Source: Jatrophihabitans telluris (lineage in GTDB: Bacteria > Actinomycetota > Actinomycetes > Mycobacteriales > Jatrophihabitantaceae). From it: a stretch of 64,000 nt of DNA. The stretch's first letter is position 1. Every line of letters starts with the position of its first letter. Under the pieces are notes generated by a model, which was given only the letters and a program-made list of their open reading frames with translations, searched no databases and was not told where the DNA came from. The stretch covers positions 1 through 64,000 of the forward strand of contig NZ_CP097332.1 in NCBI RefSeq assembly GCF_023516435.1. Reading direction: 5' to 3'. Position numbers and translations under genes: made by a program. Shown here in pieces: positions 1 through 64,000 of this stretch.

Positions 1-288
1 GAAATCGGTGTTGGCCGCCGCGAAGTCCTTGCGCCCCTGCGCTGATCCCGGTGCGGTGTAGACCACCCGCAGCCCGGCCACCTTGACGTCGGCCACCCAC
101 TGGTTGACCGCGTTGGCCGCCCAGGACGAGCCGGTTCCGGTGATCAGGTCATGGCTGGCGGCAGCACCGGCCGGAGCTCCGGTCGCGATGACGCCGGCGG
201 CAGAGGCCGAAACAGCTGCGGCCGCGACGAGCACGGCCGCCATGAGCGATCGGCGAGTGCGCGGGGAACTCCCATTCAGGCGAGACAT
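1..288 (-). CDS. pstS: Phosphate ABC transporter substrate-binding protein PstS (3' end beyond window)
   Basis: Binds inorganic phosphate outside the membrane and delivers it to the PstC/PstA channel. Only the first 96 codons are in the window; the gene runs off the left edge. The start is the ATG at 288, behind an AAGGA ribosome site. The product opens with an Arg-rich stretch (RTRRS) and an alanine-rich signal peptide to about residue 35. The mature part then shows GTGSSWAANAVNQW and YTAPGSAQGRKDF, which match the two N-terminal phosphate-loop regions of PstS. No cysteine is seen in the visible part, so there is no lipobox. It is the last gene of the pst cluster, 76 bp after pstA, an unusual place for pstS. 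Confidence 0.88.
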   Translation of the reverse strand, partial: MSRLNGSSPRTRRSLMAAVLVAAAAVSASAAGVIATGAPAGAAASHDLITGTGSSWAANAVNQWVADVKVAGLRVVYTAPGSAQGRKDFAAANTDF

Positions 289-364
289 CTGAGCAGTCCT
301 TCGGTGAGAATCTTCCAGCTCGGAAAGGGTTTCGTGCGACAGGGCTTGTGTGACAGGGCACCGC

Positions 365-1687
365 TCATCGGCTTCCGCCGCGGTTTCGGGAGAAGAACCT
401 CGCGGCGGCGAAGAGCACCAGCACGATCAGCAGCAGTAGCGCGGCTGCGCCGTAGCCGCGGGCGATGAACAGCGGCTGCCCGCTGCGCACGGCCGTGATG
501 ATGAACAGCGGCAATGAGTTCATCGGCTCGGAGATCGGGTTCCGGTTGAAGTAGGTCGAGGCGCCCGAGACGATCAGCAACGGCGCGGTCTCCCCGGCGA
601 TGCGCGCGACTCCCAGGATGAGGGCGGTGGCCAGCCCGGACCGCGCGGTGGGCAGCACGACGCGGCGCACCGTCTGCCATTGCGAGGCACCCAGGGCCAG
701 GCTGGCCTCCCGCAAGCCGTTCGGAACGACGCGCAAGCTCACCTCCGCCGAGCGCGCGATGATCGGGATGATCGTCACGACGAGGGCCAGCGCCGCGGTC
801 AGTCCGGTGCGGTCCCAGTGCAGCGCGATGATCAGGACGGTGTACACGAACAAGCCGGCCAGGATGTCGGGCAGCGCCGTCATCGCCTCCACCACGGTGC
901 GAACCGTCTGCGACAACCGTCCGCCGACCTCGGTCATGTAGACCGCGGTGCCGACGCCCAGCGGCAGCGAGATCACCACGGCGATACCGACCTGCAGGGC
1001 CGAACCGGTGATCGCGTGCGAGACCCCGCCTTCGGTGAGAGGTGCGGTGGGTCGGACCCCGGACATGTCATGGGTGTAGAAGTTCAGATGGTGCAGCGCG
1101 GGCCAGCCCTTGACGAAGACGTGGATCAGCGTGCTGGCCAAGGCCAGTCCGACCAGGGTCGCGCCACTGGTCACCACGACCGAGATGAGCCGATCCTGGA
1201 CCTCGATCCACGGGTGGGCCATCCGGCTGACGAGGGCATACAGCAGGACGAAGACCGCCCACCAGCTCAGCGCGAATCCGACCACGCCACTGAAGGCGAG
1301 CATCCCCTCGTACACGAGCCAGGTCAGCGCGAGCGAGCCGACGATCGAGCCCAGCAGCGAGGCGGTGCCGTCCAGCGTGCGGTGACCGAGTTCCCGAGGC
1401 ACGTCGGCCGGGGCCTGCACCAGCGGCGCGGCGGCGAACGGCTCATCGACAATTGGCTGATCGGCCAACGGCTGATCGGCCAACGGCTGATCGCCCGTTG
1501 GCGCAACGACAACCGGCCGATCGACGACCGGCCGATCGACGGACCGCTGATCGGCGAGCGGCAGATCGACGGACCGCTGATCGGCAAAGGGCTCAACGGC
1601 GATCGGACCGGCCGGTGCGGCCGGGATGCGGCGGTGGTTGTCGGCGGGATCGAGCACGTTGCTGCCTCGCGTCGTCGGCTCAGACAT
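365..1687 (-). CDS. pstA: Phosphate ABC transporter permease PstA with repetitive N-terminal extension
   Basis: Inner-membrane permease of the high-affinity phosphate importer. I chose the ATG at 1687, which overlaps the pstC stop by 8 bp; a GTG at 1702 is also in frame. The product is 440 aa. Roughly the first 105 residues are soluble and rich in short repeats such as DQPLADQPLADQP and DRPVVDRPVV. Two hydrophobic helices follow, then the usual PstA core with the permease signature around EASLALGASQWQTVRRVVLP. The family is usually near 300 aa, so the N-terminal extension is lineage-specific. The repeats are encoded by 15- and 30-bp DNA repeats at about 1440-1600, which keep the frame. Confidence 0.9.
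   Translation of the reverse strand: MSEPTTRGSNVLDPADNHRRIPAAPAGPIAVEPFADQRSVDLPLADQRSVDRPVVDRPVVVAPTGDQPLADQPLADQPIVDEPFAAAPLVQAPADVPRELGHRTLDGTASLLGSIVGSLALTWLVYEGMLAFSGVVGFALSWWAVFVLLYALVSRMAHPWIEVQDRLISVVVTSGATLVGLALASTLIHVFVKGWPALHHLNFYTHDMSGVRPTAPLTEGGVSHAITGSALQVGIAVVISLPLGVGTAVYMTEVGGRLSQTVRTVVEAMTALPDILAGLFVYTVLIIALHWDRTGLTAALALVVTIIPIIARSAEVSLRVVPNGLREASLALGASQWQTVRRVVLPTARSGLATALILGVARIAGETAPLLIVSGASTYFNRNPISEPMNSLPLFIITAVRSGQPLFIARGYGAAALLLLIVLVLFAAARFFSRNRGGSR
1440..1600. repeat. In-frame 15/30-bp repeats inside pstA
   Basis: Near-identical 15-bp units built on GGCTGATCGGCCAAC and GACCGGCCGATCGAC are followed by a 30-bp duplication starting GGACCGCTGATCGGC. All unit lengths are multiples of three. 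They encode the Asp/Pro-rich N-terminal tail of PstA, and slippage-type expansion is the likely origin. Confidence 0.75.
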
Positions 1688-2699
1688 CGACGCCCGCCCC
1701 ACTCCGACTGCGATTGACGAAGATCGCAGCGACCGTGTTCACGCCGAGGGTGATGAGGAACAGCACGAAGCCCGCCGTGAGCAGCGCCGAGAGTTGCCGC
1801 TTGGTCGCCTCCCCGAACAGGGAGGCGATGAGCGCCGAAGTGGTCTGGGTCCCGACCGAGAGGATCTTGATCTTGATGTCGTAGGCGGTGGAGATGATGA
1901 GAAATACGGCCACCGTCTCGCCCAGGGCGCGGCCGAGGGCCAGCATCGTCCCGCCGATGATCCCGCCGCGGCCGAAGGGCAGTACGACGGCACGGATCAT
2001 GCCCCAACGCGTGGAGCCGAGCGCGTAGGCCGCCTCGCGCTCGCCGATCGGGGCCAGGTCGAACACTCCGCGCATGACGGCACAGGCCAGCGGAACGATC
2101 ATGATCGCCACCACGATGCCGGCGATGAAGGCCGAGGCGCTGAACTGCGTCTTCGCCCAGCTCGCGGCGTTCGGGTCGGTGTCGACCTTGAAGATCGGTA
2201 TCCAGCCGAGGTTCTGGCTCAGCCAGCGGGAGAGGAAGATCGCCTTGGGCTCAAGCCACAGCGCGCCCCAGATCCCGTAGATCACCGAGGGAATCGCCGC
2301 CATCATGTCGACGAGCGCGATGAGCGTGGACTTCAACCAGCGGGGGGCGTACTCGCTGATGTACAGCGCGGTCAGCAGTGCGATCGGGAACCCGATCGCC
2401 AGGGCGACCAAAGCCACCTCGACGGTGCCGACCAGCACGGCGGCGATCCCGATGGTGTCGGTCGTCGGCTGCCACTTGCTCTCGGTGAAGAACTTCAGGC
2501 CGTAGTGATGCAGGGTCGGAATCGCCTGATAACCAAGGAACAACCCGATCAAGCCCGTCATCACGAGGACGAAGAGGCCGATGCCCAGCACGACGGAGCG
2601 AAAGACGCTGTCAGAGGGGGGCAGCCCGGGATCGAGCTCGCGCGGCTGGTCCGGATCGGCGCCGCGTTCGAGCTCGACGAGATTGTCGGTGAGAGTCAT
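1680..2699 (-). CDS. pstC: Phosphate ABC transporter permease PstC
   Basis: Second membrane permease of the phosphate importer and partner of PstA. The product is 339 aa, of normal family length, with an ATG at 2699. A cytoplasmic N-terminus of about 30 residues (VELERGADPDQP) is followed by a first helix (VVLGIGLFVLVMTGLIGLFLG). A periplasmic loop then precedes the transport domain with the motif AYALGSTRWGMIRAVVLP, typical of PstC. The stop overlaps the start of pstA, pointing to translational coupling. It starts 15 bp after the pstB stop, so the genes lie in one operon. Confidence 0.93.
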   Translation of the reverse strand: MTLTDNLVELERGADPDQPRELDPGLPPSDSVFRSVVLGIGLFVLVMTGLIGLFLGYQAIPTLHHYGLKFFTESKWQPTTDTIGIAAVLVGTVEVALVALAIGFPIALLTALYISEYAPRWLKSTLIALVDMMAAIPSVIYGIWGALWLEPKAIFLSRWLSQNLGWIPIFKVDTDPNAASWAKTQFSASAFIAGIVVAIMIVPLACAVMRGVFDLAPIGEREAAYALGSTRWGMIRAVVLPFGRGGIIGGTMLALGRALGETVAVFLIISTAYDIKIKILSVGTQTTSALIASLFGEATKRQLSALLTAGFVLFLITLGVNTVAAIFVNRSRSGAGVDV

Positions 2700-2714
2700 G
2701 TCGAGGTCCGCAGC

Positions 2715-3599
2715 TCAGCCGAAGCGGCCGTTGACGTAGTCGGCGGTTCGCTCGTCGCCGGGATTGGTGAAGATCTGATTCGTGTCGCCGGACTCGACAA
2801 TCACGCCCGGAGTGCCCTGCGAGGCAAGGAAGAACGCGCACTGCTGCGAGACACGGGCGGCCTGTTGCATGTTGTGGGTGACGATGACGATGGTCACCTC
2901 CGGTGCCAGCTCGTGGATGGTCTGCTCGATCCGGTACGTCGAGGTGGGGTCCAGCGCCGAGCACGGCTCGTCCATCAGCAACACCTCGGGCTCGACGGCC
3001 AGTGAGCGCGCGATGCACAGTCGCTGCTGCTGGCCGCCGGACAGCGCCGAGCCCGGCGAGCTCAGACGGTCCTTGACCTCGTCCCACAGCCCGGCCCGGG
3101 ACAGGCACCGCTCGATGAGATCCGCCTTCGCCGACCGGCTGACCCGGGTGCCGGTCAGCTTGAGTCCCGCCGTGACGTTGTCGGCGATGGACATGGCCGG
3201 GAACGGGTTCGGCTTCTGGAAGACCATGCCGATGCGCTTACGGGTGTGGGTGACCCGCTCGCCCGGCTCGTAGATGTCATGCCCGGCGAGCAGGACCTCA
3301 CCGGCCAGCTTCGCCGAGGGAACCGACTCGTGCATCCGGTTGAGCATCCGCAGGAACGTCGACTTTCCGCAGCCGGACGGCCCGATCAGAGCCGTCACGG
3401 TCGCGGCCGGCATGGTCAGGCTGACCCGGTCGAGCACCTTGCGCCGGCCGAACCAGGCCGACAGTGCCCGGGCCTCCAGTGACGCCGGCGCCGAGCGGCT
3501 CGGCGCCGGTGGGGGCATCAGCGGCCGGTCGCCGAACGACTCGAGGACGGCGGTGGCCGAGTCGGCTCCGGCGACATAGCCGACCTCAGGTTGCGACAC
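2715..3599 (-). CDS. pstB: Phosphate ABC transporter ATP-binding protein PstB
   Basis: ATPase that drives phosphate import through PstA/PstC. I set the start at the GTG at 3599 because a GGGGGA ribosome site lies 7 bp upstream and ABC homology begins soon after; the frame stays open far upstream but that part has no homology. The product is 294 aa: a non-conserved N-terminus of about 40 residues, Walker [10 protein letters not shown] (73-81), Q-loop in VFQKPNPFP (about 127-134), signature LSGGQQQR (186-193) and Walker B LLMDEP (207-212). It is the promoter-proximal gene of the pst cluster, whereas pstB is usually last. Confidence 0.93.
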
Positions 3600-3752
3600 G
3601 CGAATTCCCCCGTCTTGATGTGGTGTCTGGCAGTGCGGTCTTCGTGCGCGCACTCGCAGCCGTCCGGTTGACGGCACCGCCACGGCGCCGGCGGCCGACT
3701 CCCTGGTTGCGCTCGGTCTATCCGATGCGACGAGTCGAACGGGACTGCTGGT

Positions 3753-3774
3753 GCCGGGTGAACAGGGGACTAAC
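3753..3774 (-). promoter_or_regulatory. Possible PHO box upstream of pstB
   Basis: On the minus strand the units GTTAGTCCCCT and GTTCACCCGGC stand side by side at 11-bp spacing, about 150 bp before pstB. The second matches the Streptomyces PhoP unit (GTTCACC-type); the first is degenerate. The site overlaps the stop of the gene upstream. A PhoP site here would fit the genes, but only one unit is good. Confidence 0.35.
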
Positions 3775-4360
3775 CACGTTCCACTTCTTGGTGCCGGTGC
3801 GCATACCGGACACCGGAGCCCGGCTGGATCGCCGGGACGCGCTCGCCGGACAGACCACCCAGGGGGCCGAGCCGGCGGGTCTGCGCGGCGAAGGGCTCCC
3901 GCGCGCGGGCGGTGCGGGCCGTGGCGCGCCTGGCCGCCGTCAAGGTCAGCTCCGAGGGCATGGCAGCGTTGCGGGCCAGATCGATGAACTGCCGCCGGGC
4001 CTGCTCGCAGCGGACGATGCGGTCGTAGTGGTGTCCCGAGCTGACCACGATTCGTCCGTGCTCGCGTAGGCCCCACAGCCAGCGGTTGGGCCGGCCGGGG
4101 CGGATGAGCGGTTCCAGACCGTCGATCCTGGCCAGGATCGTCAGCAGCGCCGTCCGGCATTCGGTGAAGTCGGCGAAGGTGTCGCCACCGCGGCCGAGAT
4201 CACGATTGTTGGCGCTGAGCAACCGCCATCCGACCGGCGCACCCGGTGCGGTGGCGTAGATCTGAAAGTGCGCACCGCCAGTTGTGCGCGTTCTGGTCGT
4301 CGGTGCGGGACCGGACTCGTCCCCGGTCGCCATGTACGGATCGGACAACGCTGAACTCAT
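3770..4360 (-). CDS. Conserved hypothetical protein, DUF1508-like motif (paralogue of the gene just upstream)
   Basis: Function unknown. The product is 196 aa from the ATG at 4360, which overlaps the stop of the preceding gene as ATGA, so the two are translationally coupled. The recognisable part is near residues 25-75: HFQIYATA, then [15 protein letters not shown], then a Cys-containing helix ([15 protein letters not shown]). This resembles the beta-strand/helix layout of DUF1508 (YegP-like) domains, with WRLLxANNRxLGR also present in the upstream protein. A middle part ([26 protein letters not shown]) resembles the upstream SWHWVLEG region. The C-terminus is basic and looks disordered. Confidence 0.7.
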
Positions 4361-4920
4361 GAGCGCCCTCGGGACATGCCGCTGCCGCCGTAGACCACGA
4401 ACGGCCGCGGCCCGATCCGGCGCAGACTGGCCGTCGCTCCGGCGGCATCCAGTGCCGGGGACGTGCTGGCCACGGCCACGAGGAACTGGCCGGCCCCGCG
4501 CAGGCATTCCAGACGGCGCTGGTACCGGTGGACCGACGCGGCCAGGCTGGACCGGCTGGACCGGCCCCCCTCGCCTTCAAGGCAGTCGAGCGGGTCGGCA
4601 CCCTCGAGCACCCAATGCCAGGACGAGTCGGTGACCGACACCGTGACGGCTTCCAGTCCCGTGCCCGTGTCGAGGACCCACTGGTGCAGGCGGGAGGCCG
4701 CGGCGACGCACTCCGCTACCGAACCGTAGGCGTGCGCGGAGCGGCCGAGCGCGCGGTTGTTGGCCGCCAGCAATCGCCAGGCGATGCGCGCCCGGGGTCC
4801 GTCGCCGGCAGCGTCCGAACCACCCTGCTGGTCGGACATGAAGATGAACCTGGGCCCGAACCGGTCCACCTTGGAAAGCGTCGAAAGTGCGTGCTCATGC
4901 GACACCGCGCGACCGTCCAC
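4357..4920 (-). CDS. Conserved hypothetical protein, DUF1508-like motif
   Basis: Function unknown. It is the first gene of a two-gene unit with its paralogue downstream. The product is up to 187 aa from the GTG at 4920; a GTG at 4905 is equally possible and neither has a clear ribosome site. The strand PRFIFMSDQ, the motif AWRLLAANNRALGRS and the helix GSVAECVAAASRLHQ mirror the neighbour and the DUF1508 layout. A second block (DSSWHWVLEGAD) may be a second half-domain. No signal peptide or membrane segment is visible. Confidence 0.65.
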   Translation of the reverse strand: MDGRAVSHEHALSTLSKVDRFGPRFIFMSDQQGGSDAAGDGPRARIAWRLLAANNRALGRSAHAYGSVAECVAAASRLHQWVLDTGTGLEAVTVSVTDSSWHWVLEGADPLDCLEGEGGRSSRSSLAASVHRYQRRLECLRGAGQFLVAVASTSPALDAAGATASLRRIGPRPFVVYGGSGMSRGRS

Positions 4921-5086
4921 CCCGTCATTCGAGATTTTCGGGACGGATCCGTCCCCGAAGGGTGAGGTTTGTGGCCCGTTAAGTCGGGTTGTTTACATCA
5001 AGATGAACAACGCACGAGCAACGCGCAGACTACTCATCGGAATGCGACGAGTGTGACGCTGACGTTCAGGGCCAGCGTCGGGCGGC

Positions 5087-5635
5087 TCAGTGAGTGTGGA
5101 CCTGCTCCGGACTGTCGGCGCTCACGTCGGTCCGTACCGGGTAGCGGCGTCCGCTCCGAATGAGTCCGACCGCGGTAGACGAGATGCCGTAGCGCTCGGC
5201 GATCACGTCCTCGGACGCTTCGGGGTCCTGCAGCAGGTGGCGGATGGCCTGGACCTGCTCATGGGTCAGGGCCGCGTCCACGGTCCGGCTGTCGGTGCCG
5301 CCCGTGCCGCCGGCGCCGCGCGGGGAGCCGAAGGTGTCGACCTGCAGGTTCTCGATGCGGTTGTCGTAGACGTCGCCGTTGCGGTGGATCAGACGGGTGC
5401 CGTCCTCGAGGGGACCGACCGCGACCCGCCAGATCAGGTACGGAACCTCGACCCAGTGGGCCAGACCCGTCGAGGGATCGGGAACCCGCACCTCGACCTG
5501 CCCACGCCGCACGCCGATCGGCCGCTGCCGGGCCTGACTGATGACCAGACCCTTGGTCGCATCGATCAACCACTGCCCGCTCTTGACGCGGTTGATGGCC
5601 AACTCGACCAACTGGCTACGACTCGGCTTGGACAT
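5087..5635 (-). CDS. HNH-nuclease-like protein
   Basis: The product is 182 aa from the ATG at 5635, behind a strong GAGGGG ribosome site. Residues about 80-115 (TRLIHRNGDVYDNRIENLQV) match the second half of an HNH motif of the phage/intron type, where a His/Asn pair and NRIENL form the beta-beta-alpha metal site. The C-terminal part (EQVQAIRHLLQDPEASEDVIAERYGIS then IRSGRRY) looks like the small helix-turn-helix module often attached to such HNH proteins. The protein may be a homing-type nuclease or a domesticated DNA-binding relative. There is no adjacent phage or intron, and the first metal-binding histidine is not obvious. Confidence 0.6.
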   Translation of the reverse strand: MSKPSRSQLVELAINRVKSGQWLIDATKGLVISQARQRPIGVRRGQVEVRVPDPSTGLAHWVEVPYLIWRVAVGPLEDGTRLIHRNGDVYDNRIENLQVDTFGSPRGAGGTGGTDSRTVDAALTHEQVQAIRHLLQDPEASEDVIAERYGISSTAVGLIRSGRRYPVRTDVSADSPEQVHTH

Positions 5636-5758
5636 GGCACCCCTCGGTCCGGGCTGGCTGGGATTCAGTGATGCCTGGACCAGTTGCGTTCGGACAACGG
5701 TATCGGTTGACGGTCGGCAACGCATCGGTACGGGTCACGTTTCTTCTTGCCGCGATAG

Positions 5759-5962
5759 TCAGCGTAATTCCACCGTTATGCGGTAGTGCTCCCCGTGCGT
5801 CGGCTCGTCCGGCCGGGCGAAAACGTCGACCATCACCACCCGCCACGTCTCACCTCTCAGGTCGACCAGGTCGCCGACCGCGGGCACCGGGCCGACGATG
5901 AAGTCCGGGACCAACCACAGTTCACCCTCGTCCTGCAGGATGAAGGTCAATCGCGCGGACAC
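5759..5962 (-). CDS. Small hypothetical protein
   Basis: Product of 67 aa if the GTG at 5962 is used; other in-frame starts further upstream would overlap araD and look non-coding. The visible sequence (RLTFILQDEGELWLVPDF, GDLVDLRGETWRVVMVDVF, HYRITVELR) is a compact all-beta pattern with coding-like composition. I do not recognise a family. It lies 115 bp after the araD stop on the same strand and could be read from the arabinose operon. Confidence 0.5.
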   Translation of the reverse strand: MSARLTFILQDEGELWLVPDFIVGPVPAVGDLVDLRGETWRVVMVDVFARPDEPTHGEHYRITVELR

Positions 5963-6077
5963 GGCTGCGAGCCAAGCAGAGTCTCGGGCCCGGGTCCAGA
6001 GCGCCACGCCCCCGACGCGCGTGATCCTGTCGGCCCCCGTGCGCCGGCCCGTGGACCGGTGCGGGGTGGCCGCCCGG

Positions 6078-6767
6078 TCAGCGCGCGGATTGTCCGTAGC
6101 TGTGCTGGTAACGGTCGTGGAGCCGATCGATATCGTCCGGCTCGATCGGCACCGGTTCGCCGAGCTGGCGCGCCAGATGCACGCTGCGGGCGGCGTCCTC
6201 ACACATCACCGCCGCCTTGACCGCGTCGGTGGCGGTGGCACCGATCGTGAACACCCCGTGATTGGCCATCAGGACCGCCGGTGAACGCGAGCCCGCCAGC
6301 GTGGCGACGATCCCCCGGCCGATGGCGTCATCGCCGATGATCGCGAACGGTCCCACGGGGATCGGGCCCCCGAACTCGTCGGCCATCGCGGTCAACACGC
6401 AGGGAATCGGCTCGCGCCGGGCGGCCCAGGCGCAGGCGTAGGGGGAGTGGGTGTGGACGATGCCGCCCACGTCGCGACGATGGCGGTAGACGTAGGCGTG
6501 CGCCGCGGTATCGCTGGATGGTGCCAGGGAGCCCTCGAGCACCCGCCCGTCCAGGTCGCAGACGATCATGGCCTCGGCGCTGAGCTCGTCGTAGGCGATG
6601 CCGGACGGCTTGATGACCAGGACGTCGTGACCCGAGCTGTCGTGGGCGCGGGCCGAGACGTTGCCGGCCGTCCAGACGACCAGGTTGTAGCGGACCAGCT
6701 CGCCGTGCAGGGACACGAGGTGCTGGCGGGCCTGGTCGACGGTGGGCAGCGCACGGACGGCGGTCAT
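6078..6767 (-). CDS. araD: L-ribulose-5-phosphate 4-epimerase AraD
   Basis: Converts L-ribulose 5-phosphate to D-xylulose 5-phosphate, the last step of the bacterial L-arabinose pathway. The product is 229 aa, normal for the class II aldolase/epimerase family. The ATG at 6767 overlaps the araB stop as ATGA. Seen in the sequence: the GNVSAR loop, the zinc ligands in HTHSPYACAW and the LMANHGVFTIG block. The C-terminal HDRYQHSYGQ carries the tyrosine/histidine tail typical of AraD and distinguishes it from fuculose aldolases. It is the third gene of araA-araB-araD. Confidence 0.93.
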   Translation of the reverse strand: MTAVRALPTVDQARQHLVSLHGELVRYNLVVWTAGNVSARAHDSSGHDVLVIKPSGIAYDELSAEAMIVCDLDGRVLEGSLAPSSDTAAHAYVYRHRRDVGGIVHTHSPYACAWAARREPIPCVLTAMADEFGGPIPVGPFAIIGDDAIGRGIVATLAGSRSPAVLMANHGVFTIGATATDAVKAAVMCEDAARSVHLARQLGEPVPIEPDDIDRLHDRYQHSYGQSAR

Positions 6768-8476
6768 CGGTCGATCCCGGCGCTGTTGGCACGATCGCGC
6801 AGGTCTCGCAGCCGGTGCATGACGGCGTTGCCACCGTCGTCCTCGGGCCGGCCGAAGTAGTCGTGCAGCCGCAGGTACTCCGCGTACAGGTCGTCGTAGG
6901 CAGCCTGGCGACGCGGGTCGGGCAGGTAGGCGTGCTTGTGGAGCTTGCCCATCGAGCGGGCCGCCGTAGGCACGTCCGGATAAGCGCCCACGGCCACCGC
7001 GGCATGGATCGCCGATCCGAGCGCCGGGCCCTGCGAACTCAGGGCGATCGACAGCGGCCGGCCGATCACGTCGGCGTAGAGCTGCATCAGGAACTCGTTC
7101 TTGAGCAGACCGCCGATGACGACGAACTCGTCGACCGGCACCCCGGAATCGGTGAACGCCTCGATGATGCGTCGGGTTCCGAAGGCGGTCGACTCCAGCA
7201 GCGCGCGGTAGACCTCCTCGGGCCTGGTGGCCAGGGTCAGTCCGACGACGAGGCCCGACAGGCGGTGGTCCACCAGAACACTGCGGTTGCCGCTGTGCCA
7301 GTCCAGGGCGACCAGGCCGTGGGCGCCGATCGGATCCTGCGCAGCCAGTTCGGTCAGGTAGGCGTGCACCGACTGTCCGCGCCGCTCGGCCTCGGCCCGG
7401 TACGCGTCGGGGACGTTGTTGTCCACCCACCAGGCGAAGATGTCGCCGACCCCGCTCTGGCCGGCCTCGTAGCCGTACTTGCCGGCGATGATCCCGCCCT
7501 CGACGACGCCGCACATTCCGGGTACCTCGGCGAGGATGTCGGCGGACATGACGTGGCACGTGGACGTTCCCATCACGGCCAGCAACTGCCCGGACTCGAC
7601 CGCCTGCGCGGCGGGGGCACTGACATGCGCATCGACGTTGCCGACGGCGACCACGATTCCCGCGGGCAGGCCGGTCCAGTCGGCGGCCTGGGCGGTGAGG
7701 CGGCCGGCGGCATCGCCCAGATTCGACAGCGGATGCGCCAGCCGGGTCGCCGGGAAGTCGGCGAAGTCGGGATGCAGCGCGGCCAGGTAGTCCGCACTCG
7801 GATACTGCCCGCCCTGGAAGATCCCCTTGTATCCGGCGGTGCACGCGTTGCGGCTCTCGCTGCCGGTCAGTTGCCAGACGATCCAGTCCGCGGCCTCGAT
7901 CCACCGCTCGGTCGCGTCGTAAACCGTCCGGTCCTCCTCCAGCACCTGCAGGGCCTTGGCGAACTCCCACTCCGAGGAGATCCGGCCGCCGTACCGGCCG
8001 ATCCAGGGCTCCTTGCGCTCGTGGGCCAGGGCGTTGATCCGGTCAGCCTGGCCCTGCGCGGCGTGGTGGCGCCACAGCTTCGGCCACGCGTGGGGCCGGG
8101 CTCGCAGTTCGGCCTTGGCGCACAGCGGGGTGCCCGCACGGTCGGTCGGCAGAACGGTGCAGGCCGTGAAGTCGGTGGCGATGGCGACGACGTCGGCGGC
8201 GTCGATACCGCTGGCGCGGACCGCTGCCGGCACCGCGTGGCGCAGGACGCCCACCCAGTCGGCCGGATTCTGCAGGGCCCAGTCGCCCGGCAGCGGGTCC
8301 GCCGTACCGGGCAACCGGGAGTCGATGACACCGTCGGGGTAGTCGTAGACCGCACTGGCCAGTTCCCGGCCGTCGCTGATCCGGACGACCAGCGCCCGGC
8401 CGGACAGGGTGCCGAAGTCCACACCGACGGTGAAACTCTGCGCGGGATCGCGCTCGAGGGACGCCACGGGGCTCAC
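6764..8476 (-). CDS. araB: L-ribulokinase AraB
   Basis: Phosphorylates L-ribulose with ATP to L-ribulose 5-phosphate. The product is 570 aa from the GTG at 8476, which overlaps the araA stop as GTGA; a second GTG nine bases further in is also possible. It is a full-length FGGY kinase: phosphate-1 loop [15 protein letters not shown] at the N-terminus, a middle segment with [15 protein letters not shown], and the C-terminal ATPase part with [10 protein letters not shown] and [19 protein letters not shown]. Size and these blocks fit AraB rather than xylulokinase. Coupled to araA and araD. Confidence 0.94.
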
Positions 8477-9984
8477 ACCCCGGCCAGCTTGTAGAACGCG
8501 TGGTTCCACCGCAGTTCTCGGGTGAAACCGCGACCGGTGGTGTCGTGGTCGATGAGGGCGAGTTCGGTTCGCGTCATCGTGGCGAAGGTGTCGATCATGC
8601 TCGCGTCCAGGGCCGTGGACAGCACGGTGTGGTGGGGTCCGCCGGAGGCCAGCCAGCACTCGGCCGAGGTCGCCAGCGACGGCTCGGGTTCCCAGACGGC
8701 ACAGGCGACGGGCAGCCTCGGAAGGTCCTCATCCGGCTCGACAACGGTGACCGCGTTGGCCGTGAGCCTGAACCGGGCGCCGACGTCGGAGATGCCGACC
8801 ACGATGCCCGCGCCCGGAGCGGCGGAGAATTTCAGGCGCACCGGGTCCTCTCGCCCGCCGATACCCAGCGGATGGATTTCCAACGTCGGCGTGGCCGCCG
8901 CGATCGACGGGCAGACCTCGAGCATGTGCGCGCCGAGGATGCGCTGCGGGCCGGGGCCGTAGTGGTAGGTGTAGTCCTCCATGAACGATGTGCCGCCGGG
9001 CCGGCCGTGCGCCATCACCTTCAGCGTTCGCAGCATCATCGAGGTCTTCCAGTCGCCCTCCCCGCCGAAGCCGAAGCCGTCGGCCATCAGCCGCTGGACG
9101 GCCAGCCCGGGAAGCTGCCGCAGGCCTCCGAGGTCTTCGAAGTTGGACGTGAAGGCGGTGAAACCACCGTCGTCGAGGAAGGTCCGCAAGCCGGCCTCGA
9201 TGCGCGCGCCGTAACGCAGCGAGTCGTGCCGGTCGCCGTTCGGCCGCAACTCGGGCACGACGTCGTAGCGGTCGAGGTACTCGGTGACGAGGTCATCGAT
9301 CGCGCCGTCCTCCACCGCGTCCACCACCGCGACGAGGTCGTTGACCGCGTAGGTGTTCACCGAGGTGCCGAAGTGCAGTTCAGCCTCGACCTTGTCGCCC
9401 TCGGTCACGGCGACGCCGCGCATGTTGTCCCCGAAGCGGGCCAGCCGCATAGTCCGCATGGCCTGGTACGCGGTGGCGACCCTGGACCAGTCACAGATGC
9501 GCTCTCGGGTGTGCGGATCGTCCACGTGGCCGGCGACGGTGGTGCGGGCCAGGCCGAGCCGCGTCTGGATGTAGCCGAATTCCCGGTCGCCGTGCGCGGA
9601 CTGGTTCAGGTTCATGAAGTCCATGTCCAGGCTCGACCAGGGCAGCGCCTCGTTGGCCTGGGTGTGGAAATGCAGTAGCGGCTTGGCCAGCGCGTCCAGC
9701 CCGCGGATCCACATCTTGGCCGGGGAGAAGGTGTGCATCCACGCGATCACGCCGATGCAGGACTCGTCGGAGTTGGCGGCGACCATCGCGCGCAGGATGG
9801 CGTCGGAATCCTTCAGTACCGGCACCCAGCGAATCGAGACCGGCAGCTCGTCGAGTCGCTTGGCGATGTCCTGGGACTGCTGGGCGACCCGCGTCAGCGT
9901 CTGCTCGCCGTAGAGGTCCTGGCTACCGGTCAGGAACCATACTTCGCGATCGGCGAACGGGTTTCCGGTTGCACGGCTGGTCAT
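8473..9984 (-). CDS. araA: L-arabinose isomerase AraA
   Basis: Isomerises L-arabinose to L-ribulose, the first catabolic step. The product is 503 aa, the usual length, with the ATG at 9984 behind a GGAG site. Family blocks visible: [15 protein letters not shown] at the N-terminus, [18 protein letters not shown], the metal-site region around [16 protein letters not shown], and the C-terminal [10 protein letters not shown]. It is the first gene of the araA-araB-araD operon, with a LacI-type operator in its promoter. Confidence 0.95.
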
Positions 9985-10029
9985 GCGGTCTCCGAGCGTC
10001 GGGTGGGTGGGCCACGGGCGAGTAGAGGA

Positions 10030-10058
10030 ATGTTAACGCTAACAATCTAGGGCGACAA
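10030..10058 (-). promoter_or_regulatory. araA promoter with LacI-type operator
   Basis: A near-perfect dyad, TGTTAACGCTAACA (10031-10044), has the centre-CG form of LacI-family operators. On the minus strand it sits between a -35-like TTGTCG (10053-10058) and overlaps a -10-like TAACAT (10030-10035), spacing 17 bp, so a bound repressor would block the promoter of araABD. It differs from the operators at 16.7-19.0 kb, so a different LacI-type protein may use it. Confidence 0.65.
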
Positions 10059-10113
10059 GGCTGGCGACCGTCCGGGTCGTGCCGCGGGTCCCGGGGTGCC
10101 GCGCGCTCGGCGG

Positions 10114-11613
10114 TCAGGAAGCTCGGCCGGTGACCACGGTCCAGGACTCGGCCGGCAGCAGCACCGAGGTTGACCGCGCCCCGGGACTCACGGCCTCGAA
10201 CTGGACCAGGCCCAGATCGCGGACATCGCGTTGATCATCGGCGGCCAGCCCCGCGACCGAATCGACGGTGAAGGTGGAGAACGCCGCGTGGTCCAGGCTG
10301 ACCTCGATCGGTTGGCTGCCGCGGTTGGTCAGGAAAATCCCGATCGCGCCGCTCGAGGCATCGAAGGAGGCCGCCGCCGCGACCTGGGCCACGGTTCCCG
10401 AGGTCGGGGTGGAGAACTCCGGCGCCTGCACCGGGACCCGTAGAGCGACGCCGTGAGCAGCAGCCGCGGTGGCCGCGAAGGGATGGAACAGCGACTGCTT
10501 CCAGAGGCCACCACCGGGCTCGGTCATGATCGGCGCGCTGACGTTGACCAGCAAGGAGAGGCAGCCGATCTTGACCCTGTCCGCGTGGTTGAGCATGCCG
10601 ATCAGCAGGTCACCCAGCACCACGGCGTCCAGGGCGGGGTAGACGTCCTCGGTGATCGCCGGCGCGTGGCTGATCGGCCTCAGCGGTGCCCCGGCCGGGG
10701 AGCCGGCCGCAGCGGAAGACCACACGTTCCACTCGTCGAGGGAGATCATCAGCCGCCTGTCGGAGTTCAGTCGCGAGCTGACTGCGTCACAGGTGGAAAC
10801 CACATCGGTGATGAACCGTTCGAGCCGTCGGCCGGAGGCGAGGAAGTCGCGCCGATGACCGGTTCCGTCGTAGTAGGCGTGCATCGAGATGTAGTCGGCG
10901 ATCTCCAGCGTCGCTTCGGCCACTGTGGTCTCCCACGAGCCGAAGGTCGCCATCTGTCGGTTGGACGAACCGCAGGCCACCAGCTCGATGGACGGGTCGA
11001 CCAGCCGCATCGCCTTGCCCGCTTCCGCGGCCCGGGCGCCGTACTCGGCGGCGGAGGTGTGTCCAAGCTGCCAGGGACCGTCCATCTCGTTGCCCAGGCA
11101 CCACGTCCGGATCCCGTACGGTTCACTACGGCCGTTGGCAACCCGGGACGCCGCGATCGTGGTGTCCGCGGCCAGGTTGCAGTACTCGACCAGGTCCGCG
11201 GCCGCGCGCACCCCCGCCGTTCCGAGGTTGACGGCCATGATCGGGTCCAGGCCGCATCGGGCCGCCCAGGGCAGGAATTCGTCCACTCCGACGAGGTTGG
11301 GCTCGATGGACCGCCAGGCCAGGTCCAGCCGGGTCGGGCGTTGGGCCACCGGCCCGATGCCGTCGCGCCAGTCGTAGCCGGAGACGAAGTTGCCCCCCGG
11401 GTAGCGGACCGCGGTAACGCCCAGTTCCTCGATCAGGGCCGCGACATCGCCGCGGAAGCCGGCGGCGTCCGCGGTGGGATGCGACGGCTCGTAGATTCCG
11501 GTGTACAGGCAGCGGCCCATGTGCTCGACGAACGAGCCGAACATGCGCCGGTCGATGTCGCCGACGACGAAGGCCGGATGCAGGACAAGCCGGGCGGCGG
11601 GGGTGCAAGCCAA
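10114..11613 (-). CDS. Alpha-L-arabinofuranosidase, GH51 (first copy)
   Basis: Releases terminal arabinofuranosyl residues from arabino-oligosaccharides. The product is 499 aa; no signal peptide is seen, so it is probably intracellular. The start is most likely the TTG at 11613, with AAAGG upstream and FGSFVEHMGRCLYTGIYEP near residue 25. GH51 clan-A catalytic residues are visible: acid/base Glu in WCLGNEMDGPW and nucleophile Glu in SLDEWNVW. It is a paralogue of the gene at 15.1-16.6 kb and lies between the sugar permease genes and araA, consistent with oligomer uptake followed by internal hydrolysis. Confidence 0.92.
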   Translation of the reverse strand: MACTPAARLVLHPAFVVGDIDRRMFGSFVEHMGRCLYTGIYEPSHPTADAAGFRGDVAALIEELGVTAVRYPGGNFVSGYDWRDGIGPVAQRPTRLDLAWRSIEPNLVGVDEFLPWAARCGLDPIMAVNLGTAGVRAAADLVEYCNLAADTTIAASRVANGRSEPYGIRTWCLGNEMDGPWQLGHTSAAEYGARAAEAGKAMRLVDPSIELVACGSSNRQMATFGSWETTVAEATLEIADYISMHAYYDGTGHRRDFLASGRRLERFITDVVSTCDAVSSRLNSDRRLMISLDEWNVWSSAAAGSPAGAPLRPISHAPAITEDVYPALDAVVLGDLLIGMLNHADRVKIGCLSLLVNVSAPIMTEPGGGLWKQSLFHPFAATAAAAHGVALRVPVQAPEFSTPTSGTVAQVAAAASFDASSGAIGIFLTNRGSQPIEVSLDHAAFSTFTVDSVAGLAADDQRDVRDLGLVQFEAVSPGARSTSVLLPAESWTVVTGRAS

Positions 11614-11660
11614 GAGATAACCCTTTCCGAGTCGGGGTTTCGGGGCCCTCGATCGGTCCC

Positions 11661-11708
11661 TGTTCGGTCAGCGGGCGCTCTGTTCGGTCTGCCGCGCTGT
11701 GTTCGGTG
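11661..11708. repeat. Three TGTTCGGT direct repeats at about 20-bp spacing
   Basis: TGTTCGGT begins at 11661, 11681 and 11700 in the 121-bp space between a permease gene and the downstream GH51 gene. The spacing of about two helical turns would put the copies on one DNA face. This could be a binding site or merely a slippage product; only the repetition is seen. Confidence 0.4.
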
Positions 11709-11734
11709 CCCGTTCAACGGCCGGCCGCCGGGCG

Positions 11735-12640
11735 TCAGCGGCTGCTGCCGGCGAGCAGTCCGCGAATGAAGTGCCGCTGGAGCAGGACGAACAACAGGAC
11801 CGTCGGAATCGTGGCGAACGTACAGGCCGCCATCAGCTGGCCCCACAGGTCCGCACTGCTGGCGCCGGCTTGTGAACCACTGACGTTGGAGGACAACCCG
11901 GCCAGCAACACGGCCAGGGTCTGATGCTGCTGGTCGTTGATGGCCACGATCGGCCAGACCAGATCGTTGTAGATGTTGAACAGTGACAGCACGGCGAGCG
12001 CGGCCAGGGCCGGTCGCAGGATCGGCACCACGACCGAACGGAAGGCCCGCAGCGGTCCAGCGCCGTCGATGCGCGCCGCGTCGAGCAGTTCGTCCGGGAT
12101 CTGACTGATGGTCTGACGCATCCAGAACACGCTGAAGGCATCGATCGCGCCCGGCAGGATCAGGGCCTGAAAGGTGTTGATCCAGCCCAGCTGAGACATC
12201 TCCAACAACAGCGGAATGATGAGCACGAGGGTCGGCAGCATCAGGGTCAACAGCACAAAGCCGAACAGAAACCCTTTGAACGGGAAGGCGAACTTCGCGA
12301 AGCCATAGCCGGCCAGCGGTGCGAAGACGAGCAGTACGGCGCCCTTGAACACGACGACCACGGCCGTGTTGAACAGTGCCCGCACAATCGGGACGTGCGC
12401 GAACATGTCGCGCCAGTTGTGCAGGGTCGCGTGGAACGGATTGAACGACAACGGGTTGTTGAGAATGGTCGCTCCCGGCTTGAACGACGAGGTGATCATC
12501 CAGAACAGGGGGTACAGAAACAGCACGGCGATCAGGAGCATCGCGCCGTAGCCGAGCAGCGAGCGAATCCGGGACCTTGCGGTGGCCGGCCGGCGGAGTC
12601 CGCCGGGTCCGTCCAGCGAGATGTCGGCGGTAGCGGTCAT
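11735..12640 (-). CDS. Carbohydrate ABC transporter permease (MalG/AraQ type)
   Basis: Membrane permease for import of arabinose-containing oligosaccharides (substrate inferred from context). The product is 301 aa with six predicted helices, the first being YGAMLLIAVLFLYPLFWMITSSFKP. The EAA loop is present as ELLDAARIDGAGPLRAFRSVVVPILRPAL, where it contacts the ATPase. It follows the other permease by 4 bp. No ATP-binding subunit gene is present in this cluster, so a shared MsiK-type ATPase encoded elsewhere is likely, as in many Actinobacteria. Confidence 0.93.
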   Translation of the reverse strand: MTATADISLDGPGGLRRPATARSRIRSLLGYGAMLLIAVLFLYPLFWMITSSFKPGATILNNPLSFNPFHATLHNWRDMFAHVPIVRALFNTAVVVVFKGAVLLVFAPLAGYGFAKFAFPFKGFLFGFVLLTLMLPTLVLIIPLLLEMSQLGWINTFQALILPGAIDAFSVFWMRQTISQIPDELLDAARIDGAGPLRAFRSVVVPILRPALAALAVLSLFNIYNDLVWPIVAINDQQHQTLAVLLAGLSSNVSGSQAGASSADLWGQLMAACTFATIPTVLLFVLLQRHFIRGLLAGSSR

Positions 12641-12644
12641 CGGC

Positions 12645-13589
12645 TCAATCCTCCTTCGACCGGAGTACCCGGACGGCGAACAGCGACAGCAGGAACACCA
12701 GGACCACGAGCAGGAACGAGTTGGCTGCGCCGGTGCCCAGGTCCGATGCCGAGATGTGGTTGTACAGGTACAGCCCTGACGTAGTGGAGCTGTTGTACGG
12801 GCCGCCTCTGGTCAGGACGTACGGCTCCAGGAACATCTGGGAGATACCCAGGGTGGAGACGACGATGAAGAACCCGATGGTGCGACGAACGAGGGGCACA
12901 GTGACCGAGAGGAAGGTTCGGATCGCACCGGCGCCGTCGATGGCGCTGGCTTCGTAGACGTCGGTCGGAATGCCCTGCACCGCCGAGAGCATGATGATGA
13001 GCGCGAACCCGCTGGTCTTCCACAGCACGAACAACGCGATCGTCGGCTTGGCCCAGGTAGTGGTGGTCAGCCAGCCGACGGATGGTCCGGACAGCCAGCC
13101 CAGCACGGTGTTCACCACACCGAAGTTGTTGTCGAAGATCAGGATGAACGCCTGCGCCATCGCGGCCAGCGGCGTCACGTAGGGAAGAATCACCACTACC
13201 CGCAGGGTTTTCTTGAATCGGAGCCTGGACCGGGTCAGGGCAGATGCGACCGCGATCGCCCCAATCGTCTGTACTGGGACGATCAGCAGCCACATCACTG
13301 CCGAGTTGCCGAGCGAGGCCCAGAAGTCGGCGTTGGTCAGCAGATAGGTGTAGTTCGACCACCCGATCCAGTGCAGCACGCCGGCTCCGTGCCAGTCACT
13401 GAAGCTGAGCTCCAGCGCGTAGATCATCGGGTATGCGGTGAACGCTGCGAACAGCAGGAAGAACGGTGCGATGAGCAGGTAGCCCACCCACCATTCGCGC
13501 GGCAGCCTCGAACGCTTGCGCACCGGCACGGGCGGGTCCGCGAGCGCCGGCGAACGAGGTGCTGAGGTGTTCCAGCTGATGACCGACAC
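12645..13589 (-). CDS. Carbohydrate ABC transporter permease (MalF/AraP type)
   Basis: Membrane permease partner of the preceding protein. The product is 314 aa from the GTG at 13589, three bases after the binding-protein stop. A short basic N-terminus (RKRSRLPREWW) is followed by a first helix (GYLLIAPFFLLFAAFTAYPMIY) typical of the MalF group. The EAA loop reads DVYEASAIDGAGAIRTFLSVTVPLVRRTI. Gene order binding protein-permease-permease is standard for the CUT1 sugar transporters. Confidence 0.93.
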   Translation of the reverse strand: MSVISWNTSAPRSPALADPPVPVRKRSRLPREWWVGYLLIAPFFLLFAAFTAYPMIYALELSFSDWHGAGVLHWIGWSNYTYLLTNADFWASLGNSAVMWLLIVPVQTIGAIAVASALTRSRLRFKKTLRVVVILPYVTPLAAMAQAFILIFDNNFGVVNTVLGWLSGPSVGWLTTTTWAKPTIALFVLWKTSGFALIIMLSAVQGIPTDVYEASAIDGAGAIRTFLSVTVPLVRRTIGFFIVVSTLGISQMFLEPYVLTRGGPYNSSTTSGLYLYNHISASDLGTGAANSFLLVVLVFLLSLFAVRVLRSKED

Positions 13590-13592
13590 GGC

Positions 13593-14972
13593 TCAGTGCG
13601 ACCGGTCGACGAGGTTGGTCTGGATCGCCGAAGCCGACTTCTTCACGACATCGTCCACGCTCATCCTGCCGTCCATGAGTTTCTGCAGGTTGGCACCGAG
13701 GTAGGTGGCCGCCTGGTTGAACCAGCTTGGGATACGGTAACCCGCCGGGATGGCCAGCGAAGCCTTGGTCCCGACGTCCCAGACCGACTGGCTGCCCAAT
13801 CCGGCCAACGGCTTGAACAACGGGTTCGCGGGGTCAAGGGCCGATTTCACCGACGGCAGTGCGGTGTTGATCCCGTTCGGGTAGACGCTGTTCGGGCCGA
13901 ACACGCCCTTGTAGCCCTCAGCGCTGTACACCGCGTACTCGTAGAACAGCCAGGCCAGCTCGGGGTGCGCGGCCTTGGCCGGAATGACGAACGAACTCCC
14001 GCCCATCACGCCCGAACGGGCACCGCCGGGCGTCCACGCCGGCAGCTCCGCCACGCGCCAGTGCCCGACGCTCTTCTTGAAGGTGCTCTGGATGAGGAAG
14101 TTGAACCAGATGGCCCACGGCGCCAAGGAGATCACGTCGCCGTCCGCCTGCGCGATCTGGGCCGAGCTGGCGAACTTGCTGCGAGCGCCCAGGCCCTCGT
14201 CGGCGACGGCCTTGATCCAGGTCAGAGCTTTGCGGAAGGCGTCGGTGTCGATCGTGAGCTTGCCGTTGGCGTCGATCATGCCGGTGCCCTGCTGCTGGTT
14301 GACCAGCATCATCAGCCACTGCATGGCCAGGTTCGGGTCCTGCTCCAGCGGGATCGGCCGCGCGTTCGGGTTGCGACCCTTGATCTCCCGCGCGGCGTTC
14401 AGCAGGGCGTCGTAGCTGGTCAGCGACCCGGGATCCACCTTGGCCCCGGACAGCACATCCTCCCGGTAGTACAGCAGGCCCGGGTCGGTGTCCCACGGGA
14501 TGCCGACGAGCTTGCCCTGGTAGGAGTTGACGTCCAGCTTGTACTGGACGGTGTCGGCGGTGTACTTGCTCATCAGTTGCGAGACGTCATAGAGGTGCTC
14601 GGCCTGACCGAGAATGTTGTTGTCGGTGAAGAAGGAGCCGTCGGGTACTCCGGTGCCGCTGACCAGCGCCGGCGGCAGCTTCGTGTCGACGTCGACGCCG
14701 ACCAGGGTCAGCTTCACATTCGGGTACTTCTTGCTGAAGCCGGGCAGCAGCGTCTTGAAGACCTTCAACAGATCATCGTCACGAAACCACAGCGTGGCCG
14801 ATCCGCTCGCCGTGCTCGGCGATACCGAGGCCAGCGCCTTGGTCGTCGACGTGGTGCCAGGGCTACAGGCTGACAGCACGCCGGCCGCAGCGGTGCCCGC
14901 ACCGACCGCACCCATCAGCTGCAGCAGGGTCCGGCGGGAAAGGCCGCTAGGAACTACACCGTTCGAAACCAT
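13593..14972 (-). CDS. Sugar-binding lipoprotein of an ABC transporter
   Basis: Extracytoplasmic solute-binding protein for the two permeases downstream; probably binds arabino-oligosaccharides. The product is 459 aa with ATG at 14972. The N-terminus has a twin-arginine-like SRRTLLQLMG followed by a hydrophobic run and the lipobox LSAC, so it should be exported and lipid-anchored. The mature part has the family-1 binding-protein layout, with LWFRDDDLLKVFKTLLPGFSKKYPNVKL at the start and a C-terminal VDDVVKKSASAIQ. It starts 101 bp after the GH51 gene upstream on the same strand. Confidence 0.92.
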   Translation of the reverse strand: MVSNGVVPSGLSRRTLLQLMGAVGAGTAAAGVLSACSPGTTSTTKALASVSPSTASGSATLWFRDDDLLKVFKTLLPGFSKKYPNVKLTLVGVDVDTKLPPALVSGTGVPDGSFFTDNNILGQAEHLYDVSQLMSKYTADTVQYKLDVNSYQGKLVGIPWDTDPGLLYYREDVLSGAKVDPGSLTSYDALLNAAREIKGRNPNARPIPLEQDPNLAMQWLMMLVNQQQGTGMIDANGKLTIDTDAFRKALTWIKAVADEGLGARSKFASSAQIAQADGDVISLAPWAIWFNFLIQSTFKKSVGHWRVAELPAWTPGGARSGVMGGSSFVIPAKAAHPELAWLFYEYAVYSAEGYKGVFGPNSVYPNGINTALPSVKSALDPANPLFKPLAGLGSQSVWDVGTKASLAIPAGYRIPSWFNQAATYLGANLQKLMDGRMSVDDVVKKSASAIQTNLVDRSH

Positions 14973-15073
14973 GGAAGTTCGCTCCTTGTTGGTCTGTCGA
15001 TCGATGGATCAATGGATGGATTCGTCTGTGGTCGGGTGGTGGTACTCGATCTGTGCTTCTCGATCGGTCGTGC

Positions 15074-16591
15074 TCAGTCGGCCGCCGCCACGTCGGCGCG
15101 CAGCACGGTCCAACTCTGGGGGGGAAGCGTGAGGACCGTGCGTCCCGGCGTCGAATCGTCCGCGGCGAGCGAGACCAGACCGACCTCAGCCGAGGCGTCG
15201 CGGTCACGCGGGCCGTGCTGATCGGCGATCATCGTGCGCACGTCGGTGGTGCTCCAGCTCTCGAAGCCCCGGTGGGTGACCTCGACCTCGGCTGGGTACT
15301 CGGACCGGTTGGTCAGGAAGATCGCCGCCTGCCCGGTTTCGGGGTCGTGGGTTGCCGACACCGCCACCGTAGGTACGTCCCCGTAACGCCGGGTCGCGAA
15401 CTCGCTCGTCCCGACGCGGGTGACCAGGCTGTGACCCGAGGCGGCCTGCGCCACTGCGGCGAAGGGATGAAACGTCGCCTGCTTCCATGCCGGCCCGGCG
15501 GGTTCGGTCATGATCGGGGCGATGACGTTGACCAGCTGAGCCAGACACCCGATCTTGACGCGGTCCGCGTGGTTGATCAGGCTCGACAGCAGATCGCCGA
15601 CGACGACCGCGTCGAGGGTCGAGTACACGTCCTCGATCCGCGGGCCGGCGATATCGATCGCGACCGCCTCGGTGCCCGGGAAGCGCGACTGGTACCAGAC
15701 GTTCCATTCGTCGAAGGAGACGTTGATCTGCTTACGCCGCCGGGTCCGGGCGGCCACCGCGTCGATGGTCGCGACGACGCCGTCGATGAAGGTGTCCATC
15801 GAGGCGGCGGAGGCGAGGAAACTGGCGCGATCGGCGTCGAATTCCTCGTAGTAGGCGTGCATGGAGATGTAGTCGATGTTCTCGCCCGCCTGCTCGAGAA
15901 CGGTTGATTCCCAGTACCCGAACGTGGGCATCTCGTGGAAGGAGCTGCCACAGGCGACAAGCTCGATGCCCGGATCCACCAGGCGCATCGCCTTGGCCGC
16001 CTCGTTGGCCAGTGCGGCGTACTCCGCGGCGCTCTTGTGTCCGGTCTGCCACGGGCCGTCCATCTCGTTGCCCAGGCACCACAGCCCGATCTCGTAGGGC
16101 TTTGCCGCGCCGTTGGCACGCCGCAGGTCAGACCAGGCAGTGCCCTCGGACAGGTTGCAGTACTCGACGAGCGCCGCGGCTTGGTTGACCCCGGCGGTGC
16201 CGAGGTTGACCGCCATCATCGGCTCGACACCGAGCGCCGCGGCCCACGGCAGGAATTCGTCTGTGCCTACCTGGTTGGTCTCGATCGAGCGCCAGGCCAG
16301 ATCGAGCCGGCGCGGACGATTCTCCCGCGGGCCGATGCCGTCGGTCCAGTCATAGCCCGAGACGAAGTTTCCACCCGGATAGCGAAGGAGGGTGACGCCG
16401 AGTTCCCGGACGAGCTCCTCAACGTCGGTGCGAAATCCATTCTCGTCCGCGGCCGGGTGTCCGGGCTCGTAGACGCCGGTGTACACGCAGCGGCCCATGT
16501 GTTCGACGAAGGAGCCGAACAACCGCCGATCGATCCGGCCACGGTGGTGATCCGGGTCGATCACGACCGTGGTGAGCCTTGGTGTGGGCAT
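15074..16591 (-). CDS. Alpha-L-arabinofuranosidase, GH51 (second copy)
   Basis: Hydrolyses alpha-L-arabinofuranosides. The product is 505 aa from the ATG at 16591, with a strong AAGGGGAATTG leader just before it. The frame stays open upstream, but that stretch is the promoter region. Catalytic residues: acid/base Glu in WCLGNEMDGPW and nucleophile Glu in SFDEWNVWY. It is closely similar along its length to the gene at 10.1-11.6 kb, so the cluster contains a duplicated enzyme. It is divergent from the secreted arabinanase and shares its operator pair, and it may head the operon running through the transporter to araD. Confidence 0.93.
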   Translation of the reverse strand: MPTPRLTTVVIDPDHHRGRIDRRLFGSFVEHMGRCVYTGVYEPGHPAADENGFRTDVEELVRELGVTLLRYPGGNFVSGYDWTDGIGPRENRPRRLDLAWRSIETNQVGTDEFLPWAAALGVEPMMAVNLGTAGVNQAAALVEYCNLSEGTAWSDLRRANGAAKPYEIGLWCLGNEMDGPWQTGHKSAAEYAALANEAAKAMRLVDPGIELVACGSSFHEMPTFGYWESTVLEQAGENIDYISMHAYYEEFDADRASFLASAASMDTFIDGVVATIDAVAARTRRRKQINVSFDEWNVWYQSRFPGTEAVAIDIAGPRIEDVYSTLDAVVVGDLLSSLINHADRVKIGCLAQLVNVIAPIMTEPAGPAWKQATFHPFAAVAQAASGHSLVTRVGTSEFATRRYGDVPTVAVSATHDPETGQAAIFLTNRSEYPAEVEVTHRGFESWSTTDVRTMIADQHGPRDRDASAEVGLVSLAADDSTPGRTVLTLPPQSWTVLRADVAAAD

Positions 16592-16620
16592 CAATTCCCC
16601 TTGCGTATGAATGCTTCCCG

Positions 16621-16659
16621 ACCGGAGCGTGCGGCTGTCACGGGATGCCCCGCTCCGGT
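16621..16659. repeat. Inverted repeat in the GH51 leader
   Basis: ACCGGAGCG and CGCTCCGGT form a 9-bp perfect stem around a 21-nt loop in the untranslated leader of the divergent GH51 gene. It may be an RNA hairpin affecting expression; no known riboswitch is recognised. Confidence 0.4.
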
Positions 16660-16671
16660 CGAGCGCAATTT

Positions 16672-16810
16672 GGTTCCTACGTTGTACCTGCGCCTCGCCA
16701 TCGGCGTCAACCCTTGACGAGACATCCGCCCGACTCGATTCGGTAACAGTCGGGACACCGGGCCCCAGGTCTTGACGGACCTTTCGCGGACCAAGTACAA
16801 CGTAGGAACC
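16672..16810. promoter_or_regulatory. Divergent promoters with twin LacI-type operators
   Basis: GGTTCCTACGTTGTACCT (16672-16689) and AAGTACAACGTAGGAACC (16793-16810) are inverted copies with one mismatch. Each overlaps the -10 of an outward promoter: minus strand TTGACG (16705-16710), 18 bp, TACAAC (16681-16686); plus strand TTGACG (16772-16777), 18 bp, TACAAC (16796-16801). The two promoters are thus mirror images and should be repressed together. A third copy lies before the lacI gene at 19054, the likely regulator. The whole intergenic space (16592-16901) holds these sites and no gene. Confidence 0.8.
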
Positions 16811-16901
16811 GATTGCGTGACACAGCTCACGATCGCGCGGTCCCCCGCACGTCCGCATCGCCCCGCCGCCAGCAGGAATGACCTTTACCCGAAGGGGAAT
16901 C

Positions 16902-18965
16902 ATGCCCATCAAGCGCTTGCTCGTGTTCCTGTCCGCCGCTGCGTTGGCGCTGGCGGCGGTACTCGTTCCCGCCTCGCCGGGCGCCGCCGTCACCACCGGC
17001 AACGGTTCGCTGGTGTATTCGCCCGCGGCGGGCAGCTCTTTCGATCCCGCGGGAACGACGTACGCCAAAATCATCGCGCTCAAGCACAGCGGTACCAGTA
17101 ACGGCAGGCTGCTGGTGACCTACGACCAGCTCGTGCTCGTCAACGGTGTGCAGATCTACCCGATTTACGCCAGCGACGACGGCGGCGGTAGCTGGACGCA
17201 CCTGAGCGACGTCGTCCCCAGCACCAACTTCGCCTCCCTGACGCTCACCTCGCAGCCGTTCCTGTTCGAAGTGCCACAGACCGTGGGCGCGCTGGCGGCG
17301 GGAACGATCCTGCTGGCCGGCAATATCATGCCGGCGGACCGATCCAGCTCTCGTCTCGTCGTCTACAAGAGCACCGACCACGGCGCTACCTTCTCCCTGC
17401 TGAGCACCGTCGACACCGGTGGCCCCGCGGTCTATGACCCGAGCCCGACATCGACGACAACCACCGTGTGGGAACCCTCGCTCAACCTCGACAGCAATGG
17501 CAACCTGGTCTGCTACTTCTCCGACGAGCGGCAGAAGGCCGGGGGGATCCTGCAGGCCGTGTCCTACCGGCGCTCCACCGACGGCGGGCTGACCTGGGGC
17601 GCGGAGGCCAACGTGGCCGCGATCCCGAACCAGAGCGACCGGCCCGGCATGATCACGGTGACCAAGCTGCCCACCGGGAAGTACCTGGCCACCTACGAGG
17701 TCGTCAACCGTCCGAGCCAGTCGGTGAACACCGCGGTGGTCTACTACAAGTTCTCCGACGACGGCCTCACTTGGACGGCCAACAGCCTCGGGACCGCCAT
17801 CAAGCTGCCCAACGGCCGTGGCCTGGGCTCCTCACCGTTCGTCCGCTGGGTCAACGCGGGCGGTCCGAACGGGATGGTCGTGGTTTCGTCCAAGTGGGCT
17901 GTGGACAGCGCTGGCAACATCAGCGGGGGCCAGAACTTCTACGTCAACTACAACCTGGGAAACGGGCCGTGGGAGCGATTGCCCTTCGCCACGACCTACG
18001 ACGCATCCGACAGCCAGGGCGGTACCTTCGCCGGCTTCGCGCAGTCCTTCGACGTCAGCCCGGACGGGTTGACGCTGTACCAGGCCACCAACGTCGAGAA
18101 CCGGACCACCGGATACGACGACATCCGGGTCGGCACCGTCCCGCTCAACGCCTATCACTACGAGGCGGAGCGGGCCACGCTCACCCACGTCAGCACGGTC
18201 AGCCAGGTCGATGCCGACAACGGCAGCAAGATCGGCAACATCAACTACGCCGACAGCCTCGTGGCCTTCAACCACGTCAGTGTGCCGACCGCGGGGACGT
18301 ACACCGTCAACGTTCGGTACGACAACGGCACGGGCGCCAGCAGCAGCCAGTCGGTTCGGGTCAACGGTGGTACCCCCTTCAGCGTGGCGTACCCGAAGAC
18401 GGTGGACTGGAACCGCTACGGCTGGGCCCAGTTCACCGCCACTCTCAACGCGGGCGCGAACACGATCACCTTCGGGTACTCGGGCACCTACGCCGAACTG
18501 GACGCCATCGACGTCTACCGGACCGGCCTCGCCGCGAACGGAGAGTTCCGACTGGCCAATCGCAACAGTGGCAAGTACCTGGAGATCGCCTCGGCCAGCA
18601 CGGCCGACGGTGCACCGGCCGGTCAGTGGGGCGACACCGACAACCCCACCCAGGTATGGCGAATCGGCGCCGTGAGCGGCGGCTACACGTTCACCAACCT
18701 CAACAGCGGCAAACTGCTCGATGTGTCCGGCGCTTCGACGGCCAACGGAGCGGCCGCCATTCAGAACCCGGCCGCGGGAACCGCGTCCCAACGCTGGACG
18801 CTGGCCCAAACCGATTCCGGCTTCATGACCGTGACGAACTCCAACAGCGCCAAGCTGCTCGAGATCTACCAGAACTCCACGGCGGACGGGGCGATCGCCG
18901 ATCAATGGGCCGCTACCGGTTTCAACTGCCAGCAGTGGCAGCTGGTCAAGGAGGGCATTCAGTAG
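16902..18965 (+). CDS. Secreted sialidase-fold hydrolase, probable GH93 exo-arabinanase, with two carbohydrate-binding modules
   Basis: Probably releases arabinobiose from arabinan outside the cell; family assignment is inferred from sequence feel and context. The product is 687 aa from the ATG at 16902, behind GAAGGGG. A signal peptide (KRLLVFLSAAALALAAVLVP) ends near residue 30. Residues about 30-410 carry BNR/Asp-box-like elements (SDDGGGSWTHL, STDGGLTWGA, SDDGLTW) of a six-bladed propeller, with candidate catalytic Glu in VWEPSLNL and TYEVVN. Residues about 415-540 (YHYEAERATLTH) form a CBM6/35-type module, and 545-687 a ricin-type (CBM13) module with three QW-like repeats. Often annotated simply as a sialidase. 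Confidence 0.75.
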   Translation: MPIKRLLVFLSAAALALAAVLVPASPGAAVTTGNGSLVYSPAAGSSFDPAGTTYAKIIALKHSGTSNGRLLVTYDQLVLVNGVQIYPIYASDDGGGSWTHLSDVVPSTNFASLTLTSQPFLFEVPQTVGALAAGTILLAGNIMPADRSSSRLVVYKSTDHGATFSLLSTVDTGGPAVYDPSPTSTTTTVWEPSLNLDSNGNLVCYFSDERQKAGGILQAVSYRRSTDGGLTWGAEANVAAIPNQSDRPGMITVTKLPTGKYLATYEVVNRPSQSVNTAVVYYKFSDDGLTWTANSLGTAIKLPNGRGLGSSPFVRWVNAGGPNGMVVVSSKWAVDSAGNISGGQNFYVNYNLGNGPWERLPFATTYDASDSQGGTFAGFAQSFDVSPDGLTLYQATNVENRTTGYDDIRVGTVPLNAYHYEAERATLTHVSTVSQVDADNGSKIGNINYADSLVAFNHVSVPTAGTYTVNVRYDNGTGASSSQSVRVNGGTPFSVAYPKTVDWNRYGWAQFTATLNAGANTITFGYSGTYAELDAIDVYRTGLAANGEFRLANRNSGKYLEIASASTADGAPAGQWGDTDNPTQVWRIGAVSGGYTFTNLNSGKLLDVSGASTANGAAAIQNPAAGTASQRWTLAQTDSGFMTVTNSNSAKLLEIYQNSTADGAIADQWAATGFNCQQWQLVKEGIQ

Positions 18966-18982
18966 CCGACCCGACGTCCCGG

Positions 18983-19023
18983 AGTTCCTTCGTTGTACCA
19001 ACGCGGCCCCGGGCGGTAGTCTG
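18983..19023 (+). promoter_or_regulatory. lacI promoter and third operator copy
   Basis: AGTTCCTTCGTTGTACCA (18983-19000) matches the operator at 16672 in 15 of 18 positions. It overlaps a -35-like TTGTAC (18994-18999), followed after 18 bp by TAGTCT (19018-19023). This points to autoregulation of the LacI-family gene that starts at 19054. Confidence 0.65.
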
Positions 19024-19053
19024 CTCACGAACCGAGCTGAGGGGAGGCGGCAG

Positions 19054-20100
19054 TTGAGTGAGCCGACGCTGCACGATGTCGCCGCGCGGGCGGGCGTGTC
19101 CATCAAGACCGTCTCCAACGTGCTGCGCCAGGTCGACGGCAAGGTCTCAGCCGCGACCGCCGCCCGGGTGCATCATGCCATCGAGGAACTGAACTACCGG
19201 CCGAACCTGTCCGCGCGCCGGCTGCGCACCGGCCATTCCGACGTGATCGCGTTGGCCGTTCCCGACCTGCGAAATCCCTACTTCGCCGAGGTGGCGGCCG
19301 CGATGATCACCGCTGCCCGCAACGCCGGTTACACCCTGCTCATCGAGGAGACGGGTGGGGACCCTGCGGTTGAGATGAGCGCGGCCGAGGGTCTGCGCGA
19401 CCCGCTGATCGAGGGCGTGATCATGTCACCCCTCACGCTCGACCCTCGCTCATTGGCGGCTCGCGGTCGCGCGATTCCTCTGGTGTTGCTGGGGGAACGG
19501 GACTATGCCGGGCCGTGTGACCACGTGATGTTCGACAACGTGGAAGCATCGTTTCGGATCACCGAGCACCTGCTGGAACAGGGCTACCAGCGGATCGCGG
19601 TCATCGGGCGGCAGGACGATCCGCCCCATGCCACCGCCGTCAAGCGGCTGAAGGGCTATCAGAAGGCACTGCGCCGGGCGGGAATCCGCTACGACCGCTC
19701 GCTCGCTCCCGTCGTCTCGGGTGCGCCCTACAGCAAGGTGGAGGGTGCTCGTGCCGCCGAGCACCTGTTCGGCGACGACGGCCATCCGGACGCGGTGTAC
19801 TGCTTTGCCGACGTCCTGGCAATCGGCGCCCTGCGGACCGCGCACCGTTTCGGCCTGCACGCCCCGGCCGACTTCGGCCTGGCCGGCTTCGACGGCATCG
19901 AGGAGGGGCGGTTCAGTATTCCGACCCTGACCACGATCGCCCCGGACTTCACCGACATGGCCGAACTCGCCGTCACCGCACTGGTCGAACGCATCCGAGC
20001 CGGTTCGGCCATCGACCACCGCGACATTCGCTGCCGTTACGATCTGGTCCTCGGCGAGAGCACGCAGGTGAGTCTGGCCGCGGAGTTCCTTGCCGTCTGA
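19054..20100 (+). CDS. LacI-family transcriptional regulator, probable repressor of arabinan genes
   Basis: DNA-binding sugar-responsive repressor. The product is 348 aa from the TTG at 19054, directly behind a GGGGAGG ribosome site. The N-terminal helix-turn-helix reads TLHDVAARAGVSIKTVSNVL, followed by the hinge region NYRPNLSARRLRTG and a periplasmic-binding-like effector domain (IALAVPDLRNPYFAEV onward; C-terminal SIPTLTTIAPDF). Its gene follows the arabinanase and carries the same operator as the divergent promoter region at 16.7 kb, so it is the best candidate regulator. The effector is likely arabinose or an arabino-oligosaccharide, which is inference. Confidence 0.9.
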   Translation: MSEPTLHDVAARAGVSIKTVSNVLRQVDGKVSAATAARVHHAIEELNYRPNLSARRLRTGHSDVIALAVPDLRNPYFAEVAAAMITAARNAGYTLLIEETGGDPAVEMSAAEGLRDPLIEGVIMSPLTLDPRSLAARGRAIPLVLLGERDYAGPCDHVMFDNVEASFRITEHLLEQGYQRIAVIGRQDDPPHATAVKRLKGYQKALRRAGIRYDRSLAPVVSGAPYSKVEGARAAEHLFGDDGHPDAVYCFADVLAIGALRTAHRFGLHAPADFGLAGFDGIEEGRFSIPTLTTIAPDFTDMAELAVTALVERIRAGSAIDHRDIRCRYDLVLGESTQVSLAAEFLAV

Positions 20101-20169
20101 TCGATAGTGGTGACCCCGCGGAGGGCGGCCCCAGTCCGAGCACAGTTGCTCGGCAGGCATACTCCGAGG

Positions 20170-21099
20170 ATGGATCATGACTTCGTCTCGGGCGCCCCGA
20201 TCGCCGGGGAGCTACCCGCGCAGTGGATCCACGGCTCCCGGAACCGGAGCCGCCCGACCGATCCGCCGGTTCAGGTCTACGCCTACAACCGGCACACCTA
20301 CATCCTGCGGCAGAGCAAGGACACCACCTACGAGGCGCCGTTCGTCTTCCTGCTCTTCGGAAACCGGCGCGCGCTGCTGTACGACACCGGCGCCACGGCG
20401 GACCGGACGATCCGCGACACCGTCGACGACCTCATGTTGCGGTGGCTCGATGCGCATCCTCGTGCCGACTACGAGCTGCTGGTGGTCCACAGCCACGGTC
20501 ACGGCGACCACGTCGCCGGCGACCCGTTCTTCATCGACCGTCCCGCGACTCGTGTGGTGGCCGCCGACGTCGACACGATCAAGCGGGAACTCGGATTTCG
20601 GCAGTGGCCGGCGGAGCTCGTCGAGCTGGACCTCGGTGGGCGGATCCTCGATGTCACCGGCATCCCCGGACATCATGTGGCGTCGCTGGCGATCCTGGAC
20701 CGCTGGACGGGGATCCTGCTCACCGGCGACACGGTGCTGCCCGGGCGCCTGTACGTCGAAGACACGGCCGCCTTCCTGGACAGCCTCGATCGCCTTGTGA
20801 CGCTGAGCGAAACCCGGCCGGTCCGGTGGGTCCTCGGCTGCCACATCGAGATGACGCGCGAAGCCGGCCGGGACTACCCGCTCGGGTGTCGCTATCAGCC
20901 CGAGGAGGCTCCACTGGAATTCACCGCTCACCAACTGCGGCAGATCCGCGACGCGGTCGCCCGGATCGGTGACCGGCCGGGCAGCTACCCGTTGCCCGAC
21001 GCGATCTTCTATTGCGGCATGACCGCGCGCATGCGTATCCGCCTGATCGGCCGGTCCGTTCTCGACCGGCTCGGTCTGCTCGCAACGAACTCCGCGTGA
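20170..21099 (+). CDS. Metallo-beta-lactamase-fold hydrolase
   Basis: Probable metal-dependent hydrolase, substrate unknown. The product is 309 aa from the ATG at 20170; a GTG at 20107 is in frame but the conserved sequence begins at about residue 10 (GELPAQWIHGS). The zinc motif HSHGHGDH is at residues 107-114, with further ligands in IPGHHVAS and the Asp in LLTGDTVLPGRLY. This matches a widespread actinobacterial MBL-fold group. It lies 70 bp after the lacI gene on the same strand and may be co-transcribed, but no link to arabinose use is evident. Confidence 0.82.
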   Translation: MDHDFVSGAPIAGELPAQWIHGSRNRSRPTDPPVQVYAYNRHTYILRQSKDTTYEAPFVFLLFGNRRALLYDTGATADRTIRDTVDDLMLRWLDAHPRADYELLVVHSHGHGDHVAGDPFFIDRPATRVVAADVDTIKRELGFRQWPAELVELDLGGRILDVTGIPGHHVASLAILDRWTGILLTGDTVLPGRLYVEDTAAFLDSLDRLVTLSETRPVRWVLGCHIEMTREAGRDYPLGCRYQPEEAPLEFTAHQLRQIRDAVARIGDRPGSYPLPDAIFYCGMTARMRIRLIGRSVLDRLGLLATNSA

Positions 21100-21183
21100 C
21101 CAGCGCCGACTGACGGGACGTGATCGCGGCGAGCAGGTCGCGGCGACCAGATCTCGGCGCACACAGCGCGGCGAGCAGAGCCC

Positions 21184-23580
21184 TCAGCCGGACGGGCGCG
21201 GCGATCGAACCAACGTGCTGACATCGCCCCGGGAAGGCCGTCCGTAGAGGTAACCCTGGATCAACAGCCGCTCGTACGCCGGCAGGGCGGCGAGTTCGGC
21301 TTCGGTCTCCACGCCTTCGACGACGCAGTTCAACTCCAGGTCGGCCGCGATGCCGACGGTCGCGCGCAGCAGGGCACGGCAGGTCGGATCGGTGAGCATC
21401 CGGCTGGTGAACGAGCGATCGATCTTGATGCAGGTGATCGGCAACGTTGTCAGATAGCTCAACGAGGCATACCCCGTCCCGAAATCGTCCAGCGCGAGCC
21501 CCACGCCCGAGGCCCGCAACCGCCGCAGGTCCGCCACTGCCGTCGACGTCGCGTCGAGCAGGACGGTCTCGGTGATCTCGATGGTCAGGGCCTCGGCCGA
21601 CAACCCGGACCCGGTCAGCGCCGCCACGATGCGATCGTGAAAACCGGCCGTGCCGATGTCGATGGCGCTGCGGTTGACCGACAGTCCCAGCCGTTCGAAG
21701 CCCGGCTCGCACCGCCAGGCGGCGACCTGAGCACAGGCCCGGCGAAGCACCCGAGCATCCAGTTCGGCCAGCAGGTTCCGTTCCTCGGCCACGGCGATCA
21801 CCGTGCCCGCGTCCAGGTGCCGGCCATCGGTGCCGGGAACCCGGACCAGCGCCTCGACCGTGCGCAGCTGTCCCGAACCGGCGGCCACGATCGGCTGGAA
21901 GTAAACCTCGACGGTGTCCTCGGCGAGGGCGCGCAGGAGGGCCGACTCGATCTCGTCGTGAACGAGCGAAGTGGCCTTCAGATCGGGGCTGTAGACGATG
22001 TGGCCGTTGGCGCCGTGCTTTTTCACGTGATACATCGCGGCGTCGGCCTCGGCGAGAACCGTGTCGGCATCCACCTCCGTGTCGGAGCGAGCGGCGGTGA
22101 GCGAGGGCAGGCAGATCCCGATGCTGGCGGTGACCCGGTGCTCCTCGCCCTCGATGCGGATCGAGCCCCGCAGCGACTCGGCGATCCGGTTGGCGACGGT
22201 GCAGGCCAGGCGTTGGGCGTCGGCGCCCGGCGGCACACTCAGCAACACCACGAATTCGTCCCCGCCGAGTCTGGCCACCACATCCGCGTCCCGAACCGCG
22301 TCGCTCAGCCGGGCGGCCACGGTCCGCAGGACGGCGTCCCCACTGGCGTGCCCACAGGAGTCGTTGATGCGCTTGAACCCGTCGAGGTCCACCAGCAGCA
22401 CGGCGCACTCGGCGACCGAGCGGACAGGGCCGACAGGGCCGACAGGGCCGACAGGGCCGGCAGAGCGGACAGGGCCGGCGGCCAACGACTCCATGAGCCG
22501 TTCGCGTACGTGCCGGCGGTTGGGCAGGCCGGTCAGCTCGTCGTGTAGCGCGGCGTGGGCCAGACGCGCCTCCATCGCGACGACGTCGGTCACGTCACGC
22601 GACACCACCAGGATGTCGCTGGTGCGCTCCTGCGCGTCTCGGGCGAAGACGCTCAGCCGACGGGACAGCCAGCCGACCGTGCCGTCGGCGTGCAGGATGC
22701 GGTGCCGGAAGGCCAGCACCTCCCCCGTCGGTAACCGGCAGGCCTGGTCGAGACGGTCCTGGATCAGTGCCGCGTCCTCGGCGGGCAGCAGCAGCGGATC
22801 GGCGTCTCCGGCCATCACCGCGACCGCCTCGCGGGTGTAGCCGATGAGGGGCGCCCCGGACCGGTTGGCTCGCTCGTACTGCCGGGTGGCCACATGGAAC
22901 AGATGGATGGCGTCGGGCGTGGTGGCGATGACCGCTTGCTGGAAGGCATGGGCGGCCAGCAGTTCGGCATGGGCGTTGGTCAGTTCCGCCTCGGCCCGGG
23001 CCAGTTCGCTGACGTCGGCGACCGTGCATTGGACCCGCAGGATCTGCCCGAACGGGCCGAGTTCGGGCTCGGCGCGGGCGTCGAAGTAGACCAGCTGGCC
23101 GTCGGAGGGCCGGATGACGCGATAGCGGATGGACAACCGGCGCGCCTGGGTGAGCACGGCGTCGATGGCTGCATCGACCGCGGGCCGATCCTCGGGATGA
23201 ATCGCGTCGTTCAGCGCCCGGCGGCCTTGTCGAAGGGCGCCCGGCGGGAGGCCGTAGAGCGCGAGCAGCGCATCGGTGACGCGCAGCTCGCCGGTCGTCA
23301 GGTCGAACTCCCATGAGCCGACGCGGCTGATGCGCTGGGCTGCATCGAAGCTGGCGATCCGGGCACGCAAGCGGGCGAGGTCCTCGGTCGGTACGGCGGG
23401 GAGACCGCTCGCGAGCGTGAGGGTCGGACGGCCCGCCGGCACGGACGCTGGCGCGGACGCTGACCCGGGCGCGGACGCTGACGCTGAGGTGGGCGCGGAC
23501 GCTGACGCTGAGGTGGGCGCGGACGCTGAGGCGGGGGTTGCGGCCGAGTCTGACTCAGCGGTATTCCGACGCGGCATCAC
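21184..23580 (-). CDS. PAS-GGDEF-EAL protein (c-di-GMP synthesis/degradation)
   Basis: Likely makes and/or breaks cyclic di-GMP in the cytoplasm. The product is about 798 aa from the GTG at 23580, eight bases after GGAG; an ATG three bases later is possible. Order: Ser/Ala/Pro repeat tail (to about 50), PAS (about 75-190), second PAS (about 205-320), GGDEF with intact LGGDEF and an RDAD inhibitory site, then EAL with YFQPIV, EALVR, DDFGTGY, KIDRSF and EGVET all present. No membrane helix. A 9-bp DNA repeat adds a GPV run just before the GGDEF core strand (CAVLLVDLDGF). Both domains look catalytically competent. Confidence 0.9.
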   Translation of the reverse strand: MMPRRNTAESDSAATPASASAPTSASASAPTSASASAPGSASAPASVPAGRPTLTLASGLPAVPTEDLARLRARIASFDAAQRISRVGSWEFDLTTGELRVTDALLALYGLPPGALRQGRRALNDAIHPEDRPAVDAAIDAVLTQARRLSIRYRVIRPSDGQLVYFDARAEPELGPFGQILRVQCTVADVSELARAEAELTNAHAELLAAHAFQQAVIATTPDAIHLFHVATRQYERANRSGAPLIGYTREAVAVMAGDADPLLLPAEDAALIQDRLDQACRLPTGEVLAFRHRILHADGTVGWLSRRLSVFARDAQERTSDILVVSRDVTDVVAMEARLAHAALHDELTGLPNRRHVRERLMESLAAGPVRSAGPVGPVGPVGPVRSVAECAVLLVDLDGFKRINDSCGHASGDAVLRTVAARLSDAVRDADVVARLGGDEFVVLLSVPPGADAQRLACTVANRIAESLRGSIRIEGEEHRVTASIGICLPSLTAARSDTEVDADTVLAEADAAMYHVKKHGANGHIVYSPDLKATSLVHDEIESALLRALAEDTVEVYFQPIVAAGSGQLRTVEALVRVPGTDGRHLDAGTVIAVAEERNLLAELDARVLRRACAQVAAWRCEPGFERLGLSVNRSAIDIGTAGFHDRIVAALTGSGLSAEALTIEITETVLLDATSTAVADLRRLRASGVGLALDDFGTGYASLSYLTTLPITCIKIDRSFTSRMLTDPTCRALLRATVGIAADLELNCVVEGVETEAELAALPAYERLLIQGYLYGRPSRGDVSTLVRSPRPSG
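22422..22477. repeat. 9-bp tandem repeat inside the GGDEF domain
   Basis: GACAGGGCC units repeat in tandem, four in succession plus one further copy. They encode a Gly-Pro-Val run between the domain's first helix and its core strand. The frame is kept by the 9-bp unit. Confidence 0.75.
23471..23530. repeat. 24-bp tandem repeat in the N-terminal tail of the GGDEF-EAL gene
   Basis: Units beginning GCGGACGCTGACGCTGAGG start at 23471, 23495 and (partial) 23519. They encode an eight-residue Ser/Ala/Pro/Thr repeat of a probably unstructured tail. Confidence 0.75.
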
Positions 23581-23778
23581 GGGCACAACTCCAGGACGGG
23601 CTGGTGGCGAATCTGTAGCGAACCACGAGCGAATCTGTCGCGATCATCGGGGTGATCAAGACCCGCATCGGCCGGGGGATCGACCAGTGAAGCCGACCTA
23701 CATCGCCTGAAACCCGGCGCCGGGAAATGCAACATCGCGGAAACAATGTCGCTGCGATTCGTCCGATAAGTCGGAAGC

Positions 23779-23813
23779 GGGCCGGGCCGGGCCGGGCCGG
23801 GCCGGGCCGGGCC
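23779..23813. repeat. Seven tandem GGGCC pentamers
   Basis: Perfect run of seven GGGCC units in the 300-bp space between the GGDEF-EAL gene and the ECF sigma gene. A five-base unit is consistent with a non-coding simple-sequence tract. The rest of this space (23587-23887) shows no gene. Confidence 0.85.
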
Positions 23814-23887
23814 AACGATCAACGATCGCGTCCTCCAGCTTGAGCGGCCTCAGCGCGTCGCCGCGCGGGCATGGTCGTTCGGCGCGG

Positions 23888-25348
23888 CTATCCAGGCGAG
23901 CGCAGTACCTCCCGGCGGCGTTCGAGCAGCTGCGTCCGCTCGATCTCAGACGGGGCCAGGTCGGCGGCCCGCGCCAGCGCCTGCGCCGCCGCCTCGTGCT
24001 GCCCCGCCCGCGCGAGCAGGTCCCCACGAGCGGCGTAATAGGGGTGATAGTCCCGCAGCGCGGGGTGTTCGGCCAGCGCGTCGAGCTCGGCCAGCCCACG
24101 CGCCAGACCCTGCGCCATGCCGACGGCAACCGCTCGGGCGACACCGCTCACGGGCGAGGGGGCCCGTTCGTGCAGCTCGTCGTACAGTCCGAGGATGGCC
24201 GCCCAGTCGGTGTCCTCGGCGCGCTCGGCTCGGGCGTGCACGGCAGCGAGCTCAGCCTGGATCCGGTAGGGACCCCGGTTCACACGCCCACTCGTTGAGG
24301 TTGCCCTCGTTGCACCCCCACCACCCGTTGAGGTTGCCCTCGTTGCACCCCCACCACCCGTTGAGGTTGCCCTTGTTGCAGCCGCCCACCCCCCACCACC
24401 CGTTGAGGTTGCCCTCGTTGCACCCGCCCACCCCGCACCGCCCGTCCCCAGCAGGGCGTCGGCTTCGGCGATCGCAGAGCGGTCCCAGCGACTTCGGTCC
24501 TGGTGCTCGAGCGTGACCAGGCGACCATCGACCCGGCGGGCCTCCTGCCGTGAATGCTGGATCAGCAGCAGCGCCAGTAGGCTGCGCGCCTCGTCCTCCA
24601 GCGGCAGCAACTCCGCCACAAGGCGCGCCAGACGTACTGCCTCCGACGCTGCCGCGGGGTCGCGGGCGGCAGACCATCCCGCCGAGAAGGCAAGGTAGAC
24701 GACGGCCAGCACCCCGTCGAGCCGGTCGGGCAGGTGCTGGGCATCGGGCACCCGATAGGGGATGCCGGCATGCGCGATCTTGCGTTTTGCCCGCAGGATC
24801 CGCTGGCTCGCCGTCGCCTCCGGCACGAGAAACAGGCGCCCGATCGCCCGTGTGCTCAGGCCGCAGACCACCTTGAGCGTCAGGGCGACGCGGGCCTCCA
24901 GCGACAGGGCCGGATGACAGCACGTGAAGATCAATCGAAGCCGATCATCATGGAGTCCGGCGTCGGCGCCGGTGCCCGAGACTGCCGGTCCGGGGCCACC
25001 GGGGCCGGGTCGGCCGCTGCCTGCCGAGACCTCGTAGGCCATGCCGTCCTCCCCGAAAACGGGATCATTGGCGAGTTCGACCAGCTTGTCTGTCTCGAGG
25101 GCACGTCGGCGCAACACATCGACGGCGCGTCGGCGGGCGGTGACGGTCAACCACGCGGCTGGGTTGCCAGGCACCCCGTCGGTGGGCCAACGTCGCAGCG
25201 CGCGCTCGGTGGCGTCGGCGAGTGCGTCCTCGGCCAGATCCCAGTCGCCCGTCACGCCGATCAGAGCGGCCACGATCCGAAGCCGCTGCTCGCAGATCGC
25301 CGTGGCCACGGCGTGATCCACGGTGCCTCTCGGCGGGGATTTCACCAC
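23888..25348 (-). CDS. ECF sigma factor of the ECF42 type with a repeat insertion
   Basis: Alternative sigma factor. The product is 486 aa; starts at GTG 25348 or the next codon. Sigma region 2 reads GDWDLAEDALADATERALRRWP, with region 4 around STRAIGRLFLVPEATASQRILRAKRKI. The C-terminal half (LAELDALAEHPALRDYHPYYAARGDLLARAG) is the helical TPR-like extension of ECF42 sigma factors, which are commonly paired with DGPF/YCII proteins, as here. Residues about 300-350 hold a Gly/Thr-rich insertion (units GGGGATRATST) encoded by the dispersed repeat. Relatives lack such an insert as far as I know, and it sits between the region-4 part and the helical extension. Confidence 0.85.
   Translation of the reverse strand: MVKSPPRGTVDHAVATAICEQRLRIVAALIGVTGDWDLAEDALADATERALRRWPTDGVPGNPAAWLTVTARRRAVDVLRRRALETDKLVELANDPVFGEDGMAYEVSAGSGRPGPGGPGPAVSGTGADAGLHDDRLRLIFTCCHPALSLEARVALTLKVVCGLSTRAIGRLFLVPEATASQRILRAKRKIAHAGIPYRVPDAQHLPDRLDGVLAVVYLAFSAGWSAARDPAAASEAVRLARLVAELLPLEDEARSLLALLLIQHSRQEARRVDGRLVTLEHQDRSRWDRSAIAEADALLGTGGAGWAGATRATSTGGGGWAAATRATSTGGGGATRATSTGGGGATRATSTSGRVNRGPYRIQAELAAVHARAERAEDTDWAAILGLYDELHERAPSPVSGVARAVAVGMAQGLARGLAELDALAEHPALRDYHPYYAARGDLLARAGQHEAAAQALARAADLAPSEIERTQLLERRREVLRSPG
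24293..24420 (-). repeat. Dispersed repeat, four copies, in-frame inside the ECF sigma gene
   Basis: Core CAACGAGGGCAACCTCAACG (minus strand) occurs at 24293-24312, 24326-24345, 24359-24378 and 24401-24420; the third copy has A for G at position 5. Spacings are 33, 33 and 42 bp, all multiples of three. The same core forms 32-bp-period arrays at 25948 and 59573. Confidence 0.9.
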
Positions 25349-25427
25349 CGGCGCGGCGCATTCGGCGTCCCCGGCATCATCGGTCGCCCCGAGGCCGCTC
25401 CGAACGCCGCCCTCCCCGTCGACGGGC

Positions 25428-25787
25428 TCACGTCGCTTCTTCGGCAGCGTCCTCGAACGGCCAGAACGGTCGCAGCTCCAGTCGACCCTGAGCGGCCATC
25501 GGGTGCCGGGAAGCTACGTCGATCGCCTCGTCCAGGTCGGCGCATTCGAGGATGTCGAAGCCGACGATCCACTCGCGGGACTCGGCAAACGGACCGTCCG
25601 TCACGAGCACCTTTCCCTGGCGACGACGGACGGTGGTCGCGTCCTGCGCGGGCCGGGTCCGTTCGCCCATGATCCGGACACCGGCGGCGTCGTAGGTGTC
25701 GCACCAGTCCTCGATGGGCATGGTGCCCTCACCGGTGGGGTCGGCGTCGTTGTCGGGGTCGGTCGCCACGAACATCAGATAGCGCAT
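25428..25787 (-). CDS. DGPF/YCII-domain protein, partner of the ECF42 sigma factor
   Basis: Small protein of the YCII (YciI-like) superfamily, 119 aa, with ATG at 25787 behind GAGGAG. The diagnostic stretch VTDGPFAESREWIVGF gives the DGPF name, with ferredoxin-like-fold strands at the start (MRYLMFVATDP) and end (RLELRPFWPF). Biochemical role is not known; genes of this type are commonly found next to ECF42 sigma factors. It precedes the sigma gene by 79 bp on the same strand, likely one operon. Confidence 0.88.
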   Translation of the reverse strand: MRYLMFVATDPDNDADPTGEGTMPIEDWCDTYDAAGVRIMGERTRPAQDATTVRRRQGKVLVTDGPFAESREWIVGFDILECADLDEAIDVASRHPMAAQGRLELRPFWPFEDAAEEAT

Positions 25788-26109
25788 TCTCGCTCCTCGG
25801 GGTCGTCGTCATCGTTCCTACCGCAGTACGACGATCGAGTGGGCTCGGATCCGACACTTTCGCTGTTCGCCCGTCGGATTACCTCGTGCGGCCCGTATAT
25901 CGCCGCCAGGACGTTAGATCGGCCAGCTCGGAATGGAAGGCGCCCAACAACAAGGGCAACCTCAGCACCCGTGGACCCACAACAAGGGCAACCTCAACGG
26001 CCACGGACCCACAACAAGGGCAACCTCAACGCCCGTGGACCCACAACAAGGGCAACCTCAACGCCTTCGGACCCACAACAAGGGCAACCTCAACGGGGGG
26101 GTGGCCGGG
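25788..26109. other. Intergenic region dominated by a tandem repeat array
   Basis: Between the DGPF gene (minus) and the stop of the large sigma-fusion gene (minus). The left 160 bp probably hold the promoter of the DGPF-sigma operon; the right half is the repeat array at 25948-26095. No credible gene: open frames across the array shift frame with every 32-bp unit. Confidence 0.7.
25948..26095 (+). repeat. Dispersed repeat, five copies at exact 32-bp period
   Basis: Core CAACAAGGGCAACCTCAACG starts at 25948, 25980, 26012, 26044 and 26076. The first copy has two changes near its end. The 12-bp spacers are related (ending GTGGACCCA or a variant) rather than unique, so this is not CRISPR. The same core occurs in the ECF sigma gene 1.5 kb away and in front of the RsbQ-like gene at 59.6 kb. 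Confidence 0.92.
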
Positions 26110-28713
26110 TTAGTGGCCGAAGATCTGCAGCTCCCAGATCGAGTCGCCGAACCGGGTCCCGCGCGCGGTACAGAACACCCGAACGTAGCGTCCGGAGCCG
26201 TTCAGGCCCGTGATCGTGTCGGTGCCCCCGCGGCTCGTCCGGTCGGCCAGCGTGGACCAGTGGGCATCGTCGTCAGAGACCTGCAGCTGGTAGGCCGACG
26301 CAAAGGCCCGCTCCCAGCGAATGCTCACCCCGGTCAGCGAACGTACCGCGCCGAGATCGACGACGATCCACTGAGGATCCGTGCGCAGACTCGACCATCG
26401 AGTGGCGCCGTTGCTATCGACGGCGAAGGCGGCGGGGAATGCGGGCGTCTCCACACTGGAACTGCTCGCGGGCCGGTTCAGGGCAAGGTTGCCGTCGGCG
26501 ATCCAGCCGCGGGTGACGTGCACCGAGTCCCCGACGACATCGGCCCGGTAGCCGCTCTGACCCGAGCACTGGTCCCCGTATTCCGCTCCCGGCACCACGG
26601 TGCCGGTCAAGCCACCGGCGTCGGTCGAGGTCGGCGCCCCGAAGAGGGCCCCGACGAAAGGCAGCTGGGTGCACTGAGCAGGCGTGGCATCGTAGGACAG
26701 GAAGCCACTCCCGGCACCGGCGAGCGCACCGGTCCCGGCCGGCAGGACATAGCTGCCAATGGACTGGGTGCGCCCGGTAACCGAATCGGTCACCACCCCC
26801 GACCACGTGTCGGGCGCGGATTCGATCACCGCGAGTACGTACTGATGACCGAAGTCGGCGGCCAGATCGATTCCGCAGGTGAGACCGGCCCCGCCGTCGG
26901 CGCGGGTGCCGCACATCGGCTCGACCGAAGTCGTCCCCGGAATCAGGCTGGAGATCTCCGCCCGCAGCCGTTGCGTCCCGTTCAGATTCGGCATCGGGTG
27001 CAGCGCGATCGTCCCGCCCGACTCGGCGTTGCCGAAGGTGAACTGCTCGACCACGGCCGCGCCGGCCTCGTGCAGGGTGCTGGAATCAAGCGTGATGGGA
27101 AAGGCCAGGGACGTCAGGCCGCCGGCAGGCGTACCGACGACCGACCAGTCGATCGACGCCCCCTGCACACCCGGCGGCAGCGCTGCGCCCGGCGTCGCCG
27201 AGGGCGGCGGGACGGCCACGATGGGCGTGCCTGAGGATGTCGCCGGCGGCGCGAAGGAAGCGGTCGGCGCGGCCGAACGTGGCGGGACCGGCGCGGCCGC
27301 TGGGTTCGAGGACGCCGCCGAGGGCGCGACAGAGGGCGCGACAGAGGGCGCGACGGAGGCGGACACCGAAGGCGGCGGGGCAGGCACGGTCGGCGACGCG
27401 GACAGCGACGGAATCCCGGGAGCAGCCGTAGTCGCCGGAGCAGCCGTAATCCCCGGAGCAGCCGGAATCCGGGGAGAAGGCGACGTCACGATCGACGGTG
27501 CGGCGGGACGGGACGACGCCGGGCTGACGCCGGGGAGGCTGCCCGGTCGAACGCCCGAAGCCGGCGCCCCGAGGCCGGCGACGGCTTCGACCGTGAGGTG
27601 GCCGGGGTCCCGGGACACGGTTCCGACCGCGAAGGCCACGGCGCCCGCCGTGACGATCGCGGTCGCGCCGACCACGGCAGCGACGATCCCGTGGGCGAAA
27701 CCGGCACGTCGACCGACGGACCGGGCCGCGCGCCCGCTCCAGACGCGCGCCCACGTCCCGGTGCCGGCCGCCGAGCCCGCCGCGCCTGCCGTCGACCCCG
27801 TCGCGCCTCCCACCGACCCGGTCGCGCCTCCCGCCGGCCCCGCGCCGAGGGCCGCGGTCGCTACCACTGCGTGGGTGGCGGCTACCTGTGTGGCGGTTGC
27901 GTGGGTAGCGGCGAGGTACTTGGCGGCGACGGGCGCCCCGCCCAGCAGGAACGGGACGACGAGCGCACGCAAGGTCTGGTTGGTGTCGGAGATTTCGGTG
28001 AGCGCGGCCGTGCATCTCGCGCAATCCTGGACGTGCGCCTTCACGGCGGCTGCATCGCGTGCAGACAATGCATTTCTGACGTAGCCACCGAAGAGTTCAC
28101 GGGTACGGCGACATTGCGGGTCATCAGTGGCAGCGACGTGTTGGGTGAGAAATGCCTGGCGCAGCCGCTCCTTTGCCCGAACGGCTCGCGAGGCGACTCC
28201 GTTGGCGGTGGTCCCCAGAATCGGCGCGATGGCGGCCGGCGTCTCCTCCTCGACCAGCAGGTGCCACAACAGCTCCCGGCTGGCTTCGGGCAGGGAAGCC
28301 CAGGCCGCCCACGCCGCGCGATGCTCCTCGGTCGCGGCGGCCAGATCAGCAGCCGAGTCAGCGGGAAACAGGTCGAGGTCGTTGTCGTCGCCGGTGAGCG
28401 TCACCCGCTGGGTGAAAGCCCGGGCCGCGTCGATGTTGAACCGGCGCATCGTGCTGAGCAGGTACGGACGAAACGCGGCATCGGGGCCGCCACCGGTCTT
28501 GATCGCGCGCAGAACGCGCAAGAAACTCTCACTGACGAGGTCGTCGACATCGCTCGCCTTGGCGATCTGACGCGCCAATCGGCGTGCTGCTCCTTCGTGT
28601 CGCGACCAGAGCGTGGCGTAGGCCTCGTCGTCACCAGCCCGGACGGCGGCCAGCAGGTCTGCATCGCTGGGCGGGGCCACACGTTCGACGGCGTCCGCGG
28701 GCTGCACGCTCAA
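26110..28713 (-). CDS. Single-chain ECF sigma / zinc-finger / transmembrane / discoidin-domain protein
   Basis: Probably a membrane-tethered sigma factor with its own anti-sigma-like and sensor parts. The product is 867 aa from the GTG at 28713. Order: sigma region 2 (about 38-75, SDVDDLVSESFLRVLRAIK), region 4 (about 140-190, EETPAAIAPILGTTANGVASRAV), a zinc-binding HVQDCARC motif (about 229-236) of the anti-sigma ZAS type, an Ala-rich stretch, one membrane helix (about 335-358), a long Pro/Ser/Ala linker, a middle domain, and an F5/8 type C (discoidin/CBM32) domain (about 735-867, ending YVRVFCTARGTRFGDSIWELQIFG). Actinobacterial ECF groups with fused extracellular modules (ECF52/53-like) are known; the outer domain may sense glycans. 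Confidence 0.82.
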   Translation of the reverse strand: MSVQPADAVERVAPPSDADLLAAVRAGDDEAYATLWSRHEGAARRLARQIAKASDVDDLVSESFLRVLRAIKTGGGPDAAFRPYLLSTMRRFNIDAARAFTQRVTLTGDDNDLDLFPADSAADLAAATEEHRAAWAAWASLPEASRELLWHLLVEEETPAAIAPILGTTANGVASRAVRAKERLRQAFLTQHVAATDDPQCRRTRELFGGYVRNALSARDAAAVKAHVQDCARCTAALTEISDTNQTLRALVVPFLLGGAPVAAKYLAATHATATQVAATHAVVATAALGAGPAGGATGSVGGATGSTAGAAGSAAGTGTWARVWSGRAARSVGRRAGFAHGIVAAVVGATAIVTAGAVAFAVGTVSRDPGHLTVEAVAGLGAPASGVRPGSLPGVSPASSRPAAPSIVTSPSPRIPAAPGITAAPATTAAPGIPSLSASPTVPAPPPSVSASVAPSVAPSVAPSAASSNPAAAPVPPRSAAPTASFAPPATSSGTPIVAVPPPSATPGAALPPGVQGASIDWSVVGTPAGGLTSLAFPITLDSSTLHEAGAAVVEQFTFGNAESGGTIALHPMPNLNGTQRLRAEISSLIPGTTSVEPMCGTRADGGAGLTCGIDLAADFGHQYVLAVIESAPDTWSGVVTDSVTGRTQSIGSYVLPAGTGALAGAGSGFLSYDATPAQCTQLPFVGALFGAPTSTDAGGLTGTVVPGAEYGDQCSGQSGYRADVVGDSVHVTRGWIADGNLALNRPASSSSVETPAFPAAFAVDSNGATRWSSLRTDPQWIVVDLGAVRSLTGVSIRWERAFASAYQLQVSDDDAHWSTLADRTSRGGTDTITGLNGSGRYVRVFCTARGTRFGDSIWELQIFGH

Positions 28714-29242
28714 CGCTGCGCCCGCTCGACACAGGCTGCCTCAGGCCGTGTCCGCCGGCACTCATCGGCCCATACCTTCCACGCCGCAATCACCGGACTG
28801 CCGCCAGGTTCCGACATGGTCGTTCCCTTCACTCGTCGCACGGTGTGTTAGACGGACCCGCTGCAGACGTGTGTCGGCACACGCCCGGGCGCAGTGCGCC
28901 GACGGGTGCACGCCGATAGGAACGACTGCCCGTAACAACGCTCCCCATCTGCCACCTCCTCGCCCGCCCGGGCGTACTTCGCCGGGCTGGCACCCGTTAA
29001 AAGCTCAGTCCATACAACTAGCAAGTAACCGGTGCTAAATGTTGAACAGACCAAATGAAACTACAGGTCAGGGAGAATGGCTAGTCGCAACGCGTGAACA
29101 AAAGGGAGCGCTCGGGAAAACGTCGCTGAGCGGGGGACGCCCTCAGCGGGGACGCCCTCAGCCGGAGGGTGCGCTCAGCGCGGGCGTGCGCCCAGCTGCA
29201 GTGCCGACTACCGGGGAGGGCTCAACCAGTCGACGGGAGAGC
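28714..29242. other. 529-bp intergenic region
   Basis: No convincing gene. An AT-richer island at about 29005-29075 is the likely promoter zone for the minus-strand sigma-fusion gene. Near 29129-29178, imperfect units of GCGGGGACGCCCTCA repeat just after the stop of the diguanylate cyclase gene. No known RNA element was recognised. Confidence 0.5.
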
Positions 29243-30544
29243 TCAGCGAGGTGAACTGAACTCCTGCTGGCTGCGCGGCCCTTCGTCATCGATGCCCGCG
29301 AAGAGCACCATGGCCTCGCCGTGCATCGCGACCCGATTGCGGCCGGCGGCCTTCGCGCGGTACAGAGCCGCGTCGGCGGCACCGAGCACACTGTCGCCGC
29401 TGGTGCCGGTCGACTTGGGCCCGGCGATCACCCCGTCGGTGGAGTCGACCAGGGCGAGACCCACGCTGGCGGTGACCGGCAGCAGCTCCGCGGCCGGCTG
29501 GGCCGAGGCGGTGCGCTGGAGCCGGAGCGCGAGTTGCTCACCCTCGGCGCGCGAGTGCAGCCCTTCGCAGATCGCGACGAACTCGTCCCCGCCGACCCGT
29601 CCGAGCGTGTCGCCAGGACGTAGGGCGGCGCGCATCTTCTCACTGACCTCGACGAGAGTCGCGTCTCCGGCGGCGTGCCCGAGTGCGTCGTTGACCTGCT
29701 TGAAGTTGTCGAGATCGATGAACATGACCGCCAGACAGGAGTGCTCGCGCTGATCGAGCGCGTGCTGCAACCGGTCGAGCAGCAACCGGCGGTTGGGAAG
29801 AGAGGTCAGCGGGTCATGGGTGGCCAGCTCGGAGAGCTCGTCCAGCAATCGGCGCCGGTCGGTCTCCGACTCGGCCTTGGCCAGCGCGAGCCGCCGGCGC
29901 TGCACGATGAGCCAGCACAACACTCCCAGGAAGAGCAACGCGACCGAGGTCCCGACCGCCGCTGCCGCTACGGCGGCGGCCCGGGTGTCGCGGGCGAGAC
30001 GGTCCGCGGTGGCGAACCGTGCCTGGGCGCGGGCTTCCAGAGCCTGCAGGTCCGAGGTCAGCCGGACCATGGACTGTTGACCCTGCCCGGTATTGACCAC
30101 CGCCAGGGCATCGCCGACTCGGCCGGACTGACGCAACGCGACTGTGCGTTGCAGTTCGGCGGTCTTGGTCGCGACCTCGGTGGAGATCGCGGTGAGCAAC
30201 GACGCCTCGCGGGCGCCCGCCAAACTCTGCAGGTTCGCCAGCGAGCGCGGGATGGCGCCGGTGGCGCCGACGTAGGAGCTGAGGTAGTTCGCGCGCCCGG
30301 TCAGCAGGTAACCGCGCTGGCCGCTCTCAGCCATCTGGACCTCGACCAGCAGGACGGCCGCCGCGCGCAGCACCGAGGCGTGCGCCGAAGCCTGCCGTTC
30401 GGACCGGGCGCTGGCCCACGACGCGGTCATCGACAACGCCTGGCAGGTGACCAGGACCGCGGTAGCGACCAGGGCGATCACCATCGGCCAGCGGCCGACG
30501 GCCAAGCGAGGGGCAGGCTTGGGCGCGCTGCTGGACAAGGCCAT
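29243..30544 (-). CDS. CHASE3-GGDEF diguanylate cyclase
   Basis: Membrane sensor that should make cyclic di-GMP. The product is about 433 aa from the ATG at 30544, which directly abuts AGGAG; a TTG six bases further in has better spacing. Two membrane helices (about 14-36 and 200-225) flank an external helical CHASE3-like domain, with the typical QMAESGQRGYLLTGRANYL block. The cytoplasmic GGDEF domain has VGGDEF and an RPGD inhibitory site. The C-terminus adds about 20 non-conserved residues. It lies between the sigma fusion and a GGDEF-EAL gene, all on the minus strand. Confidence 0.88.
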   Translation of the reverse strand: MALSSSAPKPAPRLAVGRWPMVIALVATAVLVTCQALSMTASWASARSERQASAHASVLRAAAVLLVEVQMAESGQRGYLLTGRANYLSSYVGATGAIPRSLANLQSLAGAREASLLTAISTEVATKTAELQRTVALRQSGRVGDALAVVNTGQGQQSMVRLTSDLQALEARAQARFATADRLARDTRAAAVAAAAVGTSVALLFLGVLCWLIVQRRRLALAKAESETDRRRLLDELSELATHDPLTSLPNRRLLLDRLQHALDQREHSCLAVMFIDLDNFKQVNDALGHAAGDATLVEVSEKMRAALRPGDTLGRVGGDEFVAICEGLHSRAEGEQLALRLQRTASAQPAAELLPVTASVGLALVDSTDGVIAGPKSTGTSGDSVLGAADAALYRAKAAGRNRVAMHGEAMVLFAGIDDEGPRSQQEFSSPR

Positions 30545-30670
30545 CTCCTGTTCAGCTGCTCGATCCGGGATGGCTGTCCGGTCTTGTGAGCTTGGTGCTT
30601 GTTGAACGTTCTGCGAACAATGATGCCTTATGCGCGACCGTCTGGCCGCATGGTGGACCAACCGAGTTGG

Positions 30671-33226
30671 TCAGCGTGCCGCGCGGGCCTCGCCCAGCAA
30701 CCGCAGCGCTGGGTAGGCGCTGTGATTTCGGGCCGCGATCCACTGCCGGAAGGCGGGGGCGGCCAGCGGACGACTGAGGTGATAACCCTGGCCGGTGTCA
30801 CAGCCAAGCCCGAGCAGCACGTCCAGGACCGCCTGGTCCTCGATCCCTTCGGCGACGGTGCGCAGGCCCAGCGTCGCCGCCAGACCGGTGATCCCGCGAA
30901 TGAGCGCCACGCTGCTGGCGTCGTCCTCGCCGAACAGGCCGAGCACGAACGAGCGGTCGATCTTGACCTCGCCGACGGGCAGGCGCTGCAGGTAGGACAG
31001 GCTGGAGTACCCGGTTCCGAAGTCGTCCAGCGACAGGCAGGTGCCCAGGTTCCGCAGCGCGTGCAAGACCGGCATGGTCTGCTCCGGATCACCCATCACG
31101 CTGCTCTCGGTGATCTCCAGGATCAGCCGGTGAGCGGGAACCCCGAACCGACTCAGGGCGCTCGCGACCCGCTCCGGCAGCGAACTGTCGGCCAGGTTGC
31201 GCGCCGAGAGATTCACCGCGACCGTCAGGTCCTCGTCCCAGCCCGCGCACTCCCGCAGGGCCGCGTCCAGTACCAGCGGCGTGATCTGCTCGATCAGGCC
31301 GGTCGATTCGGCCAGCGGGATGAACACATCCGGGGCGATGGTGCCCCGGGTCGGGTGATTCCAGCGCACCAGCGCCTCGGCTCCGGTGACCTGCCCCGTC
31401 CGTAGATCGAGCTTGGGCTGGTAGTGCAGGACGAACTGGCTCTGGTCGCTGGTGAGCGCAACGCGAAGGTCGGCCAGCAGCGCGAGCCGTTCGATCCGGC
31501 CCTGGTCCATCGCCGGTGTGTGCAGCGCGATCGTGACGCCCTTGTTCTTGGCCTCGTACATCGCGGTGTCCGCCCGGCGCAGCAGTTCGGCCGCCCGGCC
31601 GCCGATGGTGACGGCCACGCCGATACTGGCCTCCGGGGTGAGCATGGCCTCGTCGAACTGGATGGTCACGGCCATCGCCGTGGCGACGGTCGCGGCGAAT
31701 CCGAGCGCCTGCTCCTCGTCGAAGTCGGTCAGCAGAATGGCGAACTCGTCCCCACCGAGCCGGGCGACGACCGACCCGGCGGGCGCGCAGTCGCGCAGGC
31801 GTCGTCCGACCGCGACCAGCAGCCGATCACCCATCTCGTGTCCGAGGACGTCGTTGACCTCCTTGAACCGGTTCAGGTCGAGCATCAACACAGCGGCCTG
31901 CCGGCCGGCGCGCTCGACGAGATCGATGCGATCGGAGACGTAGGCCCGGTTGTTCAAACCCGTCAACGAGTCATGGGTGGCCTCGTGACCGAGTCGCTCG
32001 ACGAGCCGGGTGCTCTCGACGGCGACGGCGAGATGGCCCACCAGCGTTTGCAGCAGTGTGACGTCGTCCTTGGTGAACGTGGCGGTTTCGCCCAGTCGAT
32101 CGCTGACGGTCAATGTGCCGACCAGGCCCTTGCCCGAGGGCAACGACACCACGATGGCGTCCCGCAGACCGCGCTCGGCCAGCCACCGCCGCAGGCCGGA
32201 GTCCTTGGTGTTGCGGGCGATCAGGATCGGGGTCTCGTCGGTGAGGGCCCGCACCAGTACCCAGTCCGACAGGTTCACGCTGGCCGGGGTGATCTGTAAC
32301 TGGTCGTCCTCGCCGATCCAGATCCGGACGCCCGCGGAGGGAGACCCTTCGGCGCGGACGTCGGCCTCGCCGGTGCGGGCGTGCTCGTTGGGCAGGAGGA
32401 CCTCGACCGCTGCCGCCCGCAGCAACGTGCGGATCCGGGACAGCAGTTGGTCGGCCAGAACTTCCAGCGAGCTCGCCCCGACTCCGCCGGCGACGAACTC
32501 GTGAACCAGTGCCAGCGCCTGGTGACGACGCCGGGTGGCCGCGTGCGAGCGGTAGCCGATGACTCCGATGACCGACAGCACGGTCACGACGCCGCAGCCG
32601 AGCGGCCCGCGTTCGACCAGCAATGTCGCACCGATCGCGAACGTGGTCGAGACGACGCTCAGGACGGCGGCCGGGGCGAAGACCGCGAACGCCTCGCGAA
32701 CCCCGACGTGACCGGCATGCAGCCTGATCATGACGAGCACCAGCGCGCACATCAGCTGATCGACCACGGAGATCACGAGCAGCCCGGTCAGGGCCACGCC
32801 GGCGGTCAGGTTCCGCTGATGTCCGAGCAGCTGACCCAGCAACAATGCGTCGATCCCGAGTTCGAGCGCGTACGCCGCACCATTGAAGAGCATCTTCTCG
32901 ACGCTGATCCGCTGGTAGGCGAAGGCCGCGAGCGATCCGGCCAGCCGTGCGGCCACCACCACGAGGGGCGGCAGGAAGAACAGGCCGAGCACGAGCGGCA
33001 CCCCGGCGAGAGTGAACGAGTGCGCCTGCCGGCGGAACTCGACGTTCATCAGGAACAGTTCGCCGAAGCAGAACAGACCGGCCAGGGCAGCGCCCATCAG
33101 CGGCAACGGGATACCGGAGGCCAGCAGGGGCAGTGGCTGCGTGCACAGCATCGCCGCCGCGCCGAGCACGATGACCAGGCCGATGACGCCGTCGCTCCAT
33201 CCGACCTCACGCAGCCGGGCACGCAT
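30671..33226 (-). CDS. Membrane GAF-GGDEF-EAL protein
   Basis: Membrane-bound cyclic di-GMP enzyme. The product is 851 aa from the ATG at 33226, two bases after the stop of the protease gene; in-frame sequence further upstream belongs to that gene's tail. Six or seven hydrophobic helices occupy about residues 10-240, followed by a GAF-like region (about 255-420), GGDEF with LGGDEF, and EAL with YQPKLDL, EALVRW, DDFGTGYSSL, KIDRSF and EGIED, all intact. The usual RxxD inhibitory site before GGDEF is absent (APAGS instead), so feedback inhibition at that site is unlikely. Confidence 0.9.
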   Translation of the reverse strand: MRARLREVGWSDGVIGLVIVLGAAAMLCTQPLPLLASGIPLPLMGAALAGLFCFGELFLMNVEFRRQAHSFTLAGVPLVLGLFFLPPLVVVAARLAGSLAAFAYQRISVEKMLFNGAAYALELGIDALLLGQLLGHQRNLTAGVALTGLLVISVVDQLMCALVLVMIRLHAGHVGVREAFAVFAPAAVLSVVSTTFAIGATLLVERGPLGCGVVTVLSVIGVIGYRSHAATRRRHQALALVHEFVAGGVGASSLEVLADQLLSRIRTLLRAAAVEVLLPNEHARTGEADVRAEGSPSAGVRIWIGEDDQLQITPASVNLSDWVLVRALTDETPILIARNTKDSGLRRWLAERGLRDAIVVSLPSGKGLVGTLTVSDRLGETATFTKDDVTLLQTLVGHLAVAVESTRLVERLGHEATHDSLTGLNNRAYVSDRIDLVERAGRQAAVLMLDLNRFKEVNDVLGHEMGDRLLVAVGRRLRDCAPAGSVVARLGGDEFAILLTDFDEEQALGFAATVATAMAVTIQFDEAMLTPEASIGVAVTIGGRAAELLRRADTAMYEAKNKGVTIALHTPAMDQGRIERLALLADLRVALTSDQSQFVLHYQPKLDLRTGQVTGAEALVRWNHPTRGTIAPDVFIPLAESTGLIEQITPLVLDAALRECAGWDEDLTVAVNLSARNLADSSLPERVASALSRFGVPAHRLILEITESSVMGDPEQTMPVLHALRNLGTCLSLDDFGTGYSSLSYLQRLPVGEVKIDRSFVLGLFGEDDASSVALIRGITGLAATLGLRTVAEGIEDQAVLDVLLGLGCDTGQGYHLSRPLAAPAFRQWIAARNHSAYPALRLLGEARAAR

Positions 33227-33228
33227 GT

Positions 33229-34917
33229 CTAGCCCCAGGTGTGGTCTGACCAGCGCGCGGACGACCAGCGCGCGGACGACCATCGAGCTGAGGACCAGCG
33301 AGCCGAGGACCAGTCCGCATCGCTCCAGCGGGCTGAGGACCAGCGCGCCGAGGACCAGCGGGCCGATTGCAGCCCGTTGGCAGCGGCCGGAGCCCAGCCG
33401 GGACCGGTCCAGGTCGTGCCCAGCCACTGACCGCCCGACCACGCGTGCAGTGAGGAGGCGGCGTTCCACCAGTCCGTGGACCGCCACGGTTGCCCCTGGA
33501 CGTCCACTTCGCCGTCGAGGGCCACACCGTTGGCGTCGAGGAGAACGTTGCCGCCGCGGGCCGCGTTGATCGACCCCTGGCCGGTCGAGGTGGCGAAGGC
33601 CTGGGTGGCAGCCCGCGCGTCTTTGCCGCCGATGCCCTTCCACGCCGATCCGCTGCCGGACTTGGCCACGGCGCTCAGGGCCGCGTCGATGTTGAGCTGT
33701 CCGGCGCCCGCGTAGAGCGCGCTCGCGGCGACGGGAGTTGCGCTCGAGGTCAGCAAAGCCTTGACCTGGTCCGGGGTCAGGTTCGGGTAGGCCTGCAGGA
33801 GCAGGGCCACCGAACCGGACACGACGGCCGCGGCCTGGCTGGTTCCACTGCCGCGGAACAGCCGCCCGGTGGTGTCACCGGAGACGAGGCCCTCGGGGTG
33901 GTTGACATCGACGTTGGAACCCGGTGCGCGCAGGGACGCCACGGAGGTACCGGGGGCCAGCAGATCGACGTGCCGTGCGGCGGTTCCCCCGTTGGAGAAG
34001 GCCGCAACCGTCGGCTTGGCCCAGCCCGCGACGGTGTGGTTGTTGTCCGAGGCGCCCACGGCGATGACGTACGGGTCCAGGGCCGGGTTGGTCAGCCGGC
34101 CGAAGCCGTTACCGTCGTTGCCGCCGGAGACCACGACGACCAGACCGTGCCGCCACGCGTTCTCCGCCGCGGCCGCCAGGGGATCGAGCTGGTAGGACTG
34201 CACGGAATCGGTACCGAAGGACAGGTTCACGACGCGGACCTTCGAGCCGTTCTGGCTGGTCTGGTGCTCGGTGACCCAGTCGAGGGCGGCGATCACCTGG
34301 CTGACGTCGGTGCTGCCGTCGGTCGTGGCGAGCTTCAGTGACAGCAGGCCGGCGTCGGGGGCTACGCCCAGCTGGACGGAGGGATCGAGCTTGGAGATGG
34401 TCTTCGCGGTCAGGGTGGCGGCGTCCCGGGCGGCGATGATGCCGGCCATGTGTGTGCCGTGACCGAAGGTGTCCTGGTCGGTGAGGCTGCCGTTGCCCTC
34501 GATCGACAGGTCCGGACCGTAGGTCAGCTTGCCGGCGGATTCCAATCCCGGCACCGCCGCGGTTCCGGAGTCGAGCAGGGCCACGGTGACACCCTGGCCG
34601 GTGATCTGACGCTTCTGCGAGTCCAGCCGTTGCCAGACGGTGCGAGCGCCGATCGCGGACTCGATGGTGTACAGCGAGCCCGGGTCCAGGTTGGCCTCGT
34701 TCTTGCCCTTGGTGTCCTTGGCCGCCTTGTCCGCCTTGTCGTCGCCCCACTTGGCCACGGTGAAGACCCCGTGCAGGACGGGCGACTGCGAAGTCGAGGC
34801 GGGCGCGGTGACGTGCGATCCGACGACAGACATGAGGCAGGCAGAGGCCGCAATCGCGACGATTCCTGCCTTCTTGCCCCAGCGTGTCGTGCTCAGAAAT
34901 TCTGCCTGCGTGGCCAT
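33229..34917 (-). CDS. Secreted subtilisin-like serine protease (S8) with Trp-rich repeat tail
   Basis: Exported serine endopeptidase. The product is 562 aa from the ATG at 34917. Signal-like helix at about 14-35, then the catalytic domain with Asp116 (VALLDSG), His153 (FGHGTH) and Ser in GSGTSQAAAVV (about 348). The last 45 residues are units of SSARW with a single variant DADW, ending SDHTWG. Similar Trp-rich tails are common on actinobacterial S8 proteases; their role (perhaps wall binding) is not established. The stop is two bases from the start of the membrane GGDEF-EAL gene, so the two are probably co-expressed. Confidence 0.9.
   Translation of the reverse strand: MATQAEFLSTTRWGKKAGIVAIAASACLMSVVGSHVTAPASTSQSPVLHGVFTVAKWGDDKADKAAKDTKGKNEANLDPGSLYTIESAIGARTVWQRLDSQKRQITGQGVTVALLDSGTAAVPGLESAGKLTYGPDLSIEGNGSLTDQDTFGHGTHMAGIIAARDAATLTAKTISKLDPSVQLGVAPDAGLLSLKLATTDGSTDVSQVIAALDWVTEHQTSQNGSKVRVVNLSFGTDSVQSYQLDPLAAAAENAWRHGLVVVVSGGNDGNGFGRLTNPALDPYVIAVGASDNNHTVAGWAKPTVAAFSNGGTAARHVDLLAPGTSVASLRAPGSNVDVNHPEGLVSGDTTGRLFRGSGTSQAAAVVSGSVALLLQAYPNLTPDQVKALLTSSATPVAASALYAGAGQLNIDAALSAVAKSGSGSAWKGIGGKDARAATQAFATSTGQGSINAARGGNVLLDANGVALDGEVDVQGQPWRSTDWWNAASSLHAWSGGQWLGTTWTGPGWAPAAANGLQSARWSSARWSSARWSDADWSSARWSSARWSSARWSSARWSDHTWG
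33238..33365. repeat. 15-bp repeats encoding the SSARW tail
   Basis: Plus-strand units close to GACCAGCGCGCGGAC recur in tandem with small changes (GACCAGCGAGCCGAG, GACCAGCGCGCCGAG), each encoding five residues of the protease tail. Nucleotide identity of adjacent units suggests recent expansion. Confidence 0.75.
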
Positions 34918-35248
34918 CCGTAGCCCCCCGATAACGAGTCGTCATGACCCGACGTCGGCTTCTGCTCAGCCGAACTTCAGGCGAAACATACCCCGGCTTA
35001 ACGAAGACCACAACTACACAGCGTCTCCGATCGTAACGATGTGGTAACCGGGCGCTGTTCACCCGCCGGTACGGAGTGGTGGCAACCGGACGAAAGCCGT
35101 GCTTGACTGGAAATCCGGCTCAATCCCAGCCGACGATCGGCGTCGGCCTGGCTCCCGGGATGGATGTCTGCGGCTGATCTTGTGCGCTCGCGTGCGGCCA
35201 ACAGCCCGCACGCCCGCGCGACGACATCGCTCCTTGAGGAGACCAGAC
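34918..35248. other. Divergent promoter region between protease and dehydrogenase
   Basis: About 330 bp with no gene. An AT-richer part at about 34980-35050 should hold the protease promoter (minus). A TTGACT hexamer at 35103-35108 is a possible -35 for the plus-strand dehydrogenase. A GAGGAG ribosome site closes the region. Confidence 0.5.
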
Positions 35249-36433
35249 ATGAAAGCACTCACCTGGCAGGCCAACGAGAAGGTCGACGTCATCGACGTCC
35301 CCGATCCGAGGATCCAGGAGCCGACGGACTCCATCGTCCGCGTGACCTCCACGGCGATCTGCGGCTCGGACCTGCACCTGTACGGCGTCCTCGGCCCCTA
35401 CCTCAAGCCCGGCGACGTGCTCGGGCACGAGGCGATGGGCGTTGTCGAGGAGGTCGGCAGCGAGACCGGCAACCTTCGCGTGGGCGACCGCGTCGTGGTG
35501 CCGTTCAACATCTCCTGCGGCCATTGCTGGATGTGCCGGCGCGGCCTCTTCGCCCAGTGCGAGACGACCCAGGTCCGCAGCCAGGGCAAGGGCGCCAGCC
35601 TGTTCGGCTACACCTCTCTCTACGGCTCGGTGCCCGGCGGCCAGGCCGAATACCTGCGCGTACCGCAGGCTCAGTTCGGCCCGATCAAGATCCCAGACGG
35701 CCCGCCGGACGAGCAGTACCTGTTCCTGTCCGACATCCTGCCCACCGCGTGGCAGGCCGTTCAGTACGCCGACGTCCCGCCCGGCGGCACGGTGGCGGTC
35801 CTCGGACTCGGCCCGGTGGGACAGTTCGCGGCCCGGATCGCCCTGCATCAGGGCGCCGAACGCGTCATCGGCGTCGATATGGTGCCCGAACGGCTGGCCC
35901 TGGCCGCTCGCTTCGGGATCGAGACGCTGGACTTCAGCCAGGTCGACAACGTCGCCGACGCGCTGATCGAGCTGGTGGACGGCCGAGGGCCGGACGCCGT
36001 CATCGACGCGGTGGGCATGGAGGCGCACGGGAACCGTCCGGTCGCGCTCGCGCAGAAGCTCACCGGTTTGCTTCCGGACGCCGTCGCGCAGAAGGTCACG
36101 GACAAGTTCGCCCTCGATCGCCTGGAGGCACTGCACGCGGCGATCAAGGGAGTACGTCGGGGCGGCACGGTCTCGGTCAGCGGCGTCTACGGTGGCGAGA
36201 TCGACCCGATGCCGATGATGGAGATGTTCGACCGCGGTATCCAACTGCGGATGGGGCAGGCCCACGTCAAGCGCTGGATCGAGGACCTCCTTCCCCTGGT
36301 CGCCGACGACAGCGATCCGCTGGGCACCCGACAGCTGACGACCCACCGTCTTCCCCTGGCCGATGCCCCCGCCGCGTACGAGATGTTCCGCGACAAGACC
36401 GACGGTTGCATCAAGGTGATCCTGCAGCCGTGA
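35249..36433 (+). CDS. Zinc-dependent alcohol dehydrogenase
   Basis: Medium-chain NAD(P)-dependent dehydrogenase, substrate unknown. The product is 394 aa from the ATG at 35249, behind GAGGAG. Catalytic zinc ligands: Cys in AICGSDLH and His/Glu in GHEAMG. The structural-zinc cysteines lie in CGHCWMCRRGLFAQC. The dinucleotide-binding motif is GLGPVGQ. The length and the long FGYTSLYGSVPGGQAEYLRVP segment resemble the glutathione-independent formaldehyde dehydrogenase-like/threonine dehydrogenase-like subgroup, though I would not name a substrate. The stop overlaps the start of the SDR gene as GTGA. Confidence 0.88.
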   Translation: MKALTWQANEKVDVIDVPDPRIQEPTDSIVRVTSTAICGSDLHLYGVLGPYLKPGDVLGHEAMGVVEEVGSETGNLRVGDRVVVPFNISCGHCWMCRRGLFAQCETTQVRSQGKGASLFGYTSLYGSVPGGQAEYLRVPQAQFGPIKIPDGPPDEQYLFLSDILPTAWQAVQYADVPPGGTVAVLGLGPVGQFAARIALHQGAERVIGVDMVPERLALAARFGIETLDFSQVDNVADALIELVDGRGPDAVIDAVGMEAHGNRPVALAQKLTGLLPDAVAQKVTDKFALDRLEALHAAIKGVRRGGTVSVSGVYGGEIDPMPMMEMFDRGIQLRMGQAHVKRWIEDLLPLVADDSDPLGTRQLTTHRLPLADAPAAYEMFRDKTDGCIKVILQP

Positions 36434-37347
36434 CCGATCTCCAGGACACCTCGAACGCCCAGGTCGTGCTCATCGTCGGCGCCTCCAGCGGAATCGGATT
36501 GGCCACGGCCCGCGCCTTCGCCGGCCGCGGCGCCCACCTCGTCCTGGTCTCGCGCAGCCGGCCGACGCTCGAAGCGGCCGCCGCCCAGTGCCGGGCCGCC
36601 GGCGCGGGATCGGTACGGGTGGCTCCGGCCGATGCCCGCGACGCCACTGCGATCGCCGGGATCGTCAGCGACCTGGTCGATGACCACGGGCGCATCGACG
36701 TGGTGGTGCACACCGCGACCGTCATGGCCTACGGACAGCTGGAGGAGCTTCCCCAGGACGTGTTCACCGCCGTGGTGGACACAGCGGTCACCGGAACCCT
36801 GGTCGTGGGCCAGGCGTCGATCGGCCTGTTCCGCAAGCAGAAACGGGGCACGCTGATCGTGGTCAACTCCCTCGTCGGAGCGATCGTCGCGCCGTCGATG
36901 GGTGCCTACGCGACCGCCAAGTGGGCGCAGGCCGCGATGCTGCGCACCTGGCAGCTCGAGACCCGCGACGCGCCACGGATCCGGGTGTGTTCGGTCGTGC
37001 CAGGTGGGGTCGACACCCCGATCTACTACCAGGCCGCCAATTACACCGGGACGGCCGCACGGCCCCCGATCCCGGTCGATCCGCCGGAGAAGGTCGCCGC
37101 CGCGATCCTCCGGTGTGCCGATCATCCCCGTGACCGGATCTCGGTCGGGCTGGCGAACCCGATCACGATCCTCGGATTCCGGCTGCTGCCCAAGGTCTAT
37201 TCGGCCTTGGTGGGCCCGCTGTTCCGGGTCGGTGCGCTGACGAAGACCACGCTCGCTCCGACCGCGGGCAACGTGCACGAACCGCTGCCCGACAGTGAAG
37301 GCGAACACGGGCGGTGGCCACGGCGCTGGGACATCTCCCGCCACTGA
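36430..37347 (+). CDS. Short-chain dehydrogenase/reductase
   Basis: NAD(P)-dependent oxidoreductase of the SDR family, substrate unknown. The product is 305 aa from the GTG at 36430, overlapping the dehydrogenase stop. Cofactor motif GASSGIG is near residue 17; the catalytic Tyr and Lys are in AYATAKWA, and the catalytic Ser is in VVNSLVG. The longer C-terminus (about 60 residues beyond the core, with hydrophobic ITILGFRLLPKVYSALVGPLF) may lie at a membrane. Coupled translation with the alcohol dehydrogenase suggests the two act on related substrates. Confidence 0.88.
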   Translation: MTDLQDTSNAQVVLIVGASSGIGLATARAFAGRGAHLVLVSRSRPTLEAAAAQCRAAGAGSVRVAPADARDATAIAGIVSDLVDDHGRIDVVVHTATVMAYGQLEELPQDVFTAVVDTAVTGTLVVGQASIGLFRKQKRGTLIVVNSLVGAIVAPSMGAYATAKWAQAAMLRTWQLETRDAPRIRVCSVVPGGVDTPIYYQAANYTGTAARPPIPVDPPEKVAAAILRCADHPRDRISVGLANPITILGFRLLPKVYSALVGPLFRVGALTKTTLAPTAGNVHEPLPDSEGEHGRWPRRWDISRH

Positions 37348-37468
37348 GACGGGGGCCGGTGCGGCACAGCCCTCGGTCGCGGCCCGAACCGGGAGCATAG
37401 GCTGGTGCCGAGTCCGACAGAGGCTCACGTCCGGCAACAGCCCGGGCGACACGGACGGCGGTAGGACG

Positions 37469-38266
37469 ATGTCATCCCCTGAGCAGAACCCTGCTCGGCA
37501 GCCGGCTTCGGAGATCGCCCGATCCCGCTGGCCCGCTGCCGACCCGTTCTCCGCCCCGCCGAGTTCGGCGGACCTGGCCGAACTGGACGAGGCCGCCGTG
37601 GCCAACCTCGACCGGCTCGCTCGGGCACTGCACGTCCCGAACGCGGAATTGCAACCCACCCTGGACGCGGTGGTCCGCAGCGCGGTCGACACCGTCGAGG
37701 CCGCTGACTACGCCGGGCTGATCCTGCTCGTGCGCGGCGAGTTGGAGCCACAGGCGACACTGGGCGAACCGCCGCACACCCTGGACATGCTCCAGCGCGA
37801 ACTCGGCACCGGTCCCTGCCTGGACGCCGCCCGGCAACAGGCGGAAATCGTCATCACCGATATGCAGACCGAGGACCGGTGGCCCGACGTCGTCCCGACC
37901 GCGGAGAAGCTCGGGATCGGCAGCATGGTGTGCGTTCCGTTGTGGGTCGAACAGCACCGGGTCGGGACCTTGAGCTTGTATTCCCGCCAGATTGACGCCT
38001 ACGCCGCCCGCGATATCAGGCTGGTGCGGTTGTTCGCGACGCTGGCGGCGCTCGCGCTGGCCGATGCCACCCGTACCACCCAGCTCAAGCAGGCTCTGGT
38101 CAATCGCGATGTGATCGGCCAGGCGAAGGGCATTCTCATGGAACGGCACCGGATCACCAGCACCATGGCCTTCGACCTGTTGATCGGCGCGTCCCAGACG
38201 ACGAACGAGAAATTGGCCGACGTGGCAAGGGTTTTCGTGACCACGGGTGCGTTGCCCGGAAGCTGA
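37469..38266 (+). CDS. GAF-ANTAR regulatory protein (first of three)
   Basis: Likely signal-dependent RNA-binding antiterminator. The product is 265 aa from the ATG at 37469. A GAF domain spans about 45-200 (GTGPCLDAARQQAEIVITDM; VCVPLWVEQHRVGTLSLYS) and the C-terminal ANTAR domain about 205-260 (NRDVIGQAKGILMERHRIT, then AFDLLIGASQTTNEKLADVA). ANTAR domains usually bind paired hexaloop RNA hairpins. No histidine kinase or receiver domain is present, so a small molecule or partner must act through GAF. Similar proteins are encoded at 47.9 and 51.4 kb. Confidence 0.88.
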   Translation: MSSPEQNPARQPASEIARSRWPAADPFSAPPSSADLAELDEAAVANLDRLARALHVPNAELQPTLDAVVRSAVDTVEAADYAGLILLVRGELEPQATLGEPPHTLDMLQRELGTGPCLDAARQQAEIVITDMQTEDRWPDVVPTAEKLGIGSMVCVPLWVEQHRVGTLSLYSRQIDAYAARDIRLVRLFATLAALALADATRTTQLKQALVNRDVIGQAKGILMERHRITSTMAFDLLIGASQTTNEKLADVARVFVTTGALPGS

Positions 38267-38370
38267 GACACCCCCGCGCGCCGGTCGGATCGGGTGACAG
38301 CCCACCACCGATGGACTAGCGTCGAGCACGGGTGAAGACAATCGCCTCGGTTCTATCGTCCGGAGCAGCC

Positions 38371-40482
38371 ATGCCTCCCCGCCGCAAACCCGATCAGTCC
38401 GCGCCTGCCGCGACCAGCCCCACGGGCAAAGCCGAAACCGCCCTCAGCACCGGCGAGCCGCGAGCCCAAGCGGGTGAGTACCTGACCACCGCGCAGGGCG
38501 TTCGCCTTCCCGACACCGATCACTCGCTCAAGGCCGGCAGCCGGGGCCCGACCCTGCTGGAGGATTTCCACCTCCGCGAGAAGATCACCCACTTCGACCA
38601 CGAGCGCATCCCCGAGCGGGTCGTCCACGCCCGTGGGGCGGCCGCGCACGGAATCTTCGTGTCCTACGGCACCGCCGCGTCGGTGACCAAGGCCGGGTTC
38701 CTCGCGAACAAAGGGCGAACGACCGACGTCTTCGTCCGCTTCTCCACCGTCCTGGGCTCGCGCGGGTCAGCCGACACCGTCCGCGACACCCGCGGCTTCG
38801 CGGTGAAGTTCTACACCGACGAAGGAACGTTCGACCTGGTCGGCAACAACATGCCGGTGTTCTTCATCCAGGACGGCATCAAGTTCCCCGACATCATCCA
38901 CGCGGCGAAGCCCCAGCCCGACCGGGAGATTCCCCAGGCCCAGTCGGCGCACGACACCTTCTGGGACTTCGTCTCACTGCACACCGAGGCCACTCACCAC
39001 GTCATGTGGAACATGAGCGACCGCGGGATCCCTCGCTCGCTCCGGACGATGGAGGGCTTCGGCGTCCACACCTTCCGGTTGGTCAACGCTGACGGCGCCA
39101 CCAGTCTGGTCAAGTTCCACTGGAAGCCGCTCGCCGGTGTGCACTCGCTGGTGTGGGAGGAAGCCCAGATCGCAGCGGGCTGCGATCCCGACTTCCACCG
39201 CCGCGACATGGCCGACGGCATCGAGGCCGGTGCCTATCTGGAGTACGAACTCGGCCTGCAGATCATGCCGGACGACGGCACCGACAGCTACGCCGGAATC
39301 GACCTGCTCGATCCGACGAAGCTAGTCCCCGAGGAACTCGTACCGGTGCAACTCGTCGGCAAACTCACCCTGAACCGCAATCCGACCAACTACTTCGCCG
39401 AGACCGAGCAGGTCGCCTTCCATACCGGTCACCTCGTGCCGGGCATCGAGGTCACCAACGATCCGCTTATGCAGGCACGGCTGTTCTCCTACCTGGACAC
39501 CCAGCTCACCCGGCTGGGCGGCCCGAACTTCGCACAGCTGCCGATCAATCGGCCACACGCGCCGGTCAACGACATGCTGCGCGACGGCATGCACCAGACG
39601 GCGATACACACCGGGATCGCGCCCTACCGGCCGAACAGCATCGACGGCGGAGCGCCCGAGGTCGCGAGCGAGGCTGAGGGCGGCTACGTCCAGGTCGCTC
39701 GACTCGTCGAGGGCTCCGTGGTGCGACAGAGCCCGGCCTCGTTCGAGGACCACTTCTCCCAGGCGACGTTGTTCTTCCAGAGCCTCAGTCCCCTCGAGCA
39801 GAGCCACCTCGTCGAGGCGTTCACCTTCGAACTGGGCAAGGTCTACGAGCAGGCGATCAAGGAGCGGGAGTTGGCGGTGCTGGCCAACGTCGATGCCGAC
39901 CTCTGCGCGCAGGTAGCCGCGGGTCTCGGGCTGCCGGCCCCCAAGGGAAACCCGGCCGTCGACGTCGTCGCCTCCCCCGCCCTGAGCCAGATCGTGACGA
40001 CTCCGGGACCCATCGCCGGTCGCAAGATCGGCGTGATCGCCGACGACGGTTCCGACCTGGCCGGGATCAACAAGCTCAGCAAGGCAGCGGCACGCCTGGG
40101 CGCGACGGTGCTCGTCATCGCCCCGCACGGCGGCATGCTGAAGAAGGGACGTACTCAGGTCGTCGTCGAACGGACACTGCTGACGACCCGCTCGATCGAA
40201 TTCGACACGGTGCTGGTGGCCGATGGGACGACCCCGACGGGCGATCTCAAGCTGGTGGTGCTGCTGCAGGAGGCTTACCGCCACTGCAAGGCTCTGGCGG
40301 CATGGGGTGACGGCGGGAATGTCCTTGTCTCGGCGGGGATTCCGTTGGACGGTCCCGGCGTGAGCGTGGGATCGGCCGTCGACTCGGCGTTCGTCAAGCA
40401 ACTCGCGGCCGCACTCGGGTTGCACCGGGTCTGGGCCCGCGCCGACGTGGTCATGGCCTCTGCGGTTCCGCCCGCGGTCTGA
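38371..40482 (+). CDS. katE: Large-subunit monofunctional catalase (KatE type)
   Basis: Decomposes hydrogen peroxide to water and oxygen using heme. The product is 703 aa from the ATG at 38371, behind GGAGCAGCC. Catalytic histidine in [14 protein letters not shown], Asn in [10 protein letters not shown], and the proximal heme tyrosine region as [14 protein letters not shown]. The C-terminal 150 residues ([29 protein letters not shown]) form the DJ-1/PfpI-like domain found only in large-subunit clade-2 catalases. A convergent ankyrin-repeat gene follows. Confidence 0.93.
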
Positions 40483-40485
40483 CCC

Positions 40486-40514
40486 CCACGCTGCCCGGCT
40501 GGTCCTCAGCGTGG
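40486..40514. terminator. Bidirectional hairpin between catalase and ankyrin genes
   Basis: CCACGCTG (40486-40493) and CAGCGTGG (40507-40514) form a perfect 8-bp stem just after the catalase stop and before the end of the convergent ankyrin gene. No T-run follows, as is common in high-GC actinobacteria. Confidence 0.6.
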
Positions 40515-40540
40515 AGGGCCGGCCGGGCTCACCTGTGCCC

Positions 40541-40996
40541 TCACTCCGGCGTGTCCTGTCTCAGCGCTTGCGCGTGCAGGTCGAGCACCGCGCTCATGTC
40601 CGTGAGCTCGAAGAACGTGGCCACCTCGCGGGCCGAACGTGTCCCGGTGTCGGCTTGGGCGCCGGCCGCGAGCAACATCTCGACCAGAACGACGTTCCGC
40701 CGGAACACCGCAGCGGCCAGCGCGCTCTGGCCGTTGTCGTTCACCCGCTCGACGTCCGCGCCTCGGTCGAGCAGGAGCGCGACCGTGCCCGCGTGCAGGT
40801 GATAGGCCGACAGGATCAGCAAGCTGTCCCCGTGGCTGTTCGTGAGATCGGCGGGAACACCGGCGTCGAGCAGGGCGGACAACCGGGCGACGTCTCCGCG
40901 GCGGGCGACGTCGAATGCTTCGCGGAGCACGGTGAGAACGTCGTCGGAGTCATCGCTGCCCTCAGCTCGGCGGTCGTGCTGCTCCTCGTAACCCAT
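40541..40996 (-). CDS. Ankyrin-repeat protein, AnkB-like
   Basis: Small cytoplasmic ankyrin protein, 151 aa from the ATG at 40996. About four repeats are visible, e.g. EAFDVARRGDVARLSALLDAG, NSHGDSLLILSAYHLHAGTVALLLDRGAD and NDNGQSALAAAVFRRNVVLVEMLLAAGA. It is convergent with the catalase gene. In Pseudomonas aeruginosa an ankyrin protein (AnkB) next to a catalase gene supports catalase activity, so a similar helper role is possible but inferred from position only. Confidence 0.85.
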   Translation of the reverse strand: MGYEEQHDRRAEGSDDSDDVLTVLREAFDVARRGDVARLSALLDAGVPADLTNSHGDSLLILSAYHLHAGTVALLLDRGADVERVNDNGQSALAAAVFRRNVVLVEMLLAAGAQADTGTRSAREVATFFELTDMSAVLDLHAQALRQDTPE

Positions 40997-41084
40997 ACCG
41001 TCACTGTAGGCAACGCATACGCGCTAGGGTTGGCCCTTGTCGCCCAGCAGCGCGCGGCCCATCAACCGAATGAGGCTGCCAGCC

Positions 41085-41585
41085 ATGTCCACCGATGCGA
41101 TCGTCCTGCTCAAGGCAGACCACAAAGAGATCAAGAGCTTGTTCAAGCAGTTCCAGCAGGCGGGCGAGGACGCCACCGTCACCAAGGGACGCCTGGTCGA
41201 GAAGATGATCGAACTGCTGACCGTGCACACCTATATCGAGAACGAGATCATGTACCCGGAGGTCCGCCGGTTGTTGCCCGATCTCGAAGACGACGTCCTC
41301 GAGTCGTACGAGGAGCACCACGTGGCCGACGTGCTCGTCATGGAGCTGGCCGCCCTCAAGCCCGACGCCGAACGCTTCGACGCCAAGACCACGGTCCTGA
41401 TCGAGAACGTCACGCACCACATCGAGGAAGAGGAAGAAGACTGGTTCCCGAAGGTGCGGGCCGGGCTGGGACGTAAGCAACTGGCCGAGATGGGCGAGCG
41501 ATTGCTGGCCGCGAAGAAGAAGGCTCCCCGGAGCCCCGCGCAGCCCAGTGCCCTCAAGAAGACCATCGACGCCGTCGTCAAGTAG
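41085..41585 (+). CDS. Hemerythrin-like protein
   Basis: Four-helix di-iron protein of the HHE family, 166 aa from the ATG at 41085. The iron-ligand pattern is visible in order: KADHKEIKSLF, HTYIENEIMYPEV, EEHHVADVLVMEL and HHIEEEEEDWFP. The C-terminal 35 residues are Lys/Ala/Pro-rich and probably flexible. Actinobacterial members are linked to oxygen or nitric oxide handling; nearness to a catalase fits a stress role but is only context. Confidence 0.9.
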   Translation: MSTDAIVLLKADHKEIKSLFKQFQQAGEDATVTKGRLVEKMIELLTVHTYIENEIMYPEVRRLLPDLEDDVLESYEEHHVADVLVMELAALKPDAERFDAKTTVLIENVTHHIEEEEEDWFPKVRAGLGRKQLAEMGERLLAAKKKAPRSPAQPSALKKTIDAVVK

Positions 41586-41610
41586 CCGAGGCTCAGCCGC
41601 CGACTTCCGG

Positions 41611-44211
41611 TCAGATCAGAACAGCCCGGTTCCGCTCGTCGAGGCCGAGCTGGGCGGTCATGCGCTCGGGCGCGACGGGTCGGCCGAAGTGGTAGCCCTG
41701 AACCGACCGGCACCCCCTCAGATCCAGCGCGGCGGCCTGCTCGGCGGTCTCGACTCCCTCGGCGACGACACTCAACTCAAGGGCCTCGGCCAGGTTGAGC
41801 ACGACATCGAGCAGCGCGGCGGCCCGAGGCGTCGTGGTCAGCGGGCCGATGAAGCTGCGGTCGATCTTGATGATGTCCACGGGCAGCTGGCGCAGATAGC
41901 TCAGGGACGAGTAGCCGGTTCCGAAATCATCGAGGGCTACCCGCACGCCCGCGACGCGCAGCTTCTCCAGAATCTGCCGGGTGCGATCGATGTCGGTGAG
42001 CAGGGCGCTCTCCGTGATTTCCAGGACCAGCCGTTCGGGCGGCAGCCCGGTCTCGTCCAGGATCTGCAGCACGCGGTCGTGGTAGTCGTCGTGCAGTTCG
42101 GCCGCCGCGACGTTGACCGAGACGTAGCACGCGCGCAGCGATTCCGTCGTTGCCGTCCATTCGATGAGCGCCTGGCAGGCCGAGCGAAGCATCTGGCGAC
42201 CGATCGCGACGATGAGCCCGTTCTCCTGCGCCAGCGGGATGAACTCGTCCGGCTGCACGAGGCCGTGCCCCGGACGGTTCCAGCGGATCAACGCCTCGAA
42301 GCCGAGCACGGACCGGTCGCCCGGATCGACGATGGGCTGAAAGTGCGCCAGGAGCTGGTCGGTTCCGATCGCCTGATGCAGGGCGCTGTCGGTGTCCAGA
42401 CGCCGCCGGAAGCGGCGGTCCATGTCGGAATCGAAGACGGCAGCGCGATTGCCGCCCCCGTCCTTGGCGCGGTACATCGCGATGTCGGCCTGTCGCAGCG
42501 CGGTGTCGGCACTGATTCCGGCGCGCAGCAGGGCGATTCCGATACTCGCGCCGAGATAGACCGCCGTCGAGTTCACCGAGAACGGTTCGTGCAATCCGTC
42601 CACCAGCCGGCCCGCGACCGCGGCTGCGGACTCCGCACCGCTGACGTCCGGACTGCACAGCACGACGAACTCGTCCCCACCCATCCGCGCCAGCTGATCC
42701 CCCGGCCGAAGCAGCGACGTCAACCGAGCGGCGACGGCCTTGAGCACCTGGTCCCCGACGGCGTGGCCGAGCGAGTCGTTGACGTTCTTGAAGCGGTCCA
42801 GGTCGAGAAACAGCAGCGCACCGGTGACGTCGCCGGCGCGGGAGTCCATCCGGGTACGCAGCGTCTCGAGCACGCTGCGGCGGTTGGCCAGGCCCGTCAG
42901 CGGATCGGTCAGCGCCCGCAGCGTGAGCTGAACGGTTCGCTCCCGCTGTGCGACGTGGGCCAGGTCGGTGGCGATCTGAGCCACGGCCGCCCGCAGCTCC
43001 GTGTCCGCTATCAGCTCCGGGGGGCCCTCGAGCGCGATCAGTGCGCAGGTGGCCAGATCGACGCGCACCGGCGCGAGCAGCTGCACCCCTGTCGCCGTCT
43101 CCAGCGCCGCGATCCCGTCGGCATCGACGGCCTCGACGGCGGGCACCGGGGCCACGGCGAGATCGCCGGGGCGCAGCGGATGGAGGACGAGCCGGCCGGT
43201 GGTGTGCAGGAGCTGTGCCGCCAGGGCGCGGTCCTCGGCCAACCAGGCCCGCACGATGCCCTCGCCGCAGAACTGGGCGAGTTCTTCCACGACCTGCGGG
43301 AAGGCCTGGCCCAGCGTCGTCGAGTTGTTCGCCAGGGCGGCGGAGCGCTTCATCAGCGCCTGGATCGCGCTCGACCGGCGCGGGGCGCTGACGTCGCGCA
43401 TGACGGCCGTGTAGAACTGTTTGCCGTCGCGCTCCCAGCTCGACAACGACAGCTCGACGGGAAACTCCCGACCATCGTGGCGCAACGCTCGGACGTCAAC
43501 CGTGGCGCCGATCAGGCTCGTCCGGCCGCCGGTGCGTGCCCGCTCCAGACCGGCCAGGTGGGCGTCCACGAAGCCGGGCGGGATGAGCAGGGTCACCGAC
43601 CGGCCCAGCACCACGTCCCGGTGATGGCCGAACATCGCGGCGGCGCCGTCGTTGAACGAGACCACCGTGCCGGCGGCATCGATGCTGACGATGGCGTCGA
43701 TGGCCGAACGGGCCTCGTTGAGCAGGTGCTGAGCGGCACGGCTCTCGATGAGCCGCTTGGCCTGGCCGGCGAGCGTGGTCAGAATCCACAACTGTTCGTC
43801 GGTGATCGATCCGGGCACGGTGTCGGCCACGCAGACCGTGCCGAGAATGTGCCCGTTGCCGGTGACGATCGGGGCTCCGGCGTAGAAGCGGATGTTCGGG
43901 CCACCCGCGACGAAGGCGTGGTCGCGAAATCGTGGGTCCTCGGCCGCATCGGCCACCACGAGCGGACCGCGCGCCACCTGCGTGACGTAGGAGCACAAGG
44001 ACGAGACCCGCGGGGCCTCGGACGCGGCCAGTCCCGTGATCGCCTTGAACCACAGCCGGTCGGTGTCGACCAGGCTGATCGCCCCGATCGGCTTGGCGCA
44101 GATGACCGCGGCCAGTTTGGCCAGGTCGTCGAAAACGTCCTCGCGATCGGTCTCCAGAATGCTCAACCGGTGCAGGGCATCAAGGCGTTCGGCTTCGGCC
44201 GGTGATGCCAT
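41611..44211 (-). CDS. GAF-PAS-GAF-GGDEF-EAL protein
   Basis: Soluble multi-sensor cyclic di-GMP enzyme. The product is 866 aa from the ATG at 44211, with AGGGAGA upstream; a TTG 24 bases earlier is in frame. First GAF about 10-150 (FDDLAKLAAVICAKPIGAISLVD), PAS about 165-285 (LNEARSAIDAIVSIDAAGTVVSFNDGA), second GAF-like region about 290-430, GGDEF with MGGDEF and an RPGD inhibitory site, then EAL with FQPIVDP, EALIRW, DDFGTGYSSL, KIDRSF and EGVET intact. No membrane helix. It is the fourth GGDEF protein in the window. Confidence 0.9.
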   Translation of the reverse strand: MASPAEAERLDALHRLSILETDREDVFDDLAKLAAVICAKPIGAISLVDTDRLWFKAITGLAASEAPRVSSLCSYVTQVARGPLVVADAAEDPRFRDHAFVAGGPNIRFYAGAPIVTGNGHILGTVCVADTVPGSITDEQLWILTTLAGQAKRLIESRAAQHLLNEARSAIDAIVSIDAAGTVVSFNDGAAAMFGHHRDVVLGRSVTLLIPPGFVDAHLAGLERARTGGRTSLIGATVDVRALRHDGREFPVELSLSSWERDGKQFYTAVMRDVSAPRRSSAIQALMKRSAALANNSTTLGQAFPQVVEELAQFCGEGIVRAWLAEDRALAAQLLHTTGRLVLHPLRPGDLAVAPVPAVEAVDADGIAALETATGVQLLAPVRVDLATCALIALEGPPELIADTELRAAVAQIATDLAHVAQRERTVQLTLRALTDPLTGLANRRSVLETLRTRMDSRAGDVTGALLFLDLDRFKNVNDSLGHAVGDQVLKAVAARLTSLLRPGDQLARMGGDEFVVLCSPDVSGAESAAAVAGRLVDGLHEPFSVNSTAVYLGASIGIALLRAGISADTALRQADIAMYRAKDGGGNRAAVFDSDMDRRFRRRLDTDSALHQAIGTDQLLAHFQPIVDPGDRSVLGFEALIRWNRPGHGLVQPDEFIPLAQENGLIVAIGRQMLRSACQALIEWTATTESLRACYVSVNVAAAELHDDYHDRVLQILDETGLPPERLVLEITESALLTDIDRTRQILEKLRVAGVRVALDDFGTGYSSLSYLRQLPVDIIKIDRSFIGPLTTTPRAAALLDVVLNLAEALELSVVAEGVETAEQAAALDLRGCRSVQGYHFGRPVAPERMTAQLGLDERNRAVLI

Positions 44212-44295
44212 GGCGAGCGTCTCCCTGGAAGCCAATGGGTTCTAGATACTGCCCTGACAGTAGCTAGAAGCAGCGTAGCCCGCGCGGCCGGTCGG

Positions 44296-44982
44296 TCAGC
44301 CGCCGCCGGAGCTGCTCGCCAGACCCGCGACGAGGTTGATGCTCGTGGCCAGGATCACGGCACCGAAGAGGTAGGACAACAGCGCCTGGCGCAACGCCGT
44401 GGCGCGGATGGCCGGAGTCTGCAGGTCCGTGTCCGACACCTGGAAGGTCATTCCGATAGTGAAGGCAACGTAGGCGAAATCGGTGTACCGCGGCGGGGTG
44501 CTCTGGTTGAAGTCGATGCCGCCGTCCCGGCCGGTGTAGTACAGCTTGGCGTAGCGCAGGGTGAAGACGGTGTGCACGACGAGCCAGGACAACACCACGG
44601 TGCCGACCCCGACGCCGGCGAGGACGTCCTGGGCCGATCCCTTGGCCGAGCTCGCCTGCAGCAGGAAGAAGCCGACGGCCGCCAGGCTCACCACGGATGC
44701 GGCCAGCAGCACCACGTCCGCCACCGGCCCGGTGGGATCCTCCCGCGTCGCGTGCTCGGCGGTCTTGTCCGAGCCCATCGGCAGGATCACCAGCCAGGTC
44801 CAGAGCAGCAGCGTGGCAGCGGCGGCGTCCCAGCCGACCGCGGGTGCGTACCGGGCCGCGCCGAGCACGGCGAGCAGCAGCCCGACCGCGAGGCCGACCG
44901 CGAACGCGACGCCGAGACGGACACTCGTAACCCAGCGAACCGGGGTGTTTCCACCGGTGGCCCGGCGATTGGACGATGGCAT
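44296..44982 (-). CDS. DUF1345-family membrane protein
   Basis: Integral membrane protein of unknown function, 228 aa from the ATG at 44982, with GAGG just upstream. Five hydrophobic helices are visible, including VAFAVGLAVGLLLAVLGAA, LLLWTWLVILPMG and VVLLAASVVSLAAVGFFLL. The family hallmark is the segment DGGIDFNQSTPPRYTDFAYVAFTIGMTFQVSDTD. It stands alone, downstream of nothing on its strand within 160 bp. Confidence 0.85.
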   Translation of the reverse strand: MPSSNRRATGGNTPVRWVTSVRLGVAFAVGLAVGLLLAVLGAARYAPAVGWDAAAATLLLWTWLVILPMGSDKTAEHATREDPTGPVADVVLLAASVVSLAAVGFFLLQASSAKGSAQDVLAGVGVGTVVLSWLVVHTVFTLRYAKLYYTGRDGGIDFNQSTPPRYTDFAYVAFTIGMTFQVSDTDLQTPAIRATALRQALLSYLFGAVILATSINLVAGLASSSGGG

Positions 44983-45142
44983 GGCCTCACTGTCCCAGTC
45001 CGGGGACGGCGGGGTGGCCAACCTGCGGCAGAACGGGCTGGTGTCCACACGTGTCTTACATCTGACCGGGTGGGCAGCTACTCCGAGATCCGGAAGCGAC
45101 GGTGGGCTTGCCCCGCCCGCCGGCCCGCCGAAGGGGGCACGA

Positions 45143-45748
45143 TCAGGCGACCCGGCGGTAGCGGATGTGCGTGGAGATCGGCGAATGCAGGACCTCGGCG
45201 GGCTCGAAGCCGAAGGACTCGATCCCGTCGAAGATGCGCTCCCCAGAGCCGAGCAGGACGGGCGCGATGTCGAGGGTGAGCTCGTCGATCACACCGGCGT
45301 GCAGCGCCTGCCGGACGGTCCAGGCCCCTCCCGCGATGTCCACGCCGCGTTCGCCGGCCGCCTCACAGGCCGCGGAGTAGGCCGCGTCGAAGCCACCCGT
45401 CACGAAGTGGAACGTGGTCCCCCCGTCCATCTCGATGGGCTCACGACTGTGGTGGGTCAGCACGAAAACCGGCGCATGATAGGGCGGTTCGGCGCCCCAC
45501 CAACCGAGCCACTGCTCGTCCCACTCACCGCGGACGGGACCGAACATGTTGCGCCCCATCACGTACGCACCGCGGGGGCGCATCAGCCAACCGGCCGCGA
45601 TCCTGTCCGCCTCGGTCGCCCGCGGGTCCCCGATGTGCCACCCGTGCAGCTCAGCGCCCCGCTTGCCCAGCGGGTCGTCCCGGCTCTGGTCCGGGCCGGC
45701 AACGAAGCCGTCCAGCGAAATCGACATGTGGCAGGTGGTGTCCGGCAC
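45143..45748 (-). CDS. Dihydrofolate reductase-family protein (RibD C-terminal type)
   Basis: Probable NADPH-dependent reductase related to the RibD C-terminal domain; substrate unknown. The product is 201 aa from the GTG at 45748, behind a strong GAGGAG. The N-terminus CHMSISLDGFVAGPDQSRDDPLG is typical, with MGRNMFGP and the cofactor-binding GERGVDIAGGAWTVRQAL in the middle. The C-terminal ELTLDIAPVLLGSGERIFDG completes the fold. Such proteins are abundant in actinobacteria and are usually not true folate enzymes. Confidence 0.88.
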   Translation of the reverse strand: MPDTTCHMSISLDGFVAGPDQSRDDPLGKRGAELHGWHIGDPRATEADRIAAGWLMRPRGAYVMGRNMFGPVRGEWDEQWLGWWGAEPPYHAPVFVLTHHSREPIEMDGGTTFHFVTGGFDAAYSAACEAAGERGVDIAGGAWTVRQALHAGVIDELTLDIAPVLLGSGERIFDGIESFGFEPAEVLHSPISTHIRYRRVA

Positions 45749-45993
45749 GGTGAACTCCTCTGGGGGCCTCAGCCTTGCAAGCTCGTGGCCGCGGCCTGCA
45801 AACGCTCGAGCGGACGATAACAGTGCCTCGTGCGTCCTTGCCCTGATCTGGACCACACGTGCATGTGAACGTGTTAACCCGCCGGGGTGTTGTTGTTCGC
45901 CGATCCTTGTCCCGAATGGGATAGCCCGGCCCGTCCGCGGGCGAATAGACAGGGTCGGAAACGCAGCCGACCGCGCTGCGTCGAAGGAGCGAC

Positions 45994-47745
45994 ATGAAAC
46001 GCACACTCGTCGGCGGTGTCGGCGTGACTGCCGCCGTGCTGGCCTCGACCCTGGCTGGTGTCGGCGGCATGGCCGCTGCCGCCCCGCATGTCACGGGCAG
46101 CCACGGTTCGACCACCGGCTCGGCCCACGCGGCCAGCAAGCACGTGCTGCTGCTGTCGGTGGACGGGCTGCATCAGAGCGATCTGGCCTACTACATCGGC
46201 AAGCATCCACACTCGGCCCTGGCCACCCTCGTCGCCTCGGGAACCAGCTACACGAAGGCCAAGACGACCTTCCCCTCGGACTCGTTCCCCGGCATGATCG
46301 CCCAGCTCACCGGTGCCGACGCGGGCACGGCCGGCGTGTACTACGACGACACGTACAACCACGCGCTCCTGCCGCCGGGCACCCTCGACTGCAGCACGGC
46401 CAAGCGCGGTACCGAGGTCGCGTGGACGGAGGCCGCCGACCGGTCCCAGAACCCGATCACCCTCGACGCCGGCCAGAAGCTGACCGACCCGGCGCTGACC
46501 GCGCTGCCGACGAACACCCTGCAGCAGACCCTCGACAGCAGCGCCGCCATCACCAAGGCCATCCTCAAGCTGACCCCCACGCCGCAGACCCTGCTCGATC
46601 CGGCGGCGTTGCCGGTCAACCCGTCCACCTGCCTGCCGATCTACCCACACCAGTACCTGAAGGTGAACACGGTCTTTAACGTGGTCCGGGCCGCCGGCCT
46701 GCGCACGGCCTGGTCGGACAAGCACCCCGCCTACGAGATCCTCAACGGGCCCTCCGGCACCGGAATCCAGGATCTGTTCACACCGGAGATCAACTCGGTG
46801 GCCGATTCGGCCGGTGACGACTGGACGACGAACAACGCGCTCACCAAGGTCTACGACAGCACCAAGGTCGCCGCGGTCGTCAACGAGATCAAGGGCTTCG
46901 ACCACTCCGGGACCAAGCACGTCGGCACGCCGGCGATCTTCGGGATGAACTTCCAGACCGTCTCGACGGCCGAGAAGCTGCCGGTCTCCAACGGCGTGGC
47001 CGGCGGTTACCTGCCCAACGGCAAGCCCGGACCGTTGCTGTCCAGCGCCCTGGACTACATCAACGCCCAGGTCGCTCTCTTCGAGCACACGATCCGCGCC
47101 GCGCACCTGGCCTCGTCCACGACCGTCATCCTGTCCGCCAAGCACGGCCAGTCACCGGAGGACCTTGCCTCCCTGCGGCGGGTCGACGACGGCGCCATCA
47201 TCGACGCGATCAACGCCGGCTGGGCCTCCAGCCACCCCGGCGCGGCGGCGTTGGTCAGCTTCTCCGTCGATGACGACGGGATGCTGCTGTGGCTGTCCAA
47301 CCGGTCCAGCGCCGCGCTGGCGTTCGCCAAGCACTATCTGCTGACCCACTCCGCGCCGGCGAACATCTCGACCGATCCGAAGGGAACCCACTCGGCGACG
47401 GTCGGCTCGTCAGGGCTGAAGGCGGTGTACACCGGCGCGGCCGCTGACAAGCTGGTGCACGCCAGGGCCGGCGATCCCAATGCCCCTGATCTCATCGGGA
47501 TCGCGCAGCACGGCGTGGTCTACACCGGCGGCGTGAAGAAGATCGCCGAGCACGGCGGGGCATCCTTCGAGGACCGCAACGTCCCGCTGGTGGTCTCCGG
47601 TGCCGGTGTCCACGGCGGGCGGAGCGTCAGCAAGCCCGTGGCGACCACCCAGATCGCGCCGACCATCCTCACCCTGCTGGGGCTGCGGGCCAGCGACCTG
47701 AAGGGGGTACGCGTCGACAAGACCCGCGTCCTTCCGGCGCACTGA
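45994..47745 (+). CDS. Secreted phosphodiesterase / nucleotide pyrophosphatase-like protein
   Basis: Alkaline-phosphatase-superfamily hydrolase, exported. The product is 583 aa from the ATG at 45994, behind AAGGAG. Signal peptide to about residue 30 (LVGGVGVTAAVLASTLAGVGG). Metal-site aspartate in LLLSVDGLHQSDL, nucleophile Thr/Ser in TKAKTTFPSDSFPGM, and later metal ligands in LSAKHGQSP and KIAEHGGASFEDRNVPL. The substrate is unknown: nucleotide or phospho-diester bonds are both possible. A strong hairpin lies downstream. Confidence 0.85.
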   Translation: MKRTLVGGVGVTAAVLASTLAGVGGMAAAAPHVTGSHGSTTGSAHAASKHVLLLSVDGLHQSDLAYYIGKHPHSALATLVASGTSYTKAKTTFPSDSFPGMIAQLTGADAGTAGVYYDDTYNHALLPPGTLDCSTAKRGTEVAWTEAADRSQNPITLDAGQKLTDPALTALPTNTLQQTLDSSAAITKAILKLTPTPQTLLDPAALPVNPSTCLPIYPHQYLKVNTVFNVVRAAGLRTAWSDKHPAYEILNGPSGTGIQDLFTPEINSVADSAGDDWTTNNALTKVYDSTKVAAVVNEIKGFDHSGTKHVGTPAIFGMNFQTVSTAEKLPVSNGVAGGYLPNGKPGPLLSSALDYINAQVALFEHTIRAAHLASSTTVILSAKHGQSPEDLASLRRVDDGAIIDAINAGWASSHPGAAALVSFSVDDDGMLLWLSNRSSAALAFAKHYLLTHSAPANISTDPKGTHSATVGSSGLKAVYTGAAADKLVHARAGDPNAPDLIGIAQHGVVYTGGVKKIAEHGGASFEDRNVPLVVSGAGVHGGRSVSKPVATTQIAPTILTLLGLRASDLKGVRVDKTRVLPAH

Positions 47746-47772
47746 CCCAACGCACTGACCCAACGCACTGAC
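47738..47772. repeat. 13-bp tandem repeat across the stop codon
   Basis: CGCACTGACCCAA occurs at 47738 and 47751 with a partial third copy at 47764. The unit includes the TGA of the phosphodiesterase gene, so each copy carries a stop-like ACTGAC. Confidence 0.7.
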
Positions 47773-47792
47773 TCCATCCGCTCAACCCGCTC

Positions 47793-47834
47793 AGACCGTC
47801 CCCGAGGCCGACCAACCGGCCCCGGGGACGGTCT
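47793..47834 (+). terminator. Strong hairpin terminator after the phosphodiesterase gene
   Basis: AGACCGTCCCCG (47793-47804) pairs perfectly with CGGGGACGGTCT (47823-47834), and the loop itself contains a smaller GGCCG/CGGCC stem. No T-tract follows. It separates the phosphodiesterase gene from the GAF-ANTAR gene. Confidence 0.75.
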
Positions 47835-47923
47835 GGTGCAGCCGCACGGTGGTTCCTGGGCGTCTGCCATAATTTTGGACGGGTCTAGCCAGAGGCCTCG
47901 CGCTTAAGCGAAAGCAGCACCTC

Positions 47924-48655
47924 GTGTCCGAACCGATGGACGGCGTCCAACTCTTCGCCCGCATCGCCCGAGAACTGGCCAGCCAGTCCGACTACTCCCA
48001 CACCGTGCAGCGGATCGCCGAACTGAGCACCCAGCTTGCCGGCTGTGACGTCGCCGCGATCTGGGAGATCACCGACGGCAGCAAGCTGGTCCTCAAGGCC
48101 GCGACCGACAGCTTCTTCGGCGAAGCGCTGCATTCGATCCTCACCGGCGTCGAGGAGGGCATCGCGCGCGAGGCTCTGACCAGCCGCCGAACGGTCGTCA
48201 TGCACGACCTCGACACCGAACAACGCTGGCCGGCCTACGTCGCGGAGATGAAGCGGCACGCACTGCCGATCCGGTCGGCCGTGGTCTACTCGCTCGATCT
48301 CGGATCGACCGATCTGGGGGCGCTGGCGCTCTATTCGGGCAAGGCCAACTTCTTCAGCGAGGAGCTCATCGACATCGGCGGGGTGCTGGCCGACCACGCG
48401 AGCATCGCGCTGGATTCGGCCCGGTCCACGGCCAAGATCGGCAATCTCGAACTGGCCCTGGAGTCCAACCGCAGGATCGGCATGGCGATCGGGGTGCTGA
48501 TGGCCCTGCACCATTTGACCGAGCAGCAGGCCTTCGACCTGCTTCGTACCGCCTCGCAGCGCAACCACCTCAAGCTGCGCCAGGTAGCCGACCAGGTGAT
48601 GTACAGCGGCGAGGCACCGAGCTGGCCGCCGGCGCGGCGACGGCCCACCGACTGA
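47924..48655 (+). CDS. GAF-ANTAR regulatory protein (second of three)
   Basis: Likely RNA-binding antiterminator with a sensor domain. The product is 243 aa from the GTG at 47924; an ATG 12 bases in is possible. GAF about 20-160 (CDVAAIWEITDGSKLVLKAATD; LPIRSAVVYSLDLGSTDLGALALYS), ANTAR about 170-230 (ESNRRIGMAIGVLMALHHLTEQQAFDLLRTASQRNHLKLRQVA). It ends in a Pro/Arg-rich tail. The gene follows the hairpin terminator at 47.8 kb and so has its own promoter. Confidence 0.87.
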   Translation: MSEPMDGVQLFARIARELASQSDYSHTVQRIAELSTQLAGCDVAAIWEITDGSKLVLKAATDSFFGEALHSILTGVEEGIAREALTSRRTVVMHDLDTEQRWPAYVAEMKRHALPIRSAVVYSLDLGSTDLGALALYSGKANFFSEELIDIGGVLADHASIALDSARSTAKIGNLELALESNRRIGMAIGVLMALHHLTEQQAFDLLRTASQRNHLKLRQVADQVMYSGEAPSWPPARRRPTD

Positions 48656-48791
48656 TACTGTCGGCCGCACCTGGATTCATGCTCTGAGAGCGACGAAATC
48701 AGGTCCGTGTCGCCCCGGGCTCGCCAGTGGGCAGCAGTGTCAACCACGTCACTCCGGGTCGGCCAGACCGGCTTCCGGCGACGTTGTTTCC

Positions 48792-49469
48792 TCAGGCCCA
48801 GTCGGCCATGAGCACGGCCAGCACCCGACGCGCTCGAAACAGATGGCTGCGTACCGCTGGCACGGTGCTACCGGTTTGCGAGGCGATGCTGGCGTAGCTC
48901 AACCCGTGCACGTGATGGAGGTCGACCACGGTCCGCTGGCGGTCGGGCAGTGACCGCATCGCCTGCGACAGGGCATCAGCCGTCCCGCGGTTCTGCGCCT
49001 CGGTGTCGGCTCCGGCGCTCACACCGGCCACGTCGGCCATGGCTTGCGCGGTGACCGTCACCGAACGTCCGCGTTCCCGCTGCCGCAGGCAGTTGATGGC
49101 ACGGTTGGTGACGATCCGGTGCAGCCAGGTCGAGAACTGGGACCGACCCTCGAACCCGCTCAGCCCGCGCCAGGCGGCCAGCAACGAATCCTGCGTGACG
49201 TCCTCGGCGTCCTCGTGGTTTCCCACCAGCTGAAAGGCGGTTCGGTAGGCCGCTTTCGCGTGCCGGTCGGCGAGGGCACCGAAAGCGGTGAGGTCTCCGG
49301 CGGCGGCACGCTGGACGAGTTGGTCCTCGTCGTCCGGGCCCGACCGCGCGGAAAGGACCCACCCGTGGACGACCGGCGGGTGGACGACCGGCTGGCGGCG
49401 GCCAACGGCTGGACGGTGCGGATGTGGTTCTGGGTCATGCGAACTCCGGCAGCGGGACAGGATTGCCAC
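48792..49469 (-). CDS. ECF RNA polymerase sigma factor
   Basis: Alternative sigma factor, 225 aa if the GTG at 49469 is used. Conserved sequence starts only at about residue 42 (GPDDEDQLVQRAAAGDLTAF). Region 2 is AEDVTQDSLLAAWRGLSGFEGRSQFSTWLHRIVTNRAINCLRQRERG and region 4 is SLPDRQRTVVDLHHVHGLSYASIASQTGSTVPAVRSHLFRARRVL. The first 40 residues look non-native. A better ribosome site (GGAG, then ATG) opens another frame nearby, and a 15-bp duplication at 49365-49394 lies between, so the true start may be masked by a frame change. No anti-sigma gene is adjacent. Confidence 0.82.
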   Translation of the reverse strand: MAILSRCRSSHDPEPHPHRPAVGRRQPVVHPPVVHGWVLSARSGPDDEDQLVQRAAAGDLTAFGALADRHAKAAYRTAFQLVGNHEDAEDVTQDSLLAAWRGLSGFEGRSQFSTWLHRIVTNRAINCLRQRERGRSVTVTAQAMADVAGVSAGADTEAQNRGTADALSQAMRSLPDRQRTVVDLHHVHGLSYASIASQTGSTVPAVRSHLFRARRVLAVLMADWA

Positions 49470-49919
49470 GGCCGAGTACGAGTTGCGGGCGTGTCCTGAA
49501 ATGCGTTGGTCGCCTGTCGGGTCAAGGCGATCGTGCCGCGCCGGACGTACCGACGGCGCGAGGAACTCATCAGGTCGTGCCGATCAAATCGGACGCGACG
49601 TGAACTTCCGGCTCGCCTCCGAGCCTCGGGTCCAGTGGGTCCGACTCTAACAGCTCGGATCCTCCGGAAGCCGGGCCGTGAGAAAGGCGTTGCGATCATT
49701 TCCCGCGGGCGGTGTCTAACCGGTGAAAGGCCAGCGCAACCACCGCTGCACATCGTGAGACGGTCGAGCACCGCCACCGCCACCGCCACCGCCACTGCCA
49801 TCGTGCCGAACGGTTCGGGTGGCCTCGGCAGCGTCCGAGCTGTACTTGGAAACAGCGCCGTCCGGTCTCACACAATGCCCTGCTCACCGGGCATCTCTGT
49901 CTGAAAGGACAACCACCAC
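49470..49919. other. 450-bp divergent intergenic region
   Basis: Between the ECF sigma gene (minus) and the channel-like gene (plus). Holds no supportable gene. A hexamer run of ACCGCC (five units, the last changed) lies at about 49771-49800. An AAAGGA ribosome site is at the right end. Promoters for both neighbours must be here, but no clear -35/-10 pair stood out. Confidence 0.5.
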
Positions 49920-50702
49920 ATGATCGAAGCTGTTGACTACGGCACCGGCGTCACGAACGCCTGGTCGAACGTCGCTACGTTCATACCGAAGTTCATTGTC
50001 TTCCTCGTCATTCTCATCGTCGGCTGGATCATCGCCAAGGCGATAACCAAGGCCCTCTCGGCCGTGTTGACCCGCGTCGGTTTCGACCGCCTGGTCGAAC
50101 GAGGCGGAGTCAAGAAAGCCCTGGCCTCGAGCAAGTACGACGCCTCCGACATCCTGGCCAAGGTCGTCTACTACGCGATCATGCTGTTCGTGCTCTCCAC
50201 GGCCTTCGGCGTCTTCGGGCAGAACCCGATCAGCGACTACCTGCACGCGGTCATCGCCTACCTGCCGCTGGTCTTCGTGGCCATCATCATCGTCATCATC
50301 GCCTCGGCCGTCGCCGCCGCGGTGAAGGCTCTCATCGAGAACAGCCTGTCCGGCCTGTCCTATGCCCGGGTGCTGGGCAACGCCGCGTCCGGCCTGATCC
50401 TCGCGTTCGGCCTGATCGCCGCACTGGATCAGTTGCACATCGCAACCAACGTGGTCAACGCCGTTCTCTACGCTTCGCTTGCCGCGATCGTCGGCATCCT
50501 GGTCATCGCCGTCGGCGGTGGCGGGATCAAGACGATGTCCCAGCGCTGGGAAGCGGTCGCGGCGAAGTACGACGAGGAGAAGCCTCGCATCGCCGACGCC
50601 GCCCGCAACGCTCCGAGCGTGAAGAGCCAAGCGCAGCAGGCCAAGTCGGCCACGCTGAATTCCACGGACGGGCGGCCGGCGAGCTACGGCTCCGCCCTGT
50701 AG
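49920..50702 (+). CDS. Mechanosensitive-channel-like membrane protein
   Basis: Small membrane protein resembling the N-terminal membrane part of MscS-type channels (conserved TM-helix repeat). The product is 260 aa from the ATG at 49920, behind AAAGGA. About five helices: FIPKFIVFLVILIVGWIIAKAI, VVYYAIMLFVLSTAF, LPLVFVAIIIVIIASAVAAAV, SGLILAFGLIAALDQL and ASLAAIVGILVIAVGGGGI. The first has the GWIIAKAITKALSAVLTRVGFD form of the family. It lacks the large cytoplasmic beta domain of MscS, so channel function is uncertain. Confidence 0.8.
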   Translation: MIEAVDYGTGVTNAWSNVATFIPKFIVFLVILIVGWIIAKAITKALSAVLTRVGFDRLVERGGVKKALASSKYDASDILAKVVYYAIMLFVLSTAFGVFGQNPISDYLHAVIAYLPLVFVAIIIVIIASAVAAAVKALIENSLSGLSYARVLGNAASGLILAFGLIAALDQLHIATNVVNAVLYASLAAIVGILVIAVGGGGIKTMSQRWEAVAAKYDEEKPRIADAARNAPSVKSQAQQAKSATLNSTDGRPASYGSAL

Positions 50703-50856
50703 ACCGCACGACCGGTACCGCATAGGCGGTCCACGAACGCAGTGGCGGGGCGCAACGCCGGCATCGTCCTTGAGGCGCCGCTTGGGCACGCCCCGCCACT
50801 GCACCTCCCCGCACGACCGAGCTCGAAGCCGAGATCACACCGAAGGTGGAACGTAG

Positions 50857-51051
50857 ATGAACATCGACAAGGACCAGATCCTGCAGTTGCTCAAGAGCCA
50901 GGGCAAGCACGACGAAGCCGCGCAAGCGGGCAACGAGCTGCCGCAGAGCGTGGACACCGACAACAGCGAGCACCAGAATCTGCTGTCCAGGTTCGGCATC
51001 GACACCAACGACCTGCCGGGTGTGATCGGCGGACTCGGCAAGTTGCTCTGA
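50857..51051 (+). CDS. Small conserved hypothetical protein (64 aa)
   Basis: Product of 64 aa from the ATG at 50857, with GGTGGAACG upstream. It is acidic and helical at the start (MNIDKDQILQLLKSQGKHDEAAQAGNEL), with a Leu/Gly-rich end (FGIDTNDLPGVIGGLGKLL). Codon use matches real genes and a perfect hairpin follows at once. Similar tiny proteins are common in actinobacteria; function unknown. Confidence 0.75.
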   Translation: MNIDKDQILQLLKSQGKHDEAAQAGNELPQSVDTDNSEHQNLLSRFGIDTNDLPGVIGGLGKLL

Positions 51052-51058
51052 CGGCCGC

Positions 51059-51091
51059 GCGAAGGGCACCCTCAACCCGGGTGCCCTTCGC
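51059..51091 (+). terminator. Perfect 13-bp hairpin terminator
   Basis: GCGAAGGGCACCC (51059-51071) pairs with GGGTGCCCTTCGC (51079-51091) around a 7-nt loop, starting 8 bp after the stop of the 64-aa gene. No T-run follows. Confidence 0.75.
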
Positions 51092-51169
51092 CGGTCCCCA
51101 AAGCAGGCCACCAAACCAGGAATGCGCGCGCTCGTCGCACACGGGCCACGAACCAAGTGAGGACAACAC

Positions 51170-51373
51170 ATGTGGGTCTTTCTTTCCCGCCGGCTGCGAA
51201 CCTGGCTGGCCCTGGCCGTCGCGATTCCCCTGCTGCGCGCCGTGCTGCGGGCTCTGGGCGCTCGCTCGGCCCGCAGGAATCCGACGTCGGCCACGACCAC
51301 GACCCTTCGGAAGGCGGAGAACTTCCTCGCCGGCCTGAGCTCGCGGTCGCGACGGCGTCGGCAAGGCCGTTAG
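51170..51373 (+). CDS. Small basic membrane protein (67 aa)
   Basis: Product of 67 aa from the ATG at 51170, with GAGGACA upstream. One hydrophobic helix (WLALAVAIPLLRAVLRALGA) is followed by a very basic tail ending SRSRRRRQGR. The family is not recognised; it lies 40 bp before a GAF-ANTAR gene on the same strand, so the two may be co-transcribed. Confidence 0.6.
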   Translation: MWVFLSRRLRTWLALAVAIPLLRAVLRALGARSARRNPTSATTTTLRKAENFLAGLSSRSRRRRQGR

Positions 51374-51412
51374 GACGGTCTCCCGCGTACTCTTCGACCT
51401 AGGGGGTTACCC

Positions 51413-52135
51413 ATGTCGGACCTGGAACCGGTGCGCACCGATCGGCTCGTTCAGGTCAGCCGTGACTTCACCGAGCTGGCACGCGAGCTGGCCTCCCACC
51501 CGAGTGTCGAAGAAACGCTCGCCGCGATCGTCACGCACGCAGTCGCCACGATCGACGGAACCGAGGACGCCGCGGTCACGCTGCAGGTCGAGGGCGGCTT
51601 CCGGACGATCGCGGCCACCGGGGACCTTCCGCTGCAGGTAGACAAGCTGCAGTACGAGACCGGCGAGGGCCCCTGCGTGCATTCGATCGAATACGGGCAC
51701 GTGCTGCGCTCGAACGATCTGGCCACCGATCCGCGCTGGCCACTCTTCGGACCGCGAGCCTCGCGGGAAACCTCGGTGGTCAGCATGCTGTCCCACCGGC
51801 TCTTCCTGGAGGACGAGCCCAGCAACGCCGCGCTGAATCTGTACTCGCGCCAACCGTCGGCCTTTGCCGACTACGACCTGGACGTTCTCGACCGGCTCGC
51901 CACCCACTGCGCCATCGCCCTGTCCAAGGCCCGCGCGCAGGACGCCAGCCACATCCTGCGGGCCTCGCTGGACAACAATCGGCGCATCGGCACCGCCGTG
52001 GGGATTCTCATGGCCGTGCACAAGATCACCTCCGACGAGGCCTTCGACCTGCTGCGCCTGGCGAGTCAGCATCACCGCCGCAGGCTCGTCGATGTCGCCA
52101 ACGAGGTCTACGAACAGGGCAAGCTCGACCTCTGA
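51413..52135 (+). CDS. GAF-ANTAR regulatory protein (third of three)
   Basis: Likely RNA-binding antiterminator. The product is 240 aa from the ATG at 51413, behind AGGGGG. GAF about 25-165 (GTEDAAVTLQVEGGFRTIAATGD; YETGEGPCVHSIEYGHVLRSNDL), ANTAR about 180-235 (DNNRRIGTAVGILMAVHKITSDEAFDLLRLASQHHRRRLVDVA). Its ANTAR is close to that of the 47.9-kb protein, and the GEGPCV motif of the GAF resembles GTGPCL of the 37.5-kb protein. All three lack a kinase or receiver domain. Confidence 0.9.
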   Translation: MSDLEPVRTDRLVQVSRDFTELARELASHPSVEETLAAIVTHAVATIDGTEDAAVTLQVEGGFRTIAATGDLPLQVDKLQYETGEGPCVHSIEYGHVLRSNDLATDPRWPLFGPRASRETSVVSMLSHRLFLEDEPSNAALNLYSRQPSAFADYDLDVLDRLATHCAIALSKARAQDASHILRASLDNNRRIGTAVGILMAVHKITSDEAFDLLRLASQHHRRRLVDVANEVYEQGKLDL

Positions 52136-52151
52136 CGGAGTAAGCCCGGGT

Positions 52152-52568
52152 TCAGCTCTTGGGGCTGAACAGTTCCAGTGCGATGTTGTCGGGATCGCGG
52201 AACTCGAGGATGTACCCGGCGCCGATGTCCTTCACGCCGCCGTGCTCGATGCCGCGCTCATCCAGACTCTGGGCCGCCTCATCCAGTTCGGTCCGCGAGG
52301 ACAGCGCGAAACTGACGTGGTCCAGCCCGGTCCGGTTCTCGGCGAACTCGTCCTGTCCGACCGGCCGCAGGCCGAGCAGCGAGTCGCCGAGCTGGTAGAT
52401 GACGCCGCCGTAGAGGAACGACAGCTGCTGCCGGGTTTCGGCGTCGGCGTTGGGCGGCAGCTCGAAGGCCACTGGCAGGCCGAAGACATCCTCGTAGAAG
52501 GCGCGGGACCGCTCGATGTCGGTGACGGTCAGACGGACGTGGGCGAAGGCGCGGGTGGGAATAGGCAT
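52152..52568 (-). CDS. VOC-family (glyoxalase-like) protein
   Basis: Metal-binding vicinal-oxygen-chelate protein, 138 aa from the ATG at 52568; specific reaction unknown. Two beta-alpha-beta-beta-beta modules: AHVRLTVTDIERSRAFYEDVFGLPVAFEL and LDHVSFALSSRTELDEAAQSLDERGIEH, with the terminal FRDPDNIALELF motif. Metal ligands would be His in AHVRLTV, His in LDHVSF and Glu in IALELF. Convergent with the GAF-ANTAR gene. Confidence 0.87.
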   Translation of the reverse strand: MPIPTRAFAHVRLTVTDIERSRAFYEDVFGLPVAFELPPNADAETRQQLSFLYGGVIYQLGDSLLGLRPVGQDEFAENRTGLDHVSFALSSRTELDEAAQSLDERGIEHGGVKDIGAGYILEFRDPDNIALELFSPKS

Positions 52569-52599
52569 GGCTTCATCATGCCCATGCGTACGTTCGGAA

Positions 52600-53400
52600 C
52601 TAGCCGTCGAGCGGTTGTTGGCCGGATCGTAAGATCGCCGGGCTGCCACTCACGATGAACCATTCCGTTCCGCAGACCAGCCGGAACAGGGGCAGGGGCA
52701 ACCGTCCGAGCAGCGCCAGCGTCCGCACGTTGTCGCCGCCGCCGGCCTGACTCACGTGCGCACGCATGGCTGCCCGCTTCGCCCGGGCGAATCGGCGGAC
52801 GTCGACGCGGTCGGTGATCTCGGCCGGGTCGGCGTAGGAACGCGCCAGCCGATCGGCCGACACCGTTCCGGGCATGATGCGCAAGCGCTCCAGCCAGCGC
52901 GCGGCACGGACCAGCCGGCTGCGGTCCACGGTCGCCTCGGCCACGGTCGGAGTTCCCGCGAGGTGGGCGGCCAGAACCCCGGCCCGGTGAACCTGGAGGT
53001 GGTCGGGGTGACCGTAGCCGCCGCGGGCGTCGTAGGTGGTCAGCACGTCAGCGGCCTCGGCTGTGAGGATATCGGCCAGCCGGCGCGCGATGTCCTCGAC
53101 CGGGACGGTGGAGAATCCCCCGTGTTCGGCGTGCATTCCCGAGTCGGGGTAGCCGAGTTCGACGACCCGATGGCAACCCAGCAGCGCCGCGGAGGCCTGC
53201 AGTTCAGTTCGTCGCCGAGCACCCAGGGCGGGGGCATCGGGCGCGCTGGCCACCCCTGGCTCGGCCAGACCCTGCTCGCCGTTGGTGGCCATCACCAGCA
53301 CCACGCGATGCCCGGCCGCGACGGCCATCGCGACAGTGCCACCGGTCAGCAGCGCCTCGTCGTCGGGATGGGCGTGGAAGCAGACCATGGTCAGGCTCAT
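52600..53400 (-). CDS. PIG-L family deacetylase
   Basis: Zinc-dependent N-acetylglucosaminyl-type deacetylase, 266 aa from the ATG at 53400, which overlaps the glycosyltransferase stop as ATGA. Zinc motif AHPDDEALLTGG at the start and GHPDHLQVHRAG in the middle are intact. The family includes MshB and Mca of mycothiol metabolism. Coupling to a glycosyltransferase suggests a sugar-conjugate substrate, possibly a mycothiol-like or antibiotic-like glycoside. I would not assign MshB from this alone. Confidence 0.88.
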   Translation of the reverse strand: MSLTMVCFHAHPDDEALLTGGTVAMAVAAGHRVVLVMATNGEQGLAEPGVASAPDAPALGARRRTELQASAALLGCHRVVELGYPDSGMHAEHGGFSTVPVEDIARRLADILTAEAADVLTTYDARGGYGHPDHLQVHRAGVLAAHLAGTPTVAEATVDRSRLVRAARWLERLRIMPGTVSADRLARSYADPAEITDRVDVRRFARAKRAAMRAHVSQAGGGDNVRTLALLGRLPLPLFRLVCGTEWFIVSGSPAILRSGQQPLDG

Positions 53401-54539
53401 CGCAGGGCGGCCACCAGCGCGTTGCGTCTCAGGGTGGTGTCGGCCGATTCGTACAACTGCTCGGCCGCGGCGGTGATCAACGGCCATGTCTGCACCGGAC
53501 GGACCGATCGATTGTGGGCGGTGAGGCGGTGACGCAGGTCCGGCGAGATGACCAGCCGACGGATCGCCTCGACCATGCCGCCGTCGTCGCGCGCGAGCAG
53601 GCCCTCGTGCCCGTCGCGGACGAAATCGGCCGTGCCCGTCGAAGCGAACGCGACCACCGGCAGCCCGGCGCTGCGGGCCTCGAGTGCGGCGATACCGAAG
53701 GACTCGAGCGTGGCCGGCGAGAGGTAGACGTCGGTATCGGCATAGCGAGCCAGGATCTCCTCCGCGGGCAGCTGCCCGAGCAGGTGCACCCAGCCCGTCA
53801 TACCGTTCACGGCAAGGAAGTGGCGCAGCTGCGGGGCCAGCGGGCCGTCGCCGATGATGTCGAGGTCGATCCGGATGGAGTCGGGGACGCCGGCTCGGAC
53901 CGCGCGCATCATCTGCAGCAGTTCCAGCGGTCGTTTGCGGGCGGCCAGGCGCATCGTGGTGGCGATCCGTACCCGGGACGGCGGGCGCGGCGATTCAGCC
54001 GGCGGCGCCCACTGGACGGTGTCGACCGCGTTGGGCAGCACCGCCACCGAACGTCCGAGCAACTCGGACGACAGCTCTTCGGCGGCGATCCGGCTCACCG
54101 CCGACCAGGCGATCGGCCAGTCGCGCCAGCCCAATACCCAGTCGGCGCCGCGGAAGATCGGAGCGGCCCACGCCCACATCGAGTGCAGGGTGAGGGCGAC
54201 CGGCACTCGGCCGGCAACAGCACGAGCGGTCAGGTAGGGCAGCGGAGAGAAGGTCGAGGCGTGGACGTGGACCACGTCGTAGCGGCCACGTCGCACGGTC
54301 CGCGTTCCCGACCACGAGCTGCCGTAGCGGATCGGAGCGATCCCCGATTCGGACAGGCGCCGCGACGCGGGACGGTGGACGGGGAAGCTGTCCTGGTCGC
54401 CGGCCAGGCCCGCCGGGACCGAGGTGATCACCTCGACGTCGTGTCCCTGGGCCTGCTGAGCCGTCGCCAGACCGTGCACCTGTCGCTCGATACCGCCCAG
54501 ACGGGGGAGGTAGCAGTCGGTGACATGGGCAATCCTCAT
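53397..54539 (-). CDS. GT4-type glycosyltransferase
   Basis: Retaining, nucleotide-sugar-dependent glycosyltransferase of the GT-B fold, 380 aa from the ATG at 54539. There is no clear ribosome site, so it may be leaderless. The N-terminal domain has RIAHVTDCYLPRLGGIERQVHGLA, the linker region VLPNAVDTVQW, and the C-terminal donor site has DVYLSPATLESFGIAALEARSAGLPVVA with the E-x7-E motif. The sugar and acceptor are unknown. Partner of the PIG-L deacetylase downstream. Confidence 0.9.
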   Translation of the reverse strand: MRIAHVTDCYLPRLGGIERQVHGLATAQQAQGHDVEVITSVPAGLAGDQDSFPVHRPASRRLSESGIAPIRYGSSWSGTRTVRRGRYDVVHVHASTFSPLPYLTARAVAGRVPVALTLHSMWAWAAPIFRGADWVLGWRDWPIAWSAVSRIAAEELSSELLGRSVAVLPNAVDTVQWAPPAESPRPPSRVRIATTMRLAARKRPLELLQMMRAVRAGVPDSIRIDLDIIGDGPLAPQLRHFLAVNGMTGWVHLLGQLPAEEILARYADTDVYLSPATLESFGIAALEARSAGLPVVAFASTGTADFVRDGHEGLLARDDGGMVEAIRRLVISPDLRHRLTAHNRSVRPVQTWPLITAAAEQLYESADTTLRRNALVAALR

Positions 54540-54729
54540 GAGGAAACGATGAGGGCCGGTCGGTGTGACAACGATGTGGCGGCCGGGGAGTTCACCCCCC
54601 AAGCCTACGGGACCACCCCCACACGTTGCTCACATTCGCGACTGGCTACCGTGCCGTAGACGCTCGGCCGAGGAACCGACCGGGCCGCGCCGCCGGACCA
54701 CGACGTCGCCCGACCCGGAATCGGACCCG

Positions 54730-55647
54730 ATGAGCAACAGCGGATTGGTCATCGCGCTCAGCCTGCTCAGTGCCCTGGCTTTCGCGATCTCCACCAATCT
54801 CAAACACAACAGCGCCGCCACCGGGCCCGCGCTGCATTCGATGTCCCCGAAAAACCTGGGCGGTTTCGTCCTCGCCACGGTGAATCACCCGCTCTGGCTC
54901 GCCGGAATCGCGGCTGACCTGATCGGTCTCGTCCTGCAGATCGTCGCGCTGCACCGGGGCGCGCTCGCCGTGGTCCAGCTGCTGCTGGTCAGCGGGTTGC
55001 TCTTCACCCTGATCATCCGCAACCTGCACCACCGTCGTATCGACCACGCCGAACTGGGGTGGGCCCTGCTGCTGGTCCTCACGCTGGGCGGGTTCCTCTA
55101 CGTCGCGGCCGCGGCGCCGACCTCGGACGTGAAAGAGGGCGTGGACCGGTTGCCGGCCGCGCTGGCCGCGCTGGCCGGCACCGTCGTCGCGGTGGGCGCC
55201 GTGCTGCTCGCCCGGCGCGTGCGGCCGGCCGCAACGGGTGCGGCCGCGCTGGGCATCGCGGTGGGGATCATCTACGCCAGCGATGCCGCCCTGCTCAAGG
55301 CCTGCTCGGACCGCCTCTCGCGGGGGCTGGGCACGTTGCTCACGAGCTGGCAGCTACCCACGGTCATCGTCGTCGGCGCCCTCGGACTGTTCCTGTGCCA
55401 GTTGGCGTACCAGGCTGGTCCGCTGTCGGCCAGCCAGCCCAGCATCGTGGCCGTCGATCCCCTGGTCAGCGTGGTCATCGGAGTCCTCATCTTCGACGAG
55501 CACCTGCGAAGAGGACCGTGGACCGGCGCTGCCCTGGCCGTCCTCGTCGTGCTGCTGACCCTGGCGGTCGTCAACCTGGCGCGGCTGGAGAGCCGCCAGG
55601 ACGCACCCGACTCCGGCGCCGTGGCCGCACGCACGACCGGCGGCTGA
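54730..55647 (+). CDS. DMT-superfamily (EamA/NIPA-like) transporter
   Basis: Integral membrane protein, 305 aa from the ATG at 54730, with nine or ten hydrophobic helices. The first is LVIALSLLSALAFAISTNLKHNSAA; others include LIGLVLQIVALHRGALAVVQLLLVSG and SQPSIVAVDPLVSVVIGVLIFDEHL, the last typical of NIPA/EamA-like DMT transporters. The substrate is unknown (magnesium is reported for NIPA proteins in eukaryotes). It stands alone, divergent from the glycosyltransferase. Confidence 0.82.
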   Translation: MSNSGLVIALSLLSALAFAISTNLKHNSAATGPALHSMSPKNLGGFVLATVNHPLWLAGIAADLIGLVLQIVALHRGALAVVQLLLVSGLLFTLIIRNLHHRRIDHAELGWALLLVLTLGGFLYVAAAAPTSDVKEGVDRLPAALAALAGTVVAVGAVLLARRVRPAATGAAALGIAVGIIYASDAALLKACSDRLSRGLGTLLTSWQLPTVIVVGALGLFLCQLAYQAGPLSASQPSIVAVDPLVSVVIGVLIFDEHLRRGPWTGAALAVLVVLLTLAVVNLARLESRQDAPDSGAVAARTTGG

Positions 55648-55732
55648 ACCTCGGTGCTGCCCGGGAGCCGGCTGTGCATTGTCGCGGTGTTGGCTCGCTG
55701 GCACTGCGCTGAGCGCCCGGTATAGCGAGACT

Positions 55733-57280
55733 GTGATCGTGCGTCGACTACGGGTGTGGGCTCTGCCGGTGGCGGTGGCGTTGTTCTACGTCGCCTACCT
55801 GCTGTGCTGGTCGGTCACGAACCCGCCGTTCGCCTCGCCGGACGAGGGTGCCCATTACCTGCGCGCCATCGGCGTCGCGCAGGGACACCTGCGAGACACG
55901 CCGAAGCCATACCTGACGGTGCGGCAGGCGCACGTGTCCTCGGAGACCATGCTGCACTGGCTGAACCAAGCGACCACCGTGGTCTCGGTCCCGCGGGGAA
56001 TGGTGACCTCGGGCTGGACGTGTGAGATCCACGGGCTGGCCCACGCCGCCAGCTGCCTGGCCTCGGCCCGGCCGTCGGGCTCGGTTCAGCTGCTGCGGAC
56101 GCCGGTCGGCAACTACCAGCCGATGCCCTACCTCGCCCCCGCGTTGGCGATGAGCCACGTCCACACGGCGTTCGCGGCCCTGCTGTCGGCGCGGCTGGTC
56201 GCCGCCGCCACCTGTGCCGTCTTCCTCGTACTCACGGTCGCGCTCAGCTGGACCGGCGAGGCGTGGTCGCTGGTCGGTCCGAGCGCGGCCGTGACCCCGA
56301 TGGTGCTGTTCACCTCCGCAAGCCTCAACCCGAGCGGGCTGGAGATCGCGACCGCCCTGGCCTGGCCGGCCGGGCTGCTGGCGCTCGCGCGCTTCGGCCA
56401 TCCGCCGGCCTGGATGTGGTGGGCCTCCGGCGCCGCCGGGGTGGCGCTGGCCCTGAGCCGGACCCCGGGACCGGTCTGGGTCGTCCTCGACCTCGCCGTC
56501 GTCGCGGCGCTGACCACCGGACGCGGCAGCCACTCCTTCGCCCGCGACAACCGCGCGGCGATCGCCGTGACGGCCTCGGCGGTGTTCGGCGCCGTCGTAC
56601 TGAACCGCGTCTGGGAGGCGCGCTACGGATCCCACCTGGGGGCGACGTCGGCCGCCATCGTGCGCCACCTGCCCGGACAGGCCCACGTGCTCCCATCGCT
56701 GGCCGAGCAGCTGGTCGGGCGCTTCGGGTGGTTGGACGTCGGCCTCCCCCACGTCCTCGTCGACACTTGGCAGTGGGGGGTCGTGGCGTTGGTCGTCATC
56801 GCGCTTTCGGTCGCCTCCGGACGCCAGCGCCTCGTCCTGACCGCCACGATCCTGCTCGTCCTCGCCGTCACGGTGACACTCGCTTCGGCCCTCATCACGG
56901 GAACCGGTTATGCCGTGCAAGGACGGCACATTCTGCCGATCGCGGTCCTGATCCCCCTCGTCGCGGGCGAGCTCGCCCGGCGCAACCTTGGGCGGCTGCC
57001 GACCATGATGAGGATGACCATCCCCGCGGTCGTGACCGTCGGTGCCCTCGCCCTCAACCTGCTTGCGTGGTACGGCAACGCACGCCGCTACGCCGTGGGC
57101 ATCCACGGTTCGCTGCTGTTCGTCCTGCACGAGAAGTGGCAGCCGCCGCTTGGCTGGTATCCGTGGCTGGCCATCGTCGTGGTGGCCACCCTCGCCGCGA
57201 GCGCGGCCGCTGCCCTTGGTGTCGTCACCGGGTTCGTCCAGGCGGGCCCGGGTGATCAGCTGGTGAAGACCGCGGGTTAG
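55733..57280 (+). CDS. DUF2142-family membrane protein
   Basis: Polytopic membrane protein of unknown function, 515 aa from the GTG at 55733. A TATAGC hexamer sits seven bases before this GTG, so a leaderless transcript is plausible. The family block CWSVTNPPFASPDEGAHYLRAIGVAQG lies in the first external loop after helix 1, resembling GT-C fold enzymes. About eleven more helices follow. DUF2142 proteins are often found near surface-glycan genes. Its stop overlaps that of the convergent LacI gene. Confidence 0.83.
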   Translation: MIVRRLRVWALPVAVALFYVAYLLCWSVTNPPFASPDEGAHYLRAIGVAQGHLRDTPKPYLTVRQAHVSSETMLHWLNQATTVVSVPRGMVTSGWTCEIHGLAHAASCLASARPSGSVQLLRTPVGNYQPMPYLAPALAMSHVHTAFAALLSARLVAAATCAVFLVLTVALSWTGEAWSLVGPSAAVTPMVLFTSASLNPSGLEIATALAWPAGLLALARFGHPPAWMWWASGAAGVALALSRTPGPVWVVLDLAVVAALTTGRGSHSFARDNRAAIAVTASAVFGAVVLNRVWEARYGSHLGATSAAIVRHLPGQAHVLPSLAEQLVGRFGWLDVGLPHVLVDTWQWGVVALVVIALSVASGRQRLVLTATILLVLAVTVTLASALITGTGYAVQGRHILPIAVLIPLVAGELARRNLGRLPTMMRMTIPAVVTVGALALNLLAWYGNARRYAVGIHGSLLFVLHEKWQPPLGWYPWLAIVVVATLAASAAAALGVVTGFVQAGPGDQLVKTAG

Positions 57281-58290
57281 CGCCTCGAGCGGGGCGGGCC
57301 CACGCTGGCGCGGACGACGAGTTCGGGTGCGATCACCGCACGCTCCGCCGGCCGGTCGGGCGTAGCCATCCGTTCCAGCAGCAGGCCCAAAGTGCGGTTC
57401 GCGGCCTGCAGAAAGTCTGGCCGCACGCTGGTCAGCGGTGGGGTGAAGTACGCCGCCTCCGCTACGTCGTCGAAGCCGACCACGGAGATGTCCACCGGTA
57501 CGGAACGGCCGTCTTCGTGGAACGCGCGCAGCAATCCCAGCGCCAGATGATCGTTCGCGGCGAAGACCGCGGTCACCTCGCTCATCCGCGCGAGGGTCCG
57601 TCCCGCCCGGAATCCCGCAGCAGCGGTCCAGTCGGCCGGGATCGCCGGAGGGACCTCGCAGCCGGCGGCCTGCAACGTGCTGCGCCATCCCTCGAGGCGG
57701 CCCGCGCTGTCGAACCAGCCCGGCGGACCCGACACGTGCCACACCGTTGCGTGGCCGGCGTCGAGCAGATGTCGAGTGGCCAGCCGTGCCCCCTCGACCT
57801 GATCGATGGTCACGAGGTCGGTCCGCAGGTCGGGATCGCCGTCCACCACGACATAGGGGACGTCGTCGGGAATGCCGTCGATGGCCGGCTGAGCCGAGGC
57901 GACCGGAGCGATCACGACGATGCCCGCGACACCCTGGTCGAGTTGACGGTTCACCGCGGTGACCAGGGCCTGCCGCGTCATGGTCGGGACGCTCGCCAGG
58001 GTGACGTTCATCCCGGCCAGCGCTGCCGCATTCTCGAAGGCGACGAGCAAGGACGCGGGTCCGTACAGAGTGGTCGTCTGGGTGACCACTCCGATGAGGT
58101 GACTGCGGCCGGTGACCAGCGCCTTCGCGGCCCGGTTGGGCCGATAGCCCAGTTCCGCGATCGCCGCGCGAACCCGGGCCCGGGTGTCCTCGCTGACGTT
58201 GGGATGCGCGTTGAGCACCCGGGAGACCGTCTGGTGCGAGACGCCCGCGAGCGCGGCCACGTCGGTCATCGCAGGCGGCCGCTGTCTCAT
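57277..58290 (-). CDS. LacI-family transcriptional regulator
   Basis: Sugar-responsive DNA-binding regulator, 337 aa from the ATG at 58290; the in-frame sequence upstream is repeat-rich and unlikely to be coding. Helix-turn-helix MTDVAALAGVSHQTVSRVLN, hinge GYRPNRAAKALVTGRS, and an effector domain ending SVRPDFLQAANRTLGLLLERM. No sugar genes are nearby, so its targets are unknown; it is one candidate for the araA operator at 10031. It overlaps the convergent DUF2142 gene by 4 bp. Confidence 0.88.
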   Translation of the reverse strand: MRQRPPAMTDVAALAGVSHQTVSRVLNAHPNVSEDTRARVRAAIAELGYRPNRAAKALVTGRSHLIGVVTQTTTLYGPASLLVAFENAAALAGMNVTLASVPTMTRQALVTAVNRQLDQGVAGIVVIAPVASAQPAIDGIPDDVPYVVVDGDPDLRTDLVTIDQVEGARLATRHLLDAGHATVWHVSGPPGWFDSAGRLEGWRSTLQAAGCEVPPAIPADWTAAAGFRAGRTLARMSEVTAVFAANDHLALGLLRAFHEDGRSVPVDISVVGFDDVAEAAYFTPPLTSVRPDFLQAANRTLGLLLERMATPDRPAERAVIAPELVVRASVGPPRSRR

Positions 58291-58328
58291 CCGGTCAGTA
58301 TCGCCCAGGCGTGCCCCGGCCCCGGCTC

Positions 58329-58365
58329 GGTCGTCGATCGTCGGTCGTCGATCGTCGATCGTCCG
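58329..58365. repeat. CGATCGTC-type short repeats upstream of lacI
   Basis: Units of TCGTCGATCG and TCGGTCGTCGATCG alternate in tandem, giving many overlapping CGATCG palindromes. It lies 39 bp upstream of the LacI start, so it is in its leader or promoter. Could be an operator cluster or a slippage tract. Confidence 0.55.
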
Positions 58366-58410
58366 GGACGGCACCCTGGTTGCTCGGCCGAGGGGTCGGG
58401 ACCGGGTCGG

Positions 58411-58650
58411 TCAGATTCCCTCGGGTTCGGGACGATGTTCGTCGCCGGCGATGGCGTCGGCGGCACCCGCACCGAAGGCCGCACCCGCACCGGGAGTCTG
58501 TGGAACGGACTCGTCCCCGCCGTGGCGCCCGTCCTGGTCGGTTTCGCTGTGGCCGCCCGTCCCGACGTCCTCGCGGTGGTGGCCGATGCGGTCCTTGACC
58601 TCGTCGACGACGTGCTCAACCTTGTCCTTGGCCTTGTCGAATGCGTCCAT
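58411..58650 (-). CDS. Small charged hypothetical protein (79 aa)
   Basis: Product of 79 aa from the ATG at 58650, with AGGGTGG upstream. The first 28 residues (MDAFDKAKDKVEHVVDEVKDRI) form a charged amphipathic helix like those of small actinobacterial CsbD-like or Rv0909-like proteins. The rest is Gly/Asp/Ala-rich and probably disordered. Function unknown; no toxin-like partner is adjacent. Confidence 0.65.
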   Translation of the reverse strand: MDAFDKAKDKVEHVVDEVKDRIGHHREDVGTGGHSETDQDGRHGGDESVPQTPGAGAAFGAGAADAIAGDEHRPEPEGI

Positions 58651-58736
58651 GATGTCCACCCTTCGATCCGGGTGCCTGCCCTGTGCGTTGAGGGCGACGG
58701 TACGAACCGGGCCAACCCTATCCGGCCCCGCTCGAC

Positions 58737-59420
58737 TCACACCACGACCGGCTCCTTACTCACCAGAGCCTGGGCCACCGGCCCGTCCATCTGTTCACCG
58801 AGCAGGGTCGCGGCACAGAACTGCGCCGCGGCGGAGTCGAAGACGCGATGCCGGCTGAGCATCGCATGCTTGCCACCGTCCACCCGGAGATAGCCGACGT
58901 GGGTATGCCGGGAGATGTTGCGGGCAACCTGCCACGAGCGCACCGGACTCGCGATCCGGTCCTGCGAGCCGTGCACGATCAGGACCGACCGTCCGGTGAG
59001 ATCGGGACCGTCGGTGGAATAGACCCAAGGGGCCAGGGCGACCGCGCCGACGACTGTGTGGTGATCGGCGGCCAGCAACGCCGCGCGGCCACCCAGCGAA
59101 TGGCCCACGAGGCACACCGGCACGCCCAGACCGAACCGATCGGCGATCTGCCGCAGCGCCCAGTGCGCGTCGTCGACCGGCGTGTGGTGGGCGTCCCAGC
59201 CACGGCTGGAGTTGAGCAGCCGGAAGACCGCCAGTTCGCCGTGTCCGGCGCGGGAAATCCGCTTGGCGATCGGGATCATCCGTAACACCGACAGTTGGGT
59301 GGGCGAGACCATGACGCTGCCTTGCCGGCTCGCTCCGCCGTGCAGGACGATCACCGCGCCGCGGGGGCGCCGGCCGCCCTTGGGTAGGCGGACGTCGACG
59401 AGACGCGGGGTCAGCACCAC
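58737..59420 (-). CDS. Alpha/beta hydrolase
   Basis: Serine hydrolase of the alpha/beta fold, substrate unknown. The product is about 227 aa from the GTG at 59420 (another GTG follows at 59417). Oxyanion loop in VIVLHGGASRQG, nucleophile Ser in LVGHSLGGRAAL, acid Asp in LIVHGSQDRIAS and base His in GGKHAMLS. The layout resembles dienelactone hydrolase-like enzymes. No signal peptide is seen. Confidence 0.82.
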   Translation of the reverse strand: MVLTPRLVDVRLPKGGRRPRGAVIVLHGGASRQGSVMVSPTQLSVLRMIPIAKRISRAGHGELAVFRLLNSSRGWDAHHTPVDDAHWALRQIADRFGLGVPVCLVGHSLGGRAALLAADHHTVVGAVALAPWVYSTDGPDLTGRSVLIVHGSQDRIASPVRSWQVARNISRHTHVGYLRVDGGKHAMLSRHRVFDSAAAQFCAATLLGEQMDGPVAQALVSKEPVVV

Positions 59421-59572
59421 GTGAGACCGATGCTCAGCGCGGGCTCGGTGATCCGACTGCTTCGTGCGGCGGGCAACTGCTTCATCCACGTCCTCATTCC
59501 GGTCCCCGCCACTGGCGCGGACGGCCCTGCCCACGGTAGGTCACCGGGTCGGCCAGGAGGCCAGGGCGTGAG

Positions 59573-59656
59573 CAACACGGGCAACCTCAACGGACCGCAG
59601 CGAGCAACACGGGCAACCTCAACGGACCGGAGCGAGCAACACGGGCAACCTCAACG
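59573..59656 (+). repeat. Dispersed repeat, three copies at exact 32-bp period
   Basis: Core CAACACGGGCAACCTCAACG starts at 59573, 59605 and 59637, with 12-bp spacers of the form GACCGNAGCGAG. It ends 27 bp before the RsbQ-like start and just upstream of the AT-rich CATTATGG, so it sits in that gene's promoter region. It shares its core with arrays 34-35 kb away. The rest of this space (59421-59572) shows nothing else. Confidence 0.92.
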
Positions 59657-59682
59657 GACCGGGCGTCCATTATGGTGTGGCG

Positions 59683-60525
59683 ATGGCCTCGGTTCTGGTG
59701 AGAAACAAGGTCGTCGTGTCCGGCACGCCCGGGGGGCGGCCGATGGTATTCGCGCACGGCTTCGGCTGCGATCAGTCGATGTGGCGCTACGTAGTGCCCG
59801 AATTCGAGCCGGATCACCTGGTGGTCACCTTCGACCATGTCGGCTTCGGCGGGTCCGACGTCTCGGCCTGGTCACGGGACCGGTATCCGGATCTGGGCGC
59901 CTACGCCGACGACCTCGTCGAGATCCTCACCGAGCTGGACCTCTACGACGTTGTTCTGGTGGGCCATTCCGTAGCCGCGACCATCGGGATTCTGGCCTCG
60001 GTCAGACACCCCGAACGATTTGGCCAACTCGTTCTCGTCGGTCCGTCCCCGCGCTATGTCGACGACCCGGCGACCGGGTACCGCGGCGGCTTCAGCGCCG
60101 CGGACATCGATGAGCTGCTGGAGACGCTCGACAGCAACTACATGGGCTGGTCCTTGGACATGGCGCCGGTGATCATGGGTAATCCCGACCGGCCCGAGCT
60201 GGGGGCCGAACTCAGCGCCAGTTTCTGCCGGGTCTCACCGGAAGTCGCCGACGCCTTCGCGCGCCTGACGTTCCTGTCCGACAACCGGGCCGACCTGGCC
60301 GAGGTCCAGCTGCCGACGCTGATCCTGCAGTGCCGCGACGATCCGATCGCTCCCGAGGTCGTGGGCAACTATGTCCACGACCACATTCCGGGCAGCACGT
60401 TGGTCCAGCTGGCCGCGACCGGCCACTGCCCGAACCTGAGTGCGCCCGCCGAGACCGCGCGAACGATCCGGGCCTACCTCGACTCGACCACGGAACCCGC
60501 CCGACGGCCCAGCCCCGCCCGCTGA
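59683..60525 (+). CDS. rsbQ: RsbQ-like alpha/beta hydrolase
   Basis: Homologue of Bacillus subtilis RsbQ, the alpha/beta hydrolase that activates phosphatase RsbP in the energy-stress pathway; also kin to plant KAI2/D14 receptors. The product is 280 aa from the ATG at 59683; a GTG six bases earlier is possible. With this start the nucleophile is Ser96 in GHSVAA, the acid Asp219 or Asp220 and the base His248, almost the RsbQ numbering (96/219/247). Shared blocks: HGFGCDQSMW, VLVGPSPRYVDDP, NYMGW, LILQCRDDPIAP and GHCPNLS. The RsbP-like gene starts 13 bp downstream. Confidence 0.92.
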   Translation: MASVLVRNKVVVSGTPGGRPMVFAHGFGCDQSMWRYVVPEFEPDHLVVTFDHVGFGGSDVSAWSRDRYPDLGAYADDLVEILTELDLYDVVLVGHSVAATIGILASVRHPERFGQLVLVGPSPRYVDDPATGYRGGFSAADIDELLETLDSNYMGWSLDMAPVIMGNPDRPELGAELSASFCRVSPEVADAFARLTFLSDNRADLAEVQLPTLILQCRDDPIAPEVVGNYVHDHIPGSTLVQLAATGHCPNLSAPAETARTIRAYLDSTTEPARRPSPAR

Positions 60526-60538
60526 GCGGGCTGAGGCG

Positions 60539-62221
60539 ATGACCATCACCGAATGGGACGACGCGGCGTGCGCACTGCTCGTTCTGGATCCGAACCGCCA
60601 CGTCACCCAGGCCAACGCACTGGCCGCGCGGTGGACCGGGTATCCAGCCGCGGCCCTGGTCGGACGTCCCCTCAGTTCGCTGTTCACGGTCGGCGGCCGC
60701 ATCTACCTGGAAACCCACTTCACCCCGTTGCTGCTGCTCGAAGGTCAGGTGAGCGAACTGGCCGTCGAGCTGGCCGGGGCGGACGGGTCCCGGATGCCGG
60801 TGCTGCTGAATGCGCGCCAGAGCCCGGACGACCCCGGACGCACCCACGTTGCCATGGTCGCGGCCACCGATCGCATCCGCTACGAGCGGGACCTGCTGCA
60901 CGCCCGACTCACGGCCGAAGAGGCCACCGCAGAGAGCCTGCGGCTACAGGCGCGGCTCCAGTTGTTGGCCGAGGCGTCCTCGACCTTGTCCTCGAGTCCC
61001 ACCGTCGAGTCCGCGGTGTCCGCCGTGGCCGGTGAGCTCGTCGCGCGGTGGTGCGACTGGACGATGATCTATCTCTGCCAGGCGCATCCGACCTCGGCTC
61101 CGCACAGCCTTCGGTTGGCGATGGCGCGCCACCGGGATGCCGCGCGAACCATCGAGGTTGCGCAGCTGGCATCGGACTTCCCGTCCCAGGTGAGCTCGTC
61201 CTCGGCCTTGCACGCGCTGCTGACCACGGGCCGACCCCAGCTGGTCGCGCCGATCACCGAGGAGCGGCTGAGCCGGGCCGCGGATGATCCCGCCGTGGGC
61301 GAGCGGCTGCGATCGGTCGGGGTGCGCTCAGCCATCTGGACGCAGCTGATGTCGAACAACCTCTGTCTGGGCGCACTGTGCGCGGTGCGGGGCGAGGACG
61401 GCGATCCCTTCGACGACGGTGACCTGGCGGCGGCGACGGACCTGGGCGCGCGCATCGGCGGAGCCGTCAACGCGCTGCAGCTCAAGCAGCGTGAGCAGGA
61501 GACCTCGGTGGCGCTGCAACGCGCGTTGCTGACCCCGGCCATGCCCGTTCCGGGTCTGGACATCGTGGCCCGGTACCGGCCCGCCGCGCAGCACGCCCAG
61601 GTCGGCGGTGACTGGTACGACAGTGTCGCGCGCAGCAACGGCGAGCACCTGCTCGTCATCGGCGACGTGATCGGTCACGGCAGCGACGCCGCGGCGGCGA
61701 TGGGACAGCTGCGTTCGATCATCCGCACGCTGGCCTACACCACCGGCGCAACCCCGGCGGAACTGCTGAGCCGAGCGGACGAGGCGGCGCTGGGGCTCGG
61801 GCTCACGACTCTGGCCACCTGCACGGTGGTGTCGGTCCGGCCGGGCGAGGGCCGCCGAAGGCTGACCTGGTCCAACGCCGGACACCCGCCGCCGGTCACC
61901 CTCACCGCTGGCGGCACCACCGAACTACTGGCCGCCCGGCCGGAACCGTTGCTCGGACTCGGCCGCCACGTCGCCCGCAGCGATCATGTCGCGGCGCTGG
62001 ACGTCGGCGACACCCTGCTGCTCTACACCGACGGGCTCATCGAGCGCCGCGACGAGGACATCGACGAGAGCCTGTCCAAGCTCGCCCGGACCCTGCGCGA
62101 CTGCGCCGGCCTCCCCCTGGAACAGCTGGGAGACACGGTGCTGGAGACGCTGCTCGGCCGGTCACCGGACAACGCCGACGACGTCGCGCTGCTCGCCCTA
62201 CGTCCGGTCATGACCTCCTAA
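60539..62221 (+). CDS. PAS-GAF-PP2C phosphatase, RsbP-like
   Basis: Probable serine phosphatase acting on an anti-anti-sigma factor. The product is 560 aa from the ATG at 60539, behind TGAGGCG. A PAS domain covers about 5-115 (MTITEWDDAACALLVLDPNRHVTQANALAARW). A helical linker follows, then a GAF-like domain (about 150-310) and a PP2C/SpoIIE domain (about 335-555) with metal residues in GGDWYD, GDVIGHG and NADDVALL. Bacillus RsbP has PAS, coiled coil and PP2C but no GAF, so this protein has an extra sensor. Pairing with RsbQ strongly implies that the hydrolase controls it through PAS. Confidence 0.88.
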   Translation: MTITEWDDAACALLVLDPNRHVTQANALAARWTGYPAAALVGRPLSSLFTVGGRIYLETHFTPLLLLEGQVSELAVELAGADGSRMPVLLNARQSPDDPGRTHVAMVAATDRIRYERDLLHARLTAEEATAESLRLQARLQLLAEASSTLSSSPTVESAVSAVAGELVARWCDWTMIYLCQAHPTSAPHSLRLAMARHRDAARTIEVAQLASDFPSQVSSSSALHALLTTGRPQLVAPITEERLSRAADDPAVGERLRSVGVRSAIWTQLMSNNLCLGALCAVRGEDGDPFDDGDLAAATDLGARIGGAVNALQLKQREQETSVALQRALLTPAMPVPGLDIVARYRPAAQHAQVGGDWYDSVARSNGEHLLVIGDVIGHGSDAAAAMGQLRSIIRTLAYTTGATPAELLSRADEAALGLGLTTLATCTVVSVRPGEGRRRLTWSNAGHPPPVTLTAGGTTELLAARPEPLLGLGRHVARSDHVAALDVGDTLLLYTDGLIERRDEDIDESLSKLARTLRDCAGLPLEQLGDTVLETLLGRSPDNADDVALLALRPVMTS

Positions 62222-62248
62222 CCCGTACCCGCGGCGGCCGGCTGGGCC

Positions 62249-63226
62249 TCACTCCTTGTTCGTCACGGGCTGGTCGAAGTCGACGTCGATGCTCTCGAAG
62301 CCCTTGGCCTGCTCCGCCCTCGCCTGGTCGCCGTAGGCGCGCCGGTCGCCGGAGGTCAGCTGCACGTTGTCGGTGAACGGAGTGAGCAACGAGCGGGGCG
62401 AGAGGCCATTGACGCGGACCACGTTGATCTCGATGCAGAGGACGACGATGACGGAGGTGACGTAGAGGAACGCGAGCAGTCCGAGGACCAGCGCGAAGAC
62501 CCCGTTGGTCGCCGAGGCGCCGTGGACGACGTGCGCGACGTAGAGCACGCCGAAGGTCTGCAGGAGCTGCCACGAGACGGCGGCGATGAGTGCGCCCGGA
62601 GCAACCTCGCGCACGGTCAGCGCCCGGGACGCGGCGACTCTGAAGGCGAAGACGAACACGGCCGCGTTGACGACGATGGAGCCGAGGAAGACCAGCACCT
62701 TCACCGCGCCGCTCAGCGACCCCGCGTTGCTGGCGCCCAGCGCGGACAGCAGTGTCGTCGCGATGACAGCGACACCGGCGGTCGCCAACAGCAACAGGCT
62801 GCGTCCGCGTGCCTTGAACGGGTTCGGTCTGCGGTTGCGGGGCACTCCCCACGCGGTGTTCATCGCGTACTGGGTGGCCTGGGCCACTCCGAGGCCACCG
62901 TAGACCGAGCCCAGGATCCCGATGACCAGACCGGCCGTTCCACCGCTGAGCTTGCGGGGCTGGCCGAGCTGCGAACCGACGACGGGGAACTGTGCCAGCG
63001 CCGAGTTCAGCACTCTGTGCTGCAGGGCCGGGTCACCGGCAAGGACGATGCCGAGGACGGTGGCCAACAGCAGGAGCAGCGGGAACAGCGACACGAACGC
63101 GTAGTACGTGATGAGTGCGGCCAGATACCCACCGCTGTCGTCGACGTACTTGTACACGACGGCAAGGGGAAAACCGGCCGCGGGATGACGGCGCTGGAAG
63201 GAATCGAGCCGCTCGACTGCGCCCAT
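62249..63226 (-). CDS. YihY/BrkB-family membrane protein
   Basis: Integral membrane protein of unknown function, 325 aa from the ATG at 63226. Six helices are visible, with the family start VVYKYVDDSGGYLAALITYYAFVSLFPLLLLLATVLG and a later block VAPGALIAAVSWQLLQTFGVLYVAHV. The C-terminus is hydrophilic (GDRRAYGDQARAEQAKGFESIDVDF). Once annotated as ribonuclease BN, but that activity is not from this family. Convergent with the RsbP-like gene. Confidence 0.88.
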   Translation of the reverse strand: MGAVERLDSFQRRHPAAGFPLAVVYKYVDDSGGYLAALITYYAFVSLFPLLLLLATVLGIVLAGDPALQHRVLNSALAQFPVVGSQLGQPRKLSGGTAGLVIGILGSVYGGLGVAQATQYAMNTAWGVPRNRRPNPFKARGRSLLLLATAGVAVIATTLLSALGASNAGSLSGAVKVLVFLGSIVVNAAVFVFAFRVAASRALTVREVAPGALIAAVSWQLLQTFGVLYVAHVVHGASATNGVFALVLGLLAFLYVTSVIVVLCIEINVVRVNGLSPRSLLTPFTDNVQLTSGDRRAYGDQARAEQAKGFESIDVDFDQPVTNKE

Positions 63227-63322
63227 GCGACTACTCCCGGTCTCGATGTGCTGCGGTGGGTCCGGTCTTCAGCGTGCCACCCCGCGTGGGTCGGGCTCGG
63301 CGCGGCCGGTTCGTCGGTCTGC

Positions 63323-64000
63323 TCATTCCTGGCTTCGTCCGGCTGTGAGGGCGACCGCGTCGCGTACGACGCCGACGAGGCTGCCCCGCCGCCTGCTGCG
63401 CCGCTGGGCATCGCCCGAAGTCCCTTTCAGCAGCAAGCGTTTGAGCAACTGCGCCAGCTCCTCGTACTCCTCGTGCTCCTCCAGATCGGGGCGCAGCTCC
63501 TGGAGCAGGTCCTCGATCGCGTCGTGCGCGCCGACCAGCTTCGCCTGCCGGGGACTCCACAGGCTGTCGGTCAGGCCGAAGCGCGCGGCCCGCCACCGGG
63601 CGGCCCGAAGCAGGCTGTCGGACAGCGACAGCGGTTGGTCGAGGGTTCGCGCGCCGAGCGTGCGCACCAGCGAGCGGACGAGTCCGGCGAACAACACGGC
63701 GTCCTCGACGTCGGTACAGACGTCGGCCACGCGGAACTCCAGGGTGGGGTAGCGCGAGGACGGCCTGATGTCCCAGAGCAACGCTCCAGCGTCCTCGATG
63801 AGTCCGCTCGCCACGAGCTCGTCCACGGCGCGCGTGTACTCCTGAGCTGACCCGAGGACCGCCGGGGGCCCGCCCTGGGGCCAGAGGGCCAACCACGCCA
63901 ACCGGAAGCTGTCGTAACCGGTGTCGCGGCCTTCGTGGAACGGCGAGCTGCCGGTCAGGGCACCCAGCACCGGAAGGTACGGCCGGGCCCGGGTCATGAT
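63323..64000 (-). CDS. GCS2 / YbdK-type glutamate-cysteine ligase-like protein (5' end beyond window)
   Basis: Carboxylate-amine ligase of the GCS2 family. Only the C-terminal 225 codons are present; the start lies to the right of the window. The visible part has LTGSSPFHEGRDTGYDSFR, IRPSSRYPTLEFRVADVCTDVEDAVLFAGLVRSLV and a Glu/Arg-rich C-terminal helix, all characteristic of YbdK proteins. True YbdK shows weak glutamate-cysteine ligase activity in vitro; the physiological role in actinobacteria is uncertain. The extra C-terminal tail (RRSRRRGSLVGVV) is not conserved. Confidence 0.85.
   Translation of the reverse strand: MMTRARPYLPVLGALTGSSPFHEGRDTGYDSFRLAWLALWPQGGPPAVLGSAQEYTRAVDELVASGLIEDAGALLWDIRPSSRYPTLEFRVADVCTDVEDAVLFAGLVRSLVRTLGARTLDQPLSLSDSLLRAARWRAARFGLTDSLWSPRQAKLVGAHDAIEDLLQELRPDLEEHEEYEELAQLLKRLLLKGTSGDAQRRSRRRGSLVGVVRDAVALTAGRSQE

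Follow-up and report, generated by a model that had tools for sequence, protein, structure and literature searches.

The window analysed here, the whole 64,000-nucleotide stretch of Jatrophihabitans telluris DNA, contains three arrays of a 20-bp core, CAACNNGGGCAACCTCAACG. With up to three mismatches allowed the core is matched 12 times, against an expectation of 0.06 and a maximum of 1 in shuffled sequence; these are exactly the twelve copies, at the same positions in three loci, that an earlier note had described. Array 1 (24293..24420, minus strand) has four cores at 24293, 24326, 24359 and 24401, with steps of 33, 33 and 42 bp. It lies inside the gene for an ECF-type sigma-70 factor with a DUF6596 domain (23888..25321, minus strand; 477 aa, matching Sigma70_r2, Sigma70_r4_2 and DUF6596), where it forms an in-frame insertion of about 46–50 residues and encodes a low-complexity linker of the protein (ATRATSTGGGG-type repeats). 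The insertion is missing from the genome's own paralogue and from relatives.

Array 2 (25948..26095, plus strand) consists of five cores at 25948 (two mismatches), 25980, 26012, 26044 and 26076. A gap of 14 nt separates its end from the stop codon of a minus-strand gene (26110..28707; sigma-70 region 2, zinc finger and F5/8 type C domain) whose 3' end is directed towards the array, and on its other flank a YCII-domain gene (25428..25787, minus strand) has its 5' end towards the array. Array 3 (59573..59656, plus strand) has three cores at 59573, 59605 and 59637, with AC at positions 5–6, and ends 20 nt before the called start of an alpha/beta hydrolase gene (59677..60525, plus strand). The exact 32-bp period claimed for the intergenic arrays holds for both array 2 and array 3. 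Among the three arrays of the window only array 2 obeys the gene-end rule described below; array 3, located between two gene starts, breaks it.

Copy number and distribution of the core

The earlier note had called for a search of the full genome and of relatives, and had considered that the core might occur at these three places only. We have found 554 copies with up to two mismatches in the genome (284 + 270, of which 185 + 183 are free of mismatches) compared with 1 + 0 for the reversed-pattern control, and 0–10 copies in each of the 60 relatives scanned, so that confinement to three places does not hold. Plus-strand cores are found, for instance, at 2.44, 2.79 and 2.92 Mb. A tandem pair of cores was found in none of the 84,980 species genomes of the collection. 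Fourteen viral contigs carry one core apiece and never a tandem pair, which argues against an origin from phages or plasmids. Core arrays are thus confined to the J. telluris genome among the genomes searched. A distant BLAST search with array 2 returned 33 plasmid and 17 phage records, almost all of them short partial matches; the best plasmid match, H1 in Mycoplasmopsis gallopavonis, is a 15-bp repeat inside a coding gene. The arrays are not CRISPR arrays, as their spacers are about 12 bp long and alike within an array, instead of unique and of ~30–40 bp. The 64-kb window gave no Rfam match at gathering score to a known structured RNA.

Array architecture

Array statistics were obtained from an 862-kb sample of the genome, which contains 54 arrays. 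Of 199 steps between adjacent copies, 181 measure 32 bp, and isolated single cores (up to two mismatches) are absent from the sample. Core positions 8–10 are invariant across 281 copies; positions 5 and 6 vary, as had been noticed from the window, but so do positions 14 and 17. The ~12-bp spacers are similar within one locus and differ between loci, in line with the earlier description. Neighbouring units within an array differ at 0.016 per site over the 18 fixed core positions compared with 0.100 in the spacers, bearing out the proposal that the core, rather than the whole unit, is conserved.

Arrays are of two kinds. Copies in both orientations are present in 28 of the 54, and in all 28 the inverted copies are on the left and the direct copies on the right; 18 of the 28 have an inverted junction with a 4-nt loop. 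The consensus inverted form folds at −38 kcal/mol. The other 26 arrays have copies in a single orientation, and the one example folded gave no long hairpin. By itself the core consensus has only a GAGG-GCAA-CCTC stem, its positions 5–6 vary, and it is no strong palindrome.

Placement at gene ends

Gene models came from a purpose-written gene caller, and individual gene boundaries may therefore be wrong. For 58 of the 82 half-runs in the 862-kb sample the gene end faced is a 3' end at most 150 nt away, and 52 are no further than 21 nt from a stop codon, with CGTTGAGG... pointing away from the gene; in nine half-runs the core itself provides the stop codon. A gene 5' end is faced by 20 half-runs, and the rest are over 150 nt from the 3' end that they face (two), are intragenic (one) or lie at the end of a stretch (one). 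Convergent gaps hold 24 of the 50 intergenic arrays, compared with 115 convergent gaps among 557 overall (Fisher p = 5e-6). In 11 of the 28 two-sided arrays neither flanking stop codon is more than 25 nt away, which leaves little space for another terminator. Intragenic cores number four out of 278, all within one sigma-factor gene. Of 20 proteins tested that are encoded next to arrays, 19 match Pfam, the families being ordinary chromosomal ones such as fumarase, ketoacyl synthase, Lsr2 and kinases. The U tract of a canonical intrinsic terminator is lacking, TTTT being present within 15 nt of the array end in 1 of 102 ends.

Gene-end hairpins in related genomes

Congener genomes were searched as samples, and relatives were compared by intergenic words and stems; whole-stretch k-mer counts were dominated by codon patterns. 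The gene ends of congeners bear dispersed hairpins, unrelated in sequence to the core, of 48–49 bp, and among the nine genomes compared each is limited to a single species or a pair of sisters. GTAGGACTTTC has 64 copies in one congener and 0–1 in eight others, CGATCGTGTAAC has 67 and 62 copies in two sister genomes and 0–1 in seven others, and CAGAGCATGACGC is a small family of 10 copies in G002 with 0–1 in the other genomes. Some inner stem pairs change on both sides with pairing retained. TTTT is found within 15 nt of the hairpin end in 5 of 88 cases in G004/G006 and in none of 28 in G001. In G003 no stem was common to different loci in the 10 stretches and three small loci examined, and the 12.7–14.2 kb sampled from each of G005, G007 and G008 are too little for judgement.

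Two sister genomes have their hairpins in corresponding places, with 17 pairs matched at chosen loci, one of them doubtful. Eight syntenic gaps carry a relative's hairpin, and in five of these an array is present in J. telluris; a relative's hairpin sits in the syntenic convergent gap that bears an array here. The three gaps without an array are at 775820, 803485 and 2160595. At three gaps that do bear an array, the known elements of the relatives are absent from ten relative rows.

Other repeats were seen. J. telluris has a second hairpin family of its own at four places in the 862-kb sample. Its intergenic tandem arrays with other units include one of 16–17-bp units, located in the 2160595 convergent gap, and a 38-bp family around 900–914 kb. 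G004 has short tandem units in one syntenic gap.

Discussion

The position and polarity of the arrays, the constraint on the core, its restriction to one genome and the analogous families in relatives point together to a transcription-end element that has been homogenised into a species signature, a reading to which we give a probability of roughly 0.55. Unrelated words at like places in several relatives suggest that species mark their gene ends with signatures of their own, and the marked gene ends are probably the points at which transcription stops. That the element is read by a protein is favoured rather than proven.

Most arrays are placed directly past a stop codon, reading CGTTGAGGTTGCCCTYGTTG away from the preceding gene. 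Convergent genes often have one half-array each, the two meeting as an inverted pair predicted to form a hairpin of 44 nt whose loop has 4 nt. Under the mechanism that we propose, the arrays would define transcript 3' ends and keep convergent transcription apart. With both orientations present an array may work as a U-less hairpin. However, 26 of the 54 arrays have one orientation and, on the example folded, no long hairpin, so a pure hairpin-terminator model falls short. For these arrays a factor recognising the core, on duplex DNA or on nascent RNA, appears most likely. A length of 32 bp corresponds to about three helical turns of duplex DNA. Arrays presumably grow by local tandem duplication with the core kept constant, some force homogenising the copies across the genome, and in several other congeners a different genome-wide homogenised sequence would fill the same gene-end role.

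Neisserial dRS3/NIME and mycobacterial MIRU are likewise short repeats scattered between genes, with variable stretches separating their copies; to our knowledge neither gene-end polarity nor 32-bp phasing is a feature of them. A parallel is found in mycobacteria, where canonical U-tract terminators are reportedly few and I-shaped intrinsic terminators without a U tail are described at up to 50 bp from the stop codon (PMC12288462). The arrays differ from these in having a stem that is homogenised genome-wide and depends on the species, and in that about half of them are incapable of forming the hairpin.

The strongest alternative, which we nevertheless consider unlikely, is a selfish REP- or MITE-like miniature element without function that inserts at gene ends or terminator hairpins by means of a further enzyme. 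It would account for 554 copies in one genome when the scanned collections contain not a single tandem pair, for the array plainly inserted into coding sequence and missing from the paralogue and relatives, and for the coexistence of several dispersed families, the second hairpin of J. telluris among them. The core is, like REPs, abundant, extragenic and near gene 3' ends; REP/BIME elements are described as hundreds of short extragenic copies, found chiefly 3' of coding regions where the neighbouring genes are unidirectional or convergent, and often in close inverted pairs (PMC3733652), with some families species-specific (PMC3733652, PMC12306157). Of the options listed in the earlier note (a protein-binding site, a REP-like mobile element or a non-coding RNA), the REP-like one therefore keeps its support from placement, but the core is only weakly palindromic and is no imperfect palindrome tagged GTAG or CGTC at either end, and PF01797 (RAYT, Y1 transposase) has no match in the genome, compared with matches in 5 of 14 control genomes; the lack of an Rfam match in the window weighs against the RNA. 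The head-to-tail 32-bp tandems, and the inverted copies on the left in all 28 two-sided arrays of the sample, are also unlike REPs, isolated copies are lacking in the sample, and sister genomes retain their hairpin places at the chosen loci. Insertion alone leaves the stop-codon polarity unexplained, and since the spacers differ between arrays the sites have little in common except the core.

A DNA uptake signal, its copy number sustained by uptake bias and its use in terminators secondary, is improbable. Neisseria DUS dialects and Pasteurellaceae USS are described as species-level words in at least hundreds and up to thousands of copies, most words containing a stop codon and inverted pairs forming terminator hairpins (PMC1852404, PMC3630211), and the core shares with them its many copies and its inverted pairs at the terminator position. 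DUS, however, are commonly intragenic (PMC3630211), whereas the 20-bp core is tandem, almost absent from genes apart from the one sigma-factor gene and never single in the sample, and the relatives use words that are not point variants of one another but unrelated sequences. Neutral tandem growth at slippage-prone gene ends, with arrays drifting without function, is less credible still: other tandem units do occur in this genome and in G004, but slippage could not place the same word at scores of unrelated sites, nor set a polarity, nor fix a core while its spacers diverge about sixfold faster.

If the repeat is the transcription-end element that we favour, it may be an instance of something wider in the genus, although we put this forward tentatively and regard it as rather doubtful: a genome-wide homogenised signature would be swapped wholesale between species, with the same convergent gene pairs keeping an element whose sequence becomes the word of the resident species. 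Such replacement, if true, would imply a sequence-specific gene-end factor co-evolving with its sites, which number from scores to hundreds.

Little is understood of how high-GC actinobacteria end their genes. A family of near-identical, polar copies at gene ends, hundreds in number, provides a direct handle on the question, one core serving for the pull-down of a factor, and natural replacements are available in the relatives for comparison. If the signature does turn over as a set, it would be an uncommon example of a cis element changed together across a whole genome, resembling the dialects of uptake sequences yet restricted to gene ends.

Abundance, arrangement and constraint of the repeat

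With up to three mismatches allowed, CAACNNGGGCAACCTCAACG matches the window 12 times, where 0.06 matches would be expected, and these are the twelve copies of a 20-bp core that the earlier note had listed: four at 24293–24420 (array 1), five at 25948–26095 (array 2) and three at 59573–59656 (array 3). The 32-bp period that it described for the two intergenic arrays, 2 and 3, is borne out. It had also proposed a search of the full genome; in the single 4,193,897-bp contig there are 284 + 270 copies with up to two mismatches (reversed pattern, 1 + 0), of which 185 + 183 are exact. The search of related genomes, likewise suggested there, found 0–10 copies in each of 60 relatives including 8 congeners, about as many as in their controls (up to two mismatches). 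Across the order, 396 genomes with the 60 relatives included hold 0–8 copies each at up to one mismatch. Tandem core pairs with a spacer of 11–13 were absent from genome_contigs (one genome per species, 84,980 species, the source genome possibly not among them) and from viral contigs. The repeat is thus private to the species or a near group. This does not imply a recent origin, since the congeners are not close: their identity to this genome is 84–89% for fumarase and 68–81% for M1 peptidase. Among the best 80 of 587 relatives, the best named fumarase matches are the MAGs "Pseudonocardiales bacterium" (88%) and "Jatrophihabitans sp." (81%), so that the source is probably an actinobacterium similar to Jatrophihabitans.

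The architecture was analysed in a sample of 862 kb, comprising 20 evenly spaced 20-kb stretches, 20 stretches picked around listed copies, and the window. It contains 54 arrays with 281 cores (up to three mismatches) and no isolated core at up to two mismatches; the evenly spaced stretches alone give 11 arrays in 400 kb, found in 7 of the 20. The step from core to core is 32 bp in 181 of 199 cases, 31 bp in 10, 33 bp in 6, and 42 and 57 bp once each. Two-sided arrays have their inverted copies on the left and their direct copies on the right in all 28 cases, and 18 of the 28 inverted junctions have a 4-nt loop, most commonly CGCG (5). The other 26 of the 54 arrays have a single orientation, so that a hairpin is not general in this genome. 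An alternative core, in which position 14 is G (38/281 copies), often occupies entire half-arrays, and 5' of the core C is preferred at −4 (60/82 half-runs, the one-orientation parts of arrays) and −2 (50/82), and G at −1 (71/82).

Neighbouring units separated by 32 bp differ by 0.016 per site at the 18 fixed core positions (181 pairs), a figure somewhat lowered by the mismatch limit on matches (three mismatches in 7, four in 43), by 0.050 at core positions 5–6 and by 0.100 in the spacers (119 pairs).

Position relative to genes

Genes were called with a simple codon-model caller. In the sample, 58 of 82 half-runs face the 3' end of a gene within 150 nt, and 52 of the 82 have a stop codon within 21 nt; the remainder comprise 2 facing a more distant 3' end, 20 facing a 5' end, 1 intragenic and 1 at a stretch end. 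Read in the sense of the genes whose 3' ends are faced, the element is CGTTGAGG..., and in nine cases the stop codon falls within the core. With four arrays set aside, three that overlap a called gene and one at the edge of a stretch, 50 intergenic arrays remain. Of these, 24 lie in convergent gaps, which make up 115 of 557 gaps (p = 5e-6), and 6 in divergent gaps, which make up 128 of 557 (p = 0.05). For 16 of the 24 one-orientation intergenic arrays, a stop codon is found on the expected side at a distance of 25 nt or less; for 8 there is one on the opposite side, and seven of these 8 are in convergent gaps that have both. The adjoining proteins match Pfam families of ordinary chromosomal genes in 19 of 20 cases tested. 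The gene for an Lsr2-type nucleoid protein (L064:10445-10792) has a four-core array directly 3', 7 nt from its stop codon.

Just 4 of the sample's 278 cores (up to two mismatches) lie well inside a gene, all of them in the window's sigma-factor gene. Within the window, array 2 conforms to the gene-end rule, array 3 has a gene start on either side and array 1 is intragenic.

Array 1 within a sigma-factor gene

Array 1 lies on the minus strand inside the open reading frame 23888–25321, which encodes an ECF sigma factor of 477 aa (Sigma70_r2, Sigma70_r4_2, DUF6596) with ATRATSTGGGG-type repeats at about residues 292–345. Most alignments to its own paralogue and to relatives break at residue 290–292 and restart at 338–350, the subjects having few codons between, so array 1 is an insertion of about 46–50 residues. 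Each of the steps (33, 33 and 42 bp) is divisible by three, and in this orientation the core, as its letters show, is free of stop codons in all three frames. Across the whole genome, two consecutive 33-bp steps between exact cores are found only in this gene (seven such steps in total).

Gene-end words of relatives and the same gaps across species

The convergent gap between fumarase and its neighbour, which from its sequence we take to be PhoH-like, has three cores in this genome and one strong hairpin in the sister genomes G004 and G006. The M1 peptidase–CMAS gap has tandem GAAAGTCCTAC plus an inverted copy in the relative G001, three 16–17-bp units in G004, and a different hairpin or nothing obvious in the others. 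These gap words of relatives are dispersed families: GTAGGACTTTC has 32 + 32 copies in G001, 1 in G008 and none in seven others, this genome among them; CGATCGTGTAAC has 31 + 36 in G004, 32 + 30 in G006 and 0–1 in seven others; and CAGAGCATGACGC has 5 + 5 in G002 and 0–1 elsewhere. Hairpins of G001 (L246-L265) and G002 (L093) often have a central CATGA-like loop in common, with different arms.

The relatives' element loci were fetched for containing a word, and the arms are invariant through this choice of pattern. Where both arms are exact, the elements measure 48 bp in G001 (15 in 22 loci, with no such pair at seven loci) and 49 bp in G006 (23 in 22 loci) and G004 (21 in 21 loci). None lies within a called gene, and most either lie 1–20 nt away from a stop codon or carry it in an arm. 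The inner stem of the G004 and G006 elements varies freely, some pairs changing on both sides and remaining paired. Among 38 distinct elements, which come from two sister genomes and are not independent, pair 17–33 is G-C in 28, A-T in 8 and G-T in 2, and pair 18–32 is G-C in 28, C-G in 9 and other in 1; further positions pair poorly (22–28 in 14/38). Place and orientation are kept in 17 matched pairs between G004 and G006 (one doubtful), with 0.056 differences per site in the inner parts against 0.18 in the flanks.

Gaps in this genome's sample were matched to the relatives' loci by gene neighbours; the matches are a set of cases and give no rate, since repeats guided the choice of half of the stretches from this genome and of 60 loci from the relatives, and two sites were deliberately sought. 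In five convergent gaps (124829, 411161, 1288740, 1361208, 3449439) an array in this genome is matched by the relative's own element in the other, orthology being less certain for both neighbours at 411161 and one at 124829 (only 54–66% identical). Three gaps have a relative's element and no array here: 775820 (codirectional) has a different hairpin, 803485 is 21 bp in length, and 2160595 (convergent; L049) has 16–17-bp tandem units of CCGGTCAGCGCAAT type. The G001 gap syntenic to the last carries its own hairpin and tandem arm-like copies. In ten relative rows at three array gaps (1361208, 3449439, 3450833), the relative's known words are absent.

Other repeats in this genome

A second dispersed family, a long hairpin GCATAGTGCGGCCCGAACTTTGG...CCAAAGTTCGGGCCGCACTATGC with variable ends, has four intergenic copies in the 862 kb (81844, 83003, 483019, 1238069; L039, L041, L070). 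A tandem cluster of 38-bp units around GCTGGTCGGGCGCG, with up to 17.6 copies, lies at 900480–913965 (L043), the only such 20-kb stretch of the sample. Window positions 1435–1583 and 23778–23813 hold tandem copies of a unit of 15 bp (CGAACGGCTGATCGA) and a run of pure CGGGC, both unlike the core.

Comparison with known elements and possible role

REP elements (PMC3733652, PMC12306157) resemble the present repeat in place and number but differ in transposase, tag and palindrome. Uptake sequences (PMC1852404, PMC3630211) are alike in their dialects and terminator pairs, but near absence from genes is a feature of the repeat here and not of theirs. A stem-loop family survey has three high-GC Gram-positive genomes among those it covers (PMC2267715). 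Titles and abstract openings in the open-licence literature gave no description of the core or of such a genus-wide replacement.

A review describes hairpins that lack a U tail and lie no more than 50 bp from stop codons as terminators in mycobacteria, and Rho as dominant (PMC12288462). For the arrays, we infer a role at the end of transcription from three features: a polarity directed at the stop codon, a two-sided layout where genes converge, and the relatives' hairpins. Because hairpins are not general in this genome, a factor that reads the core would be the simplest further assumption, and the 32-bp spacing favours duplex DNA as what such a factor may read.
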